The notes beneath the pieces were generated by a model. The model was not told where the DNA came from. It did not search any database and was given only the letters and a program-made list of their open reading frames with translations. 64,000 bases of DNA from Steroidobacter agaridevorans (lineage in GTDB: Bacteria > Pseudomonadota > Gammaproteobacteria > Steroidobacterales > Steroidobacteraceae), in the NCBI RefSeq assembly GCF_009932555.1, contig NZ_BLJO01000008.1:391781-455780 (forward strand), written 5' to 3'. The translations under genes and the position numbers were made by a program. Below are positions 1-64,000 of this stretch, piece by piece; the first letter of the stretch is position 1, and each line of letters begins with the position of its first letter.

Positions 1-899
1 AAGTGACGGTGAATCCCGACGATCGTGCGCTCGGACGTGAGGCGTTGTTGATGGCGCTGCGAAGCTTCGATGCGCTGTCGCCGACGATCACGGACAAGCT
101 GGATGCCGCGCTGCTGCTCAATTCCGGATTGAGGACACGCATCATCGCCAACTTCGGCGCGGGCTTCGAGCACATCGATCTCGAAGCAGCGAAGCGAGCG
201 AATCTGGTCGTGACCAACACGCCCGATGCACTGACCGACGCGACCGCGGAGCTCACGATTCTGCTGATCTTGATGGCGTCTCGTCGAGCGGGCGAGGGCG
301 AGCGTCTAGTGCGTGAAGGCAAGTGGACGGGATGGGCCCCGACTCAATTGCTTGGCACCGACGTGAAGGGCAAGACATTGGGCCTGGTGGGCTTCGGTCG
401 CATCGCCAAGGAAGCGGCACGTCGAGCTCGCGCGGCGTTGGGCATGCGCATTGCGTATCACTCGCGCAGTCGGGCCAGCGCTGACGAAGAGAGCGCGCTC
501 GGCGCCGAACATCACGCAACGCTCGAGAGTTTGCTCGCCGCGTCCGACGTGATCTCGTTGCATTGTCCGGGCGGCGCGGCCACGCGTCACTTGATCAACG
601 CGAATACATTGGCCCGGATGAAATCGACCGCAATCCTGATCAACACGGCGCGTGGCAGCGTGGTCGATGAGGACGCCTTGGCCAACGCGCTCGCGCAACG
701 GCAGATCGCGGCGGCGGGTCTGGATGTGTATGAGCGCGAACCGGCCGTGTCGCCAGCGCTGCGGGAGCTGGAAAACGTCGTGCTTTTGCCGCATCTCGGC
801 AGCGCAACGCTGGAAGCGCGTACTGCCATGGGCATGCAAATGGCGGACAATCTGGACAGCTTTTTCGCCGGCCGAACGCCCCCGAACCGTGTCGCCTGA
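1..899 (+). CDS. 2-hydroxyacid dehydrogenase (hydroxypyruvate/glyoxylate reductase type), 5' end cut
   Basis: NAD(P)-dependent D-2-hydroxyacid dehydrogenase that reduces glyoxylate or hydroxypyruvate to glycolate or D-glycerate in the cytoplasm. The readable part is 298 residues. It shows the Rossmann motif GFGRIA near residue 130, the catalytic Arg in INTARGSVVDE, the Glu in DVYEREP and the His in LLPHLGSAT, in the family order. Usual length is about 320 residues and the frame is open to base 1, so roughly 20 N-terminal residues, including the true start, lie upstream. The GTG at base 3 should not be taken as the start. The stop overlaps the start of the glycerate kinase by 11 bp, so the two are co-translated and probably act in sequence: hydroxypyruvate to glycerate to phosphoglycerate. 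Confidence 0.85.
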   Translation, partial: VTVNPDDRALGREALLMALRSFDALSPTITDKLDAALLLNSGLRTRIIANFGAGFEHIDLEAAKRANLVVTNTPDALTDATAELTILLILMASRRAGEGERLVREGKWTGWAPTQLLGTDVKGKTLGLVGFGRIAKEAARRARAALGMRIAYHSRSRASADEESALGAEHHATLESLLAASDVISLHCPGGAATRHLINANTLARMKSTAILINTARGSVVDEDALANALAQRQIAAAGLDVYEREPAVSPALRELENVVLLPHLGSATLEARTAMGMQMADNLDSFFAGRTPPNRVA

Positions 900-1707
900 A
901 TCGCAATCCGCCGCCGACATCATCGAGCACGCCATCCGGGCGAAGTTCGCGTCTACGCACTCCCGGCATCCGCTCATCGTCGGCGTGTGTGGCAGTCAGG
1001 GCAGCGGCAAGAGCACCGTCTGCGGGACACTCACGACGCGCTTCACTCGAGCGGGCCTGAAGGTCGCGAATCTTTCTCTCGACGATTTGTATTTGCCGCT
1101 CGCTGAGCGGGTGACGCTGGCGAAGCACGTGCATCCGCTGCTTCGTACGCGGGGCGTGCCCGGCACGCACGACACGAAACTCGGCGTTCACACATTGAAT
1201 GCGCTCGGTCACGGCGGACAAGTGCCGCTGCCTCGCTTCGACAAGTCGATCGACGATCGTCGGCCCAAGGCCCAATGGGATTCGGTCGAAGGGCCGGTGC
1301 AGTTGGTGCTGTTCGAGGGCTGGTGCGTCGGCGCGCGGCCGCAAACACTCGGGCCGCTGGATCAGCCGGTGAATGCCCTCGAAGCGAACGAAGATGTCGA
1401 TGGCCGCTGGCGCCGCTACGTGAACGATGCGCTCGGCGGTGAATATCAGCGCCTGTTCGGCAAGATCGATTTCCTGGTGCTGCTCGCGGCGCCCTCGTTC
1501 GATGTCGTTTTGAAATGGCGCACTCAGCAGGAGCACGAGCTGCGCGACCAGTCCGGCAACAAGTCAGGCGTCATGAGCGACGCGGCGCTGGTGCGTTTCA
1601 TTCAGCACTACGAGCGCCTCACCCGTCACATCTTGATCGAGATGCCCGGCCGCGCCGATCTGGTGATTCGCCTGTCGCCTGAGCGTGCGGTGCTCGGCCG
1701 CTTCTAA
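889..1707 (+). CDS. glyK: D-glycerate 3-kinase-like P-loop kinase
   Basis: Predicted cytosolic kinase that phosphorylates D-glycerate to 3-phosphoglycerate, feeding the product of the preceding reductase into glycolysis. The 272-residue protein has a Walker A motif, GSQGSGKS, at about residues 35-42 and continues as in the plant/yeast-type GLYK family (uridine-kinase-like P-loop fold), which is unrelated to GlxK/GarK. The GTG start at 889 lies inside the 3' end of the reductase and leaves about 30 residues before the P-loop; the frame is open further upstream, but that stretch is only a shadow of the reductase. The TAA stop shares bases with the TAG stop of the convergent glycosidase gene (overlap CTAA, 1704-1707), leaving no room for a terminator. 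The exact substrate is inferred from family and neighbour. Confidence 0.75.
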   Translation: MSPESQSAADIIEHAIRAKFASTHSRHPLIVGVCGSQGSGKSTVCGTLTTRFTRAGLKVANLSLDDLYLPLAERVTLAKHVHPLLRTRGVPGTHDTKLGVHTLNALGHGGQVPLPRFDKSIDDRRPKAQWDSVEGPVQLVLFEGWCVGARPQTLGPLDQPVNALEANEDVDGRWRRYVNDALGGEYQRLFGKIDFLVLLAAPSFDVVLKWRTQQEHELRDQSGNKSGVMSDAALVRFIQHYERLTRHILIEMPGRADLVIRLSPERAVLGRF

Positions 1708-4700
1708 GGCAGCGGCCGCAAGCCCTCGGCGCGCACGCGCCAGCCTTCCTTCGGAAAGCCGGGTAGATAAGTGAGATCGCCGTCCCATCCTGCCGCCATC
1801 AATCCAACAGCGAGCAGCAGTCCACCGTTGGAGGGGAAGTAAGTTTCCGCGAGGCGGCGGTAACCCGCATCTGCGTTAGCGTTGCCAGTCGATGTCGGCA
1901 CGAGATCCGCTGCGTGCTCATTGAGATGCACTCGAGGCGTCATGCCACTCACGCCGAACTGGAAATTTCTCGAGCGGGACAGCAGGAAGTCCACAGCCTT
2001 GTCCGGCTCGTGCAGGCGCGCCGCAGTCATGGCGAGCAGTGGAAAGTCCCAGCCCCATGTCTGTCTCAGATCCCAATGGGATTCCACCGCACGCAGCGTG
2101 CGACGCATGGTTTCTCGGTCGACGCTCGAGCCCGGCAGCAGACCCAGAGCGCCGAGGAAGGATGGATGATCGCGATTCCAACATGCCTCGGCCGTGTTTC
2201 CGCTGGAACATTCTGGACTGCGTGCTTGCTCCCACTGTTCAGGGAACGACTCGACCGCCAGATACAAACCATCCCGCTGCGGCAGCGGCGAGAGCTTCTG
2301 TAGCACACGATCCCATTCGGGATTGCGCGGCAGCTTCAGCCGTTCGCGCCAGCTCTGCGCCGTGGCCAGGCCGAAGCGAAAATATTCAAGCTCGAACGTG
2401 GGATTGAACGTCGTAAGCGGCGGGAACACTTCCTGCGCGGGAATGAGCGGCGGACCGAGCACATAGCGGTCGGTTTTTTCGTCATAGTGCGCAAAGGATG
2501 CGAGCAGATCGGCCGTTTCGAACACGAGCTCCCGATACTGGGCCAAGGTGACAGGGTTCGGTCGATCGCGGTAGATCAGCTCCGCGAGAAAGATCGGATG
2601 CGGCTGCTGCCACATCAGAAATGGCGTGATGGTGCTCGGGCTTTCGCGCCCTTCGGGTCCCACCATCTTCGGCCACCACGCACCGCTCAAGCCGTGCGAG
2701 GCCGCGCGCGCCTTGGCTTGAGGCAGGTGTTGCTGATACCAGGGCATGCTGCGTTCGAGCAGCTCGGTCCGACCCCACTGTGCGAAGTGCGCAGCGTGCC
2801 AGGGGTGCATCTCCATGTGGAACTTGCCGTTCCAGCTGTTGGAGAACAGGCCTTCTTCCTGCGGAGGCAACGTGCCGGCGCCGTTCAGCGCCATCAGATA
2901 TTGAGAGAGCACGACGCGCCGCTCGAGCTCCTTCGCTCGCGGATCCGTGCTGCCGGAAAAATCGATCACGCCGCCGTTGTTCCAATAGGAATTCCAGTGG
3001 GTGGTCACAGCGTCGTGAGTGTCCGACGCCGAGGGCAATGGTTGCTGGTGCCGCTCGGGAGAGAACAGCACGCTGAAGCTGAAGACGCCGTCACGATCCT
3101 TGGGTCGAACTCGAATCGAATGCGGACCGACAGAATCGAAGCTCGCATCCGCATCGCTGGCGACCGCGACGAAGTAACGGGTGTCGTCGAGGCGACGTTG
3201 CAAGGAGATCTGGCGCGCGCTCTTGCTGAGCACTTCCGTCGTGTGACGCTCCGGATGCTCCCAGTCCGCCGGATTCGGATTGAGCTGAGCCGCGACGCCC
3301 GGAAATTTCAGATCGACGCCAAGCCGCGAAGGCTCGATCGTCGGCGCCTTGATGCTCACATGGAGCATGTCGAGCCGAGGATGCACGCTCGTCTCGATAT
3401 CGATGGGCTGGCCTTCGAACTCGAAATGGCTGTGCAGCGTCCCGCTCCACATATCGAGCGTCTGTCGAGTCGCCTTCAGATCGGAGAACTGGGCCGGCTT
3501 GCCATTGGTCGACAGCAGATGCAACGACACGCGACCCAGGGAGAAGCGATGCGGATTCTCTCGCAGCCACTGAATCTCCGGACGCTTCGCTTCCGACCAA
3601 TCGCGCAGCCACGGATATTGCTGTCGCTGACCGCGAACGTCGATGGTCTTCAGGCTGTCCCCGTACTTGAACTGCTTCGGATTGGGAAAACTGTGCCAGG
3701 TCCACTGCGCCTGCGTCAGCAGCGGTGTCAGCGAGGAGTACTGCTCCTGAAAGGTTTGCAGGCCGGTGATGTCGGCGGTGAATGCGATGTTGCCGTTGCC
3801 GACCATGAACGGCGAGGCCGGATCGATGCTCGTCAACGTGGGATGGTTTCGGGTCACCAGCGCCTGGCGATCGATGCTCGTGTCCTCGACACGCACCCAG
3901 TCGAAGTCGGCGATGCCGCCCGCCTGGTTGGGAGTAAACGTGAACAACGCCGGCCGCGCGCCTTTCCACCAGCTGAACATCAGCTTCGCGCGAGTGCCAA
4001 ACGGCTTGAACGTCTTGCCGTCGTCGGTGCTGTAGGAGTAGCGGGCGAACTCGTCATCGACGTTCACGCGCAGTAGCAGCGACTCTGCGCTGACGACGTC
4101 GCCGACCGTATCCGTGCCTGCATAAGAGAAGGTGAGACGGCGCTTGCCCGATTGTTGCGTCAAGCCGATCCAGCTCGGGCGCTTGCCAAACATAGCGAGC
4201 CCCGCCTTCTGACCGTCGCGCATTTCGCTCACCAGGATGCGCGTCGTGATCTGCGATGAGCGGCCATGCAGCACTTGAGTCAGCGTGTTTCGGGCGCTGA
4301 CGAAGTTCTTCGCCGGCATCGCCTTCAGCCGCAGGTGGCCGCGACGCTCGCTCAGACTCCAGTTCGAGTCCGCCGGGTTGTGATTCCATTCCCATTGCAC
4401 GCCGAGCTTCGGGTCCGAAAATTCATCGGATGTTTGAATCTGCACCGGCTCGAACTTGCCACCGATGTCTGGCGCGCGGTGTGACAATACGGGCTGACCG
4501 TTCGGCGCGCCCGGGATCAACTCGCCCATTACCGGCCAGCCGTCCTCCCAGCGCACCGGTTGCATGTGAACGATGCGCCCATACGCTCCCGTACTGTTGA
4601 AATGCAAGAACCAGCCTTCGCCCGAAGGTGTTTCGACGTAACCGCCCTGATGTGGCGCCTGCACGTGCGTCGTTCCTTTGGAGAGCACGGTGCGGATGTC

Positions 4701-5486
4701 ATAAGGACCGTAGATGTTCTTCGATCGAAGCACCGCCTGCGGTCCTTCGCCGACGCCACCGTACGGCGCGAAGATGTAGTAGTAGCCATCGCGCTTGAGC
4801 AGCTTCGGTCCTTCGAGAATCGGCAGCCGCACTTTGTCTTCGACGATCACTTTGCCGGCATCGAGCACCTTCGTGCCGTCGGCGCTCATTCGGCGCAGGA
4901 TCAGTGGACCCGCGCCGACGCGCGAATGAACCAGATAGGCGTTGCCATCGTCGTCCCACAGCGGGCACGGATCCTCGAGATTGGGTTCGTCGATGACTTT
5001 GACGGGAGCGCTCCACGGTCCTTCGGCACGCGCGGCGCTAGCCATGAACACGCCTTCGGTGGGCGTTGCGAAGTACACATAGAAGCGCCCCTCGTGAAAA
5101 CGGATGGACGGCGCCCACACGCCGGCGGCGTAGCGGTGGCCCATCCTGGTGTTGAAAGGAATGCGCTCGGTGGTGTCGTCGAATTCCACCGGACCGGGCA
5201 GGTCGTAATTGGCGTCGAAATCCAGCCGCGGCAGCACGTGACCGAGCAGCGTCCAGTGCACCAGGTCCTTGGATTTCAACACCGGCACGCCCGGCGAGAA
5301 ATGAAACGTCGAGGCCACCATGTAGTAGCTGTCGTCGACGCGGATGACATCCGGATCCGAGTAGTCCGAATGCAGGATGGGATTGCGATAGGCCGTGGGC
5401 GAGTCGGCGAGCGCGGCGCCCGTCGGGTCGACGAGCGTCGCGGCCAGAAGCAAAGCACCGCTCAGGGCAAGGGCAATCGACTTCAT
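1704..5486 (-). CDS. Exported two-enzyme fusion: GH43 glycosidase + C-terminal (alpha/alpha)6-type glycosidase
   Basis: A 1260-residue secreted protein. Residues 1-27 form a signal peptide (MKSIALALSGALLLAATL...ALA). Residues about 33-330 are a GH43 five-bladed propeller with the three acidic residues in place: the DPD base Asp near 44, the pKa-modulating Asp near 172 in EDPCPLWDDD, and the acid Glu225 in LEGPKLL. This suggests beta-xylosidase or arabinofuranosidase activity. Residues about 345-545 look like the GH43 beta-sandwich. From about 550 to the end a second module follows (a beta domain, then helical repeats with MEMHPWHAAHFA and TPFLMWQQPHP) that resembles six-hairpin glycosidases, but I cannot assign a GH family. 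ATG 5486 gives the signal peptide, so the open frame up to 5927 is ignored. It lies 65 bp downstream of the TonB receptor, probably in the same transcript. Confidence 0.82.
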   Translation of the reverse strand: MKSIALALSGALLLAATLVDPTGAALADSPTAYRNPILHSDYSDPDVIRVDDSYYMVASTFHFSPGVPVLKSKDLVHWTLLGHVLPRLDFDANYDLPGPVEFDDTTERIPFNTRMGHRYAAGVWAPSIRFHEGRFYVYFATPTEGVFMASAARAEGPWSAPVKVIDEPNLEDPCPLWDDDGNAYLVHSRVGAGPLILRRMSADGTKVLDAGKVIVEDKVRLPILEGPKLLKRDGYYYIFAPYGGVGEGPQAVLRSKNIYGPYDIRTVLSKGTTHVQAPHQGGYVETPSGEGWFLHFNSTGAYGRIVHMQPVRWEDGWPVMGELIPGAPNGQPVLSHRAPDIGGKFEPVQIQTSDEFSDPKLGVQWEWNHNPADSNWSLSERRGHLRLKAMPAKNFVSARNTLTQVLHGRSSQITTRILVSEMRDGQKAGLAMFGKRPSWIGLTQQSGKRRLTFSYAGTDTVGDVVSAESLLLRVNVDDEFARYSYSTDDGKTFKPFGTRAKLMFSWWKGARPALFTFTPNQAGGIADFDWVRVEDTSIDRQALVTRNHPTLTSIDPASPFMVGNGNIAFTADITGLQTFQEQYSSLTPLLTQAQWTWHSFPNPKQFKYGDSLKTIDVRGQRQQYPWLRDWSEAKRPEIQWLRENPHRFSLGRVSLHLLSTNGKPAQFSDLKATRQTLDMWSGTLHSHFEFEGQPIDIETSVHPRLDMLHVSIKAPTIEPSRLGVDLKFPGVAAQLNPNPADWEHPERHTTEVLSKSARQISLQRRLDDTRYFVAVASDADASFDSVGPHSIRVRPKDRDGVFSFSVLFSPERHQQPLPSASDTHDAVTTHWNSYWNNGGVIDFSGSTDPRAKELERRVVLSQYLMALNGAGTLPPQEEGLFSNSWNGKFHMEMHPWHAAHFAQWGRTELLERSMPWYQQHLPQAKARAASHGLSGAWWPKMVGPEGRESPSTITPFLMWQQPHPIFLAELIYRDRPNPVTLAQYRELVFETADLLASFAHYDEKTDRYVLGPPLIPAQEVFPPLTTFNPTFELEYFRFGLATAQSWRERLKLPRNPEWDRVLQKLSPLPQRDGLYLAVESFPEQWEQARSPECSSGNTAEACWNRDHPSFLGALGLLPGSSVDRETMRRTLRAVESHWDLRQTWGWDFPLLAMTAARLHEPDKAVDFLLSRSRNFQFGVSGMTPRVHLNEHAADLVPTSTGNANADAGYRRLAETYFPSNGGLLLAVGLMAAGWDGDLTYLPGFPKEGWRVRAEGLRPLP

Positions 5487-5551
5487 ATTTTCTGCAAATC
5501 CCTGTGGCGGCGTGACGGAATGGGGGGCACCGTCACACCGCCACCTTTCGA

Positions 5552-8500
5552 TCATAACGTGCGCACGGTCATGCCGATGAACATGGTGCGGCCGTTGTAG
5601 TCGTAGGTCGCAGGCCACGTGTTGGCGCGGATCTGCGCGCTGCCGACCACCGGCGGATCGTCGTCGGCGAGATTGTTCACGCCGCCGAAGAATTCCACCT
5701 GCTGGCCCCACTCGTAAGAGAACGAGAAGTCCAGATAGTTCTGCGAGTCCAGGCGCGGATTCACCAGGTCGGCGTAGGCCGGCGCAGTCGTTCCCGCACG
5801 GGTCGGGAGCAGATAGCGATCGACCGTCACATCGTCGATGAATCGATGCCGCAGGCTCAGGCTCAGCGGCCCGGTCGTCCAGGTGAAGCGAGTCACGCCC
5901 TTGTATTCGGGAATGGGCTCGCCGCAAGTGGTGCCATAGGAGCCGACGCAGCGGTTCTTCACGTTCGGGAACGCCTGCACCGGCGTCGAAGTGAACTCAT
6001 TGGTCTTGGTCCACGCGGTGCTGATGTTCAACGTGCTGCCGTTGCCGAACAAGCCGAAGCCGAAGTCGAAGCCGTAGCGAGCCGACAGATCGTAACCGGA
6101 GGTTTCGAGGCCGCCGGTGTTCGCCTGCCGGATCTCGGCGTAGTACGGCACGCTGATCTCGCCCGTCACGGGATTGCGGTTGATGGCCTGGCAGAACTCG
6201 CTGTCGATGTCCTGAATGACGTTGAAGCACAGGTTCAACGTGTTGTTCAGGCCGCCGCCGAGCTGCGCGATCGCGCCATCCAGCGTGATGTCGAAGTAGT
6301 CCAGCGTCACTGCCAGCTTCGGCAGTATCTGCGGCGTGACGACGATGCCGAAAGTGCGAGTGTCGGACTCTTCTTCGCCCACTTCCGGATTGCCGCCGAA
6401 CAATGCCGGGATGATGGTGTTCGGCTGCACGCCGGCCGTGAACACCGACGCCGCCGGAACGCCGCTCGCGACACACAGCGCACGCACGTCATCCGTTCGA
6501 CCGGAAGCGGGTTGCTTGTCGGAGCAAGGATCGGTTGCCGGCTCGACGCTCTGACGCAGACCGCCGTACAGATCGTTGACGTTCGGTGCGCGAATGGCGC
6601 GCTGGAATTGACCGCGGAACGCGACGTCTTCGTTCAAGCGCCAGTCGAGACCGTAGAGATACGTCCAGACCTTGCCGACACCCTCCAGATCGTAATCGGA
6701 CATACGGAACGCGCCGTTCGCCGTGAGGTCGTCGATGAACGGCAAGCCGCCGAGCAGCGGGATGCGCAACTCGCCGAAGATTTCCTTCGCCGTCACATCG
6801 CCCTCGGTGGGCAGGCCAGGATTGAAGCCGACGACATCGCCCGAGCGCAGGAACTCGTCCGGCACGAACTGCGACGATGCATACCGCCACTCTGCGCCGA
6901 GCGAGAAGGCCAGCGGACCGGCGGGCAGATCGATGATCTGGCCGGACAGCGTTGCGGCTGCGACCTGCAGTTCCGCTTCGGTCGAGTTGGTCGCGCCGAT
7001 CGCGATGGCGTCGACGCCGGCTTCCGAAATGTTCTGGCCGAAGATGTTGAGCAGCGGGTCCGCGCTACCGTTCATCAGCAGTGCACTCGCGAACCGGCTG
7101 CGAGAAACGTTGCCGGACTGACGGCTCGTCTCTTCGGTGCGCGCGAAGGTGTAGTAGACATCGTAGGCGAGGTTGCTGAGGAAATTCTCCGAGACATCGC
7201 CAATGTCGCCGCGCACGCCCAATGCCATGCGCCACACGTTGCGGTCGGAAACGTTCTCACGCAGACCGACTTCAACCAGGCGACGACCGACGTTGATTAC
7301 CGCGAAGCCGTCATTCGGATTGTTGACGCGCGAGCTCGAGCCGGTCGTCACCGTGGTCGACCGGGGCTCCGCCAGGTCCAGCTGTCGCAGGACCTCATTC
7401 ATACCGGGAATATCCGCGAGGTACGGATTATTGATGTTGAACAGGAACGGCCCGCTGATGTTGGTCGGCGCGAGCTGCTGATCGACGCGGTTGTTACTGA
7501 AGTGGAACTCCAGATAGCCGGTCGCTTTGTCGGTGAAGTCGTAATGACTGAACGCGTTCACCATCCAGCGTTCCTGCGGCACTTGCAGATAGTTGTCCGG
7601 GCCGAGGTTGAAATCATCCTGCGGTGTGAGGGCAGGGCGCACGGTGGTGCCGTCGTCGCTGAATGTGAAGCCACGCGAGCCCATGCCGGTCAGGCCCGCG
7701 GCCGCCAGCGCGTCGTTCAAACCAGGAGTCGACGTGCCCGAATTGAAGGTGGGCACGCCGGTGAAACGGCCGTTGGGAATATCGCCGCTGCCGCCCGCGA
7801 TGAGGCCCGGCACGCCGCCCGCGGCACGACACGTCGAGCCCGAGGGCACGGCGACCGGAACGCCTGCATGATTGCGGCTCGCTGAGGCGGGAGTCACGCA
7901 ACCATCGGACAGAGAGTCGTACGCCCATTCGCCGCGCTCGCCGCGAGTGATGGCGCCGCGATTGAGATAGTTCACAGACACCACCGCATTACCGCGACCC
8001 TCGGCGAAGTTGCCGCCGACCGTGAGGTCGATGTTGTAAGTCGGCGTGGTGGTCGGACTGTCGTAACTCGTTTGCGCCGTTGCTTCGACACCTTCGAAGT
8101 CGTCACGCATGATGAAGTTGACGACGCCGGTGATGGCGTCGGAGCCGTACACGGCCGAGGAGCCGCCGGTGACGACTTCGGTGCGTGCGATCAGCGCCGT
8201 CGGAATGGTGTTGAGGTCGGTGACCTGTTCCGGTCCGTAGATGGCGAAGCGTCGGCCGTTGACCAGCACCAGGTTGCGGGATGCGCCGAAGCCGCGAAGA
8301 TTTACATCGGCGGTGCCGCCCGGCACCGTGTTTGCCGAGGCGCCGCCGTTGGTGGAGGCGACGAACTGAGGCGCATCGCTCAGGATCTTTTCGACGTTCG
8401 GTGCGCCCGAGAGTTTTATTTCTTCCACACCGATGACGCTGACCGGCGTCGAGGTGTCGATGCCCTCGCGCGCGATTCTCGAGCCCGTCACCAGCACCTC

Positions 8501-8626
8501 TTCCACTTCCGCGCGCTGCGTGTCTTGTGCCAGTGCCGCTGCGCCTAAAGTGGAACCCGCGAATACCACGCCGAAGCCGAGCGCAGCCGCTCGCCGGCGA
8601 TGTTTACATCTCCCGATCATTTTCAT
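5552..8626 (-). CDS. TonB-dependent outer-membrane receptor (large, carbohydrate-locus type)
   Basis: Outer-membrane beta-barrel importer of about 1024 residues. A signal peptide ends near ALAQ; then come a TonB-box-like EEVLVTGSRI, a plug domain (NVEKILSDAPQF, VNLRGFGASRNLVLVNGRRF, GGSSAVYGSDAITGVVNFI) and a long barrel ending in a C-terminal hydrophobic strand. Proteins of this length and plug type are common in xanthomonads and caulobacters, where they import oligosaccharides. The gene is followed directly by the GH43 fusion and diverges from a Gfo/Idh protein, so a xylan- or arabinan-derived ligand is plausible. The ATG at 8626 lies only 2 nt after the AGGGGG Shine-Dalgarno sequence. The ATG two codons later (8620) has better spacing (8 nt) and may be the true start. 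Confidence 0.9.
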   Translation of the reverse strand: MKMIGRCKHRRRAAALGFGVVFAGSTLGAAALAQDTQRAEVEEVLVTGSRIAREGIDTSTPVSVIGVEEIKLSGAPNVEKILSDAPQFVASTNGGASANTVPGGTADVNLRGFGASRNLVLVNGRRFAIYGPEQVTDLNTIPTALIARTEVVTGGSSAVYGSDAITGVVNFIMRDDFEGVEATAQTSYDSPTTTPTYNIDLTVGGNFAEGRGNAVVSVNYLNRGAITRGERGEWAYDSLSDGCVTPASASRNHAGVPVAVPSGSTCRAAGGVPGLIAGGSGDIPNGRFTGVPTFNSGTSTPGLNDALAAAGLTGMGSRGFTFSDDGTTVRPALTPQDDFNLGPDNYLQVPQERWMVNAFSHYDFTDKATGYLEFHFSNNRVDQQLAPTNISGPFLFNINNPYLADIPGMNEVLRQLDLAEPRSTTVTTGSSSRVNNPNDGFAVINVGRRLVEVGLRENVSDRNVWRMALGVRGDIGDVSENFLSNLAYDVYYTFARTEETSRQSGNVSRSRFASALLMNGSADPLLNIFGQNISEAGVDAIAIGATNSTEAELQVAAATLSGQIIDLPAGPLAFSLGAEWRYASSQFVPDEFLRSGDVVGFNPGLPTEGDVTAKEIFGELRIPLLGGLPFIDDLTANGAFRMSDYDLEGVGKVWTYLYGLDWRLNEDVAFRGQFQRAIRAPNVNDLYGGLRQSVEPATDPCSDKQPASGRTDDVRALCVASGVPAASVFTAGVQPNTIIPALFGGNPEVGEEESDTRTFGIVVTPQILPKLAVTLDYFDITLDGAIAQLGGGLNNTLNLCFNVIQDIDSEFCQAINRNPVTGEISVPYYAEIRQANTGGLETSGYDLSARYGFDFGFGLFGNGSTLNISTAWTKTNEFTSTPVQAFPNVKNRCVGSYGTTCGEPIPEYKGVTRFTWTTGPLSLSLRHRFIDDVTVDRYLLPTRAGTTAPAYADLVNPRLDSQNYLDFSFSYEWGQQVEFFGGVNNLADDDPPVVGSAQIRANTWPATYDYNGRTMFIGMTVRTL

Positions 8627-8696
8627 AGCCCCCTATGAAGAAATTTGTTGGCCACCCGCGCCGACGGCGTGAGCGGTTTTGAATCGTTTTGATGAT

Positions 8697-8822
8697 TACC
8701 GGCTCATGCCGGCGACCCCGGTTCGTTCCCCCTGCGAGTTACCGCTATCATTTCTTGCCGCCATGACCGGCAATGAGCGAGAATTATCATAGTTGATTGA
8801 AGTTGGCTAGAGGCCGGTCATG
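8697..8822. promoter_or_regulatory. Divergent promoter region with three CATG(A)CCGGC-type elements
   Basis: The 341-bp gap (8627-8967) between the divergent TonB receptor and Gfo/Idh genes contains no gene. It has a short inverted repeat, CCGGC-TCAT-GCCGG, at 8699-8712. It also has a perfect 10-bp inverted repeat pair, CATGACCGGC (8762-8771) and GCCGGTCATG (8813-8822), whose centres are 51 bp (about five helical turns) apart. The related element CATGCCGGC recurs at 8705-8713. Repeated half-sites on one helical face between divergent genes suggest a dimeric repressor able to loop DNA. No regulator gene is adjacent, so the cognate protein is unknown. Confidence 0.45.
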
Positions 8823-8967
8823 TCGCTCGCGACTTTGGCCATGCCTGCGACAATCAACCGAGGCGCGCGCATTAAGCAGACAAATCTTTCTGCGATGGTG
8901 CTCGCCGTGGTTCCGGCGCGGCGCGCGTGGACCGCGACAAAATACTTATTTTCCAGGGGTTTCATGC

Positions 8968-10422
8968 ATGAATGACCAAGATCCTGTCGGCCTCGATCGA
9001 CGCACCGTGCTGAAGTCGGCCGGTGCTGTCGCGCTCGGTATGGCGAGCACGGCCTATGCGGCCGCGCCTAGAAAGCGCTTCGCCGTGGTCGGAGTGGGCT
9101 CGCGCTCACGCATGTATACGCACGCGATCACCGGTAAATTTCGCGACTCCAACGAAGTGGTAGGAGTGAGCGATAACAATGCGGGTCGTGCAGCCCTCGC
9201 GGTGAAGACCATTGCCGCGACCGGCGCGAGCAAACCCAAGGCCTACAGCGCGGCCGATTTCGATCGGATGATTCGCGAAACCAAGCCGCAGACGGTGATC
9301 GTCACCACGCCGGACGCCACTCACAACGATTACATCGTGCGTGCGTTGGATGCCGGGTGCGATGTGATCACCGAGAAGCCGATGACCACGACGCCCGAGA
9401 AGGCCCAGACCATTCTCGATGCCTGCAAGCGCAACGGCCGGCACGTGCGGGTGACCTTCAATTACCGATATTCCCCGCCGCGCACGCAGATCAAGGACCT
9501 GCTGATGAGCGGCGAGATCGGCGAGGTGCTCTCGGTGGACTTCCACTGGTTGTTGAACACGGTGCATGGCGCCGACTATTTCCGCCGCTGGCACAGCAAT
9601 AAAGCGATTTCCGGCGGCCTGATGATTCACAAGGCCACGCATCATTTCGATCTGGTGAACTGGTGGCTGGGGGCGCAGCCGCAGTCGGTCGTCGCGGTCG
9701 GCAAGCGCGAGTTCTATACGCCCGAGATGGCGAAGCGCATGGGGCTGAAGGGGCCGCATGAGCGCTGCCGGACCTGTCCCGAGAAGAGCGCCTGTACTTT
9801 CTATTTCGATCTCGCGGCCGACGCGGGATTGAAGGCGCTGTATCTGGACAACGAGCAGCACGATGGCTACTTCCGCGATCAGTGCGTGTGGCGGCCGGAA
9901 ATCGACATCGAAGACACCATGAACGTCGTGGTTCGCTACGACACGGGCACGACGCTCAGCTATTCGCTCAATGCGTTCAACTCGTGGGAGGGCTATCACA
10001 TCGCGTTCAACGGCACCAAGGGCCGCATCGAGCATTCGATCGTCGAGCAGGCGGGTGTCGCGGGCGCCGACGAGACGCAGGGAAAGATCAAGGATGATGG
10101 CGTGACGACGCGGATCATTCCATTGCGAGGCGCGCCGCGTGACATCGAGCCTTGGACCGGAACGGGCGGTCATGGCGGCGGCGATGACGTGATGCTGACC
10201 GAGATATTCGGCGATGCGCCGGCGGATAAATACAAGCGTGCATCGGACGAGCGCGGCGGTGCCTATTCGATGCTCGTGGGCGCCGCGGCCAATCAGTGCT
10301 TCAAGACGGGTCAGTCGGTGCGCATCGATCAGTTGGTGACCGGGCTGACGGCGCCAGAGCGCGCGCCGATGCCGAGTCGCACGACATCGTTGCCGATGCC
10401 GATGAAAGTGAAAATGCCGTAA
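8968..10422 (+). CDS. Tat-exported Gfo/Idh/MocA family oxidoreductase
   Basis: NAD(P)-dependent sugar oxidoreductase family protein of 484 residues. It begins with a Tat-type signal (DRRTVLKSAGAVALGMASTAYA), so it is probably exported folded with its cofactor. The Rossmann motif VVGVGSRSR follows, then the family motif EKP in CDVITEKPMTTT and the conserved GGLMIHKATHHFD in the C-terminal domain. A Cys-rich insertion, CRTCPEKSAC, sits near residue 272 and is unusual; it may bind metal. The start was chosen at ATG 8968 because AGGGG lies about 8 nt upstream and the twin-arginine signal begins there. It diverges from the TonB receptor/GH43 operon, so a role in processing imported sugars is likely. 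GH109-type NAD-dependent glycosidases share this fold and Tat export, so hydrolysis cannot be excluded. Confidence 0.85.
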   Translation: MNDQDPVGLDRRTVLKSAGAVALGMASTAYAAAPRKRFAVVGVGSRSRMYTHAITGKFRDSNEVVGVSDNNAGRAALAVKTIAATGASKPKAYSAADFDRMIRETKPQTVIVTTPDATHNDYIVRALDAGCDVITEKPMTTTPEKAQTILDACKRNGRHVRVTFNYRYSPPRTQIKDLLMSGEIGEVLSVDFHWLLNTVHGADYFRRWHSNKAISGGLMIHKATHHFDLVNWWLGAQPQSVVAVGKREFYTPEMAKRMGLKGPHERCRTCPEKSACTFYFDLAADAGLKALYLDNEQHDGYFRDQCVWRPEIDIEDTMNVVVRYDTGTTLSYSLNAFNSWEGYHIAFNGTKGRIEHSIVEQAGVAGADETQGKIKDDGVTTRIIPLRGAPRDIEPWTGTGGHGGGDDVMLTEIFGDAPADKYKRASDERGGAYSMLVGAAANQCFKTGQSVRIDQLVTGLTAPERAPMPSRTTSLPMPMKVKMP

Positions 10423-10491
10423 CGGAAAAAGGCAGGGGGCGTTCTCGCTCAGGCGCGATCGCTCTCTGCCGACGCGCTATCATGCGCGTGC

Positions 10492-11340
10492 ATGACCGAA
10501 TCGATTGAACGAAGAACGCCGGGGCCGCTGCTGACATCGAAGGTTCACGACCAGCTGCAGAAGGCACGGCGCGCCGGTGTCGCTGAGCTCACATGCTCGC
10601 TGGACCTGGATCGAACGACCTCCACAGTGACGCTCGATGAATCCGGGTGGAGCTGGCAGGGCCAGCGCTATCCGTACCTGGAGAAGTGCAAGGAGCGCAC
10701 GGTCTATTACTGGAGAGACGGCGAGTTCGCGCCGGTGTCTCGCTACAGCTCCTCGCTCATCAAACTGGTGCCGACCGAATGGGGCACGCCGACGTTCGAG
10801 ATCGACGGCATCAAGATGTTGGTGAGTGAGAAGCTGTCGCCTTATCAGGATGCACAGGCGAAAGTGGCGTTGATCGAGCCGCGGGGCAAGGTGGTGCTGG
10901 ATACCTGCGGTGGGCTGGGCTATTTCGCGGCCTGGTGTTTGGAGGGTGGCGCGGCGCGGATTGTGTCGTTCGAAAAGAATCCGGACGTCATCTGGCTGCG
11001 CGGCTTGAATCCCTGGTCGCCGCAAGCGGGCGGCGCGCTCTCGCTGACTCAAGGCGATGTATCGGAAAAGATCGCCGAGCTGCCGGATGCTTCGTTCGAT
11101 GCCATCCTGCATGACCCGCCGCGCTTCGGCATCGCCGGCGAGCTGTACTCGCAAGCGTTCTACGATCAACTCGCGCGAGTGTTGAAACGCGGCGGGCGAA
11201 TGTTTCATTACACCGGCGCGCCGAACAAACTCACGACCGGGCGCGACGTTCCCACCGAAGTGGCGGCACGCCTGAAGCGCAGCGGCCTGAAAACCAGACT
11301 CCACGGCGATGGCGTGCTGGCGAGCAAAGGCGGCCGCTGA
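10492..11340 (+). CDS. Class I SAM-dependent methyltransferase-like protein (COG2521-like)
   Basis: A 282-residue cytosolic protein. The C-terminal two thirds is a class I methyltransferase fold: SAM-binding motif VLDTCGGLGYFA near residues 138-149, acidic residue in VSFEKNP, and HDPPRFGIAGELYS at the motif IV position (DPPR). This arrangement resembles the family described as a predicted archaeal methyltransferase (COG2521) rather than known RNA or protein methyltransferases. The substrate is unknown. The N-terminal 90 residues have no recognised motif. It stands alone, 69 bp after the Gfo/Idh gene. The 245-bp gap to fdsG (11341-11585) shows no gene, riboswitch or sigma-54 site that I can recognise. 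Confidence 0.65.
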   Translation: MTESIERRTPGPLLTSKVHDQLQKARRAGVAELTCSLDLDRTTSTVTLDESGWSWQGQRYPYLEKCKERTVYYWRDGEFAPVSRYSSSLIKLVPTEWGTPTFEIDGIKMLVSEKLSPYQDAQAKVALIEPRGKVVLDTCGGLGYFAAWCLEGGAARIVSFEKNPDVIWLRGLNPWSPQAGGALSLTQGDVSEKIAELPDASFDAILHDPPRFGIAGELYSQAFYDQLARVLKRGGRMFHYTGAPNKLTTGRDVPTEVAARLKRSGLKTRLHGDGVLASKGGR

Positions 11341-11585
11341 TCCCTGGGTCGAGAAGCACGGCGGCTGTCCGGCCCACGTGAAAAGCACCGGCAGTCAGCA
11401 GAATCCCGGCAGGTTGCGTACGGTCCGGGATCGGCTCGACAGCTGAGGGGCGAATGGCCCGGTATCGATAGAAACCGCGCTCATTCGCACGATCCAGCCA
11501 GACCGCCCGGTCGAATGACGCGGCTGCGGTGGTCGATTCTGCACAACGGTGTCACACTCGCCGAAGGCTGGTGGGGGGTGATCAT

Positions 11586-12077
11586 ATGAGTGCAGATCGG
11601 GCGCTCCGCGATCCGCTGGATGACCTGTCACGCGAGCAGGTCGAAGCCGCACTGGCGGCGTGCCAAGGCCGGCCCGGGCCGCTGTTGCAGGTGTTGCACG
11701 AGGTTCAGAATCGCCTCGGGTACGTACCACCCGCAGCTATTCCTCTCATCGCGGAAGTATTGAATCTGTCTCGCGCCGACGTGCACGGCGTCGTTACTTT
11801 CTATCATCACTTCCGGCAGGCGCCGATCGGCCGGCACGTCATTCAGCTGTGTCAGGCGGAGGCGTGCCGCTCCATGCATTGCGAGAAGCTGACCGAACAT
11901 GCGCAGCGCAAGCTGGGCGTCGAGCTGCATGGCACGACGCCGGACGGCCGCTACACGCTCGAGCCCGTGTATTGCCTGGGGAACTGTGCCTGCAGTCCGG
12001 CCGTGATGATCGACGGCGAGCTGCACGGCCGTGTCACACCGGATTCATTCGACGCGCTGATCGCACCGCTGTCATGA
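11586..12077 (+). CDS. fdsG: NAD-dependent formate dehydrogenase gamma subunit
   Basis: NuoE-like thioredoxin-fold subunit that carries a [2Fe-2S] cluster and relays electrons to the FMN/NAD module of soluble formate dehydrogenase. The 163 residues contain the expected four cysteines: the CQAEACRSM pair (the C-x4-C spacing of NuoE proteins) and the CLGNCACSP pair. The N-terminal helical part (EQVEAALAACQGRPGPLLQVLHEVQ) is also typical. The ATG at 11586 is preceded by a G-rich Shine-Dalgarno sequence (GGGGGGTG). The stop overlaps the fdsB start (ATGA at 12074), the hallmark of the fds operon. No fdsR-like LysR gene lies upstream in the window. Confidence 0.93.
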   Translation: MSADRALRDPLDDLSREQVEAALAACQGRPGPLLQVLHEVQNRLGYVPPAAIPLIAEVLNLSRADVHGVVTFYHHFRQAPIGRHVIQLCQAEACRSMHCEKLTEHAQRKLGVELHGTTPDGRYTLEPVYCLGNCACSPAVMIDGELHGRVTPDSFDALIAPLS

Positions 12078-13615
12078 ATATCAAAGTCTATGTTCCCCGA
12101 GATGCAACCGCGTTGTCGCTGGGTGCGGAGCGTGTGGCCACGGCCATCGATCGCGAAGCTCGCCGGCGCGGCCTTCGAGTCCAGCTGGTTCGCAACGGCT
12201 CGCGTGGGTTGTTCTGGCTCGAGCCATTGATCGAAGTCGCGACCGCCGAAGGGCGTCATGCGTACGGTCCGGTGACGGTGCAGGACATCCCGAGCCTGTT
12301 CGATGCCGGCTTTCTGGATGGTAAGCCACATCCGCTGCACCTCGGGCTCACCGAAGAGATCAAGGAGCTGAAGAGCCAGCAGCGGCTGACATTCGCACGG
12401 GTCGGCATCATCGATCCGGTTTCCGTCGACGACTACGTTGCTCACGGTGGTTATGCAGGATTGAAACGTGCGCTCGCGATGTCGCCCGCAGAAATCGTCG
12501 ATGCTGTGACTCAATCCGGCCTGCGTGGCCGCGGTGGCGCCGCCTTTCCGACCGGCATCAAATGGAAGACGGTGCTCGACCAGCCGCCTCAGCAAAAGTA
12601 TGTGACTTGTAACGCCGATGAAGGCGACTCGGGCACCTTCGCCGATCGCATGCTGATGGAAGGCGATCCGCTCATGCTCATCGAGGGCATGACCATCGCG
12701 GGTATCGCGGTCGGCGCCATGCAGGGCTATATATATTTACGTGCCGAGTACCCGCATGCGCATCGCGCGTTGAACGAAGCGATCGCCTCGGCTCGCGCCG
12801 CCGGATATCTCGGCAGCAACATTCTCGGCAGCGGCAAACAGTTCGAGTTGGAAGTCCGGCTGGGCGCCGGCGCCTACATTTGCGGCGAAGAGACCTCGAT
12901 GCTCGAAAGTCTCGAAGGCAAGCGCGGCGAGGTCCGTGTGCGGCCGCCGTTGCCGGCGATCAAGGGGCTGTTCGGCCGGCCGACCATCGTCAACAACGTG
13001 ATCTCGCTGGCATCGGTGCCGGTGATCCTCGCGAAAGGCGCGGACTTCTACAAAGATTTCGGCACCGGCAAATCGCGCGGCACGATTCCATTACAGCTCG
13101 CGGGCAACATCAAACACGGTGGCCTGTTCGAGCGGGCGTTCGGTCTCACGTTGCGCGAGCTGATCTATGACTATGGCGTCGGCGCCGCCTCGGGGCGCGA
13201 GATTCGCGCCGTGCAAGTGGGCGGGCCGCTGGGCGCGTATATCCCCGCGTCACAATTCGATACGGCGATCGACTATGAAGCGCTGAGTGCCATTGGTGCG
13301 TTGCTCGGCCATGGCGGCGTCGTGGTGTTCGATGACACCGTCGACATGGCCGGCATGGCGCGTTATGCGATGGAGTTCTGCGCGAAGGAATCGTGCGGCA
13401 AATGCACGCCGTGCCGGATCGGCTCGACGCGAGGCGTGGAGCTGATGGATCGCGTGCTCGCCAACGTCGATCGCGAACGCAATTTGCAGTTGGTCGAAGA
13501 GCTGTGCGACACCCTGTTACATGGCTCGCTTTGCGGCCTGGGCGGGATGACGCCGTTCCCCGTGCAGAGCGCGCTCAAATATTTTCCCGAAGATTTTCGC
13601 AAGACTGTGCAGTAG
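12074..13615 (+). CDS. fdsB: NAD-dependent formate dehydrogenase beta subunit (FMN/NADH-binding)
   Basis: NuoF-like subunit where electrons from formate reach FMN and reduce NAD+. The 513-residue protein has an N-terminal thioredoxin-like domain (1 to about 110, no cluster cysteines visible). Then come the NADH/FMN motifs GRGGAAFPTGIKWK and NADEGDSGTFADR, the GAGAYICGEETSML loop, and a C-terminal [4Fe-4S] site formed by CGKCTPC plus a distal Cys in GSLCGLG. Length and domain order match FdsB of Cupriavidus and Rhodobacter. It overlaps fdsG by 4 bp and is 14 bp upstream of fdsA. Confidence 0.95.
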   Translation: MNIKVYVPRDATALSLGAERVATAIDREARRRGLRVQLVRNGSRGLFWLEPLIEVATAEGRHAYGPVTVQDIPSLFDAGFLDGKPHPLHLGLTEEIKELKSQQRLTFARVGIIDPVSVDDYVAHGGYAGLKRALAMSPAEIVDAVTQSGLRGRGGAAFPTGIKWKTVLDQPPQQKYVTCNADEGDSGTFADRMLMEGDPLMLIEGMTIAGIAVGAMQGYIYLRAEYPHAHRALNEAIASARAAGYLGSNILGSGKQFELEVRLGAGAYICGEETSMLESLEGKRGEVRVRPPLPAIKGLFGRPTIVNNVISLASVPVILAKGADFYKDFGTGKSRGTIPLQLAGNIKHGGLFERAFGLTLRELIYDYGVGAASGREIRAVQVGGPLGAYIPASQFDTAIDYEALSAIGALLGHGGVVVFDDTVDMAGMARYAMEFCAKESCGKCTPCRIGSTRGVELMDRVLANVDRERNLQLVEELCDTLLHGSLCGLGGMTPFPVQSALKYFPEDFRKTVQ

Positions 13616-13629
13616 CCGGAGTCCAAGCC

Positions 13630-16512
13630 ATGCACGCACTCGATTACATAGACCCAGGCACACCGGCCGTGCCGCGCCCCGCCGACGGGGCGATCAAGCA
13701 GGTGACCGTCGAGATCGACGGCTTCACAGTGACCGTGCCCGATGGCACGTCCATCATGCGCGCTGCGTCGCTGCTCGGAAATCAAATTCCCAAACTGTGC
13801 GCGACGAGCTCACTGAAAGCATTCGGCTCGTGCCGCTTGTGCCTGGTCGAGATCGAAGGCCGCAAAGGCTATCCGGCATCGTGCACGACGACGGTCGCGG
13901 ATGGCATGAAGATCCGCACGCAGAGCGAGAAGCTCGGCCAGCTGCGGAATAATGTGCTCGAGCTGTATCTGTCGGATCACCCGTCCGAGGCCGAATGCCG
14001 TGCCAGCAACAACCGCTGTGAGCTGCACGAAATGGCCGCGGCTGCGGGCGTGACCGAATCGCGCTATGCATTGCCTGCGGCCGATGGCGTGCCTGCCAGT
14101 TGCAATCATCAGCACTCGGTGAAGGACGCGAGCAATCCTTACTTCGTCTTCAATCAGGACGCCTGCATCGTCTGTTCTCGCTGCGTGCGCGCGTGCGATG
14201 AGGTTCAGGGGACGTTCGCGCTGACCATTGAAGGCCGCGGGTTCGGTTCCAAAGTGTCGGCGAGTCAGTCTGAGTCGTTTCTCGAGTCGGAGTGCGTGTC
14301 CTGCGGCGCGTGTGTCGAGGCGTGCCCGACGACGGCGCTCACTGAAAAGTCGGTCCTTGGGCTCGGCAAGGCGGAGAGTGCGGTTGCCACGACGTGCGCG
14401 TACTGCGGCGTCGGCTGCACTTTCAAGGCCGAAATGAAGGGTGAGCAGGTCATTCGCATGGTGCCGTATCGAGACGGTCATGCGAATCACGGCCATGCCT
14501 GCGTGAAGGGGCGGTTCGCCTACGGTTACGCCACGCATGCGGATCGCATCACCAAGCCGATGATCCGCAGCAAGATCACCGACCCGTGGCGCGAAGTGAG
14601 CTGGGACGAAGCCATCAACTACGCGGCTTCCGAGTTCAAGCGCATTCAGGCGCAGTACGGCGGCGACTCCGTGGGCGGCATCACATCCTCCCGCTGCACC
14701 AATGAGGAAACATTCCTCGTACAGAAACTGGTGCGCGCGGCGTTCGGCAACAACAACGTCGATACTTGCGCCCGCGTGTGCCATTCACCCACGGGCTACG
14801 GACTGAAGAATACGTTGGGCGAGTCGGCCGGTACGCAGGAGTTCGACTCCGTGATGTACTCCGATGTGATCATGCTGATCGGCGCCAATCCCACCGAAGG
14901 TCATCCGGTGTTTGCTTCGCAGATGAAGCGCCGGCTGCGGCAGGGGGCGAAGCTGATCATCATCGATCCGCGTCAGATCAAGCTCGTGCGCAGCCCACAC
15001 ATCGAGGCGGACTATCACCTGCAGCTGAAGCCGGGCACGAACGTCGCCCTCATGAATTCGATTGCGCACGTGATCGTGACCGAGGGACTGGCTCACGACG
15101 ATTACATCATCGATCGCTGCGAAACCGAGTCCTGGGAGAAGTGGAAGGCGTTCGTCAGCGATCCGAAGAACTCGCCCGAGGCGATGGAAGCCGTTACCGG
15201 CGTGCCTGCGATGGCAGTGCGAGGCGCCGCCCGGTTGTATGGCTCTGCGCCGAATGGCGCGATCTATTACGGTCTCGGTGTCACCGAGCACAGTCAGGGA
15301 ACGACGATGGTCATGGCTATCGCGAACCTGGCGATGGCGACGGGGAACCTCGGTCGCGTCGGCGTCGGTGTGAATCCGCTGCGCGGTCAGAACAATGTGC
15401 AGGGCTCGTGCGACATGGGCTCGTTCCCGCATGAGTTCAGCGGTTATCGTCATGTCTCCGATGATGCGGTCCGCGCGACGTTCGAAGCAGAGTGGGGCGT
15501 GCAGCTGCAGTCCGAGCCGGGTCTGCGCATTCCCAACATGTTCGAGGCGGCGCTCGATGGCAGCTTCCGCGCTGTTTACGTACAGGGCGAGGACATCGCG
15601 CAATCCGATCCGAACACGACGCATGTCACGTCGGCGCTGAGCGCGATGGAATGCGTCGTCGTGCAGGATCTGTTCTTGAACGAGACGGCGAAGTTCGCGC
15701 ACGTGTTCTTCCCCGGCTCGTCGTTCCTGGAGAAGAATGGCACGTTCACCAACGCTGAGCGGCGCATCGGACGCGTGCGCAAGGTCATGCAGCCACTCGG
15801 CGGTTATGAGGATTGGGAAGTCACGGTGCTCCTCTCGAACGCGCTCGGCTATCCCATGAACTACACGCATCCCTCGCAGATCATGGATGAGATCGCCCTG
15901 CTCACGCCGACGTTCACGGGCGTGACCTATGAGAAGCTCGATAAGTTGGGCAGCATCCAATGGCCGTGCAACGAGGCAGCGCCCGCGGGCACCCCGACGA
16001 TGCATATCGGTCAGTTCGTGCGTGGCAAGGGCAAGTTCTGGGTGACGGACTACGTGCCGACCCGCGAAAAGTCGACGAGTCGCTTCCCGTTGCTGCTAAC
16101 GACCGGGCGCATTCTCACTCAATACAATGTGGGCGCGCAGACGCGTCGTACTCACAACGTGGTGTGGCACGACGAGGACCGGTTGGAGATTCATCCGCAC
16201 GACGCCGATGTGCGCGGCATTCTCGACGGCGACTGGGTTGGCATCGCCAGCCGGGCCGGCGAGACGGTGCTGCGTGCGGAGGTGACGGATCGGGTGCAGC
16301 CGGGCGTCGTCTATACGACGTTCCATTTCCCGGAGTCCGGAGCGAACGTCGTGACCACCGACAACTCCGATTGGGCGACGAACTGTCCCGAGTACAAGGT
16401 GACGGCAGTGCAGGTGGTGAAGGTCAATCAGCCGTCGGAATGGCAGAAGCGCTATCGCGAGCTGACCGAGCGCAATACGCGCATTCGGCGGAGTGCCGGC
16501 GTGCATGCTTGA
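13630..16512 (+). CDS. fdsA: NAD-dependent formate dehydrogenase alpha subunit (Mo/W-bisMGD catalytic)
   Basis: Catalytic subunit of 960 residues that oxidises formate to CO2, and may work in reverse. Domains in order: a NuoG-like [2Fe-2S] ferredoxin segment (SCRLCLVEIEG), a His-Cys cluster region (NNRCELHEMA), two [4Fe-4S] clusters (CIVCSRCVRAC and CVSCGACVEAC), the proximal [4Fe-4S] site CAYCGVGC, and the molybdopterin domains. The metal ligand is Cys, not Sec, in CARVCHSPTGYGL, as in other cytosolic FdsA proteins; the following His is the conserved proton relay. Start ATG 13630 follows fdsB by 14 bp and gives the family's usual length. It requires the FdhD sulfurtransferase encoded next. 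Confidence 0.95.
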   Translation: MHALDYIDPGTPAVPRPADGAIKQVTVEIDGFTVTVPDGTSIMRAASLLGNQIPKLCATSSLKAFGSCRLCLVEIEGRKGYPASCTTTVADGMKIRTQSEKLGQLRNNVLELYLSDHPSEAECRASNNRCELHEMAAAAGVTESRYALPAADGVPASCNHQHSVKDASNPYFVFNQDACIVCSRCVRACDEVQGTFALTIEGRGFGSKVSASQSESFLESECVSCGACVEACPTTALTEKSVLGLGKAESAVATTCAYCGVGCTFKAEMKGEQVIRMVPYRDGHANHGHACVKGRFAYGYATHADRITKPMIRSKITDPWREVSWDEAINYAASEFKRIQAQYGGDSVGGITSSRCTNEETFLVQKLVRAAFGNNNVDTCARVCHSPTGYGLKNTLGESAGTQEFDSVMYSDVIMLIGANPTEGHPVFASQMKRRLRQGAKLIIIDPRQIKLVRSPHIEADYHLQLKPGTNVALMNSIAHVIVTEGLAHDDYIIDRCETESWEKWKAFVSDPKNSPEAMEAVTGVPAMAVRGAARLYGSAPNGAIYYGLGVTEHSQGTTMVMAIANLAMATGNLGRVGVGVNPLRGQNNVQGSCDMGSFPHEFSGYRHVSDDAVRATFEAEWGVQLQSEPGLRIPNMFEAALDGSFRAVYVQGEDIAQSDPNTTHVTSALSAMECVVVQDLFLNETAKFAHVFFPGSSFLEKNGTFTNAERRIGRVRKVMQPLGGYEDWEVTVLLSNALGYPMNYTHPSQIMDEIALLTPTFTGVTYEKLDKLGSIQWPCNEAAPAGTPTMHIGQFVRGKGKFWVTDYVPTREKSTSRFPLLLTTGRILTQYNVGAQTRRTHNVVWHDEDRLEIHPHDADVRGILDGDWVGIASRAGETVLRAEVTDRVQPGVVYTTFHFPESGANVVTTDNSDWATNCPEYKVTAVQVVKVNQPSEWQKRYRELTERNTRIRRSAGVHA

Positions 16513-17335
16513 CCGCAGTCCCACGCCGGCGACGAGCTGTGAAGTCACGGTGCATCGCTGGCGCGATGGCGATGTCGAGCGCGTCGCCGATCAGGTCGCC
16601 GAAGAATTGCCGGTCGCGCTGGTGTTCAACGGCGTCCCGCATGTGGTGATGCTGGCGACGCCGGCGAACCTGGAAGATCTCGCGGTTGGATTTACGCTGA
16701 GCGAGAGCATCGTCGATTCGCCCAAAGAGATCGTATCGGTCGAGGCGGCGACGCGAGACGACGGGACTTTGGAAGTTCGCATCGGCATCACCGCATCGAA
16801 GCTATCGGAGCTGCTGCGACGACAAAGAAATTTGACCGGCCGGACCGGCTGCGGCCTGTGTGGCGCGCAGACGGTCGAAGACGCGATTCGCCAGCCGACA
16901 CCGGTGCAGGGCGGAGTGAACGTCGATGCGCGATCGCTGCACGACGCCTTGCGGGATCTGCGAGATCGTCAGGAGATCAACCTGCGCACCGGCAGCGTTC
17001 ACGCCGCTGCCTGGGTGCTGCCGGAGTCGGGCATCAAGCTGGTGCGCGAAGATGTCGGGCGGCACAACGCGTTGGACAAAGTCATCGGGGCGGTGATCCG
17101 CGCGGGGGGCGACTTCAAGTATGGATACTTCGTGGTGACGAGCCGCGCAAGTTATGAAATGGTGCAGAAGGCCGTCACCGTCGGCGGCACCTTGCTCGCC
17201 GCTGTGTCGGCGCCCACGGCGTTTGCCATTCGCATGGCCGAGACTGCGGGCCTGACATTGATCGGTTTCGCGCGCGAGCATCAGCATGTGGTTTACGCTC
17301 ATCCTTCGCGACTCATATGCACATCGACTATCTAG
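16505..17335 (+). CDS. fdhD: Formate dehydrogenase accessory sulfurtransferase FdhD (FdsC)
   Basis: Chaperone that transfers sulfur to the molybdenum cofactor of formate dehydrogenase, making FdsA active. About 276 residues. The sulfur-carrying CxxC pair is present in GRTGCGLCGAQ, and the conserved EDVGRHNALDKVIG and VVTSRASYEMVQKA motifs follow. I place the start at ATG 16505, which overlaps the end of fdsA by 8 bp. The GTG at 16493 would add four residues and has a GGAG closer by, so it cannot be excluded. Position 4 in the operon matches fdsGBACD of other bacteria, where this gene is called fdsC. Confidence 0.92.
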   Translation: MLDRSPTPATSCEVTVHRWRDGDVERVADQVAEELPVALVFNGVPHVVMLATPANLEDLAVGFTLSESIVDSPKEIVSVEAATRDDGTLEVRIGITASKLSELLRRQRNLTGRTGCGLCGAQTVEDAIRQPTPVQGGVNVDARSLHDALRDLRDRQEINLRTGSVHAAAWVLPESGIKLVREDVGRHNALDKVIGAVIRAGGDFKYGYFVVTSRASYEMVQKAVTVGGTLLAAVSAPTAFAIRMAETAGLTLIGFAREHQHVVYAHPSRLICTSTI

Positions 17336-17550
17336 TCCGCATGGCCAATGACATCGGCGCCTTCTTCGCCAGCGAGCAGGATCAGGGCGTCGCGGCTGAA
17401 GCCATTCGCCAGCACATCCAGAAGTTCTGGGATCCGCGCATGCGCTCGCGGATTGTCGGCTACTACAACGACACGGGCGGGAAGGATCTCGAAGGGCCGG
17501 TCCGGACCGCCGTTCAGCGGCTCGCGGAGCAAACGGCGGCCAAGGCTTGA
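17317..17550 (+). CDS. fdsD: Formate dehydrogenase delta subunit
   Basis: Small 77-residue protein of the FdsD family, needed for full activity or assembly of the soluble formate dehydrogenase; its exact role is not settled. Recognisable features are the start HIDYLVRMANDIGAFF, the KFWDPRMRSRI segment and the C-terminal LEGPVRTAVQRL. It starts inside the 3' end of fdhD (19-bp overlap) and closes the operon. The next gene, on the opposite strand, ends 4 bp later, so no terminator fits between them. Confidence 0.92.
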   Translation: MHIDYLVRMANDIGAFFASEQDQGVAAEAIRQHIQKFWDPRMRSRIVGYYNDTGGKDLEGPVRTAVQRLAEQTAAKA

Positions 17551-17554
17551 GCCG

Positions 17555-18022
17555 TTACTGAATCAAGCCGAACTCACGCATCGCCGGCACGAAGTTCTCG
17601 TTGCTGTGGCCGGGGCGGGTCAGTTTGAAAATCGCGAAGCGCTGTAACGGACTGAGCTTGGCCCATTGCGCCGGCGTTGGCGGAGCCACGTCGCGCTCGA
17701 TCGAATAATCCACGACGCGCTGAGGCACGCTGCTCGTGCCATTCCATTCCGCGCCATTGTCCCTTTCGAGCAGCTGCGCCGGCTCGGCTGTTCTCTGCTC
17801 GATCACGTTCATGACATAGCGGCCGTAGTCATCGATCTCGCCCGCCGTCTCGCAATTCTGCGCAACCATCTGCTCACGCTCCTCGAGCGCGAAACGATTC
17901 CATTGCTTCAACGATACCTTGACGCCGCACAGATCGAGCTTGCGCCGCACGGCCATCGGAATGCAGTACAAGGCGCCAGCAAAGTCCTTTTCGAACTGGA
18001 AGATTTCGGAGGAGGTGCTCAT
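17555..18022 (-). CDS. NarM-like molybdoenzyme-associated protein (nitrate reductase-associated family)
   Basis: A 155-residue soluble protein. The N-terminal block (FQFEKDFAGALYCIPMAVRRKLDLCGVKVSLKQW) matches what I remember of the nitrate reductase-associated family, whose cyanobacterial member NarM is needed for nitrate reductase activity. Conserved features are CIPM, KLDLCGVK, the WNRF motif and a C-terminal WAKLSPLQRFAIFKLTRPGH. No nitrate reductase is visible in the window; the only molybdoenzyme is the formate dehydrogenase whose operon converges on this gene with 4 bp between stops. A role in maturing that enzyme is an inference from position. Confidence 0.7.
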   Translation of the reverse strand: MSTSSEIFQFEKDFAGALYCIPMAVRRKLDLCGVKVSLKQWNRFALEEREQMVAQNCETAGEIDDYGRYVMNVIEQRTAEPAQLLERDNGAEWNGTSSVPQRVVDYSIERDVAPPTPAQWAKLSPLQRFAIFKLTRPGHSNENFVPAMREFGLIQ

Positions 18023-18072
18023 GGGGGTGCATTCTACACCCGCGGGCGCCGGTGACGATTGCGCCGAGCGCT

Positions 18073-18103
18073 AGAAAACCAGGCCCGGCGGTTGTCCGCC
18101 GGG
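18073..18103 (-). terminator. Intrinsic terminator downstream of slipin gene
   Basis: A perfect 8-bp stem, CCCGGCGG/CCGCCGGG (18084-18103), with a four-base loop. Read on the minus strand it is followed by CCTGGTTTTC, a modest U-tract. It lies 67 bp past the slipin stop and before the NarM-like gene, so it should separate the two transcripts. Confidence 0.6.
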
Positions 18104-18169
18104 CGAGGGTGCCTCCATGGCTCACATTGCGCTGCGCAGTCCTGCTCCGCGCCGAGCCCGTGTCGCGCA

Positions 18170-19315
18170 TCAGGTCGCGGGGACCTGGATGCGCACCATG
18201 TCCTTCAACACGCCGTCGAGGCCACCGAAGACGGTGAGCTTGTCGACCTTTTCGGTGACCTTCTCCAGCGTCTCCAGCTCCTTCAGGCGCAGCAGCGTCG
18301 GGTTCTCTTCCATGAGTCGCGCGGTGTTGAGCAGCGAACGCGTTGCCGCGGTCTCTTCTCGACGCTTGATCAGATTGGCCTGTGCAACCTTCTCGGCTTC
18401 CACCACTCGGTTGAGAATTTCCTTCATCTCACCCGGCAGGATCACGTCCTTGATGCCGACGCTCGCCAGCCGAATGCCGTGCTGCTCGATCTTGATGCGC
18501 GCCGAGCCCTGGATCTCGCGATCCAGTTCGCCCTTCGCGCCGAGCAACTCATCGAGCGTCCGGCTGCCGATCGCCTCACGCAGCGCGAACTGCAGTTCCT
18601 TGTAAACGAACTCCACGAAGTTCTGCAGCGCCGAGCGCGCCAGCACCACGTCTTCCACCTGCCACAAAGCAGTGAGGTTGACGCGCAGGCTGACCTTGTC
18701 GCGGGTCAGGATGTCCTGGCCCGAGACTTCCATGGTCTGCACACGCCGATCGACCAGCTCGACCTTCACGGTGCGCTGGAACTTCCAGAACGCGTGCAGG
18801 CCCGGCTCGAGCAGCCGGCTGAACTTGCCGTCCACGACCAGCAAAGCCACCGACGTATCCGGCACTTCGATCGAGCTGATCGCCTCGTTGGCCCGAGTGA
18901 GCAGCGGCTGACTGGCGCGAGCCAGCAGCTTGGCGACGCGCGCCGGCACGTCGACATCCTGCGAAATGTCGATCTTTTCGATCTTCACTTCGATCGGGCC
19001 CTTCCAATACAACTGCCGCTTGCCGGGCGCGAGCACGCCGGCGAGCTTGCCGTTCTTATAAACAAGACCCGCCTCGTTGTCGGTGAGCTCGACGATGTCG
19101 AAGTAACGTTCCATCAACGGCTGCGCCTCCTTCAGCATGAAGTCGACGCGCGGGTGATCGAACTCCGGCACCGTGAGGTCCTGGAGCTGGATCGCGACGT
19201 CGCTGAACGGCGCAATCAGCCAGTGCTTGCCCGGCTCCAGCACGCCGGCAAAGGTCTTGTTCTTCCATACCAATGCACGCTCGTGCTGGGCGATGATTAC
19301 TCGCTTGATAGTCAT
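18170..19315 (-). CDS. Slipin family protein (SPFH/stomatin-like)
   Basis: A 381-residue SPFH protein. The middle contains the prohibitin/stomatin core: KVSLRVNLTALWQVEDVVLARSALQNFVEFVYKELQFALREAIG, then LDELLGAKGELDREIQ and the coiled-coil-like EILNRVVEAEKVAQANLIKRREETAATRS. It is unusual in lacking an obvious N-terminal membrane helix; the first 150 residues carry two diverged repeats, VWKNKTFAGVLEPGKH and VYKNGKLAGVLAPGKR. Such slipins may scaffold complexes at membranes, and some are linked to RNA-repair loci. Start ATG 19315 has AGGAG 8 nt upstream. The start overlaps the stop of a 47-codon ORF (ATGA), and a terminator hairpin lies just upstream, suggesting attenuation control. tRNA-like genes precede it on the same strand. 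Confidence 0.85.
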   Translation of the reverse strand: MTIKRVIIAQHERALVWKNKTFAGVLEPGKHWLIAPFSDVAIQLQDLTVPEFDHPRVDFMLKEAQPLMERYFDIVELTDNEAGLVYKNGKLAGVLAPGKRQLYWKGPIEVKIEKIDISQDVDVPARVAKLLARASQPLLTRANEAISSIEVPDTSVALLVVDGKFSRLLEPGLHAFWKFQRTVKVELVDRRVQTMEVSGQDILTRDKVSLRVNLTALWQVEDVVLARSALQNFVEFVYKELQFALREAIGSRTLDELLGAKGELDREIQGSARIKIEQHGIRLASVGIKDVILPGEMKEILNRVVEAEKVAQANLIKRREETAATRSLLNTARLMEENPTLLRLKELETLEKVTEKVDKLTVFGGLDGVLKDMVRIQVPAT

Positions 19316-19455
19316 GTTTTTATCTCCTTTGTTGTCGCCCAGAAAAAATGCGCCCACCCATGGGCGCAATCCAAAAAAAGTCCGAGGCCACCCCACGCCT
19401 GTCGCGCGGTCATCGCGTTCGATGCGGTCTTCGCCGGTGCGGTCATCGTCGTCAT
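19312..19455 (-). CDS. Putative 47-residue leader ORF coupled to slipin gene
   Basis: Small ORF beginning MTTMTAPAKTASNAM and ending TTKEIKT, with a good Shine-Dalgarno sequence (GGGAGG, about 8 nt upstream of the ATG at 19455). Its TGA overlaps the slipin ATG (ATGA, 19312-19315), the usual sign of translational coupling. The intrinsic-terminator-like hairpin lies inside its coding frame, from about codon 30, so a ribosome reading through would open the stem. I do not recognise the peptide; it contains three Trp codons and is rich in Ala and Thr. It could be a regulatory leader or a small protein. Expression is unproven. Confidence 0.4.
   Translation of the reverse strand: MTTMTAPAKTASNAMTARQAWGGLGLFLDCAHGWAHFFWATTKEIKT
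19342..19368 (-). terminator. Intrinsic terminator/attenuator upstream of slipin
   Basis: On the minus strand TGCGCCC pairs with GGGCGCA (7 bp, six-base loop; plus-strand 19349-19368) and is followed directly by TTTTTT. This is a good Rho-independent terminator for the tRNA-like transcript. It sits only about 27 bp before the slipin start and inside the short ORF, so slipin expression from upstream would depend on read-through. Confidence 0.65.
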
Positions 19456-19611
19456 CGCTCTCGCCTCCCTACGCGAGCGCATATTCAACGATCACGCTGC
19501 ACCGGGCCGGGCCGCATCGAGCATCGACGCTCAGGGCTCGATACGCGCTGCGGCTCATGGCCGCAGGGGCGCCTCGGTTGCGAAGCTTGCGCTTCGCGGT
19601 GGAGATGCAAC

Positions 19612-19674
19612 TGGCATCGACAGGGGGAGTCGAACCCCAGCCTTGCGGCTTTCCCAACGACGTTTCAGGTCGTT
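19612..19674 (-). ncRNA. tRNA-like 3' half (anticodon arm, long variable arm, T-arm, CCA)
   Basis: On the minus strand the sequence forms an anticodon-type stem ACGAC/GTCGT around the 7-base loop CTGAAAC (anticodon position GAA). A long variable region follows with a GCC-GCAA-GGC hairpin, then a T-arm GGGG-TTCGACT-CCCC, then seven bases, a G and an encoded CCA. I find no D-arm and no matching 5' acceptor strand; the upstream bases belong to the neighbouring tRNA-Met-like gene. Either it is a degenerate tRNA fragment or a tRNA mimic. The GAA anticodon with a class II variable arm does not fit any standard tRNA. Confidence 0.4.
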
Positions 19675-19676
19675 TT

Positions 19677-19748
19677 GCGCAATAGAGGGATTTGAACCCT
19701 CGACCGAGCAGTTATGAGCTGCTTGCTCTACCACTGAGCTACATTGCA
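19677..19748 (-). tRNA. tRNA-Met-like (anticodon CAU), atypical acceptor, no encoded CCA
   Basis: A 72-nt cloverleaf on the minus strand. The D-stem is GCTC/GAGC with loop AGTGGTA. The anticodon stem is AGCAG/CTGCT with loop CTCATAA (CAU). The T-stem is GAGGG/CCCTC with loop TTCAAAT. The acceptor TGCAATG pairs with TATTGCG, with a U-G first pair and a G-U seventh pair. No CCA is encoded. The anticodon stem lacks the three G-C pairs of initiator tRNA. It could be elongator Met, Ile2 (needing lysidine) or a non-translational tRNA-like RNA. Its position upstream of a second tRNA-like element and a slipin gene is notable. Confidence 0.65.
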
Positions 19749-19934
19749 TGGAGGTTCAGGCAATCGTCCTGCGCGGTACACACAGCAACAGCGTTGCAGC
19801 GTGCCAGTGTGGTGAGACCCACAGCCGCTGACACAAAACGACAACCAGACCACGGTATCGATGAGCGAGTGTTCGCGCGCTCATCAAAATTCTTCGTTCG
19901 AGGGCAGCTGGAAACATTTCCAACTGCCCGTGTT

Positions 19935-20507
19935 TCATGCGCTCAAATGCAATCGCGAATTGCGCGGCACGCCGATGAGCAGAAACTCCATCTGGTCGGC
20001 CAGAATCTTGCGATTGCTCAGAATGAACGCCTCATATCGGTTCGGCGCGTACGGCACATAGTGCAGCTTCATGCCCGCCGCCTCGGGCGTGCGGTCCGCC
20101 TTGCGGTGGTTGCACGCCTTGCAGGCAGCGACCAGGTTCGTCCACGTGTCCGCGCCGCCCTTGGACCTCGGCACGATGTGCTCGAGATCGAGTTGATCGG
20201 CGCGAAACCGCTGAGCGCAGTACGCGCAGATGTATCGATCGCGAGCGAGCAGCATGTCCTTGTTCAGCGTCGGCACCACATCGAAGTGCCGGACCATGAA
20301 GTCCCGGCCCTTGATCGCGATGATCGAGCTGGCGCGAATCATGGACTGCAGGCCCGTGACCCGCTGCATGCCGCCGTGGAGCACGAACTCGTGCTGACCG
20401 GCGGCCCACGCGATCATGTCGGTCGCGTAGTAGTGCGCGGCCTGGCGAACGCTCACCCACCGGTGCGGAGCGCCGGCGACGTCAAGCGCGAGAATGTGCG
20501 GACTCAT
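19935..20507 (-). CDS. HNH endonuclease family protein
   Basis: A 190-residue protein with an HNH/zinc-finger core near residues 90-136: CAYC (C94, C97), then LDLEHIVPRSKGG with His110, Asn124 in WTNLVAACKACN, and the second zinc pair C129/C132. The C-terminal ADQMEFLLIGVPRNS is typical of a chromosomal HNH family common in beta- and gammaproteobacteria whose biological function is unknown. It is not IscB or another RNA-guided nuclease: there are no RuvC segments. The start has an excellent Shine-Dalgarno sequence (AGGAGGAG). The 186 bp between its stop and the tRNA-like gene show nothing else. Confidence 0.85.
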   Translation of the reverse strand: MSPHILALDVAGAPHRWVSVRQAAHYYATDMIAWAAGQHEFVLHGGMQRVTGLQSMIRASSIIAIKGRDFMVRHFDVVPTLNKDMLLARDRYICAYCAQRFRADQLDLEHIVPRSKGGADTWTNLVAACKACNHRKADRTPEAAGMKLHYVPYAPNRYEAFILSNRKILADQMEFLLIGVPRNSRLHLSA

Positions 20508-20584
20508 CGTTGCTCCTCCTGGTCCAGTGAGCGAAACAAAGGTTGCAGCTGAGGGGCGGCCTCACGCGTGCGTGCTTGAAACAA

Positions 20585-20690
20585 AACCTCGCGGTCGAGG
20601 CACTGGAGGAGGTTGGCCGGCGCCGAGAGAAGTCTCGTGCGGCTTGGCTCCTGGTGTCCCGTCCGGCTGTCGCCTTCGGGGCAGGAGCCC
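20585..20690. ncRNA. Possible structured RNA in the 20508-20939 gene-free stretch
   Basis: The 432-bp gap between the HNH and diguanylate cyclase genes has no convincing ORF but contains consecutive hairpins. They are CCTCG-cggt-CGAGG; CGAGA-gaag-TCTCG enclosed by GCCG/CGGC; and a long compound stem at 20646-20689, closed by GGCTCCTG/CAGGAGCC with CCCG/CGGG and GGC/GCC inside. Two GAAACAAA repeats lie just before them. I compared it from memory with RNase P RNA, tmRNA, 6S and SRP RNA and saw no match. It could be a free RNA on either strand or a leader of the HNH gene. The AT-richer part near 20840-20930 may hold promoters. Confidence 0.3.
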
Positions 20691-20939
20691 TGAAGACGTT
20701 ACTTGCTACCTGAATGCCATGGGCAGCCGAACACGCCGCGATCTGATTCGCGTTGCGTGTTTTCGAGGGCGTTGCCGTGTCTCAGGTGCATGGAATTCGG
20801 GGGTTGACGAAAGTTCAAACCGGCGGCGAGTCTAGCAATGGAATATTTCATTCACAACTATTTTTTGGGCACAACTGTTTTGTGATTGTGAGTCAGGTCC
20901 GACGCAACGATTTACGTAATGTTTCATTCGCTCGCGCCC

Positions 20940-22295
20940 TCAGACGGTCACGCAGCGATTGCGGCCTTCTTGCTTGGCTCGATACAGCGCTTTGTCGGCG
21001 CGGTCGAACGCGGTGCCGGCGGTGTCGTCGGGCGACAGTGCGGTCACGCCGCTGGAAATCGTGATGGAGACCGGCGAGCCGCGGAAGTGAAAGCCGATTT
21101 CGGCGATGGCCGTGCGGATTTGCTCGCCGAAGCGCAAGGCATCTTCCAGATGCGTGCCGGGCAGAATCATCACGAACTCCTCGCCGCCGTAGCGTGCGAT
21201 GAAGTCGGTCGAACGGATGCGACTCGCGAAACAGTCGGCGACGACACGCAACACGCGGTCGCCGGCGCGATGCCCGTAGGTATCGTTGATGCGCTTGAAA
21301 TGATCCACGTCCCACACGGCAAGACAAGTCGCTTGTTTGAAACGACGCAGACGATGCAGCTCGTCATCGACGCGCTTGTCGTACGCCTGACGATTGGGAA
21401 TCCCGGTGAGCACGTCGAGCGTCGAGGCGCGTTGCTCATCCTGTAACTGACTTTGCAGCCGCTTGGCTTCGGCTTCCAGCTCGAGGATGCGGGAGCGCAT
21501 CTGCTCGTTGCGAGTGCTGATGGCTGCGGCAAAGGTGGCTTCACGCTGCCGGAAGTCCTTCAGGTGCTTGTCGATTGCATCCATGCGGCTGCGGACCTGA
21601 TGACGGATCTGCAACAGATCCTTGGCGGTCTCGACGGTCTCGCCCATGGCCTTGATCTCGCCGACCAGCTGCGTGTTCAAGGTCTCGCTGCTGGCTTGCG
21701 ACTGCGCCTGGTTCTGGTGCTGTTCGGCGACGAACTGGCCGATCTCGTCCAGCTTGCCGACCATGTGACCGAGCAGCGCTTCGATTTCCTCCTTGGCGCG
21801 CTCGATGTGCTGGATGCGCTTGCCGACCATGTCGGTCAGGGTGGCGAGCACGTCGGGCAACTGCTCGCTGGTCAGCGCGGCCGAGAGCTTCTGATCCAAC
21901 GCATCCGCCTGCTCGACCAACTCGGCATCACGCCGCAGCTCGAGGAGCAGGGCGCCGAGAATGGAGCGCACGCGCTCGTCGTTGGCGAGCCCACTCTCCG
22001 ATGAGTTCGTCAGGGGTGGGGGCAGCGGATGATCGAGTGCGCCGATCGCTTCGGTGAGCGCCGGGGTGAGCTTTTCCAGCTCCTCCGCCGTGGTCTCGCG
22101 ACGGATGACGGCCTGCAGCTTGCGAAGCTGTTCATCCAGCGGCGGCGCCAGGCCGAGCGCGGCCGTGCAAAGGCGGCCGACCAGCCGTTTCAGCGCCGTT
22201 TCCATGGCGCGAAACTGCAGTTGCTGCTCTTCCAGCCGGCCCAGGCTGTCGTAGTACTTGGTGCGCCAGGGGTCAGTATCTGTGGCGGTCGTCAC
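20940..22295 (-). CDS. Diguanylate cyclase (GGDEF, coiled-coil sensor part)
   Basis: Cytosolic enzyme predicted to make cyclic di-GMP. The 451 residues consist of an N-terminal helical region, a long coiled coil (about 175-285, ending in LELEAEAKRLQSQLQDEQ) and a C-terminal GGDEF domain. The active-site signature is GGEEF at 370-374, and a product-inhibition I-site RSTD lies exactly five residues upstream (361-364). The metal/GTP motifs DVDHFKRINDTYGH are present. No membrane segment or EAL domain is seen. The start is GTG at 22295, with a weak Shine-Dalgarno sequence. The neighbouring pilus cluster suggests, but does not prove, a motility or surface-attachment role. The 159-bp gap before it shows nothing recognisable. 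Confidence 0.88.
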   Translation of the reverse strand: MTTATDTDPWRTKYYDSLGRLEEQQLQFRAMETALKRLVGRLCTAALGLAPPLDEQLRKLQAVIRRETTAEELEKLTPALTEAIGALDHPLPPPLTNSSESGLANDERVRSILGALLLELRRDAELVEQADALDQKLSAALTSEQLPDVLATLTDMVGKRIQHIERAKEEIEALLGHMVGKLDEIGQFVAEQHQNQAQSQASSETLNTQLVGEIKAMGETVETAKDLLQIRHQVRSRMDAIDKHLKDFRQREATFAAAISTRNEQMRSRILELEAEAKRLQSQLQDEQRASTLDVLTGIPNRQAYDKRVDDELHRLRRFKQATCLAVWDVDHFKRINDTYGHRAGDRVLRVVADCFASRIRSTDFIARYGGEEFVMILPGTHLEDALRFGEQIRTAIAEIGFHFRGSPVSITISSGVTALSPDDTAGTAFDRADKALYRAKQEGRNRCVTV

Positions 22296-22454
22296 AACAC
22301 ATCACTCGAACTTCGGTTCGCCGTTGATTCTGTCTGCCGAGTGTTTCGGCTGCTTCAGAAGCAGAGCGTGATGCGTATTTAATCGAAGCGGCGGCCGGAC
22401 TCTTGAGTGAAGTGGCTCGCAAAAGCGCAATGAAGGTGCCGCCGGCTGCGCGGT

Positions 22455-23147
22455 TCAGGGTTCCCCTGAGGCGGCGAAGATGTGCTCCAGATAGGCCTTG
22501 AACAGCGTGGTCCTGCGCTCCGGCAGCGGCAGGCCGGTGGCCGCCGCGCTTTCGATGCGATCGACGCGAAAGGTCCGATAGTCCTGGCGCAGCTCGCACC
22601 ACGCGCCCAACGACGGCTGATGATAGAAGGCGATGACCAGCGGCCACACCGTCCGCTCGGTGCGCGCGCCGTCCGGTCCCTGGTAGACGATCGTCACCTT
22701 TTCTTCCTTGCGCAGGGCTTCGCGAATGATGGGCAGGACGGGCAGGCGCGTCGGCTCATTCGGCTGTGGAAAGGCATACAGGCCGATCGAGTCGATCTGC
22801 TCGCGCAGGTCGTCGGGGGTCGCCATCGCGATCTTGGCGATGGCATTGCTGGCCGCGCGCGCCAGCCCGGCGTCAGCCTGTCGCTCTACCCAGTAAGCGC
22901 CAAGCCGCAGCGCTTCGAGCTCGCTCGGATCGAACATCAGCGGCGGCAGAAAGAACCCCGGGCGCAGCAGATAGCCCGTGCCGGCCTCGCCATCGATGGG
23001 CGCACCCAGGCCGATCAGGGTCTGCACGTCCCGATAGATGGTTCGCAGCGACACGCCCATTTCCTCGGCGAGCACCGCGGCGGTGACCGCCCGGCGGTGC
23101 CGGCGGAAGACATCGATGAGGGCGAACAGGCGTTCAGTTTTATTCAT
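22455..23147 (-). CDS. YafY-type transcriptional regulator (HTH + WYL domain)
   Basis: A 230-residue regulator. The N-terminal DeoR-like HTH (TERLFALIDVFRRHRRAVTAAVLAEEMGVSLRTIYRDVQTL) is followed by a WYL ligand-sensing domain from about residue 135, with KVTIVYQGPDG and RVDRIE. Proteins of this size and order belong to the YafY family. It diverges from the GFA gene, a pairing often seen in proteobacteria, and probably represses that gene and itself. A direct repeat between them may be its operator. The inducer is unknown. Confidence 0.88.
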   Translation of the reverse strand: MNKTERLFALIDVFRRHRRAVTAAVLAEEMGVSLRTIYRDVQTLIGLGAPIDGEAGTGYLLRPGFFLPPLMFDPSELEALRLGAYWVERQADAGLARAASNAIAKIAMATPDDLREQIDSIGLYAFPQPNEPTRLPVLPIIREALRKEEKVTIVYQGPDGARTERTVWPLVIAFYHQPSLGAWCELRQDYRTFRVDRIESAAATGLPLPERRTTLFKAYLEHIFAASGEP

Positions 23148-23163
23148 TGATGGGACAGGGCTG

Positions 23164-23180
23164 CTGACAGGATCTGACAG
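23164..23180. promoter_or_regulatory. Candidate WYL-regulator operator: direct repeat CTGACAG
   Basis: CTGACAG occurs at 23164-23170 and 23174-23180, one helical turn (10 bp) apart, in the 89-bp gap between the divergent yafY-type and GFA genes. Outer GCTG/CAGC bases add partial dyad symmetry. Same-face repeats close to both starts fit an autorepressor site. Confidence 0.45.
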
Positions 23181-23236
23181 CAGTGCCGACTACACTGCCG
23201 GCAAGCATAGCGTTTCACCTCACGGAGAGCCGACCC

Positions 23237-23641
23237 ATGTTGAAAACCTACCAGGGCAGCTGCCATTGCGGCGCCGTTCGCTACGAGGCGGACATCGATT
23301 TGAGCCAGGGCACGAGCCGGTGCAATTGCTCGATCTGCAGGAAGACGCGGTACTGGGGCACGGTGATCAAGCCCGAGGCCTTCCGCCTTCTGACCGACGA
23401 GGCGCAGCTCGGCGATTACCAATTCGCCTCCAAGCAAGGTCACCAGCTGTTCTGCAAAAGTTGCGGCTTGCGTTCGTTCAGCCGCGGCAACGTGCCGGAG
23501 ATCGGCGGCGCGTTCGTTTCCATCAACATTGCGTGCCTCGACGGCGTGTCGGATGAAGAGCTGGCCGCGCTGCCGATCAAATATCTCAATGGCCGCGACT
23601 ACGACTGGTTTCACGAGCCGAAGGTCACGAGTTATTTGTAG
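23237..23641 (+). CDS. GFA family zinc protein (glutathione-dependent formaldehyde-activating-like)
   Basis: A 134-residue protein of the GFA/CENP-V fold. It shows the zinc cysteines in the expected places: GSCHCGAVRYEA near the start, RCNCSICRK, and FCKSCGLRSFS. Despite the family name, most members are not proven to act on formaldehyde. ATG 23237 was chosen because it precedes GSCHCG by the usual distance and has GGAGAG upstream; the frame is open 54 bp further, but that stretch is promoter DNA. It is transcribed away from the WYL regulator that probably controls it. Confidence 0.85.
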   Translation: MLKTYQGSCHCGAVRYEADIDLSQGTSRCNCSICRKTRYWGTVIKPEAFRLLTDEAQLGDYQFASKQGHQLFCKSCGLRSFSRGNVPEIGGAFVSINIACLDGVSDEELAALPIKYLNGRDYDWFHEPKVTSYL

Positions 23642-23690
23642 GTCGACTCCGACAGTGCAGAAACTGCGCGTTACTTAATTACAAACATTT

Positions 23691-23723
23691 CGCCGTCGCT
23701 GCGCTTTGATCGCAGCGACGGCG
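23691..23723. repeat. Perfect 13-bp inverted repeat
   Basis: CGCCGTCGCTGCG and CGCAGCGACGGCG flank a 7-bp loop between the GFA gene and fimT. There is no T-run on either side, so it is not a standard intrinsic terminator. It may stabilise the 3' end of the GFA mRNA or be a protein-binding site. The rest of the 248-bp gap presumably holds the pilus operon promoter, which I cannot define. Confidence 0.5.
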
Positions 23724-23889
23724 CAGTCGTTCCCTCAAGCAGCGCTAAGCGCATCGCCCGTGCAGCGAGGTGCGCTTCCCCTACGCGTAATACGGTCCTG
23801 CCTGCTGCCATTTGCATGCGGGCACTTGCGACCCAATTCGCGAATTGCAGATAGCAAGTCCCTATTCTTGCCGTATTGTTGTGGGATCA

Positions 23890-24456
23890 ATGCCGCTGCA
23901 CGCGATGTTCGTGACCGTTCCAATCAATCGCGCCCACCGACTCGGGTCGGGCTTCACCATGATCGAGCTGCTGGTGACGGTGGCTGTGGCCAGCATCACG
24001 CTCGCCCTGGCGGTGCCGGCCTTCACTCAGATGACCGTCAACAGCCGGCTGACGACGCAAGCAAACGAAGTCGTCGCCGCGCTCAACCTGGCCCGCTCCG
24101 AGGCGATCAAGCGCAATGTCCGTGTGTCGTTCTGTCGTGTCGAATCGGAACAGGCGGTGGATTGCGAGCTCGCTACGGGTCGCTGGACTCATTGGATCGT
24201 CACGACCGGCGATGGCGGCAACGTGATTCGCCGAGGCGTGGTGAACACGTTCTCCGGCGGCATCAGCATGCGATCCACGTTGACGGAAGATCAGGTCACG
24301 TTCCGCCCGGAAGGCCTGGCTTATAGCGGCGACGCCCTCGTTGCCGATGAGCGCATCACCGTATGCGCCCCGCGTAATGGCAGCGGCAGGCACGTAACTT
24401 TGGGACGGGGCAGCCGGCTGTCGACGGAGTCGATCGACGAGGACTGCGCAGCATGA
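23890..24456 (+). CDS. fimT: Minor pseudopilin FimT/GspH family
   Basis: Type IV pilus minor pilin of about 188 residues. The prepilin signal GSGF|TMIELLVTVAVASITLALAVPAF, with cleavage after Gly and a Glu at mature position 5, is followed by a GspH/FimT-type beta domain with Cys pairs. It probably primes pilus assembly or binds DNA during uptake, as FimT does in some species. I place the start at ATG 23890 (weak GGGA upstream); ATG 23905 would shorten the leader by five residues and is possible. It is the first gene of a cluster whose next start overlaps its stop (ATGA). Confidence 0.82.
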   Translation: MPLHAMFVTVPINRAHRLGSGFTMIELLVTVAVASITLALAVPAFTQMTVNSRLTTQANEVVAALNLARSEAIKRNVRVSFCRVESEQAVDCELATGRWTHWIVTTGDGGNVIRRGVVNTFSGGISMRSTLTEDQVTFRPEGLAYSGDALVADERITVCAPRNGSGRHVTLGRGSRLSTESIDEDCAA

Positions 24457-24926
24457 GGAACAACGGACCTCGCGCGCAGGCAGGCGTCGGCTTGATCGAA
24501 GTTCTGGTCTCGCTGCTGGTGCTCTCGATCGGCATGCTCGGCCTCGCCGGGCTGCAAATGTACAGCCTGCGAAACAATCAAGGCGCGATGGAGCGCAGCC
24601 TGGCCGTGGTGGAAACACATTCCATCGTCGATGCGATGCGCGCCGATCGAGCCGCGGCGCTCGCCGGAGACTTCGACTTCGACACCGAAAACGCGGCGGG
24701 CCTCACGGGCGAGACCTTCGCCGAACGTTCCCTGGAAACGTGGCGCGCGAATCTGCTCAACACCTTGGGTCCGGGCGCGAGCGGCGTCGTCGCGTGCACC
24801 AGCACCGGCACGAACTCCGGCGTGTGCACGATCACGGTCCGCTGGGCCGATGAGCGTTCGGTCGGCGGCCCGACGGACCGCGAGACGGCTCAGCAACAGG
24901 AAGTGACGACCGAGGTGCAGTTGTGA
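24453..24926 (+). CDS. pilV: Type IV pilus minor pilin PilV
   Basis: A 157-residue minor pilin with the class signature AGVGLIEVLVSLLVLSIGMLGLAGLQMYSLRNNQ. The leader is cleaved after Gly; the usual Phe is replaced by Val, which is common in PilV. The GMLGLAGLQ stretch is diagnostic for PilV. It is part of the PilV-W-X priming complex at the pilus tip with PilY1. It overlaps fimT and pilW by 4 bp each. Confidence 0.9.
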   Translation: MRNNGPRAQAGVGLIEVLVSLLVLSIGMLGLAGLQMYSLRNNQGAMERSLAVVETHSIVDAMRADRAAALAGDFDFDTENAAGLTGETFAERSLETWRANLLNTLGPGASGVVACTSTGTNSGVCTITVRWADERSVGGPTDRETAQQQEVTTEVQL

Positions 24927-25921
24927 GCGAGCGCGGCTTCACGCTCGTCGAGCTGATGATCTCGATGGTGCTCGGGCTGGTGATCATCGGCGGCGCAACC
25001 GGCGTCATTCTCGCCAATCGGCAGAGTTACCGCGCGAACGAAGGGTTGTCGCAGATTCAGGAGAGCGCACGCACCGCGTTTGAATTGCTCGCGCGCGACG
25101 TGCGGCAAGCGGGCGTGACCGGGTGCGATAGCAATGGCCGGGTTGCAAACGTGCTGCGATCGGACTCGGGCGCGCTGTGGTGGCAGGACTGGTTCGGAAT
25201 TCGGGGCTTCGAGGGCACGGAGGACGACAGTGCCGTCGAGTTCGGCGCCGGCGCGCCGCCCGCCAATCGCATCGAGGGCACGGATTCCATCCAGTTGCAG
25301 GGCATTGAAGGCACTGGCCTGACCGTCGTCCAGCACGTGGCGACTTCGGCAAATTTCAAAATCAATGTGCCGAGCACCGCGATCGCCAAGAACGACATCG
25401 TGATGGTTTGTGACTTCGACCACGCGGCGATTTTCAAGATCACCAATTACAACAGCGCCAACAGCACGGTCGTTCACAACCCGAAAGAATCGACGGATCC
25501 TTACAATTGCTCCAAGGGTCTGGGTTATCCGGTCGACTGCGACACACCGGGCGCCGTTGGCAACGACTACACCTACGGACCCAATTCGCAGCTGTCGCGC
25601 CTGAAGGCCGTGGACTGGTACATCGGCGACAACCAGCGTCCCGCCGAAGGCGGCCGATCGTTGTTTCGACGTTCGCTGAGCGGCGCAGCCGAAGAAATCG
25701 TTGCCGGCGTCGCCGACATGCAGATCTCTTATCGCGAGGCGGGCGAGACGGAATTCGGCCCGGCCGCGCCCGACACGGTCTGGTCCAACGTCAACGCCGT
25801 GATGATCACGCTCACTCTAAACAGCGTCGATGCGCGCCTGTCGACCAATGCCAGCGAGAACTCCGGGCGGCTCGAGCGCAGCTTCACCAATATCATCACT
25901 TTGAGGAATCGCGTGCCATGA
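24923..25921 (+). CDS. pilW: Type IV pilus minor pilin PilW
   Basis: A 332-residue minor pilin with a short leader (MSERG|FTLVELMISMVLGLVIIGGATGVIL) and the PilW pattern ESARTAFELLARDVRQAGVTGC near residue 55. GTG start at 24923 overlapping the pilV stop. C-terminal NIITLRNRVP is typical. It is expected at the pilus tip with PilV, PilX and PilY1. Confidence 0.9.
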   Translation: MSERGFTLVELMISMVLGLVIIGGATGVILANRQSYRANEGLSQIQESARTAFELLARDVRQAGVTGCDSNGRVANVLRSDSGALWWQDWFGIRGFEGTEDDSAVEFGAGAPPANRIEGTDSIQLQGIEGTGLTVVQHVATSANFKINVPSTAIAKNDIVMVCDFDHAAIFKITNYNSANSTVVHNPKESTDPYNCSKGLGYPVDCDTPGAVGNDYTYGPNSQLSRLKAVDWYIGDNQRPAEGGRSLFRRSLSGAAEEIVAGVADMQISYREAGETEFGPAAPDTVWSNVNAVMITLTLNSVDARLSTNASENSGRLERSFTNIITLRNRVP

Positions 25922-26478
25922 GGACTGCGCGCCGTGATCAACGAGGCGTGGCGCTGATCGTCTCGCTGGTGCTGCTCGTGGTGGCGACGCTCATCGGTCT
26001 GGCGGCCGTGCGCGGCACCAGTCTGCAGGAACACATGAGCGCCAATATGTACGACCGCTCGCTCGCCTTTCAGCGCGCCGAATCGGCGTTGCGCGCGGCC
26101 GAAGTCGCGATCGTGGCCAATGGTCGCATCGACGCTCTGCGCGGTGTCGATTGTCGGGCCGTGACCGGTGTGACTTGCCCGGTGATTCCCGATAACACGT
26201 TCACCGGCACCAGCGCGAACTGGGTCGCGGTCGATCAGGATCACGATGTGAACAGCGCCAAGACGCCAGGCACGCCGGAATATTTCGTCCAGTTCATGGG
26301 CACAGGTCCCGCCCAGAGCAGCTTCGATCTGGAAGCGAATGCCGACTCGGCCGCGTACGGCGCGACTACCTATAAAGGTGTCGCCTACTATCGAATCACC
26401 GCGCGCAGCAGCGCTCCCGCAGACGCCGCCGACCGATCCATCGTCGTGCTGCAATCCACCGTCAAGCGTGCGTATTGA
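25918..26478 (+). CDS. pilX: Type IV pilus minor pilin PilX
   Basis: A 186-residue protein with the PilX signature QRGVALIVSLVLLVVATLIGLAAVRGTSLQEHMSANMYDRSLAFQRAESALRAAE. The prepilin leader is MRTARRDQRG, and mature position 5 lacks the usual Glu, as is normal for PilX. The start overlaps the pilW stop (ATGA). It is co-transcribed with pilY1, which starts 22 bp later. Confidence 0.9.
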   Translation: MRTARRDQRGVALIVSLVLLVVATLIGLAAVRGTSLQEHMSANMYDRSLAFQRAESALRAAEVAIVANGRIDALRGVDCRAVTGVTCPVIPDNTFTGTSANWVAVDQDHDVNSAKTPGTPEYFVQFMGTGPAQSSFDLEANADSAAYGATTYKGVAYYRITARSSAPADAADRSIVVLQSTVKRAY

Positions 26479-26500
26479 TGTGGCGCAAGTCGAGGACGTC

Positions 26501-29500
26501 ATGTCGATGAGCAAAGAAACGCCGCGGGCGTGGCGCTATGTTCTTGCGAAGCTTCGTTACGCTTTAGCGGGTGCGTTGCTGACTGTTCTCGCCGGCGCGG
26601 CGAGCGGTCAAACGGCGAGCAATACCGTGGCGCAGTCCCCGCTCACTGTCGCGGGCAATGTCCCCGGCAATCTGCTGCTGGTGCCGTCGGTCGAGTATCC
26701 GACGCTCGACAGCATGGCGAATCTCGGCAACTACGACGTGGCGCGTGCGTACACCGGCTATTTCGATCCGGCCAAGTGTTACAAGTATTCGTACAGCGCG
26801 ACTGAGACGGATCGATATTTCTATCCGGTCGGCAAGAGCGAGACACGCACCTGTAGCAGCAGCTTGCAGCAGTGGAGCGGCAACTATCTGAACTGGGCGA
26901 CGACCCAGACCATCGATCCGTTTCGCAAGGCGCTGACCGGCGGTCATCGAGTGAAGGACGAGGCCAACGTCACCTGGTTGGAAAAGGCGCGCTACGACGG
27001 CAACGGCGCCAACAGTCTGTTCCCGAATCGCCGCATCCCGGCGAGCGGCAGCAGTTCCAGCCTGGTGAGCGGCGCGACGCCGGCCAGCTGGAGCGATTTC
27101 ACCTATCGCATCTGGACCCTCGGTAATCGCATGCGCTTCACGCGCTCGGGCAATCTCAACTCGGATCCCGTCATTGCCTACGATCCCTCGACGCACACAT
27201 CGCTCGACGGCTCGAAAGTCTATGAGGTCAGCGTCCGCGTGAAGGTGTGCGACTCGAGCATCGGCGTCGAGAGCAACTGCGTGCAGTACTCTTCAGGCTG
27301 GAAGCCGGAAGGCCTGATCCAGAAATATTCCAGCCGCATCCGCTATAGCGTGTTCGGCTATCTCAACGACAGCAACATTCTGCGAGATGGCGGCGTGCTG
27401 CGCGCCCGCCAGAAATTCGTCGGCGAATACAAGCTCGACCCCTCCAGCAATCTGCTGGTCGCGAACGGCAACCGCGAATGGGATCCTGCCACCGGCATCC
27501 TGGTGCCGAACCCGGATGCAGCGGATGCGTCAGCGACGGCCGGCGTCGTCGGTCAGACCATCAAGTTCAGCGGGGTGATCAATTACATCAACCGATTCGG
27601 CCAGATGACCACGCAGAATCACAAGAGCTACGACCCGGTGAGCGAGCTCTACTACGCGGCCATTCGTTATCTGAAACGCCAGGGCAACGTGCCCGAGTAC
27701 AGTGGGCTGAGCGGCACCTCCTCGCAGCGCTACAACTATGCGGACGGCTTCCCCGTGATCACCGACTGGGACGATCCGATGCAGTACAGCTGTCAGAACA
27801 ACGCGCTGCTCGGCATCGGCGATGTGAACACTCATCGCGACAAGGATCTGCCGGGCAGCGGTTCGACAACCGACGAGCCGGCCCGGCCGGGCGCAGTTTC
27901 ATCCGACAAGACGGTGAACGTCGTGACGGCGACGCAGAAGGTCGCGCAGCTCGAAGGCATCACGATCGCGACGCCCTTCACCGGTCGCGAAAACTCCGCG
28001 TTCATCGCCGGCCTCGCTTACGACTCGCACACCAAGGATTTGCGCTCGGATCTCGAGGGCAAGCAGACGGTCTCGACTTATTGGGTGGACGTGCGTGAGG
28101 CCCAGGTGCTCGAGCCACGCGCACGCAATCAGTACTGGCTCGCGGCCAAGTATGGCGGCTTCAACGTGCCGGACGACTACGAACCGTACAAGCAGACCAA
28201 GGCGCTCGACGCATCGTTGTGGAGCAGCGGCGAAACGCTCTCGACCGGAGATCTGCGGCCCGAGAATTTTTATGTCGCGAGCGAAGCGGACAAGATGGTC
28301 GAAAGCTTGACGCGCGCATTCGCGAAGATCGCCGCCGAAACGCAAGGCGCGGGAACCGCGCTGTCCTCCACCTCGAGCCAGCTGCGAACCGATACGAAGA
28401 TCTTCCAAGCGGTGTTCTACAACGGAACGTGGCGCGGTGACCTGCGTGCGTACTCGCTGGATGAGAAGGGTCTGGTGTCGAGCAGCCCGCAGTGGCGTGC
28501 CGGTGTGAACCTCACGGCGCGCGATTGGTCGACCCGGCGGATCTATTTCTACAACCCCCAAGGCAAGAACGCCGGCGCGCAGTACGCCGAATTCACCTGG
28601 GACAACCTGGGATCCACGCAGAAGACCGCGCTGGGCTCGGAGGACGTGGTGAACTACCTGGCAGGCGATCGCAGCAAGGAGGAGTCGCAGACCAACGGCA
28701 CCTTGCGAACGCGCACCGGCGTGCTTGGTGACATCGTCAATTCCAGCCCGGTCTACGTGGCCGCACCGAATGCGTCATTGTATGAGCGCGCTTCGTTCAC
28801 GGGCGCGTCGTCCTATGTGAAATTTGCGAACAGCATGTCCAAGCGCACGCCCGTCGTCTATGTGGGCGCGAACGACGGCATGTTGCACGGGTTCGACGCG
28901 AGCGACGATGAGGCGGAGCGAGGCGAGGAGACGTACGCGTTCGTGCCCAACGGCGCCATCCTCAACGGATTGCGCACATACAGCGAGCCCACCTACGAAC
29001 ATCGTTATTTTGTCGACGGCGAAATGGTCGTGACCGATGTCTACGACACCCGCGACAAGCGCTGGAAGACCATTCTGGTCGGCACGATGGGACGCGGCGG
29101 ACCCGGGGTGTTCGCGCTGGATGTCACCGATCCGGCCGACGTGACGTTCCTTTGGGAAAAGAACGGCGCCGACATTCCGGCGTTGGGCAAAAATATCGGC
29201 CGCCCCGTCATTGCTCAAGTCGCCGACGGCGATTGGCGCGTGCTGATGGGCAACGGCCACGCGACCTCGGCGGGCTCGGCGCAGCTCATCATGATCAATG
29301 TGATCACTGGCGCGGTGACGACAGCCGACACCGGCGCAAGCGGCAGCAATGCACTGAGCGCGGTGATGGCTCGCGATTCGGATGGCGATCGCATTTCCGA
29401 CGTCGCGTACGCGGGCGATCTGAAGGGCAATCTCTGGAAGTTCAGCAGCCTCAACGGCACGCCGAGCGCGACCAAGATGTTCCAGGCGCGCGATCCGAGC

Positions 29501-30214
29501 GGCAATGCTCAGCCGATCACCGCCGCGCCGATCGCTGGACGGGATCCATCGACCGGCACCGTCTGGGTATTCTTCGGCACCGGCCGTTACTTGAACGCCG
29601 CCGACCTGAACGATCGGCAGGTGCAGTCGTGGTACGGCATCAAAGACAGCAGCGTCAGCACCGCGACGCGCGGCGACCTGGTGCAAAGAGACATCATCGC
29701 CGAGTCGCAGCGGGACACCTTGACCCTAAGAGCCGTCGAAGAAGGATCGGCCGGCGATCTGAAGGGCCGGCGCGGCTGGTACATGGATCTGATCTCGCCG
29801 GGGCGCGCGCCAAGGGGCGAGCGAGTCATCGTGCCAAATCAGTTCGTCGGCACGGCGTTGCTCGCAACCACGCGCATTCCCGAAGCGGCCGACATCTGCA
29901 AGCCGACCGGCACCGGCTTCATCATGGCGATCGATCCGTTCACCGGCGCGCGTATGCCCGATACGTTCTTCGACGTGAGCCGCGACGGCAAGTACACGAG
30001 CCTGGACCACATGTCGATGGAGTCTGGCTCGGGCACTTCGCAGGATGGCGTCGTAGTCTCCGGTGTCGCCGTCGGCGACGCCATCGCGGGCCAGACGACC
30101 GTGGTCGGCAGCGATATCCACTTCCAAACCACCGGCGGCGTCCAGGATCAGCTCGGCTTTCAGGTGCCCGCCACGGCCGCCGGCCGGATGAGCTGGCGCG
30201 AGATCGTGAATTGA
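26501..30214 (+). CDS. pilY1: Type IV pilus tip adhesin PilY1
   Basis: A 1237-residue exported protein with a signal peptide ending near AASGQ. The N-terminal half is of low conservation, with several Cys residues. The C-terminal half from about residue 740 (GVLGDIVNSSPVYVAAPNA) is the PilC/PilY1 beta-propeller. It includes a calcium-binding-like loop, ARDSDGDRISDVAYAGD, near residue 958, similar to the regulatory Ca site of Pseudomonas PilY1. I do not see an N-terminal von Willebrand A domain with MIDAS, unlike the Pseudomonas protein. Start ATG 26501 has GAGGA 6 nt upstream. It acts at the pilus tip in adhesion and in priming assembly. Confidence 0.9.
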   Translation: MSMSKETPRAWRYVLAKLRYALAGALLTVLAGAASGQTASNTVAQSPLTVAGNVPGNLLLVPSVEYPTLDSMANLGNYDVARAYTGYFDPAKCYKYSYSATETDRYFYPVGKSETRTCSSSLQQWSGNYLNWATTQTIDPFRKALTGGHRVKDEANVTWLEKARYDGNGANSLFPNRRIPASGSSSSLVSGATPASWSDFTYRIWTLGNRMRFTRSGNLNSDPVIAYDPSTHTSLDGSKVYEVSVRVKVCDSSIGVESNCVQYSSGWKPEGLIQKYSSRIRYSVFGYLNDSNILRDGGVLRARQKFVGEYKLDPSSNLLVANGNREWDPATGILVPNPDAADASATAGVVGQTIKFSGVINYINRFGQMTTQNHKSYDPVSELYYAAIRYLKRQGNVPEYSGLSGTSSQRYNYADGFPVITDWDDPMQYSCQNNALLGIGDVNTHRDKDLPGSGSTTDEPARPGAVSSDKTVNVVTATQKVAQLEGITIATPFTGRENSAFIAGLAYDSHTKDLRSDLEGKQTVSTYWVDVREAQVLEPRARNQYWLAAKYGGFNVPDDYEPYKQTKALDASLWSSGETLSTGDLRPENFYVASEADKMVESLTRAFAKIAAETQGAGTALSSTSSQLRTDTKIFQAVFYNGTWRGDLRAYSLDEKGLVSSSPQWRAGVNLTARDWSTRRIYFYNPQGKNAGAQYAEFTWDNLGSTQKTALGSEDVVNYLAGDRSKEESQTNGTLRTRTGVLGDIVNSSPVYVAAPNASLYERASFTGASSYVKFANSMSKRTPVVYVGANDGMLHGFDASDDEAERGEETYAFVPNGAILNGLRTYSEPTYEHRYFVDGEMVVTDVYDTRDKRWKTILVGTMGRGGPGVFALDVTDPADVTFLWEKNGADIPALGKNIGRPVIAQVADGDWRVLMGNGHATSAGSAQLIMINVITGAVTTADTGASGSNALSAVMARDSDGDRISDVAYAGDLKGNLWKFSSLNGTPSATKMFQARDPSGNAQPITAAPIAGRDPSTGTVWVFFGTGRYLNAADLNDRQVQSWYGIKDSSVSTATRGDLVQRDIIAESQRDTLTLRAVEEGSAGDLKGRRGWYMDLISPGRAPRGERVIVPNQFVGTALLATTRIPEAADICKPTGTGFIMAIDPFTGARMPDTFFDVSRDGKYTSLDHMSMESGSGTSQDGVVVSGVAVGDAIAGQTTVVGSDIHFQTTGGVQDQLGFQVPATAAGRMSWREIVN

Positions 30215-30225
30215 GCTTGCAGGCG

Positions 30226-30645
30226 ATGAATATGAGCTATGAACCGATGCGCCGGCGTGCGGCCGGCATGACGTTGATCGAGCTGATGGTCGTCATGGCG
30301 ATCGTCGCCATCCTCGCCGCGATCGCGTATCCGTCGTATCGATCTCACATTGCGAAGACCCACCGCAAGGCCGCTGCCGCTTGCCTGTCGCAACATGCGC
30401 ACTTCATGGAGCGCTACTACACGACGAATCTCAGCTACGAGGGCGCCGAGCCCGATCTCGGCTGCAAAACCGAGAGCGATCTGGATCGCTTCTATACGTT
30501 TCCCGAGCCTGAGATCGATGGGCGCTCGTACACCGTCACCGCCGTTCCCACCGACTCACAAGACGCCACCGATCCCAACCATTGCGGCGAGCTGAGCCTG
30601 GATCAGACCGGCGATCGCGAGCCGAAGAACGACGCATGCTGGTGA
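30226..30645 (+). CDS. pilE: Type IV pilin PilE-like
   Basis: A 139-residue pilin-like protein. The prepilin motif is RRRAAG|MTLIELMVVMAIVAILAAIAYPSYRSHIAKTHRKAAAACL, with Met instead of Phe at mature position 1 and Glu5 present. A disulfide-type Cys pair lies in the C-terminal region. This is the usual last gene of the fimT-pilVWXY1E cluster. The stop is 5 bp from the stop of the convergent hydrolase gene; no terminator is visible. Confidence 0.88.
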   Translation: MNMSYEPMRRRAAGMTLIELMVVMAIVAILAAIAYPSYRSHIAKTHRKAAAACLSQHAHFMERYYTTNLSYEGAEPDLGCKTESDLDRFYTFPEPEIDGRSYTVTAVPTDSQDATDPNHCGELSLDQTGDREPKNDACW

Positions 30646-30650
30646 GGCGA

Positions 30651-31655
30651 TCAACGTTGGCCGGCCAGCTCCCAGACAGCGGCAGCGAACTCGTTCGGCG
30701 CCTCTTCCGGCAGGTTGTGACCTGCGCCTGCGACGATACGATGTGATCGCGGCCCGGTAAATTTCTTTGCCGACGCCGTGCCGTCGGTAGCTGGCACCAC
30801 GCCGTCCGCTGCGCCATCGAGCGTGATCGTCGGCACAGCGATGGCCGGCAGCGCCGCCAATCGCTTCTCGACCGCTTCGTACTGCGCGTAGCCCGGCGCC
30901 AGACCGAGACGATGCCGGTACGAATGAATCACGACATCGACGTAGTCCGAATTGTCGAAAGCCGCGGCATGTCGGGCCAAGGTGGCTGCATCGAAATGCC
31001 AGTTCGGCGAGTTGCGGGTCCACAGGGTTTTCGCGATCTCGCGTCGATTCGCGATCAGTCCGGCGCGGCCGCGCTCGGTTTGGAAGTAATACTGATACCA
31101 CAGCCCGGATTCGACAGCCGGTGACAGCGGCTTGCCGGCGTTGGCGATGTCTTGAATGAGATAACTGTTCACGGACACGAGCCCACTGCAACGCTCTGGC
31201 CAGAGTGCGGCGACGACGCAGGCGGCGCGTCCACCCCAGTCATAACCGGCGAGCACGGCGCGCTCGATCTTCAATGCATCCATGAAGTCCACCACATCGA
31301 CACCGATGGCCGCTTGCTGGCCTGCGCGAGGTGTTGCGCTGTCGAGAAAGCGCGTCGAGCCATGCCCGCGCAGGTACGGAACGATCACTCGAGCACCGCG
31401 CGCCGCGAGCATCGGGGCGACATCGACGTAGCTGTCGATGGAGTAGGGGAAGCCGTGCAGTAACAGGACGACCGGGCCGTTGCTCGGCCCGGTCTCGTAG
31501 TAACCAATGCTCAGCACACCCGCCTTGATCTGGTTGGCAACCAGGGGCGGATTGGCGGCGTGCGCGGTTGTCATAAATGCGATCTTCGATGTGAGGGCCG
31601 CGGCTGCGGTCGTTGCGAGAAAGCCGCGGCGGGTGTGTGAGTACTGGTTGCTCAT
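30651..31655 (-). CDS. Tat-exported alpha/beta hydrolase, epoxide hydrolase/dehalogenase-like
   Basis: A 334-residue protein with a Tat signal (TRRGFLATTAAAALTSKIAFMTTAHA). The nucleophile elbow is GYDWGG, with Asp instead of Ser, as in epoxide hydrolases and haloalkane dehalogenases. The oxyanion motif HGFPYSIDSY and the late catalytic His in GAGHNLPEEAP are present. It therefore probably forms an ester intermediate on Asp and opens epoxides or cleaves C-halogen bonds in the periplasm; the substrate is unknown. It lies 8 bp downstream of a second exported hydrolase and is probably co-transcribed with it. Confidence 0.8.
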   Translation of the reverse strand: MSNQYSHTRRGFLATTAAAALTSKIAFMTTAHAANPPLVANQIKAGVLSIGYYETGPSNGPVVLLLHGFPYSIDSYVDVAPMLAARGARVIVPYLRGHGSTRFLDSATPRAGQQAAIGVDVVDFMDALKIERAVLAGYDWGGRAACVVAALWPERCSGLVSVNSYLIQDIANAGKPLSPAVESGLWYQYYFQTERGRAGLIANRREIAKTLWTRNSPNWHFDAATLARHAAAFDNSDYVDVVIHSYRHRLGLAPGYAQYEAVEKRLAALPAIAVPTITLDGAADGVVPATDGTASAKKFTGPRSHRIVAGAGHNLPEEAPNEFAAAVWELAGQR

Positions 31656-31663
31656 GTCGGCGG

Positions 31664-32422
31664 TCAGCGGCTGGTCGCGGCGGCGATGATCACATCCGCG
31701 ACTTCCTTGGGATGGGAAACCATCGGCACGTGGCTGCTCGGCACCGTCGTCACCTTCGCATGAATCTTCTGCGCGGTCTTGGACTCGTATGCCGGCTGGA
31801 TCATGTGATCCTTGCTGGCCACGATGTACCAGCTCGGCTTGGTTTCCCAGGCGGCCGCCGAGACCTTCTCATCGAAGCTCGCGCCCCGAATCGGGCCTTG
31901 AGTGATCGCGATCAGGTTGGCTTCTTCTCGCGTCACGTCCTGCGCGAAGTCGGTGGCGACGGCTTCGGCCGGCAGCGACAGGAATCCGGCCGGGTCGGCC
32001 ACGAGCTTGGCGATGCCCGGCGGCGTTTCGTAATTCTTGCCTTGATCGGCGGTCGACTCGCCCCTGGACGGCGCGAACGCGGCGACATACACCAGCGCTT
32101 TCACCTTGTCGTGGTTGCCCGCCTCGGTGATCACGGTGCCACCCCAGGAATGACCGACCAGCACCACGTTGCCCGATGCGTTGTCGATGGCGCGGCGCGC
32201 GGCAGCGACGTCGTCCGCGAGCGAGGTCAGCGGATTCTGCACCGAAATCACTTTGAGGCCGCGAGCCTGCAGCTTGGGGATGATCTTGTTCCAGCTCGAG
32301 CCGTCGGCAAACGCGCCGTGCACCAGCACGACGGTGGTGTCGGCGGCGCCCGCCGAAGCGAACGGCACGTGGGCGATGAATGCGGCCGCGGCCAGGAAAC
32401 GAAGTAACGGACGACGAATCAT
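31664..32422 (-). CDS. Exported alpha/beta hydrolase (Ser nucleophile)
   Basis: A 252-residue protein with a Sec signal peptide (RRPLLRFLAAAAFIAHVPFASAGA). The core shows VLVHGAFADGSSWNKII, nucleophile GHSWGG and a C-terminal SSHVPMVSHPKEV that supplies the His. This is the short hydrolase family related to plant hydroxynitrile lyase/methylesterase-like proteins, often exported in soil bacteria. Substrate unknown. First gene of a two-gene operon with the Asp-nucleophile hydrolase. Confidence 0.82.
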   Translation of the reverse strand: MIRRPLLRFLAAAAFIAHVPFASAGAADTTVVLVHGAFADGSSWNKIIPKLQARGLKVISVQNPLTSLADDVAAARRAIDNASGNVVLVGHSWGGTVITEAGNHDKVKALVYVAAFAPSRGESTADQGKNYETPPGIAKLVADPAGFLSLPAEAVATDFAQDVTREEANLIAITQGPIRGASFDEKVSAAAWETKPSWYIVASKDHMIQPAYESKTAQKIHAKVTTVPSSHVPMVSHPKEVADVIIAAATSR

Positions 32423-32557
32423 GTGAGCTCCTCTGTGAATATCGGCGGGCGCTCATTGCAGCGGCGGCGTGTATCCGGGATGTGTGGTTGCGCTTGCGGC
32501 TGTGTGTTGCTTCGTTTCCGCGGCGGGTGCAGATACGTTCGGATACAATCGCCGTCC

Positions 32558-33535
32558 ATGAAAACAATCGCCTCCGATGCCGGCCGCGCCAAGTCCTGGC
32601 GCGCAGCGTTGGTCGATCGTCAAGACGAGCTCTGGCAACGAGTGCGCGAGCATGGCGAGCAGCGCCGCCAGCACCTTTCCGAGCGGGCGACCGGTGTCCT
32701 GGCGGACGCCCTCCAATGGCTCGCCGAGCTGCCGGAGCATTCCATCCACGCGGTGGTGACCGATCCGCCCTACGGCATGGTCGAGTTCGAGGAAAAGAAT
32801 CATCGCAAGCTGCGGGCAGGTCGCGGCGGCGTGTGGCGCATTCCTCCGTCCTTCGATGGCGCCAAACGCAACCCGTTGCCGCGGTTCACGGTGCTCTCGC
32901 AGGAAGAAATCAGCGCGCTCTATAACTTCTTCGGGGCGCTCGCTTACGGATTGAACCGGGCGCTCGTCCCCGGCGGGCATGTGTTCCTCGCGTCCAATCC
33001 TTTGCTTTCCACGATGACGTTTCATGCCTTTCAACGCGCGGGTTTCGAAAAGCGCGGTGAAGTGATCCGGCTCGTGCAGACTTTACGCGGTGGCGATCGT
33101 CCCAAGGGCGCGGAAAAAGAATTCTCCGACGTCTCGATGATGGCCCGCTCGTGCTGGGAGCCGTGGGGCGTGTTCAGAAAACCGTTCGAAGGGACCGCGG
33201 CGGACAATTTGCGCAAGTGGGGCACCGGCGGTCTGCGCCGGATCTCGGGCGAAGAGCCGTTCAAGGACGTCATCACTTGTTCGCCGACGCGCGGCGCCGA
33301 GCGTGAGATCGCACCTCATCCGTCGCTCAAGCCGCAACGTTTCCTGCGTCAGCTCGTGCGTGCGGCATTGCCTCTGGGCATCGGCATCGTTTATGACCCG
33401 TTCGCCGGCAGCACCTCGACACTCGCCGCCGCCGATCGTCTGGGCTACCTGTCCATTGGCACGGAACGCGACGTGACCTACTTCGCGATGGGTTGCAAAG
33501 CATTCCCGCAATTGAAGGCGCTGGCGCTCGGCTGA
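32558..33535 (+). CDS. Solitary DNA methyltransferase (beta-class, DPPY)
   Basis: A 325-residue amino-methyltransferase that would methylate adenine-N6 or cytosine-N4. The catalytic motif IV TDPPYG is at 68-73 and the SAM motif I YDPFAGSTSTLAAA follows at about 279, so motif order is beta-class. No restriction nuclease or specificity gene is adjacent, so it is an orphan methylase, possibly regulatory or protective. Start ATG 32558; the frame extends to 32423 but that stretch is the promoter of the divergent hydrolase. It ends 30 bp before the RoxA operator, so roxA has its own promoter. Confidence 0.85.
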   Translation: MKTIASDAGRAKSWRAALVDRQDELWQRVREHGEQRRQHLSERATGVLADALQWLAELPEHSIHAVVTDPPYGMVEFEEKNHRKLRAGRGGVWRIPPSFDGAKRNPLPRFTVLSQEEISALYNFFGALAYGLNRALVPGGHVFLASNPLLSTMTFHAFQRAGFEKRGEVIRLVQTLRGGDRPKGAEKEFSDVSMMARSCWEPWGVFRKPFEGTAADNLRKWGTGGLRRISGEEPFKDVITCSPTRGAEREIAPHPSLKPQRFLRQLVRAALPLGIGIVYDPFAGSTSTLAAADRLGYLSIGTERDVTYFAMGCKAFPQLKALALG

Positions 33536-33564
33536 GGACGCGCGCCGAAAAATCGTCCTCGAAA

Positions 33565-33580
33565 TCGTCCCTTCCGACGA
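33565..33580 (+). promoter_or_regulatory. Palindromic operator copy 1, upstream of roxA
   Basis: TCGTC-CCTTCC-GACGA, the first of four copies of a shared 16-bp dyad in this block. A -10-like TAGATT starts 22 bp further on (33603-33608), which puts the dyad centre near -42, where class II activators such as LuxR-type proteins bind. The roxA start is 71 bp downstream. A further half-site-like TCGTC lies at 33553. Confidence 0.65.
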
Positions 33581-33651
33581 AGCCGCTCCCGGACCGCGTC
33601 GTTAGATTCACCCTGTACAGAACTCATTCGCTGGGCCGTACAGGGGGAATC

Positions 33652-35682
33652 ATGAGACGCCTAAGACTAGGGAGGGCGTGGGCCGTGCTTGCGGCTGCGC
33701 CCATATTGTTGATGGGTCAGGGAGCCAACGGGCAGAGCTTGCCGTTGCTCGATCAGGCATCGATTCGCTCGCCGCTGATGGCGGGGTGCAATGGCAAGCC
33801 GGACAATACGCCGCTGACGGTGGATCCACGCTCGCTGGTGACATCGGGCGTGAATACCAATCCGAACGCGGCGATTCACTTCAACGCGCCTTTCGTCGAT
33901 CTACACAATCCACCGCCACCCTTCGTGAATCGTCTGCCGCCGCGGCCGAAGACGTGCGGAGAGTTTCGTGCGAGCGCCACTCGCGGCCGGATCAATCTCG
34001 AAGAGCGCCAGTTCTTCCTGCCGATGGCGCTGGCGACCAGCTATCACTTCATCTACCAGCAATGGGGTTATCTGATCCGTCCGTCGGATTTCGAAGAGCA
34101 GGTGGCGAAGCGCTATGGCTTGTATCCTGCGCCGTTCCGCAATCCCTACCCGCTGCCGGGCGAGGATCCCAACCAGACCAATGGCGGCAGCGGACAACTG
34201 CCGTTGGGCTTGATTCAAGGCAAGGACGACAGCGGCAAGTGGACGGGCCTGATCGGCGCGTCCTGCTCGGCATGTCACGACTCTCGCCTCGGCACCGTAA
34301 GCGAAGCGTCGTTCAAGTGGGGTCTGCCCAATAGCGCCAACGATGCCGGATTGCTGGCCTCGGATCTGTTCCGGACCACGCCGATCACGTCGCTGGGTAA
34401 TTTGTTACCGATTCCCTGGAGTAACGGCCGCGGCAGCTCGGATGCAATCGGTCTGATCTCGCTGCTGCCCGCACTGTTCGACATGGAAACCCTGACGTTC
34501 GCGCCGAGCCCGCTCGAGTATGTCGCCGACAGTCCGCACGGAGGCATGACCAAGGCGCCGGCCTGGTGGGCGCGAGCGTTCAAGACGCGCCAGTTCTGGG
34601 ATGGCTCGCTGTCCTCGGACAACGTGCACTCGGAGATGGCGTTCGGTGTCGCGAATCTGTTCCGCGACGCCACCATGCGCCGCAACCTCGAGGATGAGTT
34701 CGAGGACATCAACAACTTCCTGATCTCGCTGTCGCCGGCGACCTATCCAAAAACAATCAACACGGCACTGGCGGAGCAGGGCGCGGTGATCTATCACGAG
34801 CGCGATCTGTGGTCGGGTACCGTGAATGGGGCCATTCCCAAGCCACCCGGCAACGGATCCTGCGCGAGCTGTCATGGCGTCTATTCGCCGCGGCATGCAG
34901 CAGACCCCAACTATCTGCCCGATCCCCGTTTGAAGGGCGTGGCCGGCGTGGTGACCCCGATCGAAACGATCCGCACCGATCCGCAGCGCATGAAGCTGAT
35001 GGCGGACGAGCGCAGCCGCCGCGCCTGGAACAGCAGCTGGTGGGCTTACAACAGTCTCAGCCCGGACTTCACTGGCTACCCATCGGATAGCATCATCGAG
35101 AGCGAGCTGCGTCGCGTGCCGCGCGCGATTTATAACAACGGTGGGCCGATCTATTCGCCGCTCGGACCCAATATCTGGGAAGAGCCGATCGGCTACATCG
35201 CGCCGCCGCTGTATGGCGCCTGGGCCACGGCTCCGTACTTCCATAACGGCAGCGTGCCCAATCTGTGGGGCGTGCTGAAACCGGCGGATCGTCCGAAGGT
35301 GTGGAAGCGGCCGTACACCGCGCCTGGCGTGTTCGGCAAGAACGCGGGATACGACTACAGCTTCGCGTCGTACGATTGGCAGAAGCTGGGTTGGAAGTAC
35401 ACGGCGGTGAATTGCAGCAACAACATCTTCACCTCGCCGTTCCTGCCTTGCACGGCCGGCATGGCGACCATCGATATCCTGTATTCGATGTGGGACAACG
35501 TCGCGGCTCAGTATCTGAACCTGGCGTATCAGGTTCCACCGCCGGTCACGGATCAGCAGATCAAGTCGCGCATGGTCTACAACAGCTATCTGTACGGCAA
35601 CGGCAATGGCGGGCACGACTTTACGCAGTCGCTGACTGATTCGGAGCGTTGGGCTTTGATTGAGTATATGAAGACGCTGTAG
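33652..35682 (+). CDS. roxA: RoxA-type diheme rubber oxygenase family protein
   Basis: A 676-residue exported diheme cytochrome c (signal peptide ending near GANGQ). Haem motifs are CSACH at 205-209 and CASCH at 404-408, and a MauG-type YFHNG follows at 529-533. From memory, RoxA of Steroidobacter 35Y has CSACH at 191, CASCH at 390, Phe301/Trp302, Phe317 and His517. A constant offset of 14 places all of these on Cys205, Cys404, Phe315/Trp316, Phe331 and His531 here. RoxA is a dioxygenase that cleaves cis-1,4-polyisoprene into a C15 oxo-aldehyde. An ordinary diheme peroxidase is about 340 residues and would not fit. RoxA versus the RoxB/LatA relatives cannot be settled by eye. Preceded by the shared palindrome, so probably co-regulated with the catabolic genes downstream. 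Confidence 0.78.
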   Translation: MRRLRLGRAWAVLAAAPILLMGQGANGQSLPLLDQASIRSPLMAGCNGKPDNTPLTVDPRSLVTSGVNTNPNAAIHFNAPFVDLHNPPPPFVNRLPPRPKTCGEFRASATRGRINLEERQFFLPMALATSYHFIYQQWGYLIRPSDFEEQVAKRYGLYPAPFRNPYPLPGEDPNQTNGGSGQLPLGLIQGKDDSGKWTGLIGASCSACHDSRLGTVSEASFKWGLPNSANDAGLLASDLFRTTPITSLGNLLPIPWSNGRGSSDAIGLISLLPALFDMETLTFAPSPLEYVADSPHGGMTKAPAWWARAFKTRQFWDGSLSSDNVHSEMAFGVANLFRDATMRRNLEDEFEDINNFLISLSPATYPKTINTALAEQGAVIYHERDLWSGTVNGAIPKPPGNGSCASCHGVYSPRHAADPNYLPDPRLKGVAGVVTPIETIRTDPQRMKLMADERSRRAWNSSWWAYNSLSPDFTGYPSDSIIESELRRVPRAIYNNGGPIYSPLGPNIWEEPIGYIAPPLYGAWATAPYFHNGSVPNLWGVLKPADRPKVWKRPYTAPGVFGKNAGYDYSFASYDWQKLGWKYTAVNCSNNIFTSPFLPCTAGMATIDILYSMWDNVAAQYLNLAYQVPPPVTDQQIKSRMVYNSYLYGNGNGGHDFTQSLTDSERWALIEYMKTL

Positions 35683-35697
35683 GGTTGATTCTACGCT

Positions 35698-35740
35698 GCG
35701 TAAGTGATCCCTTCGGGGGCGCTTACGCGGTGTTTTCTTT
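35698..35740 (+). terminator. Intrinsic terminator after roxA
   Basis: GCGTAAG pairs with CTTACGC, and the stem extends through further G-C and G-U pairs to a UUCG loop (35698-35728). It is followed by GGTGTTTTCTTTT. It lies 16 bp after the roxA stop. Confidence 0.7.
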
Positions 35741-35749
35741 TGAAGATGA

Positions 35750-36180
35750 AGACCCACCCACCCGCCCTGACTTTTTTTCTTGGCGCTGCGCGCCGGTCGC
35801 TTACGCGGCTCTATGTCCCACCCGCCCGCCCTATCTATATTTTTATGGCGCTTCGCGCCGGCTTGGCGCTGCGTGCCAGTTCCCTCGCGCCTGCTTGGCG
35901 TGGGCCGGACGGCCCGCGCGCAGCGCCCGAAGAAGAATGAGATACGGGCGGGTGGGTGGGTTCTTAAAGCGGTTTCGCGCAGCAGGAATGGGCCAGACGG
36001 CCCGCTCGCGGCGCCAACAGAAAGATAATTCGGGCGGTGGGTTCTTAAAGCGCTTCGCGCAGCAAGAAGGGGCGGACGGCCCGCGCGCGAAGCGCCAACA
36101 GAAAGAAATACGGGTGGGCGGGTGGGCTCTTCAAAAAGCCGTATGGCCCGCGCAGCGCCAACAAAAAGGCGCGCTCTTAA
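35750..36180. repeat. G-quadruplex-rich inverted and tandem repeat island
   Basis: This gene-free stretch lies between the convergent roxA and kinase-like genes. On the right side, units beginning GGCCCG...CAGCGCC(AACA) start at 35911, 35999, 36078 and 36145 (spacing 88, 79, 67 bp). Each carries A-rich, G-run and TCTTaAA segments. On the left side two related units run in the opposite direction. Four uninterrupted G3N1 quadruplex motifs are present: GGGCGGGTGGGTGGG on the minus strand (35753-35767) and, identically, on the plus strand (35946-35960). GGGCGGGCGGGTGGG lies on the minus strand (35817-35831) and GGGTGGGCGGGTGGG on the plus strand (36112-36126). The last unit runs into the stop codon of the kinase-like gene. 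It looks like a dispersed intergenic repeat family, not a coding region. Confidence 0.75.
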
Positions 36181-37259
36181 AACACATCACCACGCGCGAT
36201 GGAACGAGCGAACTGCAACAGCCCTTCGCCGATCTCACCGAACCGCTCATACCGCGAATCGCGAGTCTCCCCTCTCCGCCACCGGACATGAAGTTGTTGG
36301 AAAATCACAGCAGTGCGCATCTGAGCGAGCACGCGATGGAAGCGGAACGTCGAGAGATCTCGCCCGAGCGCCGCTGCATACCGCTCCGCGACCTGCTGTC
36401 GGGTCGGAAAGCCGGCGCTGGCCGTCGGCATCTGCGCCATCTGGTGCATGGCCGCCGGATCGCCAGGCTCGGTCCAGTAACTCAGCAGCACCGCGAGATC
36501 GAACAATCCGTCGCCGCGAGTGCCTTGATCCCAATCGAGGACAGCGAGCGGCGCCAGGCTCGTCGGGTCGAGCAGCACGTTGTCGAGCTTGAAGTCGTTG
36601 TGGAGCAGCGTCGGGCTGGCATCGGGGACACAGTTCTCTCGCAGCCAGTGCGCGAGCTCGATGATCAATTGCAATGTCGTCGGCGTGCCCCAGCCATCGA
36701 CCGCCACGCTTGCGCGTTTGATCCAGCCTTCGGTCGCACGCTGCAGAAAGCCGGAGGGCTTGCCTAACGTTTCCAGGCCAACGCTCGCAGGATCCACCCG
36801 ATGCAGATCGATGAGGATATCCACGAGCGTGGTGCCGAGCGAGGCGCCCACTCTCGCATCACCCGCGAGTGGCGCGGGCAGCGAGTCTCGTAACGAGATG
36901 CCGGTTCGATACTCGACGATCTGAAACGGCGCACCGATGACGCGTGCCTCTTCGCACAGATGCAAGCCGCGCGGCGCGAGCGGAAACTTCTGCCACAGCC
37001 GCGAGAGAATTTGAAACTCACGCGCCATGTCGTATGCACCGGCCGGCAGCGGCCCTTTCGGCGGTCGACGTAGCACGGCCGGTTGACCGTCGAGCCTGAT
37101 CAGATAGTTCAGGTTTGCGAAGCCCCCGGCGAACTGCTGAGGCGGGGTATCGAGATCCAGCTGCATGCCCAGTCCCGCCAGATACTCGGCGAGACGCGGC
37201 CAGTACTGCGGCACGGTTTCGATTTCGGCGCGCATGGTATCGGCTGCCGCGTTCAACAT
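36177..37259 (-). CDS. Phosphotransferase (APH/ACAD10-like kinase) of the acyl-CoA cluster
   Basis: A 360-residue aminoglycoside-phosphotransferase-fold protein with the Brenner loop HNDFKLDNVLLDP and the metal motif LDWDQGTRGDGLFDLA. In lipid catabolic clusters this family resembles the kinase domain of ACAD10/ACAD11, which phosphorylates 4-hydroxyacyl-CoAs so that they can be dehydrated; antibiotic resistance is unlikely. Start ATG 37259 lies 4 bp after the stop of the crotonase gene, giving a three-gene operon with that gene and the thiolase-like protein. Its 3' end abuts the repeat island. Confidence 0.8.
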   Translation of the reverse strand: MLNAAADTMRAEIETVPQYWPRLAEYLAGLGMQLDLDTPPQQFAGGFANLNYLIRLDGQPAVLRRPPKGPLPAGAYDMAREFQILSRLWQKFPLAPRGLHLCEEARVIGAPFQIVEYRTGISLRDSLPAPLAGDARVGASLGTTLVDILIDLHRVDPASVGLETLGKPSGFLQRATEGWIKRASVAVDGWGTPTTLQLIIELAHWLRENCVPDASPTLLHNDFKLDNVLLDPTSLAPLAVLDWDQGTRGDGLFDLAVLLSYWTEPGDPAAMHQMAQMPTASAGFPTRQQVAERYAAALGRDLSTFRFHRVLAQMRTAVIFQQLHVRWRRGETRDSRYERFGEIGEGLLQFARSIARGDVF

Positions 37260-37263
37260 CGCG

Positions 37264-38031
37264 TTACTCTCCACGAAATGCCGGCGGCCGCCGCTCGGCG
37301 AAGGCGCGGACGCCTTCCTGCAGGTCTTGTGTTCGAGCGAGCAGGGATTGCGTATCCGCTTCCCAGGCAAGCATCGTGTCCAGTGACAAGGGCGATCGAG
37401 ACAACATCGCCTTGGTCGTCGCAATCGCGCCGGGCGACGCGGCGGCCAGTTCGTTGGCCAGCTGCAATGCTGCGTCGAGTGTCTCGCCCGGCTTCACCAA
37501 GCGATCGATCAACTGCATCGACAGCGCTTCTTCGGCGCCGACTTGCCGGCACAACATCAGCAGCTCTCGCGTGCGACCGATGCCGATGCGCTGGGGTAGC
37601 GTCCACATCAATCCGTAATCGGACGTGAGGGCCACCTTGCCGAATGCCGCGCACAGCGTCGTCGATGGATCGCCGATGACGAAGTCACATGCCATCGCGA
37701 GCGAGAAGCCGGCGCCGAATGCGCTGCCAGAGACGGCCGCGACGACGGGCAATCGGCCGCCAATCAACGCGCGCACGGCGCGATGGCCGACGTGCATTGC
37801 CGAGCGCATGGCCAGCGGCGCCGAGTCCAGGGAGGAGATATCCCCGCCCGAACAGAAGTGCTTGCCGCCGTACAAGACCAGCGCACGCACCGATGAGTCG
37901 TCTTGCAGCGACGTCAATGTTTGCGAGAGCGCACGGTAGAGCGCGGCGCCCAGGGCATTGCGCTTCTCCGGCACGTTCAATGTCACGATGGCGACATCGC
38001 CGCGATGCTCGACGAGTACCGGTTCACTCAT
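37264..38031 (-). CDS. Crotonase superfamily protein, PaaG/isomerase-like
   Basis: A 255-residue cytosolic protein with the crotonase oxyanion motifs FCSGGDISS and SAFGAGFSLAMACDF. Both catalytic Glu residues of enoyl-CoA hydratase are replaced: Ser where GGGCE has Glu, and no Glu in the AAFGKVALTSDYG block. That block instead aligns with the Asp-containing motif (KIGLIPDxGG) of PaaG and delta3,delta2-enoyl-CoA isomerases. Double-bond isomerisation is therefore more likely than hydration, which suits an unsaturated chain. The start overlaps the thiolase-like stop by 4 bp. Confidence 0.72.
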   Translation of the reverse strand: MSEPVLVEHRGDVAIVTLNVPEKRNALGAALYRALSQTLTSLQDDSSVRALVLYGGKHFCSGGDISSLDSAPLAMRSAMHVGHRAVRALIGGRLPVVAAVSGSAFGAGFSLAMACDFVIGDPSTTLCAAFGKVALTSDYGLMWTLPQRIGIGRTRELLMLCRQVGAEEALSMQLIDRLVKPGETLDAALQLANELAAASPGAIATTKAMLSRSPLSLDTMLAWEADTQSLLARTQDLQEGVRAFAERRPPAFRGE

Positions 38032-39671
38032 GTCACAGTCCAGTAGAGAAGGTGGTCCGCGCCGCGCGTCACTTGGCCCACGCGGCCGATGGGAGTCGTC
38101 GATAGGCTGGTCAACGCTTGCAGCGACGAGCTATCGCTTGCAGCGACGCGCGCCATCAGGCGATGACCGTCGTTGGTGCGAGCGATCACCGTGCCAAAGT
38201 CCGGGTCGCTGCCGCGCCCGTAAACGACGGTGAATGTTTCCAGTGCCGCAGGTCCAGTGAAGTCATCGATCAGTTCCGGCACCGGCCGCCGCTGCCGATC
38301 GGCGCGTGCCTGCACGTCGTCGTCGATCGCTGCGAGGTCGTGCTCTGGCGGCGAGGAACTCAGCAGCAGCGCGTGATGTTTGGTCACGAATTCGCCCTGA
38401 CCGTAAAGCAGAGCGAGGCCGTCATGCTGATTTCGCAGCTGGCGCACCAGGCCCTCGGCCGCATGCGTCATGTAGTTGTTGAGCGGCGCGCCGAAGAAGC
38501 TCAGCCCGCCAATTGCAGTCAGGCGCGCCTTGGTCGGCAGCGCGAGCGCGCGTCGAGCCATCTTGGGCACGATGGGGAAGCAACTGTACAACTCGACGGC
38601 ATCGAATAAGAGCGCCCCGTTTCGAGAGCCCGAGCCCGCGATATCAATCTGGCCCAGAGTCTGCCGGGCGAGAGAGCCCTCTGTATCGAGCCGGCTTGGG
38701 ATCTCCCTGGCGAATGATCTCGCGGTCTCCGAGCGAAGCCGGGTCGCGGCGTCGCGCATTGCTTCCAGCACGGCTTCTTGCGCGTACGAGCGCTGATACT
38801 GGTCGCGAAGCAAATAATCTCTTGGCTCGATCGCGCGCGCGCCGGCCTGAATGAACACGCAACGTTCTTCGGCAATGCCGAGCTCGCGAGCTTTGGCGAG
38901 CGAAGTCAGCACCACCGCAGCGCCTTGGTTCACGAACGGATTCGCGACCATGTGCTTGGTGTAAGGCCAGGCGACCGGACGATTGTCTTGCGACGGTGTC
39001 GCGAGCTGATCGGCGGAGTACGACTGCTTCAACCACGCACTCGGCGTCTCAGCGGCGACTAGCGAAAAATTCGACCACAGCTCCGCCGACTCGCGCATCG
39101 CTTCAACCGGCGTCTGTCCCCACGCCGCCGTCGCCGCGTTTTCGTAGAAGGGATAGACATGGACCGGCTGCGTCATGCCATGACTGATCGCAATGGGATG
39201 ACACAAGTCCTTGCCTCGCAGTAGTCCCGCGTTCGAGCCACGGGGCGACCAGGGCAACTGAACCGATTGTTTGCTTGCGGCGGCGACGGAGTGTTGCGAC
39301 TCGGCGCCGACGACGGCCGCGACGGTACTGTCGCCGGACGCGATGCGCAGTGCTGCCTCGTGAATGAATCGAACCGGCGATTCGCCGCCGGCGACACCGT
39401 ACACACAACGCTTCGGCGTATGACCGAGTCGGGCGGTGAGGACGTCACAGGGCGCGGCATACGGCCAGGAGTGCTCAGCCACGATGTCCAGCGAATCCAG
39501 CGCCGCGAGCAACGAGGGCGCAGCCGAACCGGCGGCATCGTGGAAAGCGCCCAGCAGCGCGTCGACCATCAACGCCGCAGGCTCGCGAGCTTGCGCCAGG
39601 TCTGCTGGCCGGTCGATGACGTCGGCGACGCCGACGATGACGGGAATTCGGTGCGGTGGAACGATTGCCAT
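38028..39671 (-). CDS. Thiolase-superfamily protein without nucleophilic Cys, with C-terminal OB-like domain
   Basis: A 547-residue protein. The N-terminal 450 residues follow the SCP2/acetyl-CoA acetyltransferase-like thiolase fold (VAGGESPVRFIHEAALRIASG, VVGAESQHS, NPFVNQGAAVVLTS, GGLSFFGAPLNNYMTH). At the usual nucleophile position the sequence reads VAGGESP, with no Cys. Residues from about 465 onward form a small domain that could be an OB fold like DUF35. Cys-less thiolases with DUF35 partners include the steroid retro-aldolase Ltp2, so C-C cleavage by retro-aldol chemistry is possible; this is inference. First gene of the operon, with palindrome copy 2 at 52 bp upstream. Confidence 0.72.
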   Translation of the reverse strand: MAIVPPHRIPVIVGVADVIDRPADLAQAREPAALMVDALLGAFHDAAGSAAPSLLAALDSLDIVAEHSWPYAAPCDVLTARLGHTPKRCVYGVAGGESPVRFIHEAALRIASGDSTVAAVVGAESQHSVAAASKQSVQLPWSPRGSNAGLLRGKDLCHPIAISHGMTQPVHVYPFYENAATAAWGQTPVEAMRESAELWSNFSLVAAETPSAWLKQSYSADQLATPSQDNRPVAWPYTKHMVANPFVNQGAAVVLTSLAKARELGIAEERCVFIQAGARAIEPRDYLLRDQYQRSYAQEAVLEAMRDAATRLRSETARSFAREIPSRLDTEGSLARQTLGQIDIAGSGSRNGALLFDAVELYSCFPIVPKMARRALALPTKARLTAIGGLSFFGAPLNNYMTHAAEGLVRQLRNQHDGLALLYGQGEFVTKHHALLLSSSPPEHDLAAIDDDVQARADRQRRPVPELIDDFTGPAALETFTVVYGRGSDPDFGTVIARTNDGHRLMARVAASDSSSLQALTSLSTTPIGRVGQVTRGADHLLYWTVT

Positions 39672-39722
39672 GCTCGAGCCTTACTGTGCGACTCATCCTG
39701 CCCGCGGGCCCAGCGCCGAAAA

Positions 39723-39738
39723 TCGTCAGAACCGACGA
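39723..39738. promoter_or_regulatory. Palindromic operator copy 2, divergent promoter
   Basis: TCGTC-AGAACC-GACGA between the divergent thiolase-like and flavin oxidoreductase genes. On the plus strand TAGCTT starts 22 bp further (39761-39766). On the minus strand CAGGAT starts at the same 22-bp distance (39700-39695). One bound dimer could thus sit near -42 for both promoters. Confidence 0.65.
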
Positions 39739-39821
39739 GGCGTGCTCCTCCCCCGGCCCCTAGCTTGATCGCACCGAAACGATACGAACCGGGGGATCCT
39801 CTGCGCACGCGCATCACCGAC

Positions 39822-40766
39822 ATGCTGGGCATCGCGTATCCCATCGTCCAGGGCGGGATGATGTGGGTCGGCACGGCGCAGCTGGCCGCCGCCGTTTCCA
39901 ATGGCGGCGGCTTCGGCATCATCACGGCGCTGACCCAGCCGACGCCGGAAGCGTTGTGGGATGAGATCGGCAAGTGTCGGACGCTCACCGATCGGCCGTT
40001 CGGCGTGAATCTCACCATGCTGCCGTCGATCAATCCGCCGCCGTACGATTGTTATCTCGACACCATCGTGCGCGCCAAGGTCGCCGCGATCGAAACAGCC
40101 GGCAAGGTGCCGCCCGAGTTCATCGCCATCGCCAAGGCCGCCGGGCTCAAGGTCATTCACAAGTGCGTGTCGTTGCGACATGCATTGTCGGCGCAGAAGC
40201 ACGGCGCCGATGCGATCTCGATCGACGGTTTCGAGTGCGCCGGCCATCCCGGTGACGATGACGTGGGCGGCATGGTGCTCATTCCGGCCGCTGCACGCCG
40301 GTTGTCCGTGCCGATCATTGCATCCGGCGGAATCGGTGACGGCCGCGGCATGGCGGCTGCGCTCGCGTTAGGGGCTGACGGCGTCAACATGGGCACTCGA
40401 TTCTGCGCGACGCGTGAAGCGCCGATCCACGACAACATCAAACAGGCGCTGGTCTCAGCGAGCGAGCGCGACACCCGCCTGATCTTTCGCACCATGCACA
40501 ACACCGCGCGCGTGCTCAGAAACGCGATCTCCGAAGAAGTGGTCGCGGCCGAAGCGAAGGGTTGTCAGTTCGAAGACATCCGCCATCTGGTGGCGGGCCA
40601 GCGCGGGCGTGAAGCGCTGGTCGCCGGCGATCCGAATGGCGGCGTGATCGCGGCCGGCCAGGTGGTGGGCTTGATCGATGACGTTCCTACCTGCGCCGAG
40701 CTCATCGAGCGCATGGTGAACGAATGCCGCGAGCGGCTGCGGCACGTCACGGCTAGTTTTAATTGA
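39822..40766 (+). CDS. NAD(P)H-dependent flavin oxidoreductase (nitronate monooxygenase family)
   Basis: FMN-binding TIM-barrel protein of about 314 residues. Motifs: MLGIAYPIVQGGM at the start, NGGGFGIITAL, the substrate-site FECAGHPGDDD and the phosphate-binding ASGGIGDGRGMAAALALGADGVNMGTRF. Family members next to fad genes are often annotated as nitronate monooxygenase, but many probably reduce or oxidise acyl-CoA intermediates. The start is uncertain: homologues usually have a few residues such as RTRITD before MLGI, and an in-frame CTG at 39801 follows GGGGGAT at good distance. A TTG at 39765 overlaps the predicted -10 box and is rejected. First gene of a plus-strand operon running through the ADP-forming ligase. 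Confidence 0.82.
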   Translation: MLGIAYPIVQGGMMWVGTAQLAAAVSNGGGFGIITALTQPTPEALWDEIGKCRTLTDRPFGVNLTMLPSINPPPYDCYLDTIVRAKVAAIETAGKVPPEFIAIAKAAGLKVIHKCVSLRHALSAQKHGADAISIDGFECAGHPGDDDVGGMVLIPAAARRLSVPIIASGGIGDGRGMAAALALGADGVNMGTRFCATREAPIHDNIKQALVSASERDTRLIFRTMHNTARVLRNAISEEVVAAEAKGCQFEDIRHLVAGQRGREALVAGDPNGGVIAAGQVVGLIDDVPTCAELIERMVNECRERLRHVTASFN

Positions 40767-40798
40767 TAGCGCGCGAGCGCGAGGAGAGGCGGATTCCA

Positions 40799-42943
40799 AT
40801 GTTTCAGGGCGAGTCGATTCGCGTCAGCGCGCTCCAGGACGGCCTTGTCGAGCTGTGTTTCGATCGTAAGGAAGATGCGATCAACAAGTTCGACAAGCGC
40901 ACCGTCAGCGAACTCCAGCAGGCAATCGCGGCGGCCGCGGCTCATGAGGGGCTGCGCGGCGTATTGATCACGAGTGCGAAGCAGTCATTCATCGTCGGCG
41001 CCGATATCGGCGGCTTCGGTGCATTGTTCAGCAAGCCACAGCAGGAAGTCATGTCGAGCAACATGGCTTCCAATCGCGTGTTTCATGCGCTGGAAGGACT
41101 GCCAGTGCCAGTTGTCGTTGCGATTAACGGTTTCGCGCTCGGTGGCGGACTTGAAGCTGCGCTCGCGGCGGACTATCGCGTGATGGCCGTGGATGGCCAG
41201 GTGGGCTTGCCGGAGGTGAAGCTCGGCTTGTTTCCTGGCTTCGGCGGCACTGTTCGTTTGCCGCGCGTCGCGGGAATCGAGGTGGCGCTTCGCTGGATTC
41301 TCGGTGGTGAGCCATCGAAGGCGCCAGCGGCTGAGAAAGCAGGCGTTGTCGATTTCGTCGCAGCACCGGAAGCGCTGCGCGAAACGGCGCTGGAAGTTCT
41401 GGGCCGCGCCGCTCGCGGTGAACTCGACTGGCGTGCTCGCCGATCGGCGAAGCTGGGGCCGGTTCGAACCGAGGGTGTCGATACAAATGCAGTCTTCGAA
41501 GAAGCCGAACGCACGCTCGTCGCGCGCATGCCGAAGCATCAGCCGGCCGCGATGTCGGCGTTGCAGCTGCTGCAGGAGGCAATGCCATTAGACAGAGACG
41601 GTGCGCTGGCGCTCGAGGCCGCCGCATTCGCGAAGATCGCGAAGACTCAAGCGGCCGGATCGCTCGTGCAGATCTTCCTGAGCGAACAGCTCGTGAAGAA
41701 AGCGGCCAAGCGCCATGCGAGCAGCGGCCGGAAAGTCCAGCGTGCCGCCGTGGTCGGCGCGGGCATCATGGGCGGCGGCATTGCGTTCACCAGCGCGAGC
41801 CGCGGCGTTCCGGTGGTGATGAAGGACATCGCACAGGGGCAGCTCGATCTGGGCATCGGCGAAGCGCGCAAGCTGCTCAGCAAACAAGTGACAGCGGGAC
41901 GACTTACTCAAGAGAAGGCGGACGGCGTGCTCGCGTCCATCGTCCCGCAGCTGACGTATCAAGACTTCAACACGGCCGATGTGATCGTCGAAGCCGTCGT
42001 CGAGAATCTGCAGATCAAGCACAGGGTGCTGCGAGAGTTGGAGGACGCCGGCCGACCGGATGCGGTGATTGCGTCCAACACGTCCAGCCTGCGTATCGAC
42101 GATCTCGCCGCGCCGCTTGCGCGTCCGGAAAATTTCGTCGGCATGCATTTCTTCAATCCGGTGCCGATGATGCCGCTGGTCGAAGTCATTCGCGGCGCGA
42201 AGACCAGCGACGCCGCAGTCGGCACAGTGGTGAGCTACGCGCTTTCGATGGGGAAAACGCCCATCGTCGTGCGTGACGGCCCGGGCTTTCTGGTCAATCG
42301 CATCCTCACGCCGTACATGCAGGCGTTCGGACGTTTGCTCGCGGATGGCGCGGACTATGAACAGATCGATGTCGCCATGGAGGCATTCGGCTGGCCGATG
42401 GGCCCCGCGTATCTCAACGATGTGGTCGGCATGGATACCGGCGTGCATGTGGCGGAGATCATTTGTGCCGGTTTCCCCGAGCGGTTGCGCCGGACCTGGA
42501 AGGATCCCTTGCAACTCATGGTCGCGCACGGCCGGCTCGGTCAGAAAAATGGCCTCGGGTTTTATCGTTACGAAGTCAGCGCCAAGGGCAAGCCGGTGAA
42601 GCATCCGGACCCGGTGGCCCGCGTGCTATTGCAGGACGTGCAAACCGACGGCCCGCGCTCGTTCAGCGACGCGGAAATCGTCGAGCGCATGATGTTGCCG
42701 CTGATTATCGAGTCGGCCTTGTGCCTGGAGGAGGGGGTCGTGGCCAGCGCCGCCGAACTGGATATGGCGTTACTGCTTGGCGTGGGTTTACCTTCGTACC
42801 TGGGAGGAGCGCTCAAGTACGCCGACTGGCTCGGCCTGGAACGGGTGATCGAGCTGTCGGAGCGTTACGCTGCCCTCGGGCCGCAATATCAAGCCACGCC
42901 CGCGATGCGCTCCATGGCGCGTGAACGACGGAAGTATTACTGA
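40799..42943 (+). CDS. FadB-like multifunctional enoyl-CoA hydratase/3-hydroxyacyl-CoA dehydrogenase
   Basis: A 714-residue beta-oxidation enzyme. The N-terminal crotonase domain (1 to about 190) keeps both catalytic Glu residues (GGGLEAALAADYRV and GLPEVKLGLFPGFGG). A linker follows, then the NAD-binding motif AAVVGAGIMGGGIA near residue 320, the HFFNPVPMMPLVEVIRG catalytic His segment and the C-terminal dehydrogenase domain. It hydrates trans-2-enoyl-CoA and oxidises the L-3-hydroxyacyl-CoA. Start ATG 40799 has GAGAGG upstream. It is the complete hydratase of this cluster, which fits the crotonase at 37264 having another role. Confidence 0.9.
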   Translation: MFQGESIRVSALQDGLVELCFDRKEDAINKFDKRTVSELQQAIAAAAAHEGLRGVLITSAKQSFIVGADIGGFGALFSKPQQEVMSSNMASNRVFHALEGLPVPVVVAINGFALGGGLEAALAADYRVMAVDGQVGLPEVKLGLFPGFGGTVRLPRVAGIEVALRWILGGEPSKAPAAEKAGVVDFVAAPEALRETALEVLGRAARGELDWRARRSAKLGPVRTEGVDTNAVFEEAERTLVARMPKHQPAAMSALQLLQEAMPLDRDGALALEAAAFAKIAKTQAAGSLVQIFLSEQLVKKAAKRHASSGRKVQRAAVVGAGIMGGGIAFTSASRGVPVVMKDIAQGQLDLGIGEARKLLSKQVTAGRLTQEKADGVLASIVPQLTYQDFNTADVIVEAVVENLQIKHRVLRELEDAGRPDAVIASNTSSLRIDDLAAPLARPENFVGMHFFNPVPMMPLVEVIRGAKTSDAAVGTVVSYALSMGKTPIVVRDGPGFLVNRILTPYMQAFGRLLADGADYEQIDVAMEAFGWPMGPAYLNDVVGMDTGVHVAEIICAGFPERLRRTWKDPLQLMVAHGRLGQKNGLGFYRYEVSAKGKPVKHPDPVARVLLQDVQTDGPRSFSDAEIVERMMLPLIIESALCLEEGVVASAAELDMALLLGVGLPSYLGGALKYADWLGLERVIELSERYAALGPQYQATPAMRSMARERRKYY

Positions 42944-42950
42944 GGCAATC

Positions 42951-44093
42951 ATGCTCGCTCGCACCATCTTTACTGCCGATCACGATGAGTTCCGCAAGAA
43001 TGTCCGGCGCTTCCTGGAAGAAGAATGCGTGCCGCACCACGCGCGCTGGGAGGAGCAGCAACATGTCGACCGGGATATCTGGCGGCGTGCAGGCGAGCTG
43101 GGATTCCTATGCCTCACCGTTCCCGAGGAATATGGCGGCATGGGCGGCGACCGCCTGTACAGCACCGTGCTCATGGAGGAGCAGAGCTATGCCGGTGTGA
43201 CGGGGCCCGGCTTCGCCGTGCACTCGGACATCGTCGCGAACTACATCCTGAATTTCGGCACCGAAGAACAGAAGCACGCCTGGCTGCCCAAGATGGCGAG
43301 CGGCGAGGCGGTCGGCGCCGTTGCGATGACCGAGCCCGGCACCGGTTCGGACTTGCAGGCGGTGAAGACTCGCGCCGAGCGCGATGGCGACGATTACATC
43401 ATCAACGGCAACAAGATCTTCATCACCAACGGCTATCTCGCCGACATCGTCGTGGTGGTGGCCAAGACCGGCAACTCGGGCTCGGGCTCCAAGGACATTT
43501 CCCTGATCCTGGTCGAGAATGGCCGGCCCGGCTTCACCAAGGCATCGCCCTTGAAGAAGGTGGGCATGAAGGCGCAGGACACGTGCGAGCTGTTCTTCGA
43601 GAATGTGCGCGTGCCACGCTCCAATCTGCTCGGCGGCGTGGAAGGGCAGGGCTTTCCGCAGCTGATGAAAGAGCTGGGATGGGAGCGGCTGATCATCGCC
43701 ATTCTCTCGATCTCGGCCGCCGAGGCCGCGCTCAAATGGACGATCGATTACACCCGCACCCGCAAGGTGTTCGGTAAGTCGGTCGCCGAATATCAGAACA
43801 CGCGCTTCAAGCTGGCGGAGCTGAAAGCGAAGATCGCCGTCACGCAAGCGTTCGTCGATCGCTGTCTGGAACTGGTGCTGCAGAATCAGCTGAGTCCCGA
43901 GGCCGCGGCGACCGCGAAGCTCACGGCCTCCGAGCTCGTGTGTCACGTCGTCGATGAGTGCCTGCAGTTGCATGGCGGCTACGGCTACATGCTGGAGTAT
44001 CCAATCGCACGCGCCTTTATCGACAACCGCGCGAGCCGCATCTACGGCGGCACCAACGAGATCATGAAGGAACTGATCGCGAGGACGCTGTGA
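42951..44093 (+). CDS. Acyl-CoA dehydrogenase, LCAD/IVD type
   Basis: FAD enzyme of 380 residues making the first double bond in acyl-CoA chains. FAD/substrate motifs AMTEPGTGSDLQ and ITNGYLAD are present, with the C-terminal QLHGGYGYMLEYPIARAFIDNRASRIYGGTNEIMKELIA. The catalytic Glu is not in the IYxG loop but at about residue 245 in LGWERLIIA, the arrangement of long-chain and isovaleryl-CoA dehydrogenases, which accept methyl-branched substrates. Start ATG 42951, 7 bp after fadB; the stop overlaps the next start (TGATG). Confidence 0.9.
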   Translation: MLARTIFTADHDEFRKNVRRFLEEECVPHHARWEEQQHVDRDIWRRAGELGFLCLTVPEEYGGMGGDRLYSTVLMEEQSYAGVTGPGFAVHSDIVANYILNFGTEEQKHAWLPKMASGEAVGAVAMTEPGTGSDLQAVKTRAERDGDDYIINGNKIFITNGYLADIVVVVAKTGNSGSGSKDISLILVENGRPGFTKASPLKKVGMKAQDTCELFFENVRVPRSNLLGGVEGQGFPQLMKELGWERLIIAILSISAAEAALKWTIDYTRTRKVFGKSVAEYQNTRFKLAELKAKIAVTQAFVDRCLELVLQNQLSPEAAATAKLTASELVCHVVDECLQLHGGYGYMLEYPIARAFIDNRASRIYGGTNEIMKELIARTL

Positions 44094-45757
44094 TGTTGGA
44101 GCGTCTGGAACATTGGGCCCGCACCACGCCCGACCGCACCTACATGACGCAGCCGCTGCCGGACGGCGCTGTCGTCGAATACAGCTGGGCGCGCGTTTGG
44201 GACGAAGCCCGGCGCATGGCGGCGCATCTGCATTCGCTCGGATTGCCCGCCGGCAGCAGCATTGCGATCTATGGCAAGAACTGCGCGCACTGGATCATGG
44301 CGGACCTGGCGATCTGGATGTCTGGCCATGTGAGTGTGCCGCTGTATCCGAGCGCGAGCTCACAAACCGCGGACTACGTGCTGCGTCATTGCGACGCTCG
44401 CCTGATCTTCATCGGGCGAGTGGATGGCATGACGGATAGTTGGAACGACGTACAGCGCGTGCTGCCGGCCACGCTGCCGAAGATCGGCCTGCCGCTGTCT
44501 CCCGCGAGCGTCAGCCCGCGATGGGGCGATCTCATTGCCGCCCGCGAGCCGCTGGCCAAGGCAGTCGAGCGCGATGAGAACGCGCTGGCCACCATCATCT
44601 ATACGTCCGGAACGACGGGCCACCCCAAGGGCGTGATGCACAGCTTCCATTCCTTGATCGCGCCGTGCCTGACCACGAAATCGTTGTGGGGCACGAGCAC
44701 CGAGGATCGAATGCTGTCGTATCTGCCGCTCGCTCACATCGCCGAGCGCGTGGCGCTGGAAGTGCCGTCGCTGGTGTTCGGCTTCCAGGCGTTCTTCAAT
44801 CTCGGCTTGGAAACATTCGCGCAGGATCTGAAGCGGGCGCGTCCGACCCGGTTCTTCTCGGTGCCGCGGTTGTGGACCAAGTTTTATCAAGCCGTGAACC
44901 AGCAGGTGCCGCCGGAGAAGCAGAAGCTGTTGTTTTCCGATCCGGTGCAAGGCCCGATCGTCAAAAAGAACATCCTGGCGGGTCTTGGCCTCGATGCCGC
45001 GACGCTGGGATTCACGGGCGCCGCGCCGCTGCCGGCGCAAATCCTCTCGTGGTACCGCGAGCTGGGGCTGGATCTGATCGAGGTCTATGGCATGACCGAG
45101 AATGCCGCGACTTCTCATGCGAGCCCTCGCGAGGATGTGCGTCCTGGCTATGTCGGCGTGCCTCTGCCGGGTGTCGAGTGTCGGCTCGGCGAGGACGGCG
45201 AAGTGCTGGTGAAAAGTCCCGGGCAGATGCTCGGTTACTACCGGGCCAGCGAAGATTCACAGCAATGTTTTACGTCCGACGGCTTCTTTCGCACTGGCGA
45301 CCGCGGCGAACTGGATGAAGCGGGCCGGCTTCGTATCACGGGCCGCGTCAAGGAGCTGTTCAAGACGAGCAAGGGCAAGTACGTCGCGCCGGTGCCGATC
45401 GAGAATCGGTTGGGCGCGCATCCGTTCGTCGAAGCGATCTGCGTTACCGGTCACGGCGAGCCGCAGCCCTTCGCGTTGCTCATGGTGGCGGCGGACAAGT
45501 ATCGCCAGGCGCAAGCGGACGCGGCTACTCACACGCAGCTCGATCGCGAGCTCGCGACATTGCTGGAGCAGGTCAATGGATCGCTCGAAGATCACGAACA
45601 GGTGGAGTACCTGGTGGTGGTCAAAGAGCCGTGGACCATCGAGAGCGGCTTGCTCACGCCGACGATGAAGATTCGTCGCAGTCAGATCGAGGACCGCTAT
45701 CTCGCACGGGCCGCGCAGTGGCGCGACCTGGCGCAGCCGGTGATCTGGGAATCCTGA
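44093..45757 (+). CDS. AMP-forming acyl-CoA synthetase
   Basis: A 554-residue ligase of the long-chain fatty acyl-CoA synthetase type that activates a carboxylic acid with ATP and CoA. Motifs: P-loop YTSGTTGHPKGVMH near residue 167, YLPLAHIAERV, the adenylate motif VYGMTENAATSH, TGDRGELDEAGRLRITGR, and the KTSKGKYVAPVPIE hinge/lysine region. The type with YLPLAHI resembles long-chain and bubblegum-like synthetases. The start overlaps the dehydrogenase stop by one base, so translation is coupled. Confidence 0.88.
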   Translation: MLERLEHWARTTPDRTYMTQPLPDGAVVEYSWARVWDEARRMAAHLHSLGLPAGSSIAIYGKNCAHWIMADLAIWMSGHVSVPLYPSASSQTADYVLRHCDARLIFIGRVDGMTDSWNDVQRVLPATLPKIGLPLSPASVSPRWGDLIAAREPLAKAVERDENALATIIYTSGTTGHPKGVMHSFHSLIAPCLTTKSLWGTSTEDRMLSYLPLAHIAERVALEVPSLVFGFQAFFNLGLETFAQDLKRARPTRFFSVPRLWTKFYQAVNQQVPPEKQKLLFSDPVQGPIVKKNILAGLGLDAATLGFTGAAPLPAQILSWYRELGLDLIEVYGMTENAATSHASPREDVRPGYVGVPLPGVECRLGEDGEVLVKSPGQMLGYYRASEDSQQCFTSDGFFRTGDRGELDEAGRLRITGRVKELFKTSKGKYVAPVPIENRLGAHPFVEAICVTGHGEPQPFALLMVAADKYRQAQADAATHTQLDRELATLLEQVNGSLEDHEQVEYLVVVKEPWTIESGLLTPTMKIRRSQIEDRYLARAAQWRDLAQPVIWES

Positions 45758-45780
45758 GCTCGACGACCGACCACGACGGC

Positions 45781-47892
45781 ATGTCACATCCACTCGCTGC
45801 ATTGTTCTCGCCGCGCTCCATTGCATTCGTGGGCGCGACCGAGCGCTCCGTCTGGACGCGCGCCGCATTCGCGAATCTGCGCACGCTCGGTTACGACGGA
45901 AAGATCTTCCTGGTCAATCGCAAGGGCGGCGAGGTGCTGGGACATCCGGCCGTGAGCACGATTCGTGAGATCGGCGAGCCGGTGGATGTCGCGCTGCTCA
46001 TGGTGCCCTCGGAAACGCTGCTCGATACGTTGCCAGAGCTCAGTGCCGCGGGCATTCGCAATGCCATCATTCTGAGCGCCGGGTTTGCCGAGTCCGGCGC
46101 CGCCGGTCGTGAGCTGCAGGAACGACTGATGGCTCTCGCTCGTGAGCATGGCATCTCGTTGCTGGGGCCGAACTGTCTCGGGTTCGTGAACTACACGAAC
46201 AAGGCGCCGGTGTGGACAGTGAGCCTGCGGTCGCAACGAGCTCGCGACGCAAAGATCGCCATCGTCTCTCAAAGCGGCGCGCTGGCCGCGCAGATGTCCT
46301 ATTTCGCGCAGTGGCAGGGCATCGGGCTCACTTATATGGTGTCCACCGGCAACGAAGCGGGCGTCGGTGTCGCGCAGGTCATCGATTATCTGGTCGATGA
46401 TCCGGCCACTCGTTCGATCGCGCTATTCCTGGAATCGGTGCGTGACGCTCCTGCCTTCGCGCGCGCTTGCTTGCGGGCGTCGCAAGCCGGCAAGCCCATC
46501 GTGGTGCTCAAGGTCGGCAGCAGCGAAGTCACCGTTCGCTCGGCGCAGGCACACACGGGATCGTTGGTCGGCGACGATCGTGTGTTCGATGCGGTCTGTC
46601 GTCGCTTCGGGCTGGTGCGAGTGACATCGCTCGAAGATTTGATTCTCACCGCCGAGGTTCTGGCACGTTGGGGCAAGTTGCCCGAAGGCGGATTGGGATT
46701 GATCTCCTTGTCGGGCGGTTTGTGCGAGATCGCTGCGGATCGCGCGGCGGATGCAGGTGTGAGCCTGCCGTCCTTGTCGTCGGCAACGTCGGCGCGTCTC
46801 GCGGCCGCGCTGCCGAACTTTGGGACGCCCCACAATCCTTTGGATGTCACCGGCGGCGCGTTGCTCGATCCATCGTTGCTCGAAAAGTCCCTCGACGCCG
46901 TGGCCGCCGAGCCAGAGTTCGCTGCGGTCCTTGCTGTGTTGGATGTAGCGTCGGCGGCCGCTGATGACAGCAAGCTGTTGCGACAGCTGCTCGCGGGAGT
47001 GGCGGCGGCGCAGGCTCGTGCCGATCGTGCGACGTTGCTGATCAGTCACACCGTGCGGCCCTTCACAGAGTTGAGCGAAGAGATCATCGAAGCCACGGGC
47101 TGCAACTATCTTCCCTGTGGTTTGGAGCACGGTATCCGAGCGGTAGCGAGAGCCATCGAATGGTCGAAGCTCGCGCGTGAGGTACGGTCGTCGGCGAATA
47201 ACAAGTGCGCGTTGCCGGGCCTCGACTCGCGTCCGGAGTCCGAGCGCCAGGTGCTTGAATATCTGCAGGCCCGTCGCGTTCCCGTCGTGCCGGCGAAGGT
47301 GGTCAACAGCGCGCAGGAGGCGGTCCACCATGCGAGTGCGCTTGGATCGCCTGTCGCGCTGAAGATCGTGTCTCCCGACATTCCCCACAAGACCGAAGTG
47401 GGCGGCGTGAAGCTCGATATCACCGGCGATGCCAACGTCGCGGCGGCGTACGAGCAAATCCTCGCGAGTGCGCGACGAGCGGTGCCTGATGCACGCATCG
47501 AAGGCGTCTCTGTCGGGCCGATGCGGGAGGCCGGCGTTGAATTGTTCGTCGGCACGATGCGCGATCCGCAATGGGGACCGGTGATCACCGTGGGTCTCGG
47601 CGGCGTTTGGGTCGAAGCACTGCGCGATACGAGCTTGCGCTTGTTGCCGATCTCGCAAGCGGATGCGCTTGCGATGTTAGATGAGCTGCGAGGCAAAGCG
47701 CTGTTGGATGGCTTCCGCGGGACCCCGGCGGTCGACCGTCGCGCCGCGGCTGCCGTCATCGCTGCGGTTGGCGATGCGGCCCTGGCACTGGGGCCGCAGT
47801 TGGTGTCTTTGGAGATCAATCCGCTGCGCGCAAGCGGCGAGCGGATCGAGGCGCTGGATGGCTGGGCGGAATGGAGCGCGCCGAGCGCGTAA
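45781..47892 (+). CDS. ADP-forming acyl-CoA synthetase (acetate-CoA ligase family)
   Basis: A 703-residue NDP-forming ligase. Order of parts: CoA-binding Rossmann domain (1 to about 130, RSIAFVGATERS), succinyl-CoA-ligase-like domain with IVSQSGALAAQ and the phosphohistidine segment AQAHTGSLVGDD, and a C-terminal ATP-grasp domain (from about 480; VALKIVSPDIPHKTEVGGVKLDI). It can make an acyl-CoA from acid, ATP and CoA, or run backwards to gain ATP. It is the second CoA ligase in this operon, 23 bp after the first, perhaps for a different chain length such as a short end product. No intrinsic terminator follows before the convergent thiolase. Confidence 0.86.
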   Translation: MSHPLAALFSPRSIAFVGATERSVWTRAAFANLRTLGYDGKIFLVNRKGGEVLGHPAVSTIREIGEPVDVALLMVPSETLLDTLPELSAAGIRNAIILSAGFAESGAAGRELQERLMALAREHGISLLGPNCLGFVNYTNKAPVWTVSLRSQRARDAKIAIVSQSGALAAQMSYFAQWQGIGLTYMVSTGNEAGVGVAQVIDYLVDDPATRSIALFLESVRDAPAFARACLRASQAGKPIVVLKVGSSEVTVRSAQAHTGSLVGDDRVFDAVCRRFGLVRVTSLEDLILTAEVLARWGKLPEGGLGLISLSGGLCEIAADRAADAGVSLPSLSSATSARLAAALPNFGTPHNPLDVTGGALLDPSLLEKSLDAVAAEPEFAAVLAVLDVASAAADDSKLLRQLLAGVAAAQARADRATLLISHTVRPFTELSEEIIEATGCNYLPCGLEHGIRAVARAIEWSKLAREVRSSANNKCALPGLDSRPESERQVLEYLQARRVPVVPAKVVNSAQEAVHHASALGSPVALKIVSPDIPHKTEVGGVKLDITGDANVAAAYEQILASARRAVPDARIEGVSVGPMREAGVELFVGTMRDPQWGPVITVGLGGVWVEALRDTSLRLLPISQADALAMLDELRGKALLDGFRGTPAVDRRAAAAVIAAVGDAALALGPQLVSLEINPLRASGERIEALDGWAEWSAPSA

Positions 47893-47915
47893 CGCTCGGC
47901 GCAACTCACGAGAGT

Positions 47916-49124
47916 TTAGAGTCTTTCGACGATCGTCACATTCGCCATGCCGCCGCCTTCGCACATGGTCTGCAGTCCGTAACGCTTGCCACGACGATGG
48001 AGCGCATGCACGAGCGTCGTCATAAGCTTTGTTCCCGAGCCGCCCAGCGGATGACCGAGCGCGATGGCGCCGCCATGCACGTTGAGGCGCTGCGGATCCG
48101 CGCCGGTGACTTTCAAGAACGCCAGCGGCACCGGCGCGAACGCCTCGTTGACCTCGAACAGATCGATGTCGTCGATGCTCATGCCGGCCCTCCGGATCGC
48201 GTTCTGAGTCGCGGGCAAGGGCGCTTCCAGCATGATGACGGGATCATGGCCCATCACGCTCATGTGATGGATGCGAGCGATCGGCGTCGCGCCCAGCTTC
48301 TTCAAGCCGCGCTCGCTGACGATCATGACGCCGGCGGCGCCGTCGCAGACCTGGCTCGCCGTTGCGGCGGTGACGCGCCCATCCTCGGCCAGCAGCTTCA
48401 CGGCACGAATGCCCTCGATGCTGGCGTCGAAGCGAATGCCTTCGTCGATGGTGTGCAGATCGTCGGTCGCGGCAGGCGTCACGATCTCACCGCTCGGCAT
48501 GGTGACCGGAGCGCGACGGATCTGCACCGGCACGATCTCGTTGTCGAACGCCTTGGCCTGGGTCGCCGCGATCGCGAGCTGGTGGCTCTTCAGCGCGTAC
48601 TCATCCAGCTGATCCTTCGACAGGTCGTATTTGCGCGCCATCATCTCCGCGCCCAGGAACTGGCTGAACTCGACGTTCGGATAGCGAGCCTGCATGCCCG
48701 GGCTGACATAAAACCCGAAGCCATGCTTCTGGGGCAGCGAGACCGACAGGCCCATCGGCACGCGCGACATGCTCTCGACGCCGGCAGCGATCACCACGTC
48801 CATCGATCCGGATTGGACGGCCTGGGCGGCAAAATGAATCGCCTGTTGCGACGAGCCGCACTGACGATCCACCGAAGTGCCCGGCACGCTTTCGGGCAAG
48901 CACGACGACAACACGGCGTTGCGCGCCACGTTGAAGCCTTGCTCGCCGACCTGGCTGACGCAGCCCATGATCACGTCGTCGACGGCGTCGCTCGGCGCCT
49001 TGGCGCGAGCCACGAGGGCGTCGATCACCTGGGCGGCGAGGTCGGCGGGATGCCAGCCGGACAGGCGGCCTCCCTTGCGTCCGCCTGCGGTGCGAACGGC
49101 AGCAACAATGTAAGCTTCGGGCAT
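47916..49124 (-). CDS. Acetyl-CoA acyltransferase (thiolase)
   Basis: A 402-residue thiolase that cleaves 3-ketoacyl-CoA with CoA. All catalytic parts are present: nucleophile Cys89 in SVDRQCGSSQQA, His358 in GAIALGHPLGGSGTK and Cys388 in MCEGGGMAN. This contrasts with the Cys-less thiolase-like protein at 38028. It is on the minus strand with its own promoter: TAGAAT at 49172-49167, 21 bp after palindrome copy 4, about 43 bp before the start. It converges on the CoA-ligase operon and diverges from luxR. Confidence 0.92.
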   Translation of the reverse strand: MPEAYIVAAVRTAGGRKGGRLSGWHPADLAAQVIDALVARAKAPSDAVDDVIMGCVSQVGEQGFNVARNAVLSSCLPESVPGTSVDRQCGSSQQAIHFAAQAVQSGSMDVVIAAGVESMSRVPMGLSVSLPQKHGFGFYVSPGMQARYPNVEFSQFLGAEMMARKYDLSKDQLDEYALKSHQLAIAATQAKAFDNEIVPVQIRRAPVTMPSGEIVTPAATDDLHTIDEGIRFDASIEGIRAVKLLAEDGRVTAATASQVCDGAAGVMIVSERGLKKLGATPIARIHHMSVMGHDPVIMLEAPLPATQNAIRRAGMSIDDIDLFEVNEAFAPVPLAFLKVTGADPQRLNVHGGAIALGHPLGGSGTKLMTTLVHALHRRGKRYGLQTMCEGGGMANVTIVERL

Positions 49125-49193
49125 GATCGATTCCTCGGGACGGTACGTTGGAGGGAGCGATCCCGTATTCTAGGCAGCGGCCGGCTCAACACT

Positions 49194-49209
49194 TCGTCGG
49201 ATCTGACGA
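49194..49209 (-). promoter_or_regulatory. Palindromic operator copy 4, thiolase/luxR gap
   Basis: Read on the minus strand it is TCGTC-AGATCC-GACGA. The best -10 in the set, TAGAAT (49172-49167), follows after 21 bp on that strand and would serve the thiolase. The luxR start is 108 bp away on the other side, so the regulator may control its own gene from the same site. Confidence 0.65.
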
Positions 49210-49317
49210 TTGCAGCCGCGGCCAAACCCGCTGAACTGGGCGGCGAGCGAATCAAACATAGTCGATTCATGAGGGGGTTGGGCGCCGGGCGCTGAGCCGG
49301 CGGCCGCGGGTCGATAG

Positions 49318-52038
49318 ATGTACGTGGGATTGCCAAAAAATCGTTCTGACTTCGTCTCGGGCGTGCGCAATCATTTGCTGCTGGCGAAGACCACGCCGCC
49401 GACGCTGCCTGCTTCGCAGATTCTGCGCAAGGAATTGCAGGAACGCTTGTGCCGTGCCGGCGGCGAGAGCGTGGTGTTGATTCAAGCCCCGGCGGGCTTC
49501 GGCAAGACCACGTTGATGCTGCAAGTCATGGACGGCTTGCGCGCCCAGGGCGTCACCACCACCTGGCTGACCGTCGATGCGGCCGACAACGATGTCGGGC
49601 GCTTTCTCGCCTTCCTCGACGCGTCGTTCGATAAGTTGCTGAGCGGCATCGCGCCCGGCACCGAGCCTGAGAACGATGTTGCCGCTGGTGTGATCGCGCT
49701 CGATTTGATGGAGCGCATTGCCTGCACGCCGGCCCCGTTCGTGCTTTTCGTCGATGATGCCGAGTCGTTACAGAACGCAGCGTCGCTCGCGGTGTTGCGA
49801 CAGGTGATCGAGAACCTGCCCGAAGGCTGCCGTGTCGTGATCGGCTCGCGAACGATGTTGGACATCGGCGCTCCCCGGCTGCTCGCTCGCGGTCAATTGC
49901 TGGTGATCGACCCGATGCAGCTTCGATTCTCGGTCGCCGAGACTGGCGACTATCTGCGCGACAAGCGTGGATTGAATGTGCCCGGCGCCGATATCGCACG
50001 GCTGCAAGGCGCGACTGAAGGCTGGCCGGTTGCGTTGTGGCTGGCATCGCTCGCGCTCGAACGCAGTGAGCGCTCTGTCGAGTTGGTGTCGCACTTCTCC
50101 GGCTCGAACGCGTTGGTCGCGGACTATCTCGCCGAGGAGGTTCTCGCTCAGCAAAGCCAGAGCGTGCGTGAATTTCTCGTGCGCACCAGTGTGCTTCATC
50201 ATTTCAACGCGCCGCTCTGCGACGCCGTGCGCGGTCAACGCGACAGTCGAGAAATTCTCGAATCGTTGCAACGCTCGAATCTGTTCGTGCAACGGATCAG
50301 CGAGGACGGCGAGTGGTTCCGCTATCACAGTCTGTTCGCAGGCTTCCTGCGCACTCAGCTGGAAAGGCAGTATCCGCAAGACATCCCCGATCTGCATCGT
50401 GCCGCGTCTCGTTGGTACGACGCGCAGAATCGCCCGGTGCCGGCCGTCGAGCATGCGCTGGCGTCGGCCGATTTCGACTATGCGTTGCCGATGTTGGAAC
50501 GCATCGCCGAGCAGTTGTTGGAAGGCGGGCGCATCCGGCTGCTGGCGCGCCTGCTGGACCTGGTGCCGCCACAGGAGCTGGCGAACTGGCCGCATTTGCG
50601 ATTGATGCACGCCTGGTCGTTGTCCTTCACGAAGGGCGGTCAGGAAGCCATGCAGATGCTGAAGCGCATCGAAGAGCAAGGGCCGCTGCCTCCGCATCTG
50701 GAAGTGCATGCGCTCGCCTTGCGACCGATGTTGCTCACGATGCTCGATCGTTTCGACGAGGCGTACGACGCCGCTCAAGGCGCGCTCGACCGGGTCACGG
50801 CGGAGCAGGTATTTCCCTTCAGCATCCTGCGCACGTCGCTCGCGAATCTGCACATGATCATGGGCAAGTACACGAACGCGCGCGAGCTGCTCGATCGCAG
50901 CCGAGGTCAGCAGGATGCGCCGGCCGGTCCGTTCATGACCATCTTCGCGCAGTGTGTGGAAGGCGCGATCGACCTGCTGCACGGCCGGCTCAGGCAGGCG
51001 ACCGCGCGCTTCAAACATTCCTCCGCCGTCGGCTCGCGCAAGTTCCTCATCGATACGAACGGCAACGCCATGGCCGGCATCCTGCTCGCCGAAGTGCTTT
51101 ACGAGCAGGACGAGCTGGCGGAGGCGGAGCGCTTGCTGAGCGTGTATGTGCCGCTGATGCAGGAACTGGGGATGACGGATCATCTCATCTGCGGCCATCG
51201 CAGCCTGGCACGCATTGCTCATCACGCCGGCGATCACGATCGCGCGCTGCTGGCGGTCACCGAGATGGAATGTTTCGGTCATCGCATGAGTCTGGCGCGC
51301 CTGGTTGCGAACGCGCAGCTGGAGCGGGCGCGACTGGCGTTGTGGCGCAATGATGTGAAGAGCGCGCGTGAAGCATTGCAAAGGGCTCGTGCGGCGGTGG
51401 ATTGGACGCCAGTGATGTCCCGCGCGCTGTTTGGCAACGACATGGACACGTTGCTGGAAGGCCAGCTGCGCCTGATGATTCACAGCGGCGCGGCAGACGA
51501 AGCGGTCAATCAACTCAAACAGGAACTGGAGCGCGCCGAGAACGCCAAGCGCCATCGCCGCGCCCTGAAGCTTCGCATCCTGCTGGCGCTCGCGCTGGAC
51601 AAGGCGGGTAACGCGAAGGCGTCGCTGCGCATGGCTCGCGACGCGCTCCGATTGGGTGCACGCGAACGGTTCGTGAGGATTTTCCTCGACGAGGGCGAGC
51701 CGATGCAGCGGCTGTTGCAGCGGTTGTCGCTGGCCCAGCAGAACGAGCTCGACGAAACCGCGAACCTGGCCGAGTACCTGAAACGGCTCGCTGGCCTGCG
51801 CACCGAAAAGGTCGAAGCGCCGGCCCCGACGCCCGGGGCCACCGAGGCATTGACCCGCAAGGAGCTGGAAATTCTGCGGCTGCTGGCCGAGGGGTTGTCG
51901 AATCTGGCGATTGCCGGCCGCCTGTTCGTGTCGGAGACCACGGTGCGCACCCATTTGCGCAATATCAACGCCAAGTTCGGCGTACATAACCGCACCCAGG
52001 CCATCGCCGTGGCCCGCAAGCTGAACCTCATCGCCTGA
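49318..52038 (+). CDS. MalT/AlkS-type LuxR family ATP-dependent activator
   Basis: A 906-residue STAND-type regulator. Walker A APAGFGKTT is at 57-65 and Walker B FVLFVDDAE near 141-149. Then come the winged-helix and TPR-like helical region (about 400-840) and a C-terminal LuxR HTH at 845-906 (LTRKELEILRLLAEGLSNLAIA...TVRTHLRNINAKFG). MalT and AlkS are signal-activated ATP-dependent activators; AlkS controls alkane oxidation in Pseudomonas. Here the gene sits in the middle of the acyl-CoA block, and four copies of one palindrome surround it, so it is the best candidate for the regulon's activator. Start ATG 49318 has a poor Shine-Dalgarno sequence, suggesting low expression. Confidence 0.87.
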   Translation: MYVGLPKNRSDFVSGVRNHLLLAKTTPPTLPASQILRKELQERLCRAGGESVVLIQAPAGFGKTTLMLQVMDGLRAQGVTTTWLTVDAADNDVGRFLAFLDASFDKLLSGIAPGTEPENDVAAGVIALDLMERIACTPAPFVLFVDDAESLQNAASLAVLRQVIENLPEGCRVVIGSRTMLDIGAPRLLARGQLLVIDPMQLRFSVAETGDYLRDKRGLNVPGADIARLQGATEGWPVALWLASLALERSERSVELVSHFSGSNALVADYLAEEVLAQQSQSVREFLVRTSVLHHFNAPLCDAVRGQRDSREILESLQRSNLFVQRISEDGEWFRYHSLFAGFLRTQLERQYPQDIPDLHRAASRWYDAQNRPVPAVEHALASADFDYALPMLERIAEQLLEGGRIRLLARLLDLVPPQELANWPHLRLMHAWSLSFTKGGQEAMQMLKRIEEQGPLPPHLEVHALALRPMLLTMLDRFDEAYDAAQGALDRVTAEQVFPFSILRTSLANLHMIMGKYTNARELLDRSRGQQDAPAGPFMTIFAQCVEGAIDLLHGRLRQATARFKHSSAVGSRKFLIDTNGNAMAGILLAEVLYEQDELAEAERLLSVYVPLMQELGMTDHLICGHRSLARIAHHAGDHDRALLAVTEMECFGHRMSLARLVANAQLERARLALWRNDVKSAREALQRARAAVDWTPVMSRALFGNDMDTLLEGQLRLMIHSGAADEAVNQLKQELERAENAKRHRRALKLRILLALALDKAGNAKASLRMARDALRLGARERFVRIFLDEGEPMQRLLQRLSLAQQNELDETANLAEYLKRLAGLRTEKVEAPAPTPGATEALTRKELEILRLLAEGLSNLAIAGRLFVSETTVRTHLRNINAKFGVHNRTQAIAVARKLNLIA

Positions 52039-52046
52039 CACCCAGA

Positions 52047-52062
52047 TCGTCAGTTCCGACGA
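52047..52062 (+). promoter_or_regulatory. Palindromic operator copy 3, upstream of TonB receptor
   Basis: TCGTC-AGTTCC-GACGA, 9 bp after the luxR stop and 62 bp before the receptor start. The -10 element is less clear than at the other copies; CACTCT at 52086-52091 is the nearest candidate. Confidence 0.6.
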
Positions 52063-52124
52063 GTCGGGCCGACCCGCCCCAGGCGCACTCTTCGCCCTGA
52101 TCAATAAGAGGCGGGGGACAATCG

Positions 52125-54446
52125 ATGACTATCGAGTTGGGGTACAAGCGGGTGGGCGGATCACTGGCGGTCATGCTGGCAATGGCGGGAACCGCGGTTG
52201 CGCAGGAATCGAGCGTCGCGAACACGAACCAGAGCGCCAGTGCGCACACCGAAGAGGTCATCGTCACCGCTCAGCGACGCGCGCAAAACCTGCAAGAAGT
52301 GCCGGTCGCCGTGACCGCAGTGACGGCGGAAACGCTCGAGGCCGCGCGAGTCGAGAACATCGGCGACGTGCAACAGATCTCGCCGAGCATTTCATTCGAT
52401 AGCAGCAACAGCGCGGCGAACAGCGCCAACATCCGTATTCGAGGCATCGGCACGGTCGGCAACAGCCGGGCCTTCGAAGGCGCCGTCGGCGTGTTCGTCG
52501 ATGGCGTGTACCGCACGCGCGCCGGTCAAGCCCTGCAGAACTGGCTCGACATCGACGGCCTGCAAGTCCTGCGTGGCCCGCAAGGCACGCTGTTCGGCAA
52601 GAACACGTCCGCCGGCGCCTTGCTCATCAACAGCACCCGACCGACACTGGGCGATTTCAATTCTGACTTCGAGCTGACTTACGGCAACTACGACACGATG
52701 CTCGCGCGTGGCGCCGTGAATATTCCGATGGGGGACCGGGCGGCGGCGCGCATCGCGGCGTTGTGGTCGGAGGCCGATGGCTTCATCGAGAACCCGAACA
52801 CTGGCGACTCCTATAACGAACGCAAGCCGCGCGCGGCCAAGGCGCAGTTGTTGGTCGAGCCGACCGATGCGCTGACCTTGCGGCTGATCGCCGACTACTC
52901 CGAGGAGAAGAGCAACTGCTGTTACGGTCAGGTCGACGATGTGGATGGACCGTTTCAGCCCTTCATCAACCTTCTCACCCGGGCGCGCGGACTGAATCCG
53001 CCGTCGGCGGACTTCGATGACTACGAGCAGGTGCTGAGCAACGACACGCGTCAGGAAGTCACAGATAAAGGCGTGGTATTGCAGGCCGACTGGGAGCTGG
53101 GCGAGGGCAACTCGCTGCACTCGGTGACCGCGTACCGCAGCTGGAAGATTCAGCAGGACGGCATGGACGCCGATTTCACCGGCGCCAACGTCCTCACCAT
53201 CAACGAAAGCTTCCGCACCGACTTCTTCTCGCAGGAGCTCACTTACAACGGCACGCTGGCTTCGGCCGACTACGTGTTCGGCGCGTACTTCGCCGATGAA
53301 GACATCGATGCCACGCATCAGCTGTTGTGGGGCAATCAGGCGCAGGTGTTCTTCGATGCGCTGTTCGGTGCGCAGGCCGGGTTGCCGCCGGGCACGTCCG
53401 CCGCGCCGGAAGGTTTGTGGAGCGACGCCATTCTGCCGGCGAGCAGCCGCTCGTACGCGGCGTTTACACATTGGAGCATCGGGCTCAGCGATCCGCTGAA
53501 GCTGATCGTCGGCGCGCGCTATTCGCGTGAAGATAAGACGGGCGCGTTCAAGCGATTCTACTTCACGCCGGCGCCGAACGCTGCGTTCCGCTTGTTGAAC
53601 GTGCAGCCGGGTCCGGAGTACAGCGCGAAGCAAGAGGACGATGCGGTCACCGGCACGCTGGGTCTGCAGTATCAATTCACCTCCGACGTGATGGGCTATG
53701 TGAGTTACAGCCGCGGCTTCAAAGCAGGCGGCGTGAACATCGACAATACGGCCGCAGGCACGCGACTGAACAATCCCGCCGAAGTTGTTGGCGCCGTGCC
53801 GCTCGATCCGCGCTACAAGCCGGAGTACGTCGACGGTTACGAACTGGGTCTCAAGACCGAATACGCCGACGGTCGGGCACGCAGCAACTTCGCCGCGTTC
53901 TACGATGAGATGAAGGATCTGCAGGTGGCGCAGTTCCTGGGCACGCAGTTCACGATCGTGAATGCGCCGGAGGCCACTGTGTATGGCCTCGAAGCGGAGA
54001 ACAGCTTCTCGCTCACCGACACGCTGACGCTGGGTCTCGATGCCACGTGGCTCGCGGAGGCGGAGTTCGGCGAATCGGCGTCGATTCTCAATCTCTCGGG
54101 CCGTGATTTTGCGCAGGCGCCGGATCTCGCGGCGAACGCCTCACTGAGTCTCGATCAGCCGTTGAGCAACAGCCTGTCGCTGACCGGTCGCGTGGCGGCG
54201 ACCTACACGGGCGATCAGTTCACCAACACGTCCAACGATCTGACGCGCGACGCGCAGACCGAGCTGAACCTGAGCCTGGGCCTGAAAGCCTCGGACAACT
54301 CGTGGTCGGTGACGGCGTGGTGTCAGAACTGCACCGACCAGCGCTATGTGATTCAGCATTTCAATTCGCCGCTGCAAGGAGCGGACGCGAACGGCTATGT
54401 GTCCGCGCCGCTCACGTACGGCCTGACACTGCGGATGTCGTTCTAG
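52125..54446 (+). CDS. TonB-dependent outer-membrane receptor of the catabolic regulon
   Basis: A 773-residue outer-membrane importer. Signal peptide ends near GTAVAQ; TonB box EEVIVTAQRR; plug domain VRIRGIGTVGNSRAFEGAVGVFVDGVYRTRAGQ-like stretch with DIDGLQVLRGPQGTLFGKNTSAGALLI; then a barrel ending LTYGLTLRMSF. This size and plug are typical of sphingomonad/xanthomonad receptors for hydrophobic or siderophore-like ligands. Preceded by palindrome copy 3, so likely induced together with roxA and the beta-oxidation genes; uptake of oligo-isoprenoid cleavage products is a reasonable inference. The alcohol dehydrogenase starts 25 bp after its stop. Confidence 0.88.
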   Translation: MTIELGYKRVGGSLAVMLAMAGTAVAQESSVANTNQSASAHTEEVIVTAQRRAQNLQEVPVAVTAVTAETLEAARVENIGDVQQISPSISFDSSNSAANSANIRIRGIGTVGNSRAFEGAVGVFVDGVYRTRAGQALQNWLDIDGLQVLRGPQGTLFGKNTSAGALLINSTRPTLGDFNSDFELTYGNYDTMLARGAVNIPMGDRAAARIAALWSEADGFIENPNTGDSYNERKPRAAKAQLLVEPTDALTLRLIADYSEEKSNCCYGQVDDVDGPFQPFINLLTRARGLNPPSADFDDYEQVLSNDTRQEVTDKGVVLQADWELGEGNSLHSVTAYRSWKIQQDGMDADFTGANVLTINESFRTDFFSQELTYNGTLASADYVFGAYFADEDIDATHQLLWGNQAQVFFDALFGAQAGLPPGTSAAPEGLWSDAILPASSRSYAAFTHWSIGLSDPLKLIVGARYSREDKTGAFKRFYFTPAPNAAFRLLNVQPGPEYSAKQEDDAVTGTLGLQYQFTSDVMGYVSYSRGFKAGGVNIDNTAAGTRLNNPAEVVGAVPLDPRYKPEYVDGYELGLKTEYADGRARSNFAAFYDEMKDLQVAQFLGTQFTIVNAPEATVYGLEAENSFSLTDTLTLGLDATWLAEAEFGESASILNLSGRDFAQAPDLAANASLSLDQPLSNSLSLTGRVAATYTGDQFTNTSNDLTRDAQTELNLSLGLKASDNSWSVTAWCQNCTDQRYVIQHFNSPLQGADANGYVSAPLTYGLTLRMSF

Positions 54447-54471
54447 GCGGACGTGCGCTGTCGAGAGCCGA

Positions 54472-55584
54472 ATGCGAGCTGCCACCGCCGCTGTCGTCCG
54501 TCGCCCGGGTGCGTTCGAACTCGAACCGATCGAGATCGACGCACCTCGGGAGCACGAGGTGCTGGTGCGCATCGTCGGCTGCGGACTGTGTCATACCGAC
54601 TTGAGTGCTCGCGACCAGGACTTGCCGTTCAAATTACCTGCGATTCTGGGCCACGAAGGCTCGGGCATCGTCGAGCAGGTGGGCGCGGGCGTCACGCGCT
54701 TGCGGCCCGGCGATGCCGTCGTACTTTCCTATGCATACTGTGGCGATTGTGAGTATTGCCAGGACGATCGAATGGCTTACTGCACGCGCAACGCTCGTCT
54801 CAATTTCGGCGGCGTGCGTGTGGATGGCAGTGCGCTCGCGAGAGATCGGCAAGGGCAGCCGCTGTCGGCGCGGTTCATCGGGCAGAGTGCGTTCGCCACG
54901 CATGCTTTGGTGCTGGAGTCGAACGCGGTCCGCGTGCCGACCGATGTGCCATTGGAATTGATGGGACCGCTTGGATGTAGCATGCAGACGGGCGCCGGCG
55001 CGGTCATCAATGCGCTTAAACCGAGTCGAGGCGAGAGCATCGCGATCTTTGGCGCGGGCAGCGTTGGCTTGTCGGCCATCATGGCGGCGCGCATCGCCGG
55101 ATGCGCAACGATCATCGCCATCGATAAGAACGCGGGAAGGTTGGGAATCGCTGCGGAGTTGGGCGCGACGCTCACGATCAACACGCAGGTCGAAGATGCC
55201 CTCGCGGCGATTCGTGCTGCCACGAAAGGTCGCGGCGTTCACTACAGCGTCGAGTGCACCGGCGTGCCGGCGGTGCTGAGGCAGGCCGTCGATAGTTTGC
55301 GCGCTTGCGGGGTGTGCGCGTCGCTCGGTGTCGCCGGCCATCAAGCCGAAGTTCAGCTTCACATGAATGGATTTCTGTTCGGCAAGACGCTGCGCGGTGT
55401 CACCGAGGGTGACAGCGTCCCGCAGCGATTCATTCCGCAACTGATCGATTGGTGGCGGGACGGAACGTTTCCGTTCGATCGCCTGGTGTCCTACTTCAGT
55501 CTGGCGCAGCTCAACGAAGCGGCCGCGGCGTGCGCCAGTGGTCTTGCGATCAAGGCCATCGTGCAGCCGCCTCACACGGGTTAA
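54472..55584 (+). CDS. Zn-dependent NAD alcohol dehydrogenase (geraniol/benzyl alcohol type)
   Basis: A 370-residue medium-chain dehydrogenase. Catalytic zinc ligands are Cys40 (CGLCHTD), His61 (GHEGSG) and Cys169 (GCSMQTGAG). Structural zinc is bound by Cys90, 93, 96 and 104. The Rossmann motif GAGSVGL at 194-200 is followed by Asp218 in IAIDKN, which indicates NAD+ preference. It resembles benzyl-alcohol (XylB) and geraniol (GeoA) dehydrogenases, enzymes acting on hydrophobic or allylic alcohols. It starts 25 bp after the TonB receptor and leads a run of five oxidative genes. Confidence 0.88.
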   Translation: MRAATAAVVRRPGAFELEPIEIDAPREHEVLVRIVGCGLCHTDLSARDQDLPFKLPAILGHEGSGIVEQVGAGVTRLRPGDAVVLSYAYCGDCEYCQDDRMAYCTRNARLNFGGVRVDGSALARDRQGQPLSARFIGQSAFATHALVLESNAVRVPTDVPLELMGPLGCSMQTGAGAVINALKPSRGESIAIFGAGSVGLSAIMAARIAGCATIIAIDKNAGRLGIAAELGATLTINTQVEDALAAIRAATKGRGVHYSVECTGVPAVLRQAVDSLRACGVCASLGVAGHQAEVQLHMNGFLFGKTLRGVTEGDSVPQRFIPQLIDWWRDGTFPFDRLVSYFSLAQLNEAAAACASGLAIKAIVQPPHTG

Positions 55585-55597
55585 TCGGAGTCTTCGA

Positions 55598-56362
55598 ATG
55601 CATCTATCGGGTCATGCAGCCATTGTCACGGGCGGCGCTTCCGGCCTCGGCGCCGCCACGGCGGCCGCCTTGTTGAAGGCGGGAGCGAAAGTAACGTTGC
55701 TCGACTTGAACGAGACGACGCTGGCGGCGCAAGCGAAGACGCTCGGCTGTCACGCCGAGGTTTGTAACGTCGCCGATGAGGCGAGCACGGCCCGCGCGAT
55801 CGAATCCGCCGAACAGCGCAACGGCGTGGCGCGCGTCATCGTCAACTGCGCCGGCATTGGCAGGCCCGGGAAGGCAGTTGGGCGCGACGGGCCGCTGTCG
55901 CTTGCTGAGTTCTCGCGCATCGTCAATGTGAATCTCGTCGGCACGTTCAACATCATTCGCCTGGCGGCTGCGCGGCTGCAGAATGCGGCTGCGCTCGAGG
56001 GTGGTGAGCGAGGTGTGATTGTGAACACTGCATCGATCGCGGCGTTCGACGGACAGATCGGTCAGCCGGCGTATTCGGCATCGAAAGCGGGTGTCGTGGG
56101 CATGACGCTGCCATTGGCTCGTGAGTTCGCGCGCGTCGGCATACGGGTCGTGACCATTGCGCCGGGCGTGTTTGAAACGCCGATGCTCGGTGGCGAGCTC
56201 AATGAGCAACAACAGACTGCGTTGACCTCGTCCATTCCGTTTCCAAACCGCCTGGGCCGGCCGCCCGAGTTCGCACAGCTCGTGATCTCGATCGCCGAGA
56301 ATCCATTCCTCAACGGCGAGACCATTCGTCTCGACGGCGCACAACGCATGCCACCGAAGTAA
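55598..56362 (+). CDS. SDR, 3-hydroxyacyl-CoA dehydrogenase type II-like
   Basis: A 254-residue short-chain dehydrogenase. TGGASGLG (11-18), Asp in LLDLNE (NAD-binding) and the catalytic Ser-Tyr-Lys set in NTASIAAF/AYSASK are present. The C-terminal GVFETPMLGGE...FPNRLGRPPEFAQLV is typical of HSD10/type II 3-hydroxyacyl-CoA dehydrogenases, which act on methyl-branched 3-hydroxyacyl-CoAs as well as steroids. Start ATG 55598, 13 bp after the alcohol dehydrogenase; same operon. Confidence 0.87.
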   Translation: MHLSGHAAIVTGGASGLGAATAAALLKAGAKVTLLDLNETTLAAQAKTLGCHAEVCNVADEASTARAIESAEQRNGVARVIVNCAGIGRPGKAVGRDGPLSLAEFSRIVNVNLVGTFNIIRLAAARLQNAAALEGGERGVIVNTASIAAFDGQIGQPAYSASKAGVVGMTLPLAREFARVGIRVVTIAPGVFETPMLGGELNEQQQTALTSSIPFPNRLGRPPEFAQLVISIAENPFLNGETIRLDGAQRMPPK

Positions 56363-56372
56363 GGGACTACTC

Positions 56373-57806
56373 ATGTACGACTTCCGCAAGTTCTATATCG
56401 ACGGCGCCTGGGTATCGCCGGTCAGCCCCCGCGATCTCGAAGTCGTCAGTCCGGCGACGGAACGGCCGGTCGGGGCGATCAGTCTCGGATCGGCCGTGGA
56501 TGTAGATAAGGCAGTGAAAGCAGCGCGAGCGGCTTTCGCGTCGTTTTCACAGACATCTCGCGAAGAGCGCATTACCTTGCTTCAGCGAATCATCGAGGTG
56601 ATGCAGAAACATTTGCCGCGCCTGGGCGAGGTGATCTCCGATGAAATGGGCGCGCCGCTGGGGCTGGCGGTGCAGGTGCAGGCCGGCGCGGGCATCGGCC
56701 ACTTCATGGCGGCGTTGACTGCCCTGCAGACGTTTGAATTCGAAGAGCAGATGAACGGCACGCTGGTCCGGCGCGAGCCCATCGGCGTTTGCGGATTGAT
56801 CACGCCCTGGAACTGGCCGATCAATCAGATCGCCTGCAAAGTGGCGCCCGCGCTCGCGGCCGGTTGCACTGTGGTTTTGAAACCGAGCGAGATCGCACCG
56901 CTGTGCGCGCATGTGTTCGCCGAGATCCTCGAGGAGGCATGCGTGCCGAAGGGCGTGTTCAATCTCGTGGATGGCGACGGCCCGACAGTGGGCGAAGCCT
57001 TGGCGCGGCATCCCGACGTGGACATGATCTCCTTCACCGGCTCGACGCGCGCCGGCGTTCAGGTGGCGAAGATGGCTGCGGACACCGTGAAGCGCGTGTC
57101 ACAAGAGCTTGGCGGCAAATCGGCGAACATCATTCTGGATGACGCCGACCTGACCGCGGCGATCAAGGGCGGCGTGATGCCGATGCTCATCAATAGCGGT
57201 CAATCGTGTAACGCGCCGTCGCGCATGCTCGTGCCGGCGAAGCTTTACGATGAAGCCGTGCGCATCGCGAAGAGCGTCGCGGAGCGCTGCGTCGTCGGCG
57301 ATCCGAAGGCATCGGGTACGACCATGGGGCCCGTGGCGAGCAAAGCGCAGTTCGACAAGATCCAGGGCTTGATTCAAAGAGGCGTCGATGAGGGTGCGAG
57401 ACTCGTCACCGGCGGACTCGGACGCCCGGACGAGCTGACTCGCGGCTATTTTGTGCGGCCGACGATCTTCGCCGATGTGACGAACTCGATGACCATCGCG
57501 CGCGAAGAGATCTTTGGCCCGGTGCTCGTGATGATTCCTTATCAGGACGAGCAAGAGGCGGTGCGCATCGCCAATGACACGGTCTATGGGCTGGCAGGCT
57601 ATGTGCACTCCGGAAGCCTCGAGCGAGCCCGGAATGTGGCCAAGCAACTGCGGGCGGGGATGATTCATATCAACGGTGCGGCGCTCGACATGAATGCGCC
57701 CTTCGGCGGCTACAAACAATCCGGCAATGGCCGCGAATGGGGTCGAGAGGGCCTCAAGGAATTCCTCGAGACCAAAGCCGTGCTCGGTCACTTCGCGGAG
57801 CAGTGA
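56373..57806 (+). CDS. NAD(P)-dependent aldehyde dehydrogenase
   Basis: A 477-residue aldehyde dehydrogenase. Catalytic Cys279 (NSGQSCNAPS) and general base Glu245 (SQELGGKSANI) are present, with cofactor motifs TPWNWP and FTGSTRAG. It would oxidise the aldehyde made by the alcohol dehydrogenase three genes earlier, or an oxo-aldehyde from RoxA cleavage, to an acid ready for CoA ligation. Its stop overlaps the next start (TGATG). Confidence 0.9.
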   Translation: MYDFRKFYIDGAWVSPVSPRDLEVVSPATERPVGAISLGSAVDVDKAVKAARAAFASFSQTSREERITLLQRIIEVMQKHLPRLGEVISDEMGAPLGLAVQVQAGAGIGHFMAALTALQTFEFEEQMNGTLVRREPIGVCGLITPWNWPINQIACKVAPALAAGCTVVLKPSEIAPLCAHVFAEILEEACVPKGVFNLVDGDGPTVGEALARHPDVDMISFTGSTRAGVQVAKMAADTVKRVSQELGGKSANIILDDADLTAAIKGGVMPMLINSGQSCNAPSRMLVPAKLYDEAVRIAKSVAERCVVGDPKASGTTMGPVASKAQFDKIQGLIQRGVDEGARLVTGGLGRPDELTRGYFVRPTIFADVTNSMTIAREEIFGPVLVMIPYQDEQEAVRIANDTVYGLAGYVHSGSLERARNVAKQLRAGMIHINGAALDMNAPFGGYKQSGNGREWGREGLKEFLETKAVLGHFAEQ

Positions 57807-59596
57807 TGCAAACCTACAAGGCGCCACTTCGCGACGTGCGCTTCTGTGTGCACGAGGTGCTCGACTTCGTTTCACACTATCGCGCTCTGGAGTCGGAGCT
57901 TGGGGCGGAAGAAGTCGACGCAGTGGTCCAGGCCGTTGCGACCTTCGCGGAAGATGTCCTCGTGCCGCTGAATCAAGGCGGCGACGAGGAGGGTGCGCAT
58001 TTCGAGGCTGGACAAGTTCGTTCGCCACAAGGCTTTGCCGATGCGTATGAGGAGTATGTAGAGGCGGGCTGGCCTAGGCTCGGCAATCCAGCGGAGTATG
58101 GCGGCGAAGCGGCGCCCTATTCGCTCAAGCTCTGTGTCTCCGAGTTCATGCAGGCCGCGAATCATGCGTGGTGCATGTATGCGCTGTTGAACGACGGCGC
58201 GATCAAGACGTTGCTCGGATTCGCGGGTGCCGAGTTGCTCGAGCGCTTCGTGCCGCGGCTGATCAGCGGCGAATGGATGGGCACGATGTGCCTCACCGAG
58301 CCGCACTGTGGCTCGGATCTGAGCCAGGTGCGTTGCCGGGCCGAGCCGCGAGCAGACGGCAGCTACTCGATCTCGGGCACCAAGATATTCATCAGCTCGG
58401 GTGAGCAGGACTTCTCCGAGAACATCGTGCACCTCGTGCTGGCGCGCTTGCCAGGCGCGGCTTCCGGCACGCGAGGCATTTCGCTGTTTGCAGTACCCAA
58501 GCGTGTGCCGGATGCGTCCGGTGCGTTGGGTGCGGTCAACTCGGTTCGTTGCCTGTCCATCGAGGACAAGATGGGCTTGAAGGCCAGCGCCACGTGCGTC
58601 ATGGCCTTCGAAGGCGCGCAGGGCTGGCTGGTGGGCGAGCCCGGGCGCGGCTTGAATGCGATGTTTGTATTCATCAACAAGTCCCGGTTGGGTACGGCAC
58701 AGCAGGCGCAAGCACATGCCGAAGGCGCGTTTCAAACGTCGCTCGCGTATGCACAGCAGCGCCTCGCCGGGCGAGCATTGGATGCTGCCGAGGATGTTCG
58801 GCCGGCGGCGTTGATCGTTCATCCCGACATTCGTCGAATGCTGCTGACGCAGAAGGCGATTGCCGAAGGAGGGCGCGCCTTCGTGCTCTATTGCGCGAAG
58901 TGGGTCGACCTTGCCGACAGCCCCAATGCTCACGTGCGTGCTCGTGCGGAGCGACGGCTTGCGTTGTTGACGCCGATTGCGAAGGGCGCTTTGTCCGAGT
59001 GGGCGACCGAGGCCACGGATCTCGGCATTCAGATTCTGGGCGGCCATGGCTATATGAAAGAATGGGGCCTCGAGCAGCGCGTGCGCGACGTGCGCATCAC
59101 TCGGATCTACGAAGGCACGACTGGGATTCAGGGCATGGACTTGCTCGGTCGGAAGCTGCTCGGTCCGTTGCGCGAGGAGTTCGATGGGTTCACTGACGAG
59201 ATCCTTGCGCTTGCCGCGCGAGCTGAACGGCAGCGATCGCTGCGGGGACTGTCGGCGGGGCTCGTCGGCGGTGTGAACTTGTGGCGAGAGATCACGGACG
59301 TCGTTGCTGAGCAGAACCGCTCGGATTCTGCGAGTGTGGGGGCAGCGGCCGTGGATTATCTGATGCTTGCCGGCTATGTGTGCGTGGGTTACGTGCTTGC
59401 CCTGTCGGCACTGGTGGCTCAGGAGCGGCTCGACGCTGGCGATGCGGAGTCGGCGTTCTATCGAGCGAAGATCCAAACAACGCAGTTCTATTTCGACAAG
59501 ATGCTGCCGAGGATTCACACGCACGCGCAGAGCATCCGGAATGGCAGCGCGTCGCTGATGAGCATGGATGAGGCGAGCTTTGGACTCGGTGTTTGA
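57806..59596 (+). CDS. Large acyl-CoA dehydrogenase (about 600-residue DmdC/AidB-like type)
   Basis: A 596-residue acyl-CoA dehydrogenase with an extra N-terminal helical segment (DVRFCVHEVLDFVSHY) and a C-terminal extension, as in the 600-residue family that includes DmdC. FAD motif LTEPHCGSDLSQVRC; catalytic Glu in RITRIYEGTTGIQGMDLLGRK, the MCAD-like position, unlike the LCAD-type enzyme at 42951. The two dehydrogenases probably act on different intermediates. Start ATG 57806 is translationally coupled to the aldehyde dehydrogenase. Confidence 0.88.
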   Translation: MQTYKAPLRDVRFCVHEVLDFVSHYRALESELGAEEVDAVVQAVATFAEDVLVPLNQGGDEEGAHFEAGQVRSPQGFADAYEEYVEAGWPRLGNPAEYGGEAAPYSLKLCVSEFMQAANHAWCMYALLNDGAIKTLLGFAGAELLERFVPRLISGEWMGTMCLTEPHCGSDLSQVRCRAEPRADGSYSISGTKIFISSGEQDFSENIVHLVLARLPGAASGTRGISLFAVPKRVPDASGALGAVNSVRCLSIEDKMGLKASATCVMAFEGAQGWLVGEPGRGLNAMFVFINKSRLGTAQQAQAHAEGAFQTSLAYAQQRLAGRALDAAEDVRPAALIVHPDIRRMLLTQKAIAEGGRAFVLYCAKWVDLADSPNAHVRARAERRLALLTPIAKGALSEWATEATDLGIQILGGHGYMKEWGLEQRVRDVRITRIYEGTTGIQGMDLLGRKLLGPLREEFDGFTDEILALAARAERQRSLRGLSAGLVGGVNLWREITDVVAEQNRSDSASVGAAAVDYLMLAGYVCVGYVLALSALVAQERLDAGDAESAFYRAKIQTTQFYFDKMLPRIHTHAQSIRNGSASLMSMDEASFGLGV

Positions 59597-59637
59597 TGTG
59601 AGCTCGGTCGCATGATCCTCATGCCGGGCGAGGTTGT

Positions 59638-60429
59638 ATGGATGGCCGGGATGTGGCCATGAACGGCGCTTTCGATCTTGCCGGCAAGGTCGCGCTCGTC
59701 ACGGGCGCGTCCAGCGGCCTGGGCCGGCATTTCGCTCAAACTCTGGCGCGCGCTGGTGCGAGTGTCGTCGTTGCGGCCAGGCGAGCTTCGCTGCTCGATG
59801 CATTGGTGGCGGACATCGTTGCCGAGGGCGGTCGGGCGGCGCCCTTGATTCTCGACGTCTCGAGCGATGCGGAGCCCGTTGAACGTGCGGTGGCTGAGGC
59901 ACGGCAGTGCTTCGGGCGTCTGGACATTCTCATCAACAACTCCGGCGTCACTGTCAGCAAACCCGTGCTCGATCAGACTCAGTCCGATTGGGACACCGTC
60001 ATCGATACCAATCTGCGTGGCGCGTTCTTCATGAGCCAATCGGTCGCCCGCTACATGCGCTCCGCGGGGCACGGAGGATGTATTGTGAATGTGGCGTCGA
60101 TCCTTGGGTTGCGACAGGCGGGGATGGTCGCGCCGTATGCCGCCTCGAAAGCTGCGCTGATTCAACTTACCAAGACGATGGCATTGGAACTCGCGCGATA
60201 TTCCATTCGCGTCAACGCCATCGCCCCCGGGTACATCGCGAGTGACTTGAATTCCGAGTTCTTCGAAACGGACGCCGGACAAGCACTGGTCCGGCGCATT
60301 CCACAGCGCCATCTCGGCGAGCCTGCCGATCTGGATGGCGCGTTGTTACTCTTGTGCAGCGACGCCTCGCGCTTCATGACCGGCAGTGTCATCACCGTCG
60401 ATGGCGGCCATGTGGTCAGCACGTTATGA
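59638..60429 (+). CDS. SDR family oxidoreductase
   Basis: A 263-residue short-chain dehydrogenase with TGASSGLG, NNSG (NAG-type motif), catalytic Ser in VASILGL and YAASK, and the terminal GSVITVDGGHV. The Arg after VAARR suggests NADP(H) use. Substrate unknown; it could reduce or oxidise a keto group during side-chain degradation. The start is ATG 59638 (GAGG upstream) or ATG 59659, which removes seven residues. It is 41 bp after the large dehydrogenase and is the last gene of the plus-strand catabolic operon; the next gene converges 14 bp later. Confidence 0.83.
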   Translation: MDGRDVAMNGAFDLAGKVALVTGASSGLGRHFAQTLARAGASVVVAARRASLLDALVADIVAEGGRAAPLILDVSSDAEPVERAVAEARQCFGRLDILINNSGVTVSKPVLDQTQSDWDTVIDTNLRGAFFMSQSVARYMRSAGHGGCIVNVASILGLRQAGMVAPYAASKAALIQLTKTMALELARYSIRVNAIAPGYIASDLNSEFFETDAGQALVRRIPQRHLGEPADLDGALLLLCSDASRFMTGSVITVDGGHVVSTL

Positions 60430-60443
60430 ATGGGTCGCAACCG

Positions 60444-60842
60444 TTACTTGCGACGGCTGTGCGGAGTCTCGGTTGTCTGATCGAACGCCGAGCATTTGGT
60501 GGGCTCGATCGGCCGGATCTCCATGCTCAGCCCACACGCCAGGGTCGGATTCTGCGCAGCCAGCGCCGCCGCTTCTTCCAGGCTACTTGCTAAAAAATGC
60601 CAGTACCCTCCGATGACTTCCTTGGTTTCGGCGAACGGCCCATCGGTGATGCCATGCTTGGAAACCACCATCTTCGCCGGCTGCAATCGCTGCCCGGAAA
60701 TCATCTTGCCCTGCGCCACCAACACGTCGTGCCATTTATAAAAAGCATCGATCGCGGTCTGGATCTGTTCCGGGGACTTATCTTCGTCCCAATATCCTTT
60801 GGAAATCACCAGATACTCGGACAACCCTTTCGCATTGCTCAT
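60444..60842 (-). CDS. YciI family protein
   Basis: A 132-residue YCII-domain protein (DUF1330/PhnB-like alpha-beta dimer fold). It shows the conserved MVVSKHGITDGPFAETKEVIGGYW segment and a C-terminal SMEIRPIEP, the form common next to ECF sigma factors, though none is nearby. Function unknown. Start ATG 60842. Confidence 0.82.
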   Translation of the reverse strand: MSNAKGLSEYLVISKGYWDEDKSPEQIQTAIDAFYKWHDVLVAQGKMISGQRLQPAKMVVSKHGITDGPFAETKEVIGGYWHFLASSLEEAAALAAQNPTLACGLSMEIRPIEPTKCSAFDQTTETPHSRRK

Positions 60843-60972
60843 CGTCGTCCCCTGCTTGGGTTACTGTACGGATACACAGAGTAGCAGACTGGTGGGGCGG
60901 ATGGTGGGTCCGCCGGGGCAGGGCGCAACTATTGAGACGGTGAACCGGTCTCCGGAGTACCCGGCGCGACAA

Positions 60973-62469
60973 TCAACCATCCCCTGGCAACTCAAACGCC
61001 GCCGTCACCCCGCAGTTCTCGAGAAACCTCTGATCGTGCGAGACGACGATCAAGGCGCCGCGGAACTCGCGAACCAGGGCTTCCAGGAATTCGATGTTTG
61101 CCAGATCCAGGTTGTTGGTCGGCTCGTCGAGTAGCAGTAGTTCGGGTTTGGTGGTGGCGAGCAGGGCGCGGGCGAGGGTGGCGCGGAGGCGTTCGCCGCC
61201 GCTGAGAGAATGGGCTTTTTGGAAGACGGTGTCCCTGGGGAAAAGAAAGCGGGCGAGATGAGTGCGGATCTCGCTTTCGTTGCCTGGAGCGACCGAGCGT
61301 ACGTTGTCGAGGACGCTCAAGGTGTCGTCGAGCGCGCTGCAGCGTTGATCTATATATAAGGTAACGAGCTGACCACGGTTCAACTCACCGCGAGTGATCG
61401 AAGGCGCGCCGGTCAGGGCTTTGAGCAGAGTGGACTTACCCGATCCGTTCGGTCCCTGCAAAGCAAGCCTGACATTGCCGCGCCAGCTGAAATCGAGATC
61501 GCGAGGATAGAGCCAGTCGCGAAAGCGAATGTTGAAGCCGCGAGCTTCGGCGATGAGTTTCTGTGAGTGCAGTTCCTGGCCCATCAGGTCTGCATACATC
61601 ACCGGATCGATCTTCAGGTCCGCGAACGCTTCGTGTGCCTTGGTCACGGCAGCGTCGGCACGCTCGACCAAAGCGACATCTCGCTTTCCAGTGGTGACTT
61701 GGGCCGCGCGCTTGCGGCCGCCGGCGAGGATTCTGGGAATGCCACCGCGGGCGGCGGCAGCCTGCCCGCGACGATTGCGTTTTTCCTGCCGGGCCTGTTG
61801 CTCGATACGATGGATGACAGCAGCGTCGCGCTCACGTTTGGCTTGATCGAGCGCCGCGCCGAGCCGCGCACGTTCGCGATCTTTCTCGACCACATACTCC
61901 GACCACGATCCGCCGAACTTCATCAGCCCGAGGTTGGACAGTTCCAGGATCTCATCGCATGACTCGAGCGCTTCGCGATCGTGAGAGATCAGCAGCACAC
62001 CGCCGGCATGCGAGCGCAGGAACTGGAACACCGCCTCGCGACCCTCCCGATCCAGGTCATTGGTGGGCTCATCGAGAATCAGGAAGCCGTCGTCCAGCGC
62101 GCGTGCCAGCCGCACTCGCATCCACTGCCCGCCGCTGAGTGAGGTGCACAGCGCCTGCTGATCGATGTTTGTCAGCAGGCGGTCTCGCGTGAGCGACCAT
62201 TGATCGACGGACGCAAGATAGTCCGCCACAGCAATCGGCTCGGGCGGCTCGCGCTGGGCGAACAGCGAGACAGGACCATCGCGTTGAATGGCGCCACTGG
62301 TCGGCTCGAGCTCACCGGCAAGCAGCCGGGCGAGGCAAGTTTTACCGACGCCGTTGGGACCGACCAATGCCGAGCGCGTGGCATTCAGAGAAAAGCTCAG
62401 GTGCTTGAACAGCTCGCGCCCATTGGAAAATTCGTACGCGACATCGCGCGCCACGATAACTGGAGACAT
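60973..62469 (-). CDS. ABC-F family ATP-binding protein
   Basis: A 498-residue soluble protein with two ATPase domains and no membrane segment. Domain 1: Walker A GPNGVGKT (37-44), signature LSGGQWMR, Walker B DDGFLILDEPTNDLD. An Arg/Lys-rich linker follows (about 205-265). Domain 2: GPNGSGKST, LSGGERLRA, LLLDEPTNNLD. ABC-F proteins act on the ribosome, some giving antibiotic resistance by target protection and others regulating translation. This one is of the shorter type and cannot be assigned to Vga, Msr or Ett groups by eye. Its leader has a tiny ORF and a hairpin covering the Shine-Dalgarno sequence. Confidence 0.88.
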   Translation of the reverse strand: MSPVIVARDVAYEFSNGRELFKHLSFSLNATRSALVGPNGVGKTCLARLLAGELEPTSGAIQRDGPVSLFAQREPPEPIAVADYLASVDQWSLTRDRLLTNIDQQALCTSLSGGQWMRVRLARALDDGFLILDEPTNDLDREGREAVFQFLRSHAGGVLLISHDREALESCDEILELSNLGLMKFGGSWSEYVVEKDRERARLGAALDQAKRERDAAVIHRIEQQARQEKRNRRGQAAAARGGIPRILAGGRKRAAQVTTGKRDVALVERADAAVTKAHEAFADLKIDPVMYADLMGQELHSQKLIAEARGFNIRFRDWLYPRDLDFSWRGNVRLALQGPNGSGKSTLLKALTGAPSITRGELNRGQLVTLYIDQRCSALDDTLSVLDNVRSVAPGNESEIRTHLARFLFPRDTVFQKAHSLSGGERLRATLARALLATTKPELLLLDEPTNNLDLANIEFLEALVREFRGALIVVSHDQRFLENCGVTAAFELPGDG

Positions 62470-62568
62470 AACAACCTCCGCGCACCGGCGTGCGCGTCTG
62501 CAGGAGAAGCAAGTAGGAAATGCAGAGGTTGTTTATTGGCGCATAGGGCTCTGGATTTGCATCCAGAG
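62470..62568 (-). promoter_or_regulatory. ABC-F leader with 3-codon uORF and SD-sequestering stem
   Basis: On the minus strand the ABC-F ribosome site GGAGG lies in GAGGTTGTT (62478-62470), directly before the ATG. It can pair perfectly over 9 bp with AACAACCTC (62533-62525). That anti-SD strand begins within the stop codon of a minimal ORF, Met-Arg-Gln-stop (62544-62533). Between them is a GCGCAC/GTGCGC hairpin, and upstream is an 8-bp stem CTCTGGAT/ATCCAGAG. The layout is that of translational attenuation, in which a stalled ribosome frees the start site. Confidence 0.5.
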
Positions 62569-62712
62569 GCGGGCAGTGTACGTGGAATCGCGCCGGATTG
62601 CAGCAGGCGGTGCCTGATCTGGGATGGGCAACACCTGTTAAGTGTTGCAGCGTGTGGCAACAATGCTCACGGCGCGTGTTTCCATGGGCCGGCAATTCGT
62701 TCGGAGAACTCC

Positions 62713-63186
62713 ATGTCAGCTTCGATGCTCGCGGGCGCGCGCTGGAAACGCCTGGTGATTCTGGGCGACAGCGACATGTCATGGACCGATCGGATCAGCG
62801 CGGCGCTCGCCGCTGCCCAGCCTGAATTCGAGGCCTTCAATCTCGCTCGCCGAAATCTGCTCGCCGCGGAGGTGCGCATCACTCAACTAACGCCCGCGTT
62901 GGAGCTGAAGCCCGACCTTGCGATCGTCGTCGCCGGCGGCAGTGACATTGCCCGAGGTGAATTCAATCCCGCTCTGGTGAGAAGCGAGCTGAGCGTCATG
63001 ATCTCCGCGTTGCGCGCCGCTGGCGCCGATGTGCTCACGCTTGCGTGGCCCGAACGACATCCTGAGCTTGCGATGCTCACCGCCGAGGTGACGAAGAAAT
63101 TCGGTGGCATCTGCTGCGCATCGAGCTCCGACGCTGCGGATCCGGCGGCGGAAGTCCTGCGCGCACTGGCGGCGTTCCTGCGCTGA
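62713..63186 (+). CDS. Small SGNH-hydrolase-like protein, possibly degenerate
   Basis: A 157-residue protein with an SGNH-type first block LVILGDSDMSW (GDSD in place of GDSL) and a third-block-like VVAGGSDIARGEF, where the usual GxND is GGSD. No convincing DxxH block is seen; WPERHPE is the only candidate. The fold may be SGNH but activity is doubtful. ATG 62713 has GGAG about 7 nt upstream; the longer open frame overlaps the ABC-F gene and is a shadow. It is transcribed divergently from the ABC-F gene. Confidence 0.6.
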   Translation: MSASMLAGARWKRLVILGDSDMSWTDRISAALAAAQPEFEAFNLARRNLLAAEVRITQLTPALELKPDLAIVVAGGSDIARGEFNPALVRSELSVMISALRAAGADVLTLAWPERHPELAMLTAEVTKKFGGICCASSSDAADPAAEVLRALAAFLR

Positions 63187-63247
63187 GTGCGCCTTCGATA
63201 CAATCCGGACACATTGCAGACACACTGCTGTCGTCAGATCGCATTCT

Positions 63248-63568
63248 ATGACGACGACAGCATTTGGCCCGTTTCGATTCGAGCTCGACCAGCGACGGCT
63301 GTTTCGCGGCGATACGCCGGTGCGCTTGGGCAGTCGGGCGCGCGAGGTTCTCGGCGCGTTGGTCGAGCAGGCGGGGCAGGTCGTGAGAAAGCGCGACCTG
63401 ATGGCGCACGTGTGGCCCGACATGATCGTGGAAGAAGGGACGCTCCGTGTCCACATCTCGTCGCTCCGGAAAGTGCTGGGCGAGAGCGGCGCCGGCGATC
63501 AATACATCGAAAACGTCACCGGCCGCGGCTATCGCTTCTCGGCGCGAGTGACATTCGCGGATAGTTGA
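63248..63568 (+). CDS. Stand-alone winged-helix DNA-binding protein (OmpR/CadC type)
   Basis: A 106-residue protein consisting only of a Trans_reg_C winged helix: FGPFRFELDQRRLFRGDTPVRLGSRAREVLGALVEQ, then the recognition region GTLRVHISSLRKVLGE and the wing ENVTGRGYRFSA. There is no receiver, membrane or ATPase part. In this family the same domain usually heads long CadC-like regulators with ATPase and TPR domains. Its last 40 bp overlap the 3' end of a convergent gene that appears to be the C-terminal part of such a regulator. Confidence 0.78.
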   Translation: MTTTAFGPFRFELDQRRLFRGDTPVRLGSRAREVLGALVEQAGQVVRKRDLMAHVWPDMIVEEGTLRVHISSLRKVLGESGAGDQYIENVTGRGYRFSARVTFADS

Positions 63569-64000
63569 TCGAGCAGCAAACGCGCGGCGCGTAGATCGGC
63601 AGTGTCGAAACCTTCGGTGAACTTGGCGAACACCGGAGCGAGCGCCTCGTGCGCGGCGCCCACTCGAGTTTGTTTGGCGAGAAGGCGGGCGAGGTCCATG
63701 GCCGAGCGCAACTCCCACGACATGGAATGTTGTCGCCGGCTGTGCTCCAGCGCATTCCTCAGCGTCTCTTCGGCCGCGCCATCGTCGAGCAGGCTCGCCT
63801 TGACTCGCAGCAGCTCCGGCAGGGCGATCAATTCGCCGCTTGCTTCATTGTGCGCGATGGTCGAGTCGATCAGCTCTCGCGCCTCCGCGGAACGCTGAAT
63901 TGCAATCAGACCTTCCGCGAGCGATAGATTCAAATGAGTCGTCAGCAGCTCATAACGGACCGCATGCAACCGCCGCAGACACTCGCGTAGCGCCGGCACG
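63529..64000 (-). CDS. C-terminal part of a TPR/ATPase regulator, 5' end outside window
   Basis: The 156 readable residues are helical TPR-like repeats (AEARELIDSTIAHNEASGELIALPELLRVKASLL; SWELRSAMDLARLLAKQTRVGAAHEALAPVFAKFTEGFDTADLRAARLLLDQL). The ending FTEGFDTADLRAA is characteristic of large proteins with an N-terminal winged helix or guanylate/adenylate cyclase domain, an NB-ARC-like ATPase and C-terminal TPRs. The frame stays open to the window edge. Which N-terminal domain it has cannot be seen. Confidence 0.7.
   Translation of the reverse strand, partial: VPALRECLRRLHAVRYELLTTHLNLSLAEGLIAIQRSAEARELIDSTIAHNEASGELIALPELLRVKASLLDDGAAEETLRNALEHSRRQHSMSWELRSAMDLARLLAKQTRVGAAHEALAPVFAKFTEGFDTADLRAARLLLDQLSANVTRAEKR

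Follow-up and report, generated by a model that had tools for sequence, protein, structure and literature searches.

In the class II mode of activation by LuxR-type regulators, the lux-box dyad lies about 42 nt before the transcription start. Steroidobacter agaridevorans encodes, within a 64-kb stretch of contig NZ_BLJO01000008.1 (the whole of the DNA analysed, hereafter the window), a large regulator that shares with them the GerE domain and whose putative dyad would be centred some 42 nt upstream of the predicted start; no autoinducer domain was found in it, and its dyad is shorter. Its NTPase, TPR and GerE architecture is that of MalT of E. coli, yet MalT, as presented in PMC9628970, uses short MalT boxes (GGA(T/G)GA) where a dyad is found here. 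The closest known kind is AlkS, a LAL activator with an inverted repeat, and the mechanism considered below is thus of a known kind. The AlkS/PalkB system of Pseudomonas putida GPo1 and Alcanivorax, likened here by the description of AlkS in PMC8784404 only, combines a large MalT-like regulator, an inverted-repeat promoter operator and hydrocarbon catabolism; it differs in having a 20-bp inverted repeat and alkane genes as targets, against a 16-bp dyad with an A/T (WW) core at RoxA, TonB receptor and beta-oxidation genes.

Rubber-cleaving enzymes are also under the control of LcpR and TetR-type regulators of lcp in actinobacteria (as described in PMC7413915), which belong to another protein family, govern another enzyme (Lcp) and act in Gram-positive hosts. 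The rubber-gene regulators that we found in the literature all control Lcp in these actinobacteria (PMC7413915), and neither RoxA nor RoxB was found to have a described regulator or operator in the openly licensed PubMed Central papers searched. Among those papers none was found that joins four of the five terms LuxR, nitronate monooxygenase, thiolase, TonB receptor and MalT, and the regulator-operator pair, its clade and a rubber regulon were likewise not found there, in line with the preliminary description of this DNA, which took operator and regulon to be undescribed. On comparative sequence evidence, we consider it likely that the 906-aa LAL regulator, a putative class II activator of roxA, the TonB receptor and CoA/beta-oxidation genes, uses TCGTC-NNWWNN-GACGA as its operator.

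The LAL regulator and the rubber block

The regulator contains a MalT-like TPR region (PF17874) and a C-terminal GerE domain (PF00196), both above the Pfam cutoffs, and its residues 24-423 match the MalT structure 8bob (E 3.4e-49), a STAND-type NTPase, the general Pfam AAA models remaining below their cutoffs on this protein. These matches, together with a score of 371.5 bits for the NCBIfam MalT equivalog (cutoff 537), identify it as a LAL protein and not as MalT. It is 98% identical to the regulator of Peristeroidobacter agariperforans KA5-B, and the recognition helix TVR(T/A)H(L/M)RNI was present in all eight close relatives aligned and in none of ten distant LAL proteins.

The genes around it (Table 1) include roxA and a large set of CoA and beta-oxidation functions. 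The NMO-type gene probably starts at a CTG codon, as judged from the letters around it: this CTG is preceded by GGGGGA, letters that recur in P. agariperforans; in Povalibacter an ATG is present further upstream. Directly upstream of roxA lies a gene with an N6/N4 DNA methylase domain (32423-33535), 95% conserved in P. agariperforans. The block also holds an APH-family kinase (36177-37424, minus strand) and an acyl-CoA dehydrogenase (42921-44093, plus strand), a pair that resembles the 4-hydroxyacyl-CoA route as outlined for LvaA/LvaC and ACAD10/11; such a route would fit the 4-oxopentanoyl (levulinyl) end that the presumed chemistry predicts from ODTD.

Table 1. Features of the rubber block, its operator sites and candidate -10 elements (window coordinates), and RoxB
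Feature	Position	Strand	Remarks
roxA, rubber oxygenase A	33652..35682	+	NCBIfam NF050033 1274 bits (cutoff 1000); PDB 4b2n 1423 bits
Enoyl-CoA hydratase and APH-family kinase genes	36177-38031		Downstream of thiolase-like gene; Pfam, NCBIfam
Thiolase-like protein, TLP1_add_C domain	38028..39671	-	Pfam, NCBIfam
NMO/FabK-type flavoprotein	39801..40766	+	First gene of plus-strand run
Plus-strand run: NMO/FabK-type flavoprotein, FadB-like, acyl-CoA dehydrogenase, AMP ligase, CoA ligase	to 47892	+	
Thiolase	47916..49124	-	Pfam Thiolase_N/_C
LAL (MalT/AlkS-type) regulator, 906 aa, proposed ligand	49318..52038	+	GerE DNA-binding domain, residues 844-899
TonB-dependent receptor	52125..54446	+	Pfam
ADH, SDR, ALDH, acyl-CoA dehydrogenase and SDR genes	to 60429		After TonB receptor; Pfam
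Operator site 1, TCGTCCCTTCCGACGA	33565..33580	+	Upstream of roxA
Operator site 2, TCGTCAGAACCGACGA	39723..39738	.	Divergent gap, thiolase-like / NMO-type genes
Operator site 3, TCGTCAGATCCGACGA (read on minus)	49194..49209	-	Gap between thiolase and luxR
Operator site 4, TCGTCAGTTCCGACGA	52047..52062	+	Before TonB receptor
-10-like TAGATT	33603..33608	+	22 nt after site 1
-10-like CAGGAT	39695..39700	-	22 nt from site 2, towards thiolase-like gene
-10-like TAGCTT	39761..39766	+	22 nt after site 2, towards NMO-type gene
-10-like TAGAAT	49167..49172	-	21 nt after site 3
Weak -10-like CACTCT	52086..52091	+	23 nt after site 4; the poorest promoter of the four
RoxB	own genome, contig C3		NCBIfam NF050034 1072 bits (cutoff 900)

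Four sites in the window

The window holds exactly four copies of TCGTC-N6-GACGA. Re-reading its sequence placed them at the positions and on the strands given in the preliminary description, which had also seen no copy in the other gaps it checked by eye, and no further exact copy exists in the window. The central two bases are A or T in all four, which gives the form TCGTC-NNWWNN-GACGA. The fuller consensus first proposed, TCGTCAGWWCCGACGA, holds for three of the four sites and fails at 33565, where the spacer is CCTTCC; the A said to precede the motif is present at all four window sites and missing from three of four in Povalibacter. A matrix made from related sites, with the four window sites in its training set, scores these at 20.8-23.9 bits and the next best place in the window at 14.0. 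A direct repeat, AAATCGTC...AAATCGTC, with its copies 12 bp apart, overlaps the roxA operator at 33550-33569 and is perhaps an additional half-site.

The proposed operator travels with close relatives of the regulator

Under a fixed rule of ±1.5 kb, a site was found beside nine of eleven homologues scoring at least 479 bits (window included) and beside one of 45 below 479 bits, where it falls inside the gene itself; the two close homologues with no site within 1.5 kb are those of Parahaliea and Cupriavidus sp. EM10. This sample comprised 56 of 88 entries, after alignments shorter than 600 residues, no-hit entries and duplicate proteins had been dropped; it excluded the 98-100% copies L023, L073 and L074, and several of its loci had flanks shorter than 1.5 kb. 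The eleven close homologues share a branch in a quick tree (SH-aLRT 99).

P. agariperforans has an exact site 1 (L103:2460). In Povalibacter uvarum (L024/L104; regulator 67-68%) each of the four orthologous promoters carries a site with exact arms and an altered spacer, among them the counterparts of site 3 (L104:17896) and site 4 (L024:12708); its roxA has been relocated between the thiolase-like and NMO genes, and the corresponding site sits in the new gap (L104:5405). In Parahaliea maris (regulator 41%, RoxA 60%), TAGTCCGTAGGGACGA (L025:16198) lies upstream of roxA, with one arm mismatch and TATCTT after 22 nt. Sites also adjoin the regulators of G004 and G007, two genomes of the window's genus (44-46%), those beside one of the two G007 regulators (L076) having one mismatch. 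A gammaproteobacterium of another family, G530 (regulator 41-42%), has five exact WW sites no further than 20 kb from its regulator, four in the stretches examined and the fifth 18.6 kb on, plus a one-mismatch site upstream of the regulator; two of the exact sites precede homologues of FadB (58%) and thiolase (70%), and no Rox homologue occurs in its regulator-linked stretches examined.

The association was then put to a prediction on plasmids, where 400 records were searched with the regulator and six were chosen, among the 20 matches listed, by regulator similarity alone. Three exact sites each were found in Cupriavidus metallidurans CH34 (41%) and Paracoccaceae La 6 (37%), all six with the WW core and four of them with YANNNT at 22 nt, and a one-mismatch site with TAATCT at 22 in C. 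necator N-1 (42%). No site was found in 26.6 kb of Cupriavidus sp. EM10 (regulator 36%), nor with the two plasmid homologues at 29%. A marine Paracoccaceae plasmid (CP031586.1; L193:77-24917) carries a beta-oxidation gene set like that of the block (APH, ligases, acyl-CoA dehydrogenases, NMO, thiolase, FadB) and a TRAP transporter, with an operator of the same type and no rox gene in the stretch.

Most relatives with the regulator keep the motif, and its spacing from the probable start signal of related genes varies little; the four sites therefore look like genuine regulator sites. The proposal that the MalT/AlkS-type protein is their ligand gains support, at the level of sequence comparison, from the presence of sites next to its close relatives among gamma-, beta- and alphaproteobacteria, but not next to more distant paralogues. 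As for the rubber genes, class searches of 369 genomes each, the window's own included, gave four genomes with the regulator at 1e-100 and three with a Rox protein at 1e-60, and G530, if among those drawn, is not one of the three. An order-wide search found Rox proteins at 1e-60 in three of 392 genomes, two in each, and these are the same three that have a 67-100% regulator. G448, a genome without a regulator match, has two Rox-bearing loci with no WW-core site at up to one mismatch, apart from a single match unconnected with rox.

A fifth site at the RoxB locus

The RoxB locus of the same genome encodes, besides RoxB, a Mo-cofactor enzyme subunit, a TonB receptor, an AMP ligase, an MPAB_Lcp_cat protein and a small LuxR. 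The last two genes diverge around a fifth operator (L148:15408-17251, on G000:C3), a pair found as well in P. agariperforans and Povalibacter. Since the RoxB locus carries this intergenic site, the regulon is probably not confined to the block.

The small LuxR at this locus, unrelated to the LAL protein, offers the first rival explanation: the operator could belong to this autoinducer-type regulator, the LAL protein being a mere neighbour. The gap between small luxR and the MPAB gene has a top-scoring site (22.7 bits) in all three RoxB-bearing genomes examined (G000, G001 and G013, the last with a rearranged gene order), with YANNNT 21-23 nt away towards small luxR in each, and the recognition helix of the small protein also begins with TVR. 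Against this, no homologue of the small LuxR was found at E <= 1e-15 in G530, G004 or G007, all of which carry the operator, so it is not the operator's general partner; moreover, the operator tracks the LAL clade into other classes. We regard ownership by the small LuxR as improbable; the protein may instead be controlled by the LAL regulator, or both may use the site.

Promoter geometry

The preliminary description had noted TAGNNT elements 21-22 bp beyond three of the sites, and these are present at offsets of 22 (33565), 22 (39723) and 21 (49194, minus strand); at 52047 there is no TAGNNT at the corresponding distance, only CACTCT at 23. Among 17 exact-arm sites from the regulator-linked stretches of the window, Povalibacter, G004, G007, G530 and Parahaliea (P. 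agariperforans being left out), all 17 have the WW core, and in 14, read in one direction or both, YANNNT starts precisely 22 nt beyond the dyad, compared with none to three at any other offset from 8 to 49. In the remaining three the element is offset by 21 (thiolase of the window) or by 23 (receptor of the window, thiolase of Povalibacter), and site 2 has it at 22 on both sides; one of the 14, the Povalibacter receptor site, matches at 22 only in the direction pointing back into the regulator gene. This count sets no condition on the -10 and is the one relied on here, whereas a separate offset count (18 of 21) used chosen orientations.

A composite of site and -10, scanned through 17 whole genomes with orientation-specific rows, gave 27 matches in the six genomes with a close regulator and one in the eleven without (reversed controls, one and one), and, counted from the places listed, 23 of these 27 fall no more than 20 kb from the regulator; G000 and G001 are close kin, so that not all of these counts are independent. 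One further place, G000:C8:273084, with TCGTCGTTTCTGAGGA and TAAGAT at 22, is a candidate extra member. No -35 element stood above background in 26 promoters (best match 2.42 of 6, against 2.17 in shuffled sequence), which had been selected for having a -10, three with offsets set by hand (21, 23, 23). If transcription starts at the customary distance from the -10, the centre of the dyad would fall near -42; the nearly constant distance to the -10-like element is consistent with this position, already suggested in the preliminary description, and the absence of a -35 above background fits activation from there.

The same geometry bears on the possibility that the dyad is a repressor operator, through which the LAL protein or another factor would block the promoters until induction. 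Palindromes in promoters are typical of repressors too, and the Paracoccaceae cluster has a TetR-type gene annotated as KstR; but the spacing from the dyad to the -10 downstream of it is almost invariable and no -35 stands above background, as expected of activator-dependent promoters, and no TetR gene occurs among the block genes scanned. We accordingly give repression little credence beside activation by the LAL regulator.

Genome-wide density

Random density of the motif outside the block, which the preliminary description had named as adverse to a regulon, is not what the genome scan showed. A loose pattern, TCGTCNGNWCNGACGA with one mismatch allowed, had many matches that read as coding and was dropped in favour of the WW-core form, TCGTCNNWWNNGACGA. 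The arms alone occur at 84 places in the 8.0-Mb genome (reversed control 36), and the exact WW-core form at 12 (reversed control 4), four of them in the 18.5-kb block and one at the RoxB locus. The eight outside the block comprise six in coding sequence, the RoxB-locus gap and one other gap without an obvious related gene. For 12 sites placed at random, the probability that at least four fall within one specified 18.5-kb stretch of the 8.0-Mb genome is about 1e-8, and within one specified 64 kb about 2e-6, the latter being the fairer figure because the block was delimited by the sites themselves. That a GC-rich genome simply yields such palindromes, four of which caught the eye, is barely credible: for all the arm-only matches genome-wide and the one-mismatch matches scattered in the window (15 seen, 5.3 expected), WW-core sites are few and concentrated in the block, orthologous sites are conserved despite spacer turnover at constant spacing, the control genomes gave a single composite match and the plasmid prediction found sites.

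Of the six WW-core sites in coding sequence, two (L002:1501 and L008:1501) are found shortly after the presumed starts of ccmB and a CoA-transferase III gene. Either gene could be relevant to growth on rubber, ccmB serving the cytochrome c maturation needed for Rox haem; as both sites are in coding sequence they were not counted, and they are probably coding coincidences.

Proposed mechanism and implications

With the dyad as the operator of the LAL regulator, a simple scheme can be drawn. The regulator, probably in dimeric form, would bind the dyad by means of the GerE domain at its C-terminus and would recruit RNA polymerase from about -42 by class II activation, which needs no -35. It would thereby switch on roxA for extracellular rubber cleavage, the TonB receptor for uptake, and the CoA/beta-oxidation genes. 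The trigger could be a rubber-cleavage product or its CoA derivative; RoxA produces ODTD, a C15 compound that cells can take up, as reported in PMC5979037. In relatives the regulon is retained on beta-oxidation genes with no rox nearby, so the effector is more likely a beta-oxidation metabolite than rubber itself.

A broader hypothesis, to which we give even chances, is that a single LAL regulator with an undescribed operator governs the use of rubber (polyisoprene) by these Gram-negatives as its master activator, uniting the roxA block and the RoxB locus in one regulon, either directly or via the small LuxR. Rubber use would then have arisen when an older and widespread beta-oxidation regulon, as seen in G530, Cupriavidus and the Paracoccaceae plasmid with no rox nearby, captured roxA by placing its operator before it. 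If this is true, the signal is an intracellular breakdown product and not rubber itself. The operator, the regulator and the list of targets make the sensing of an insoluble polymer directly testable, and would provide an inducible promoter for work on RoxA. Furthermore, since the operator accompanies the regulator in three classes of proteobacteria (NCBI taxonomy), the motif can serve as a marker for related beta-oxidation regulons.
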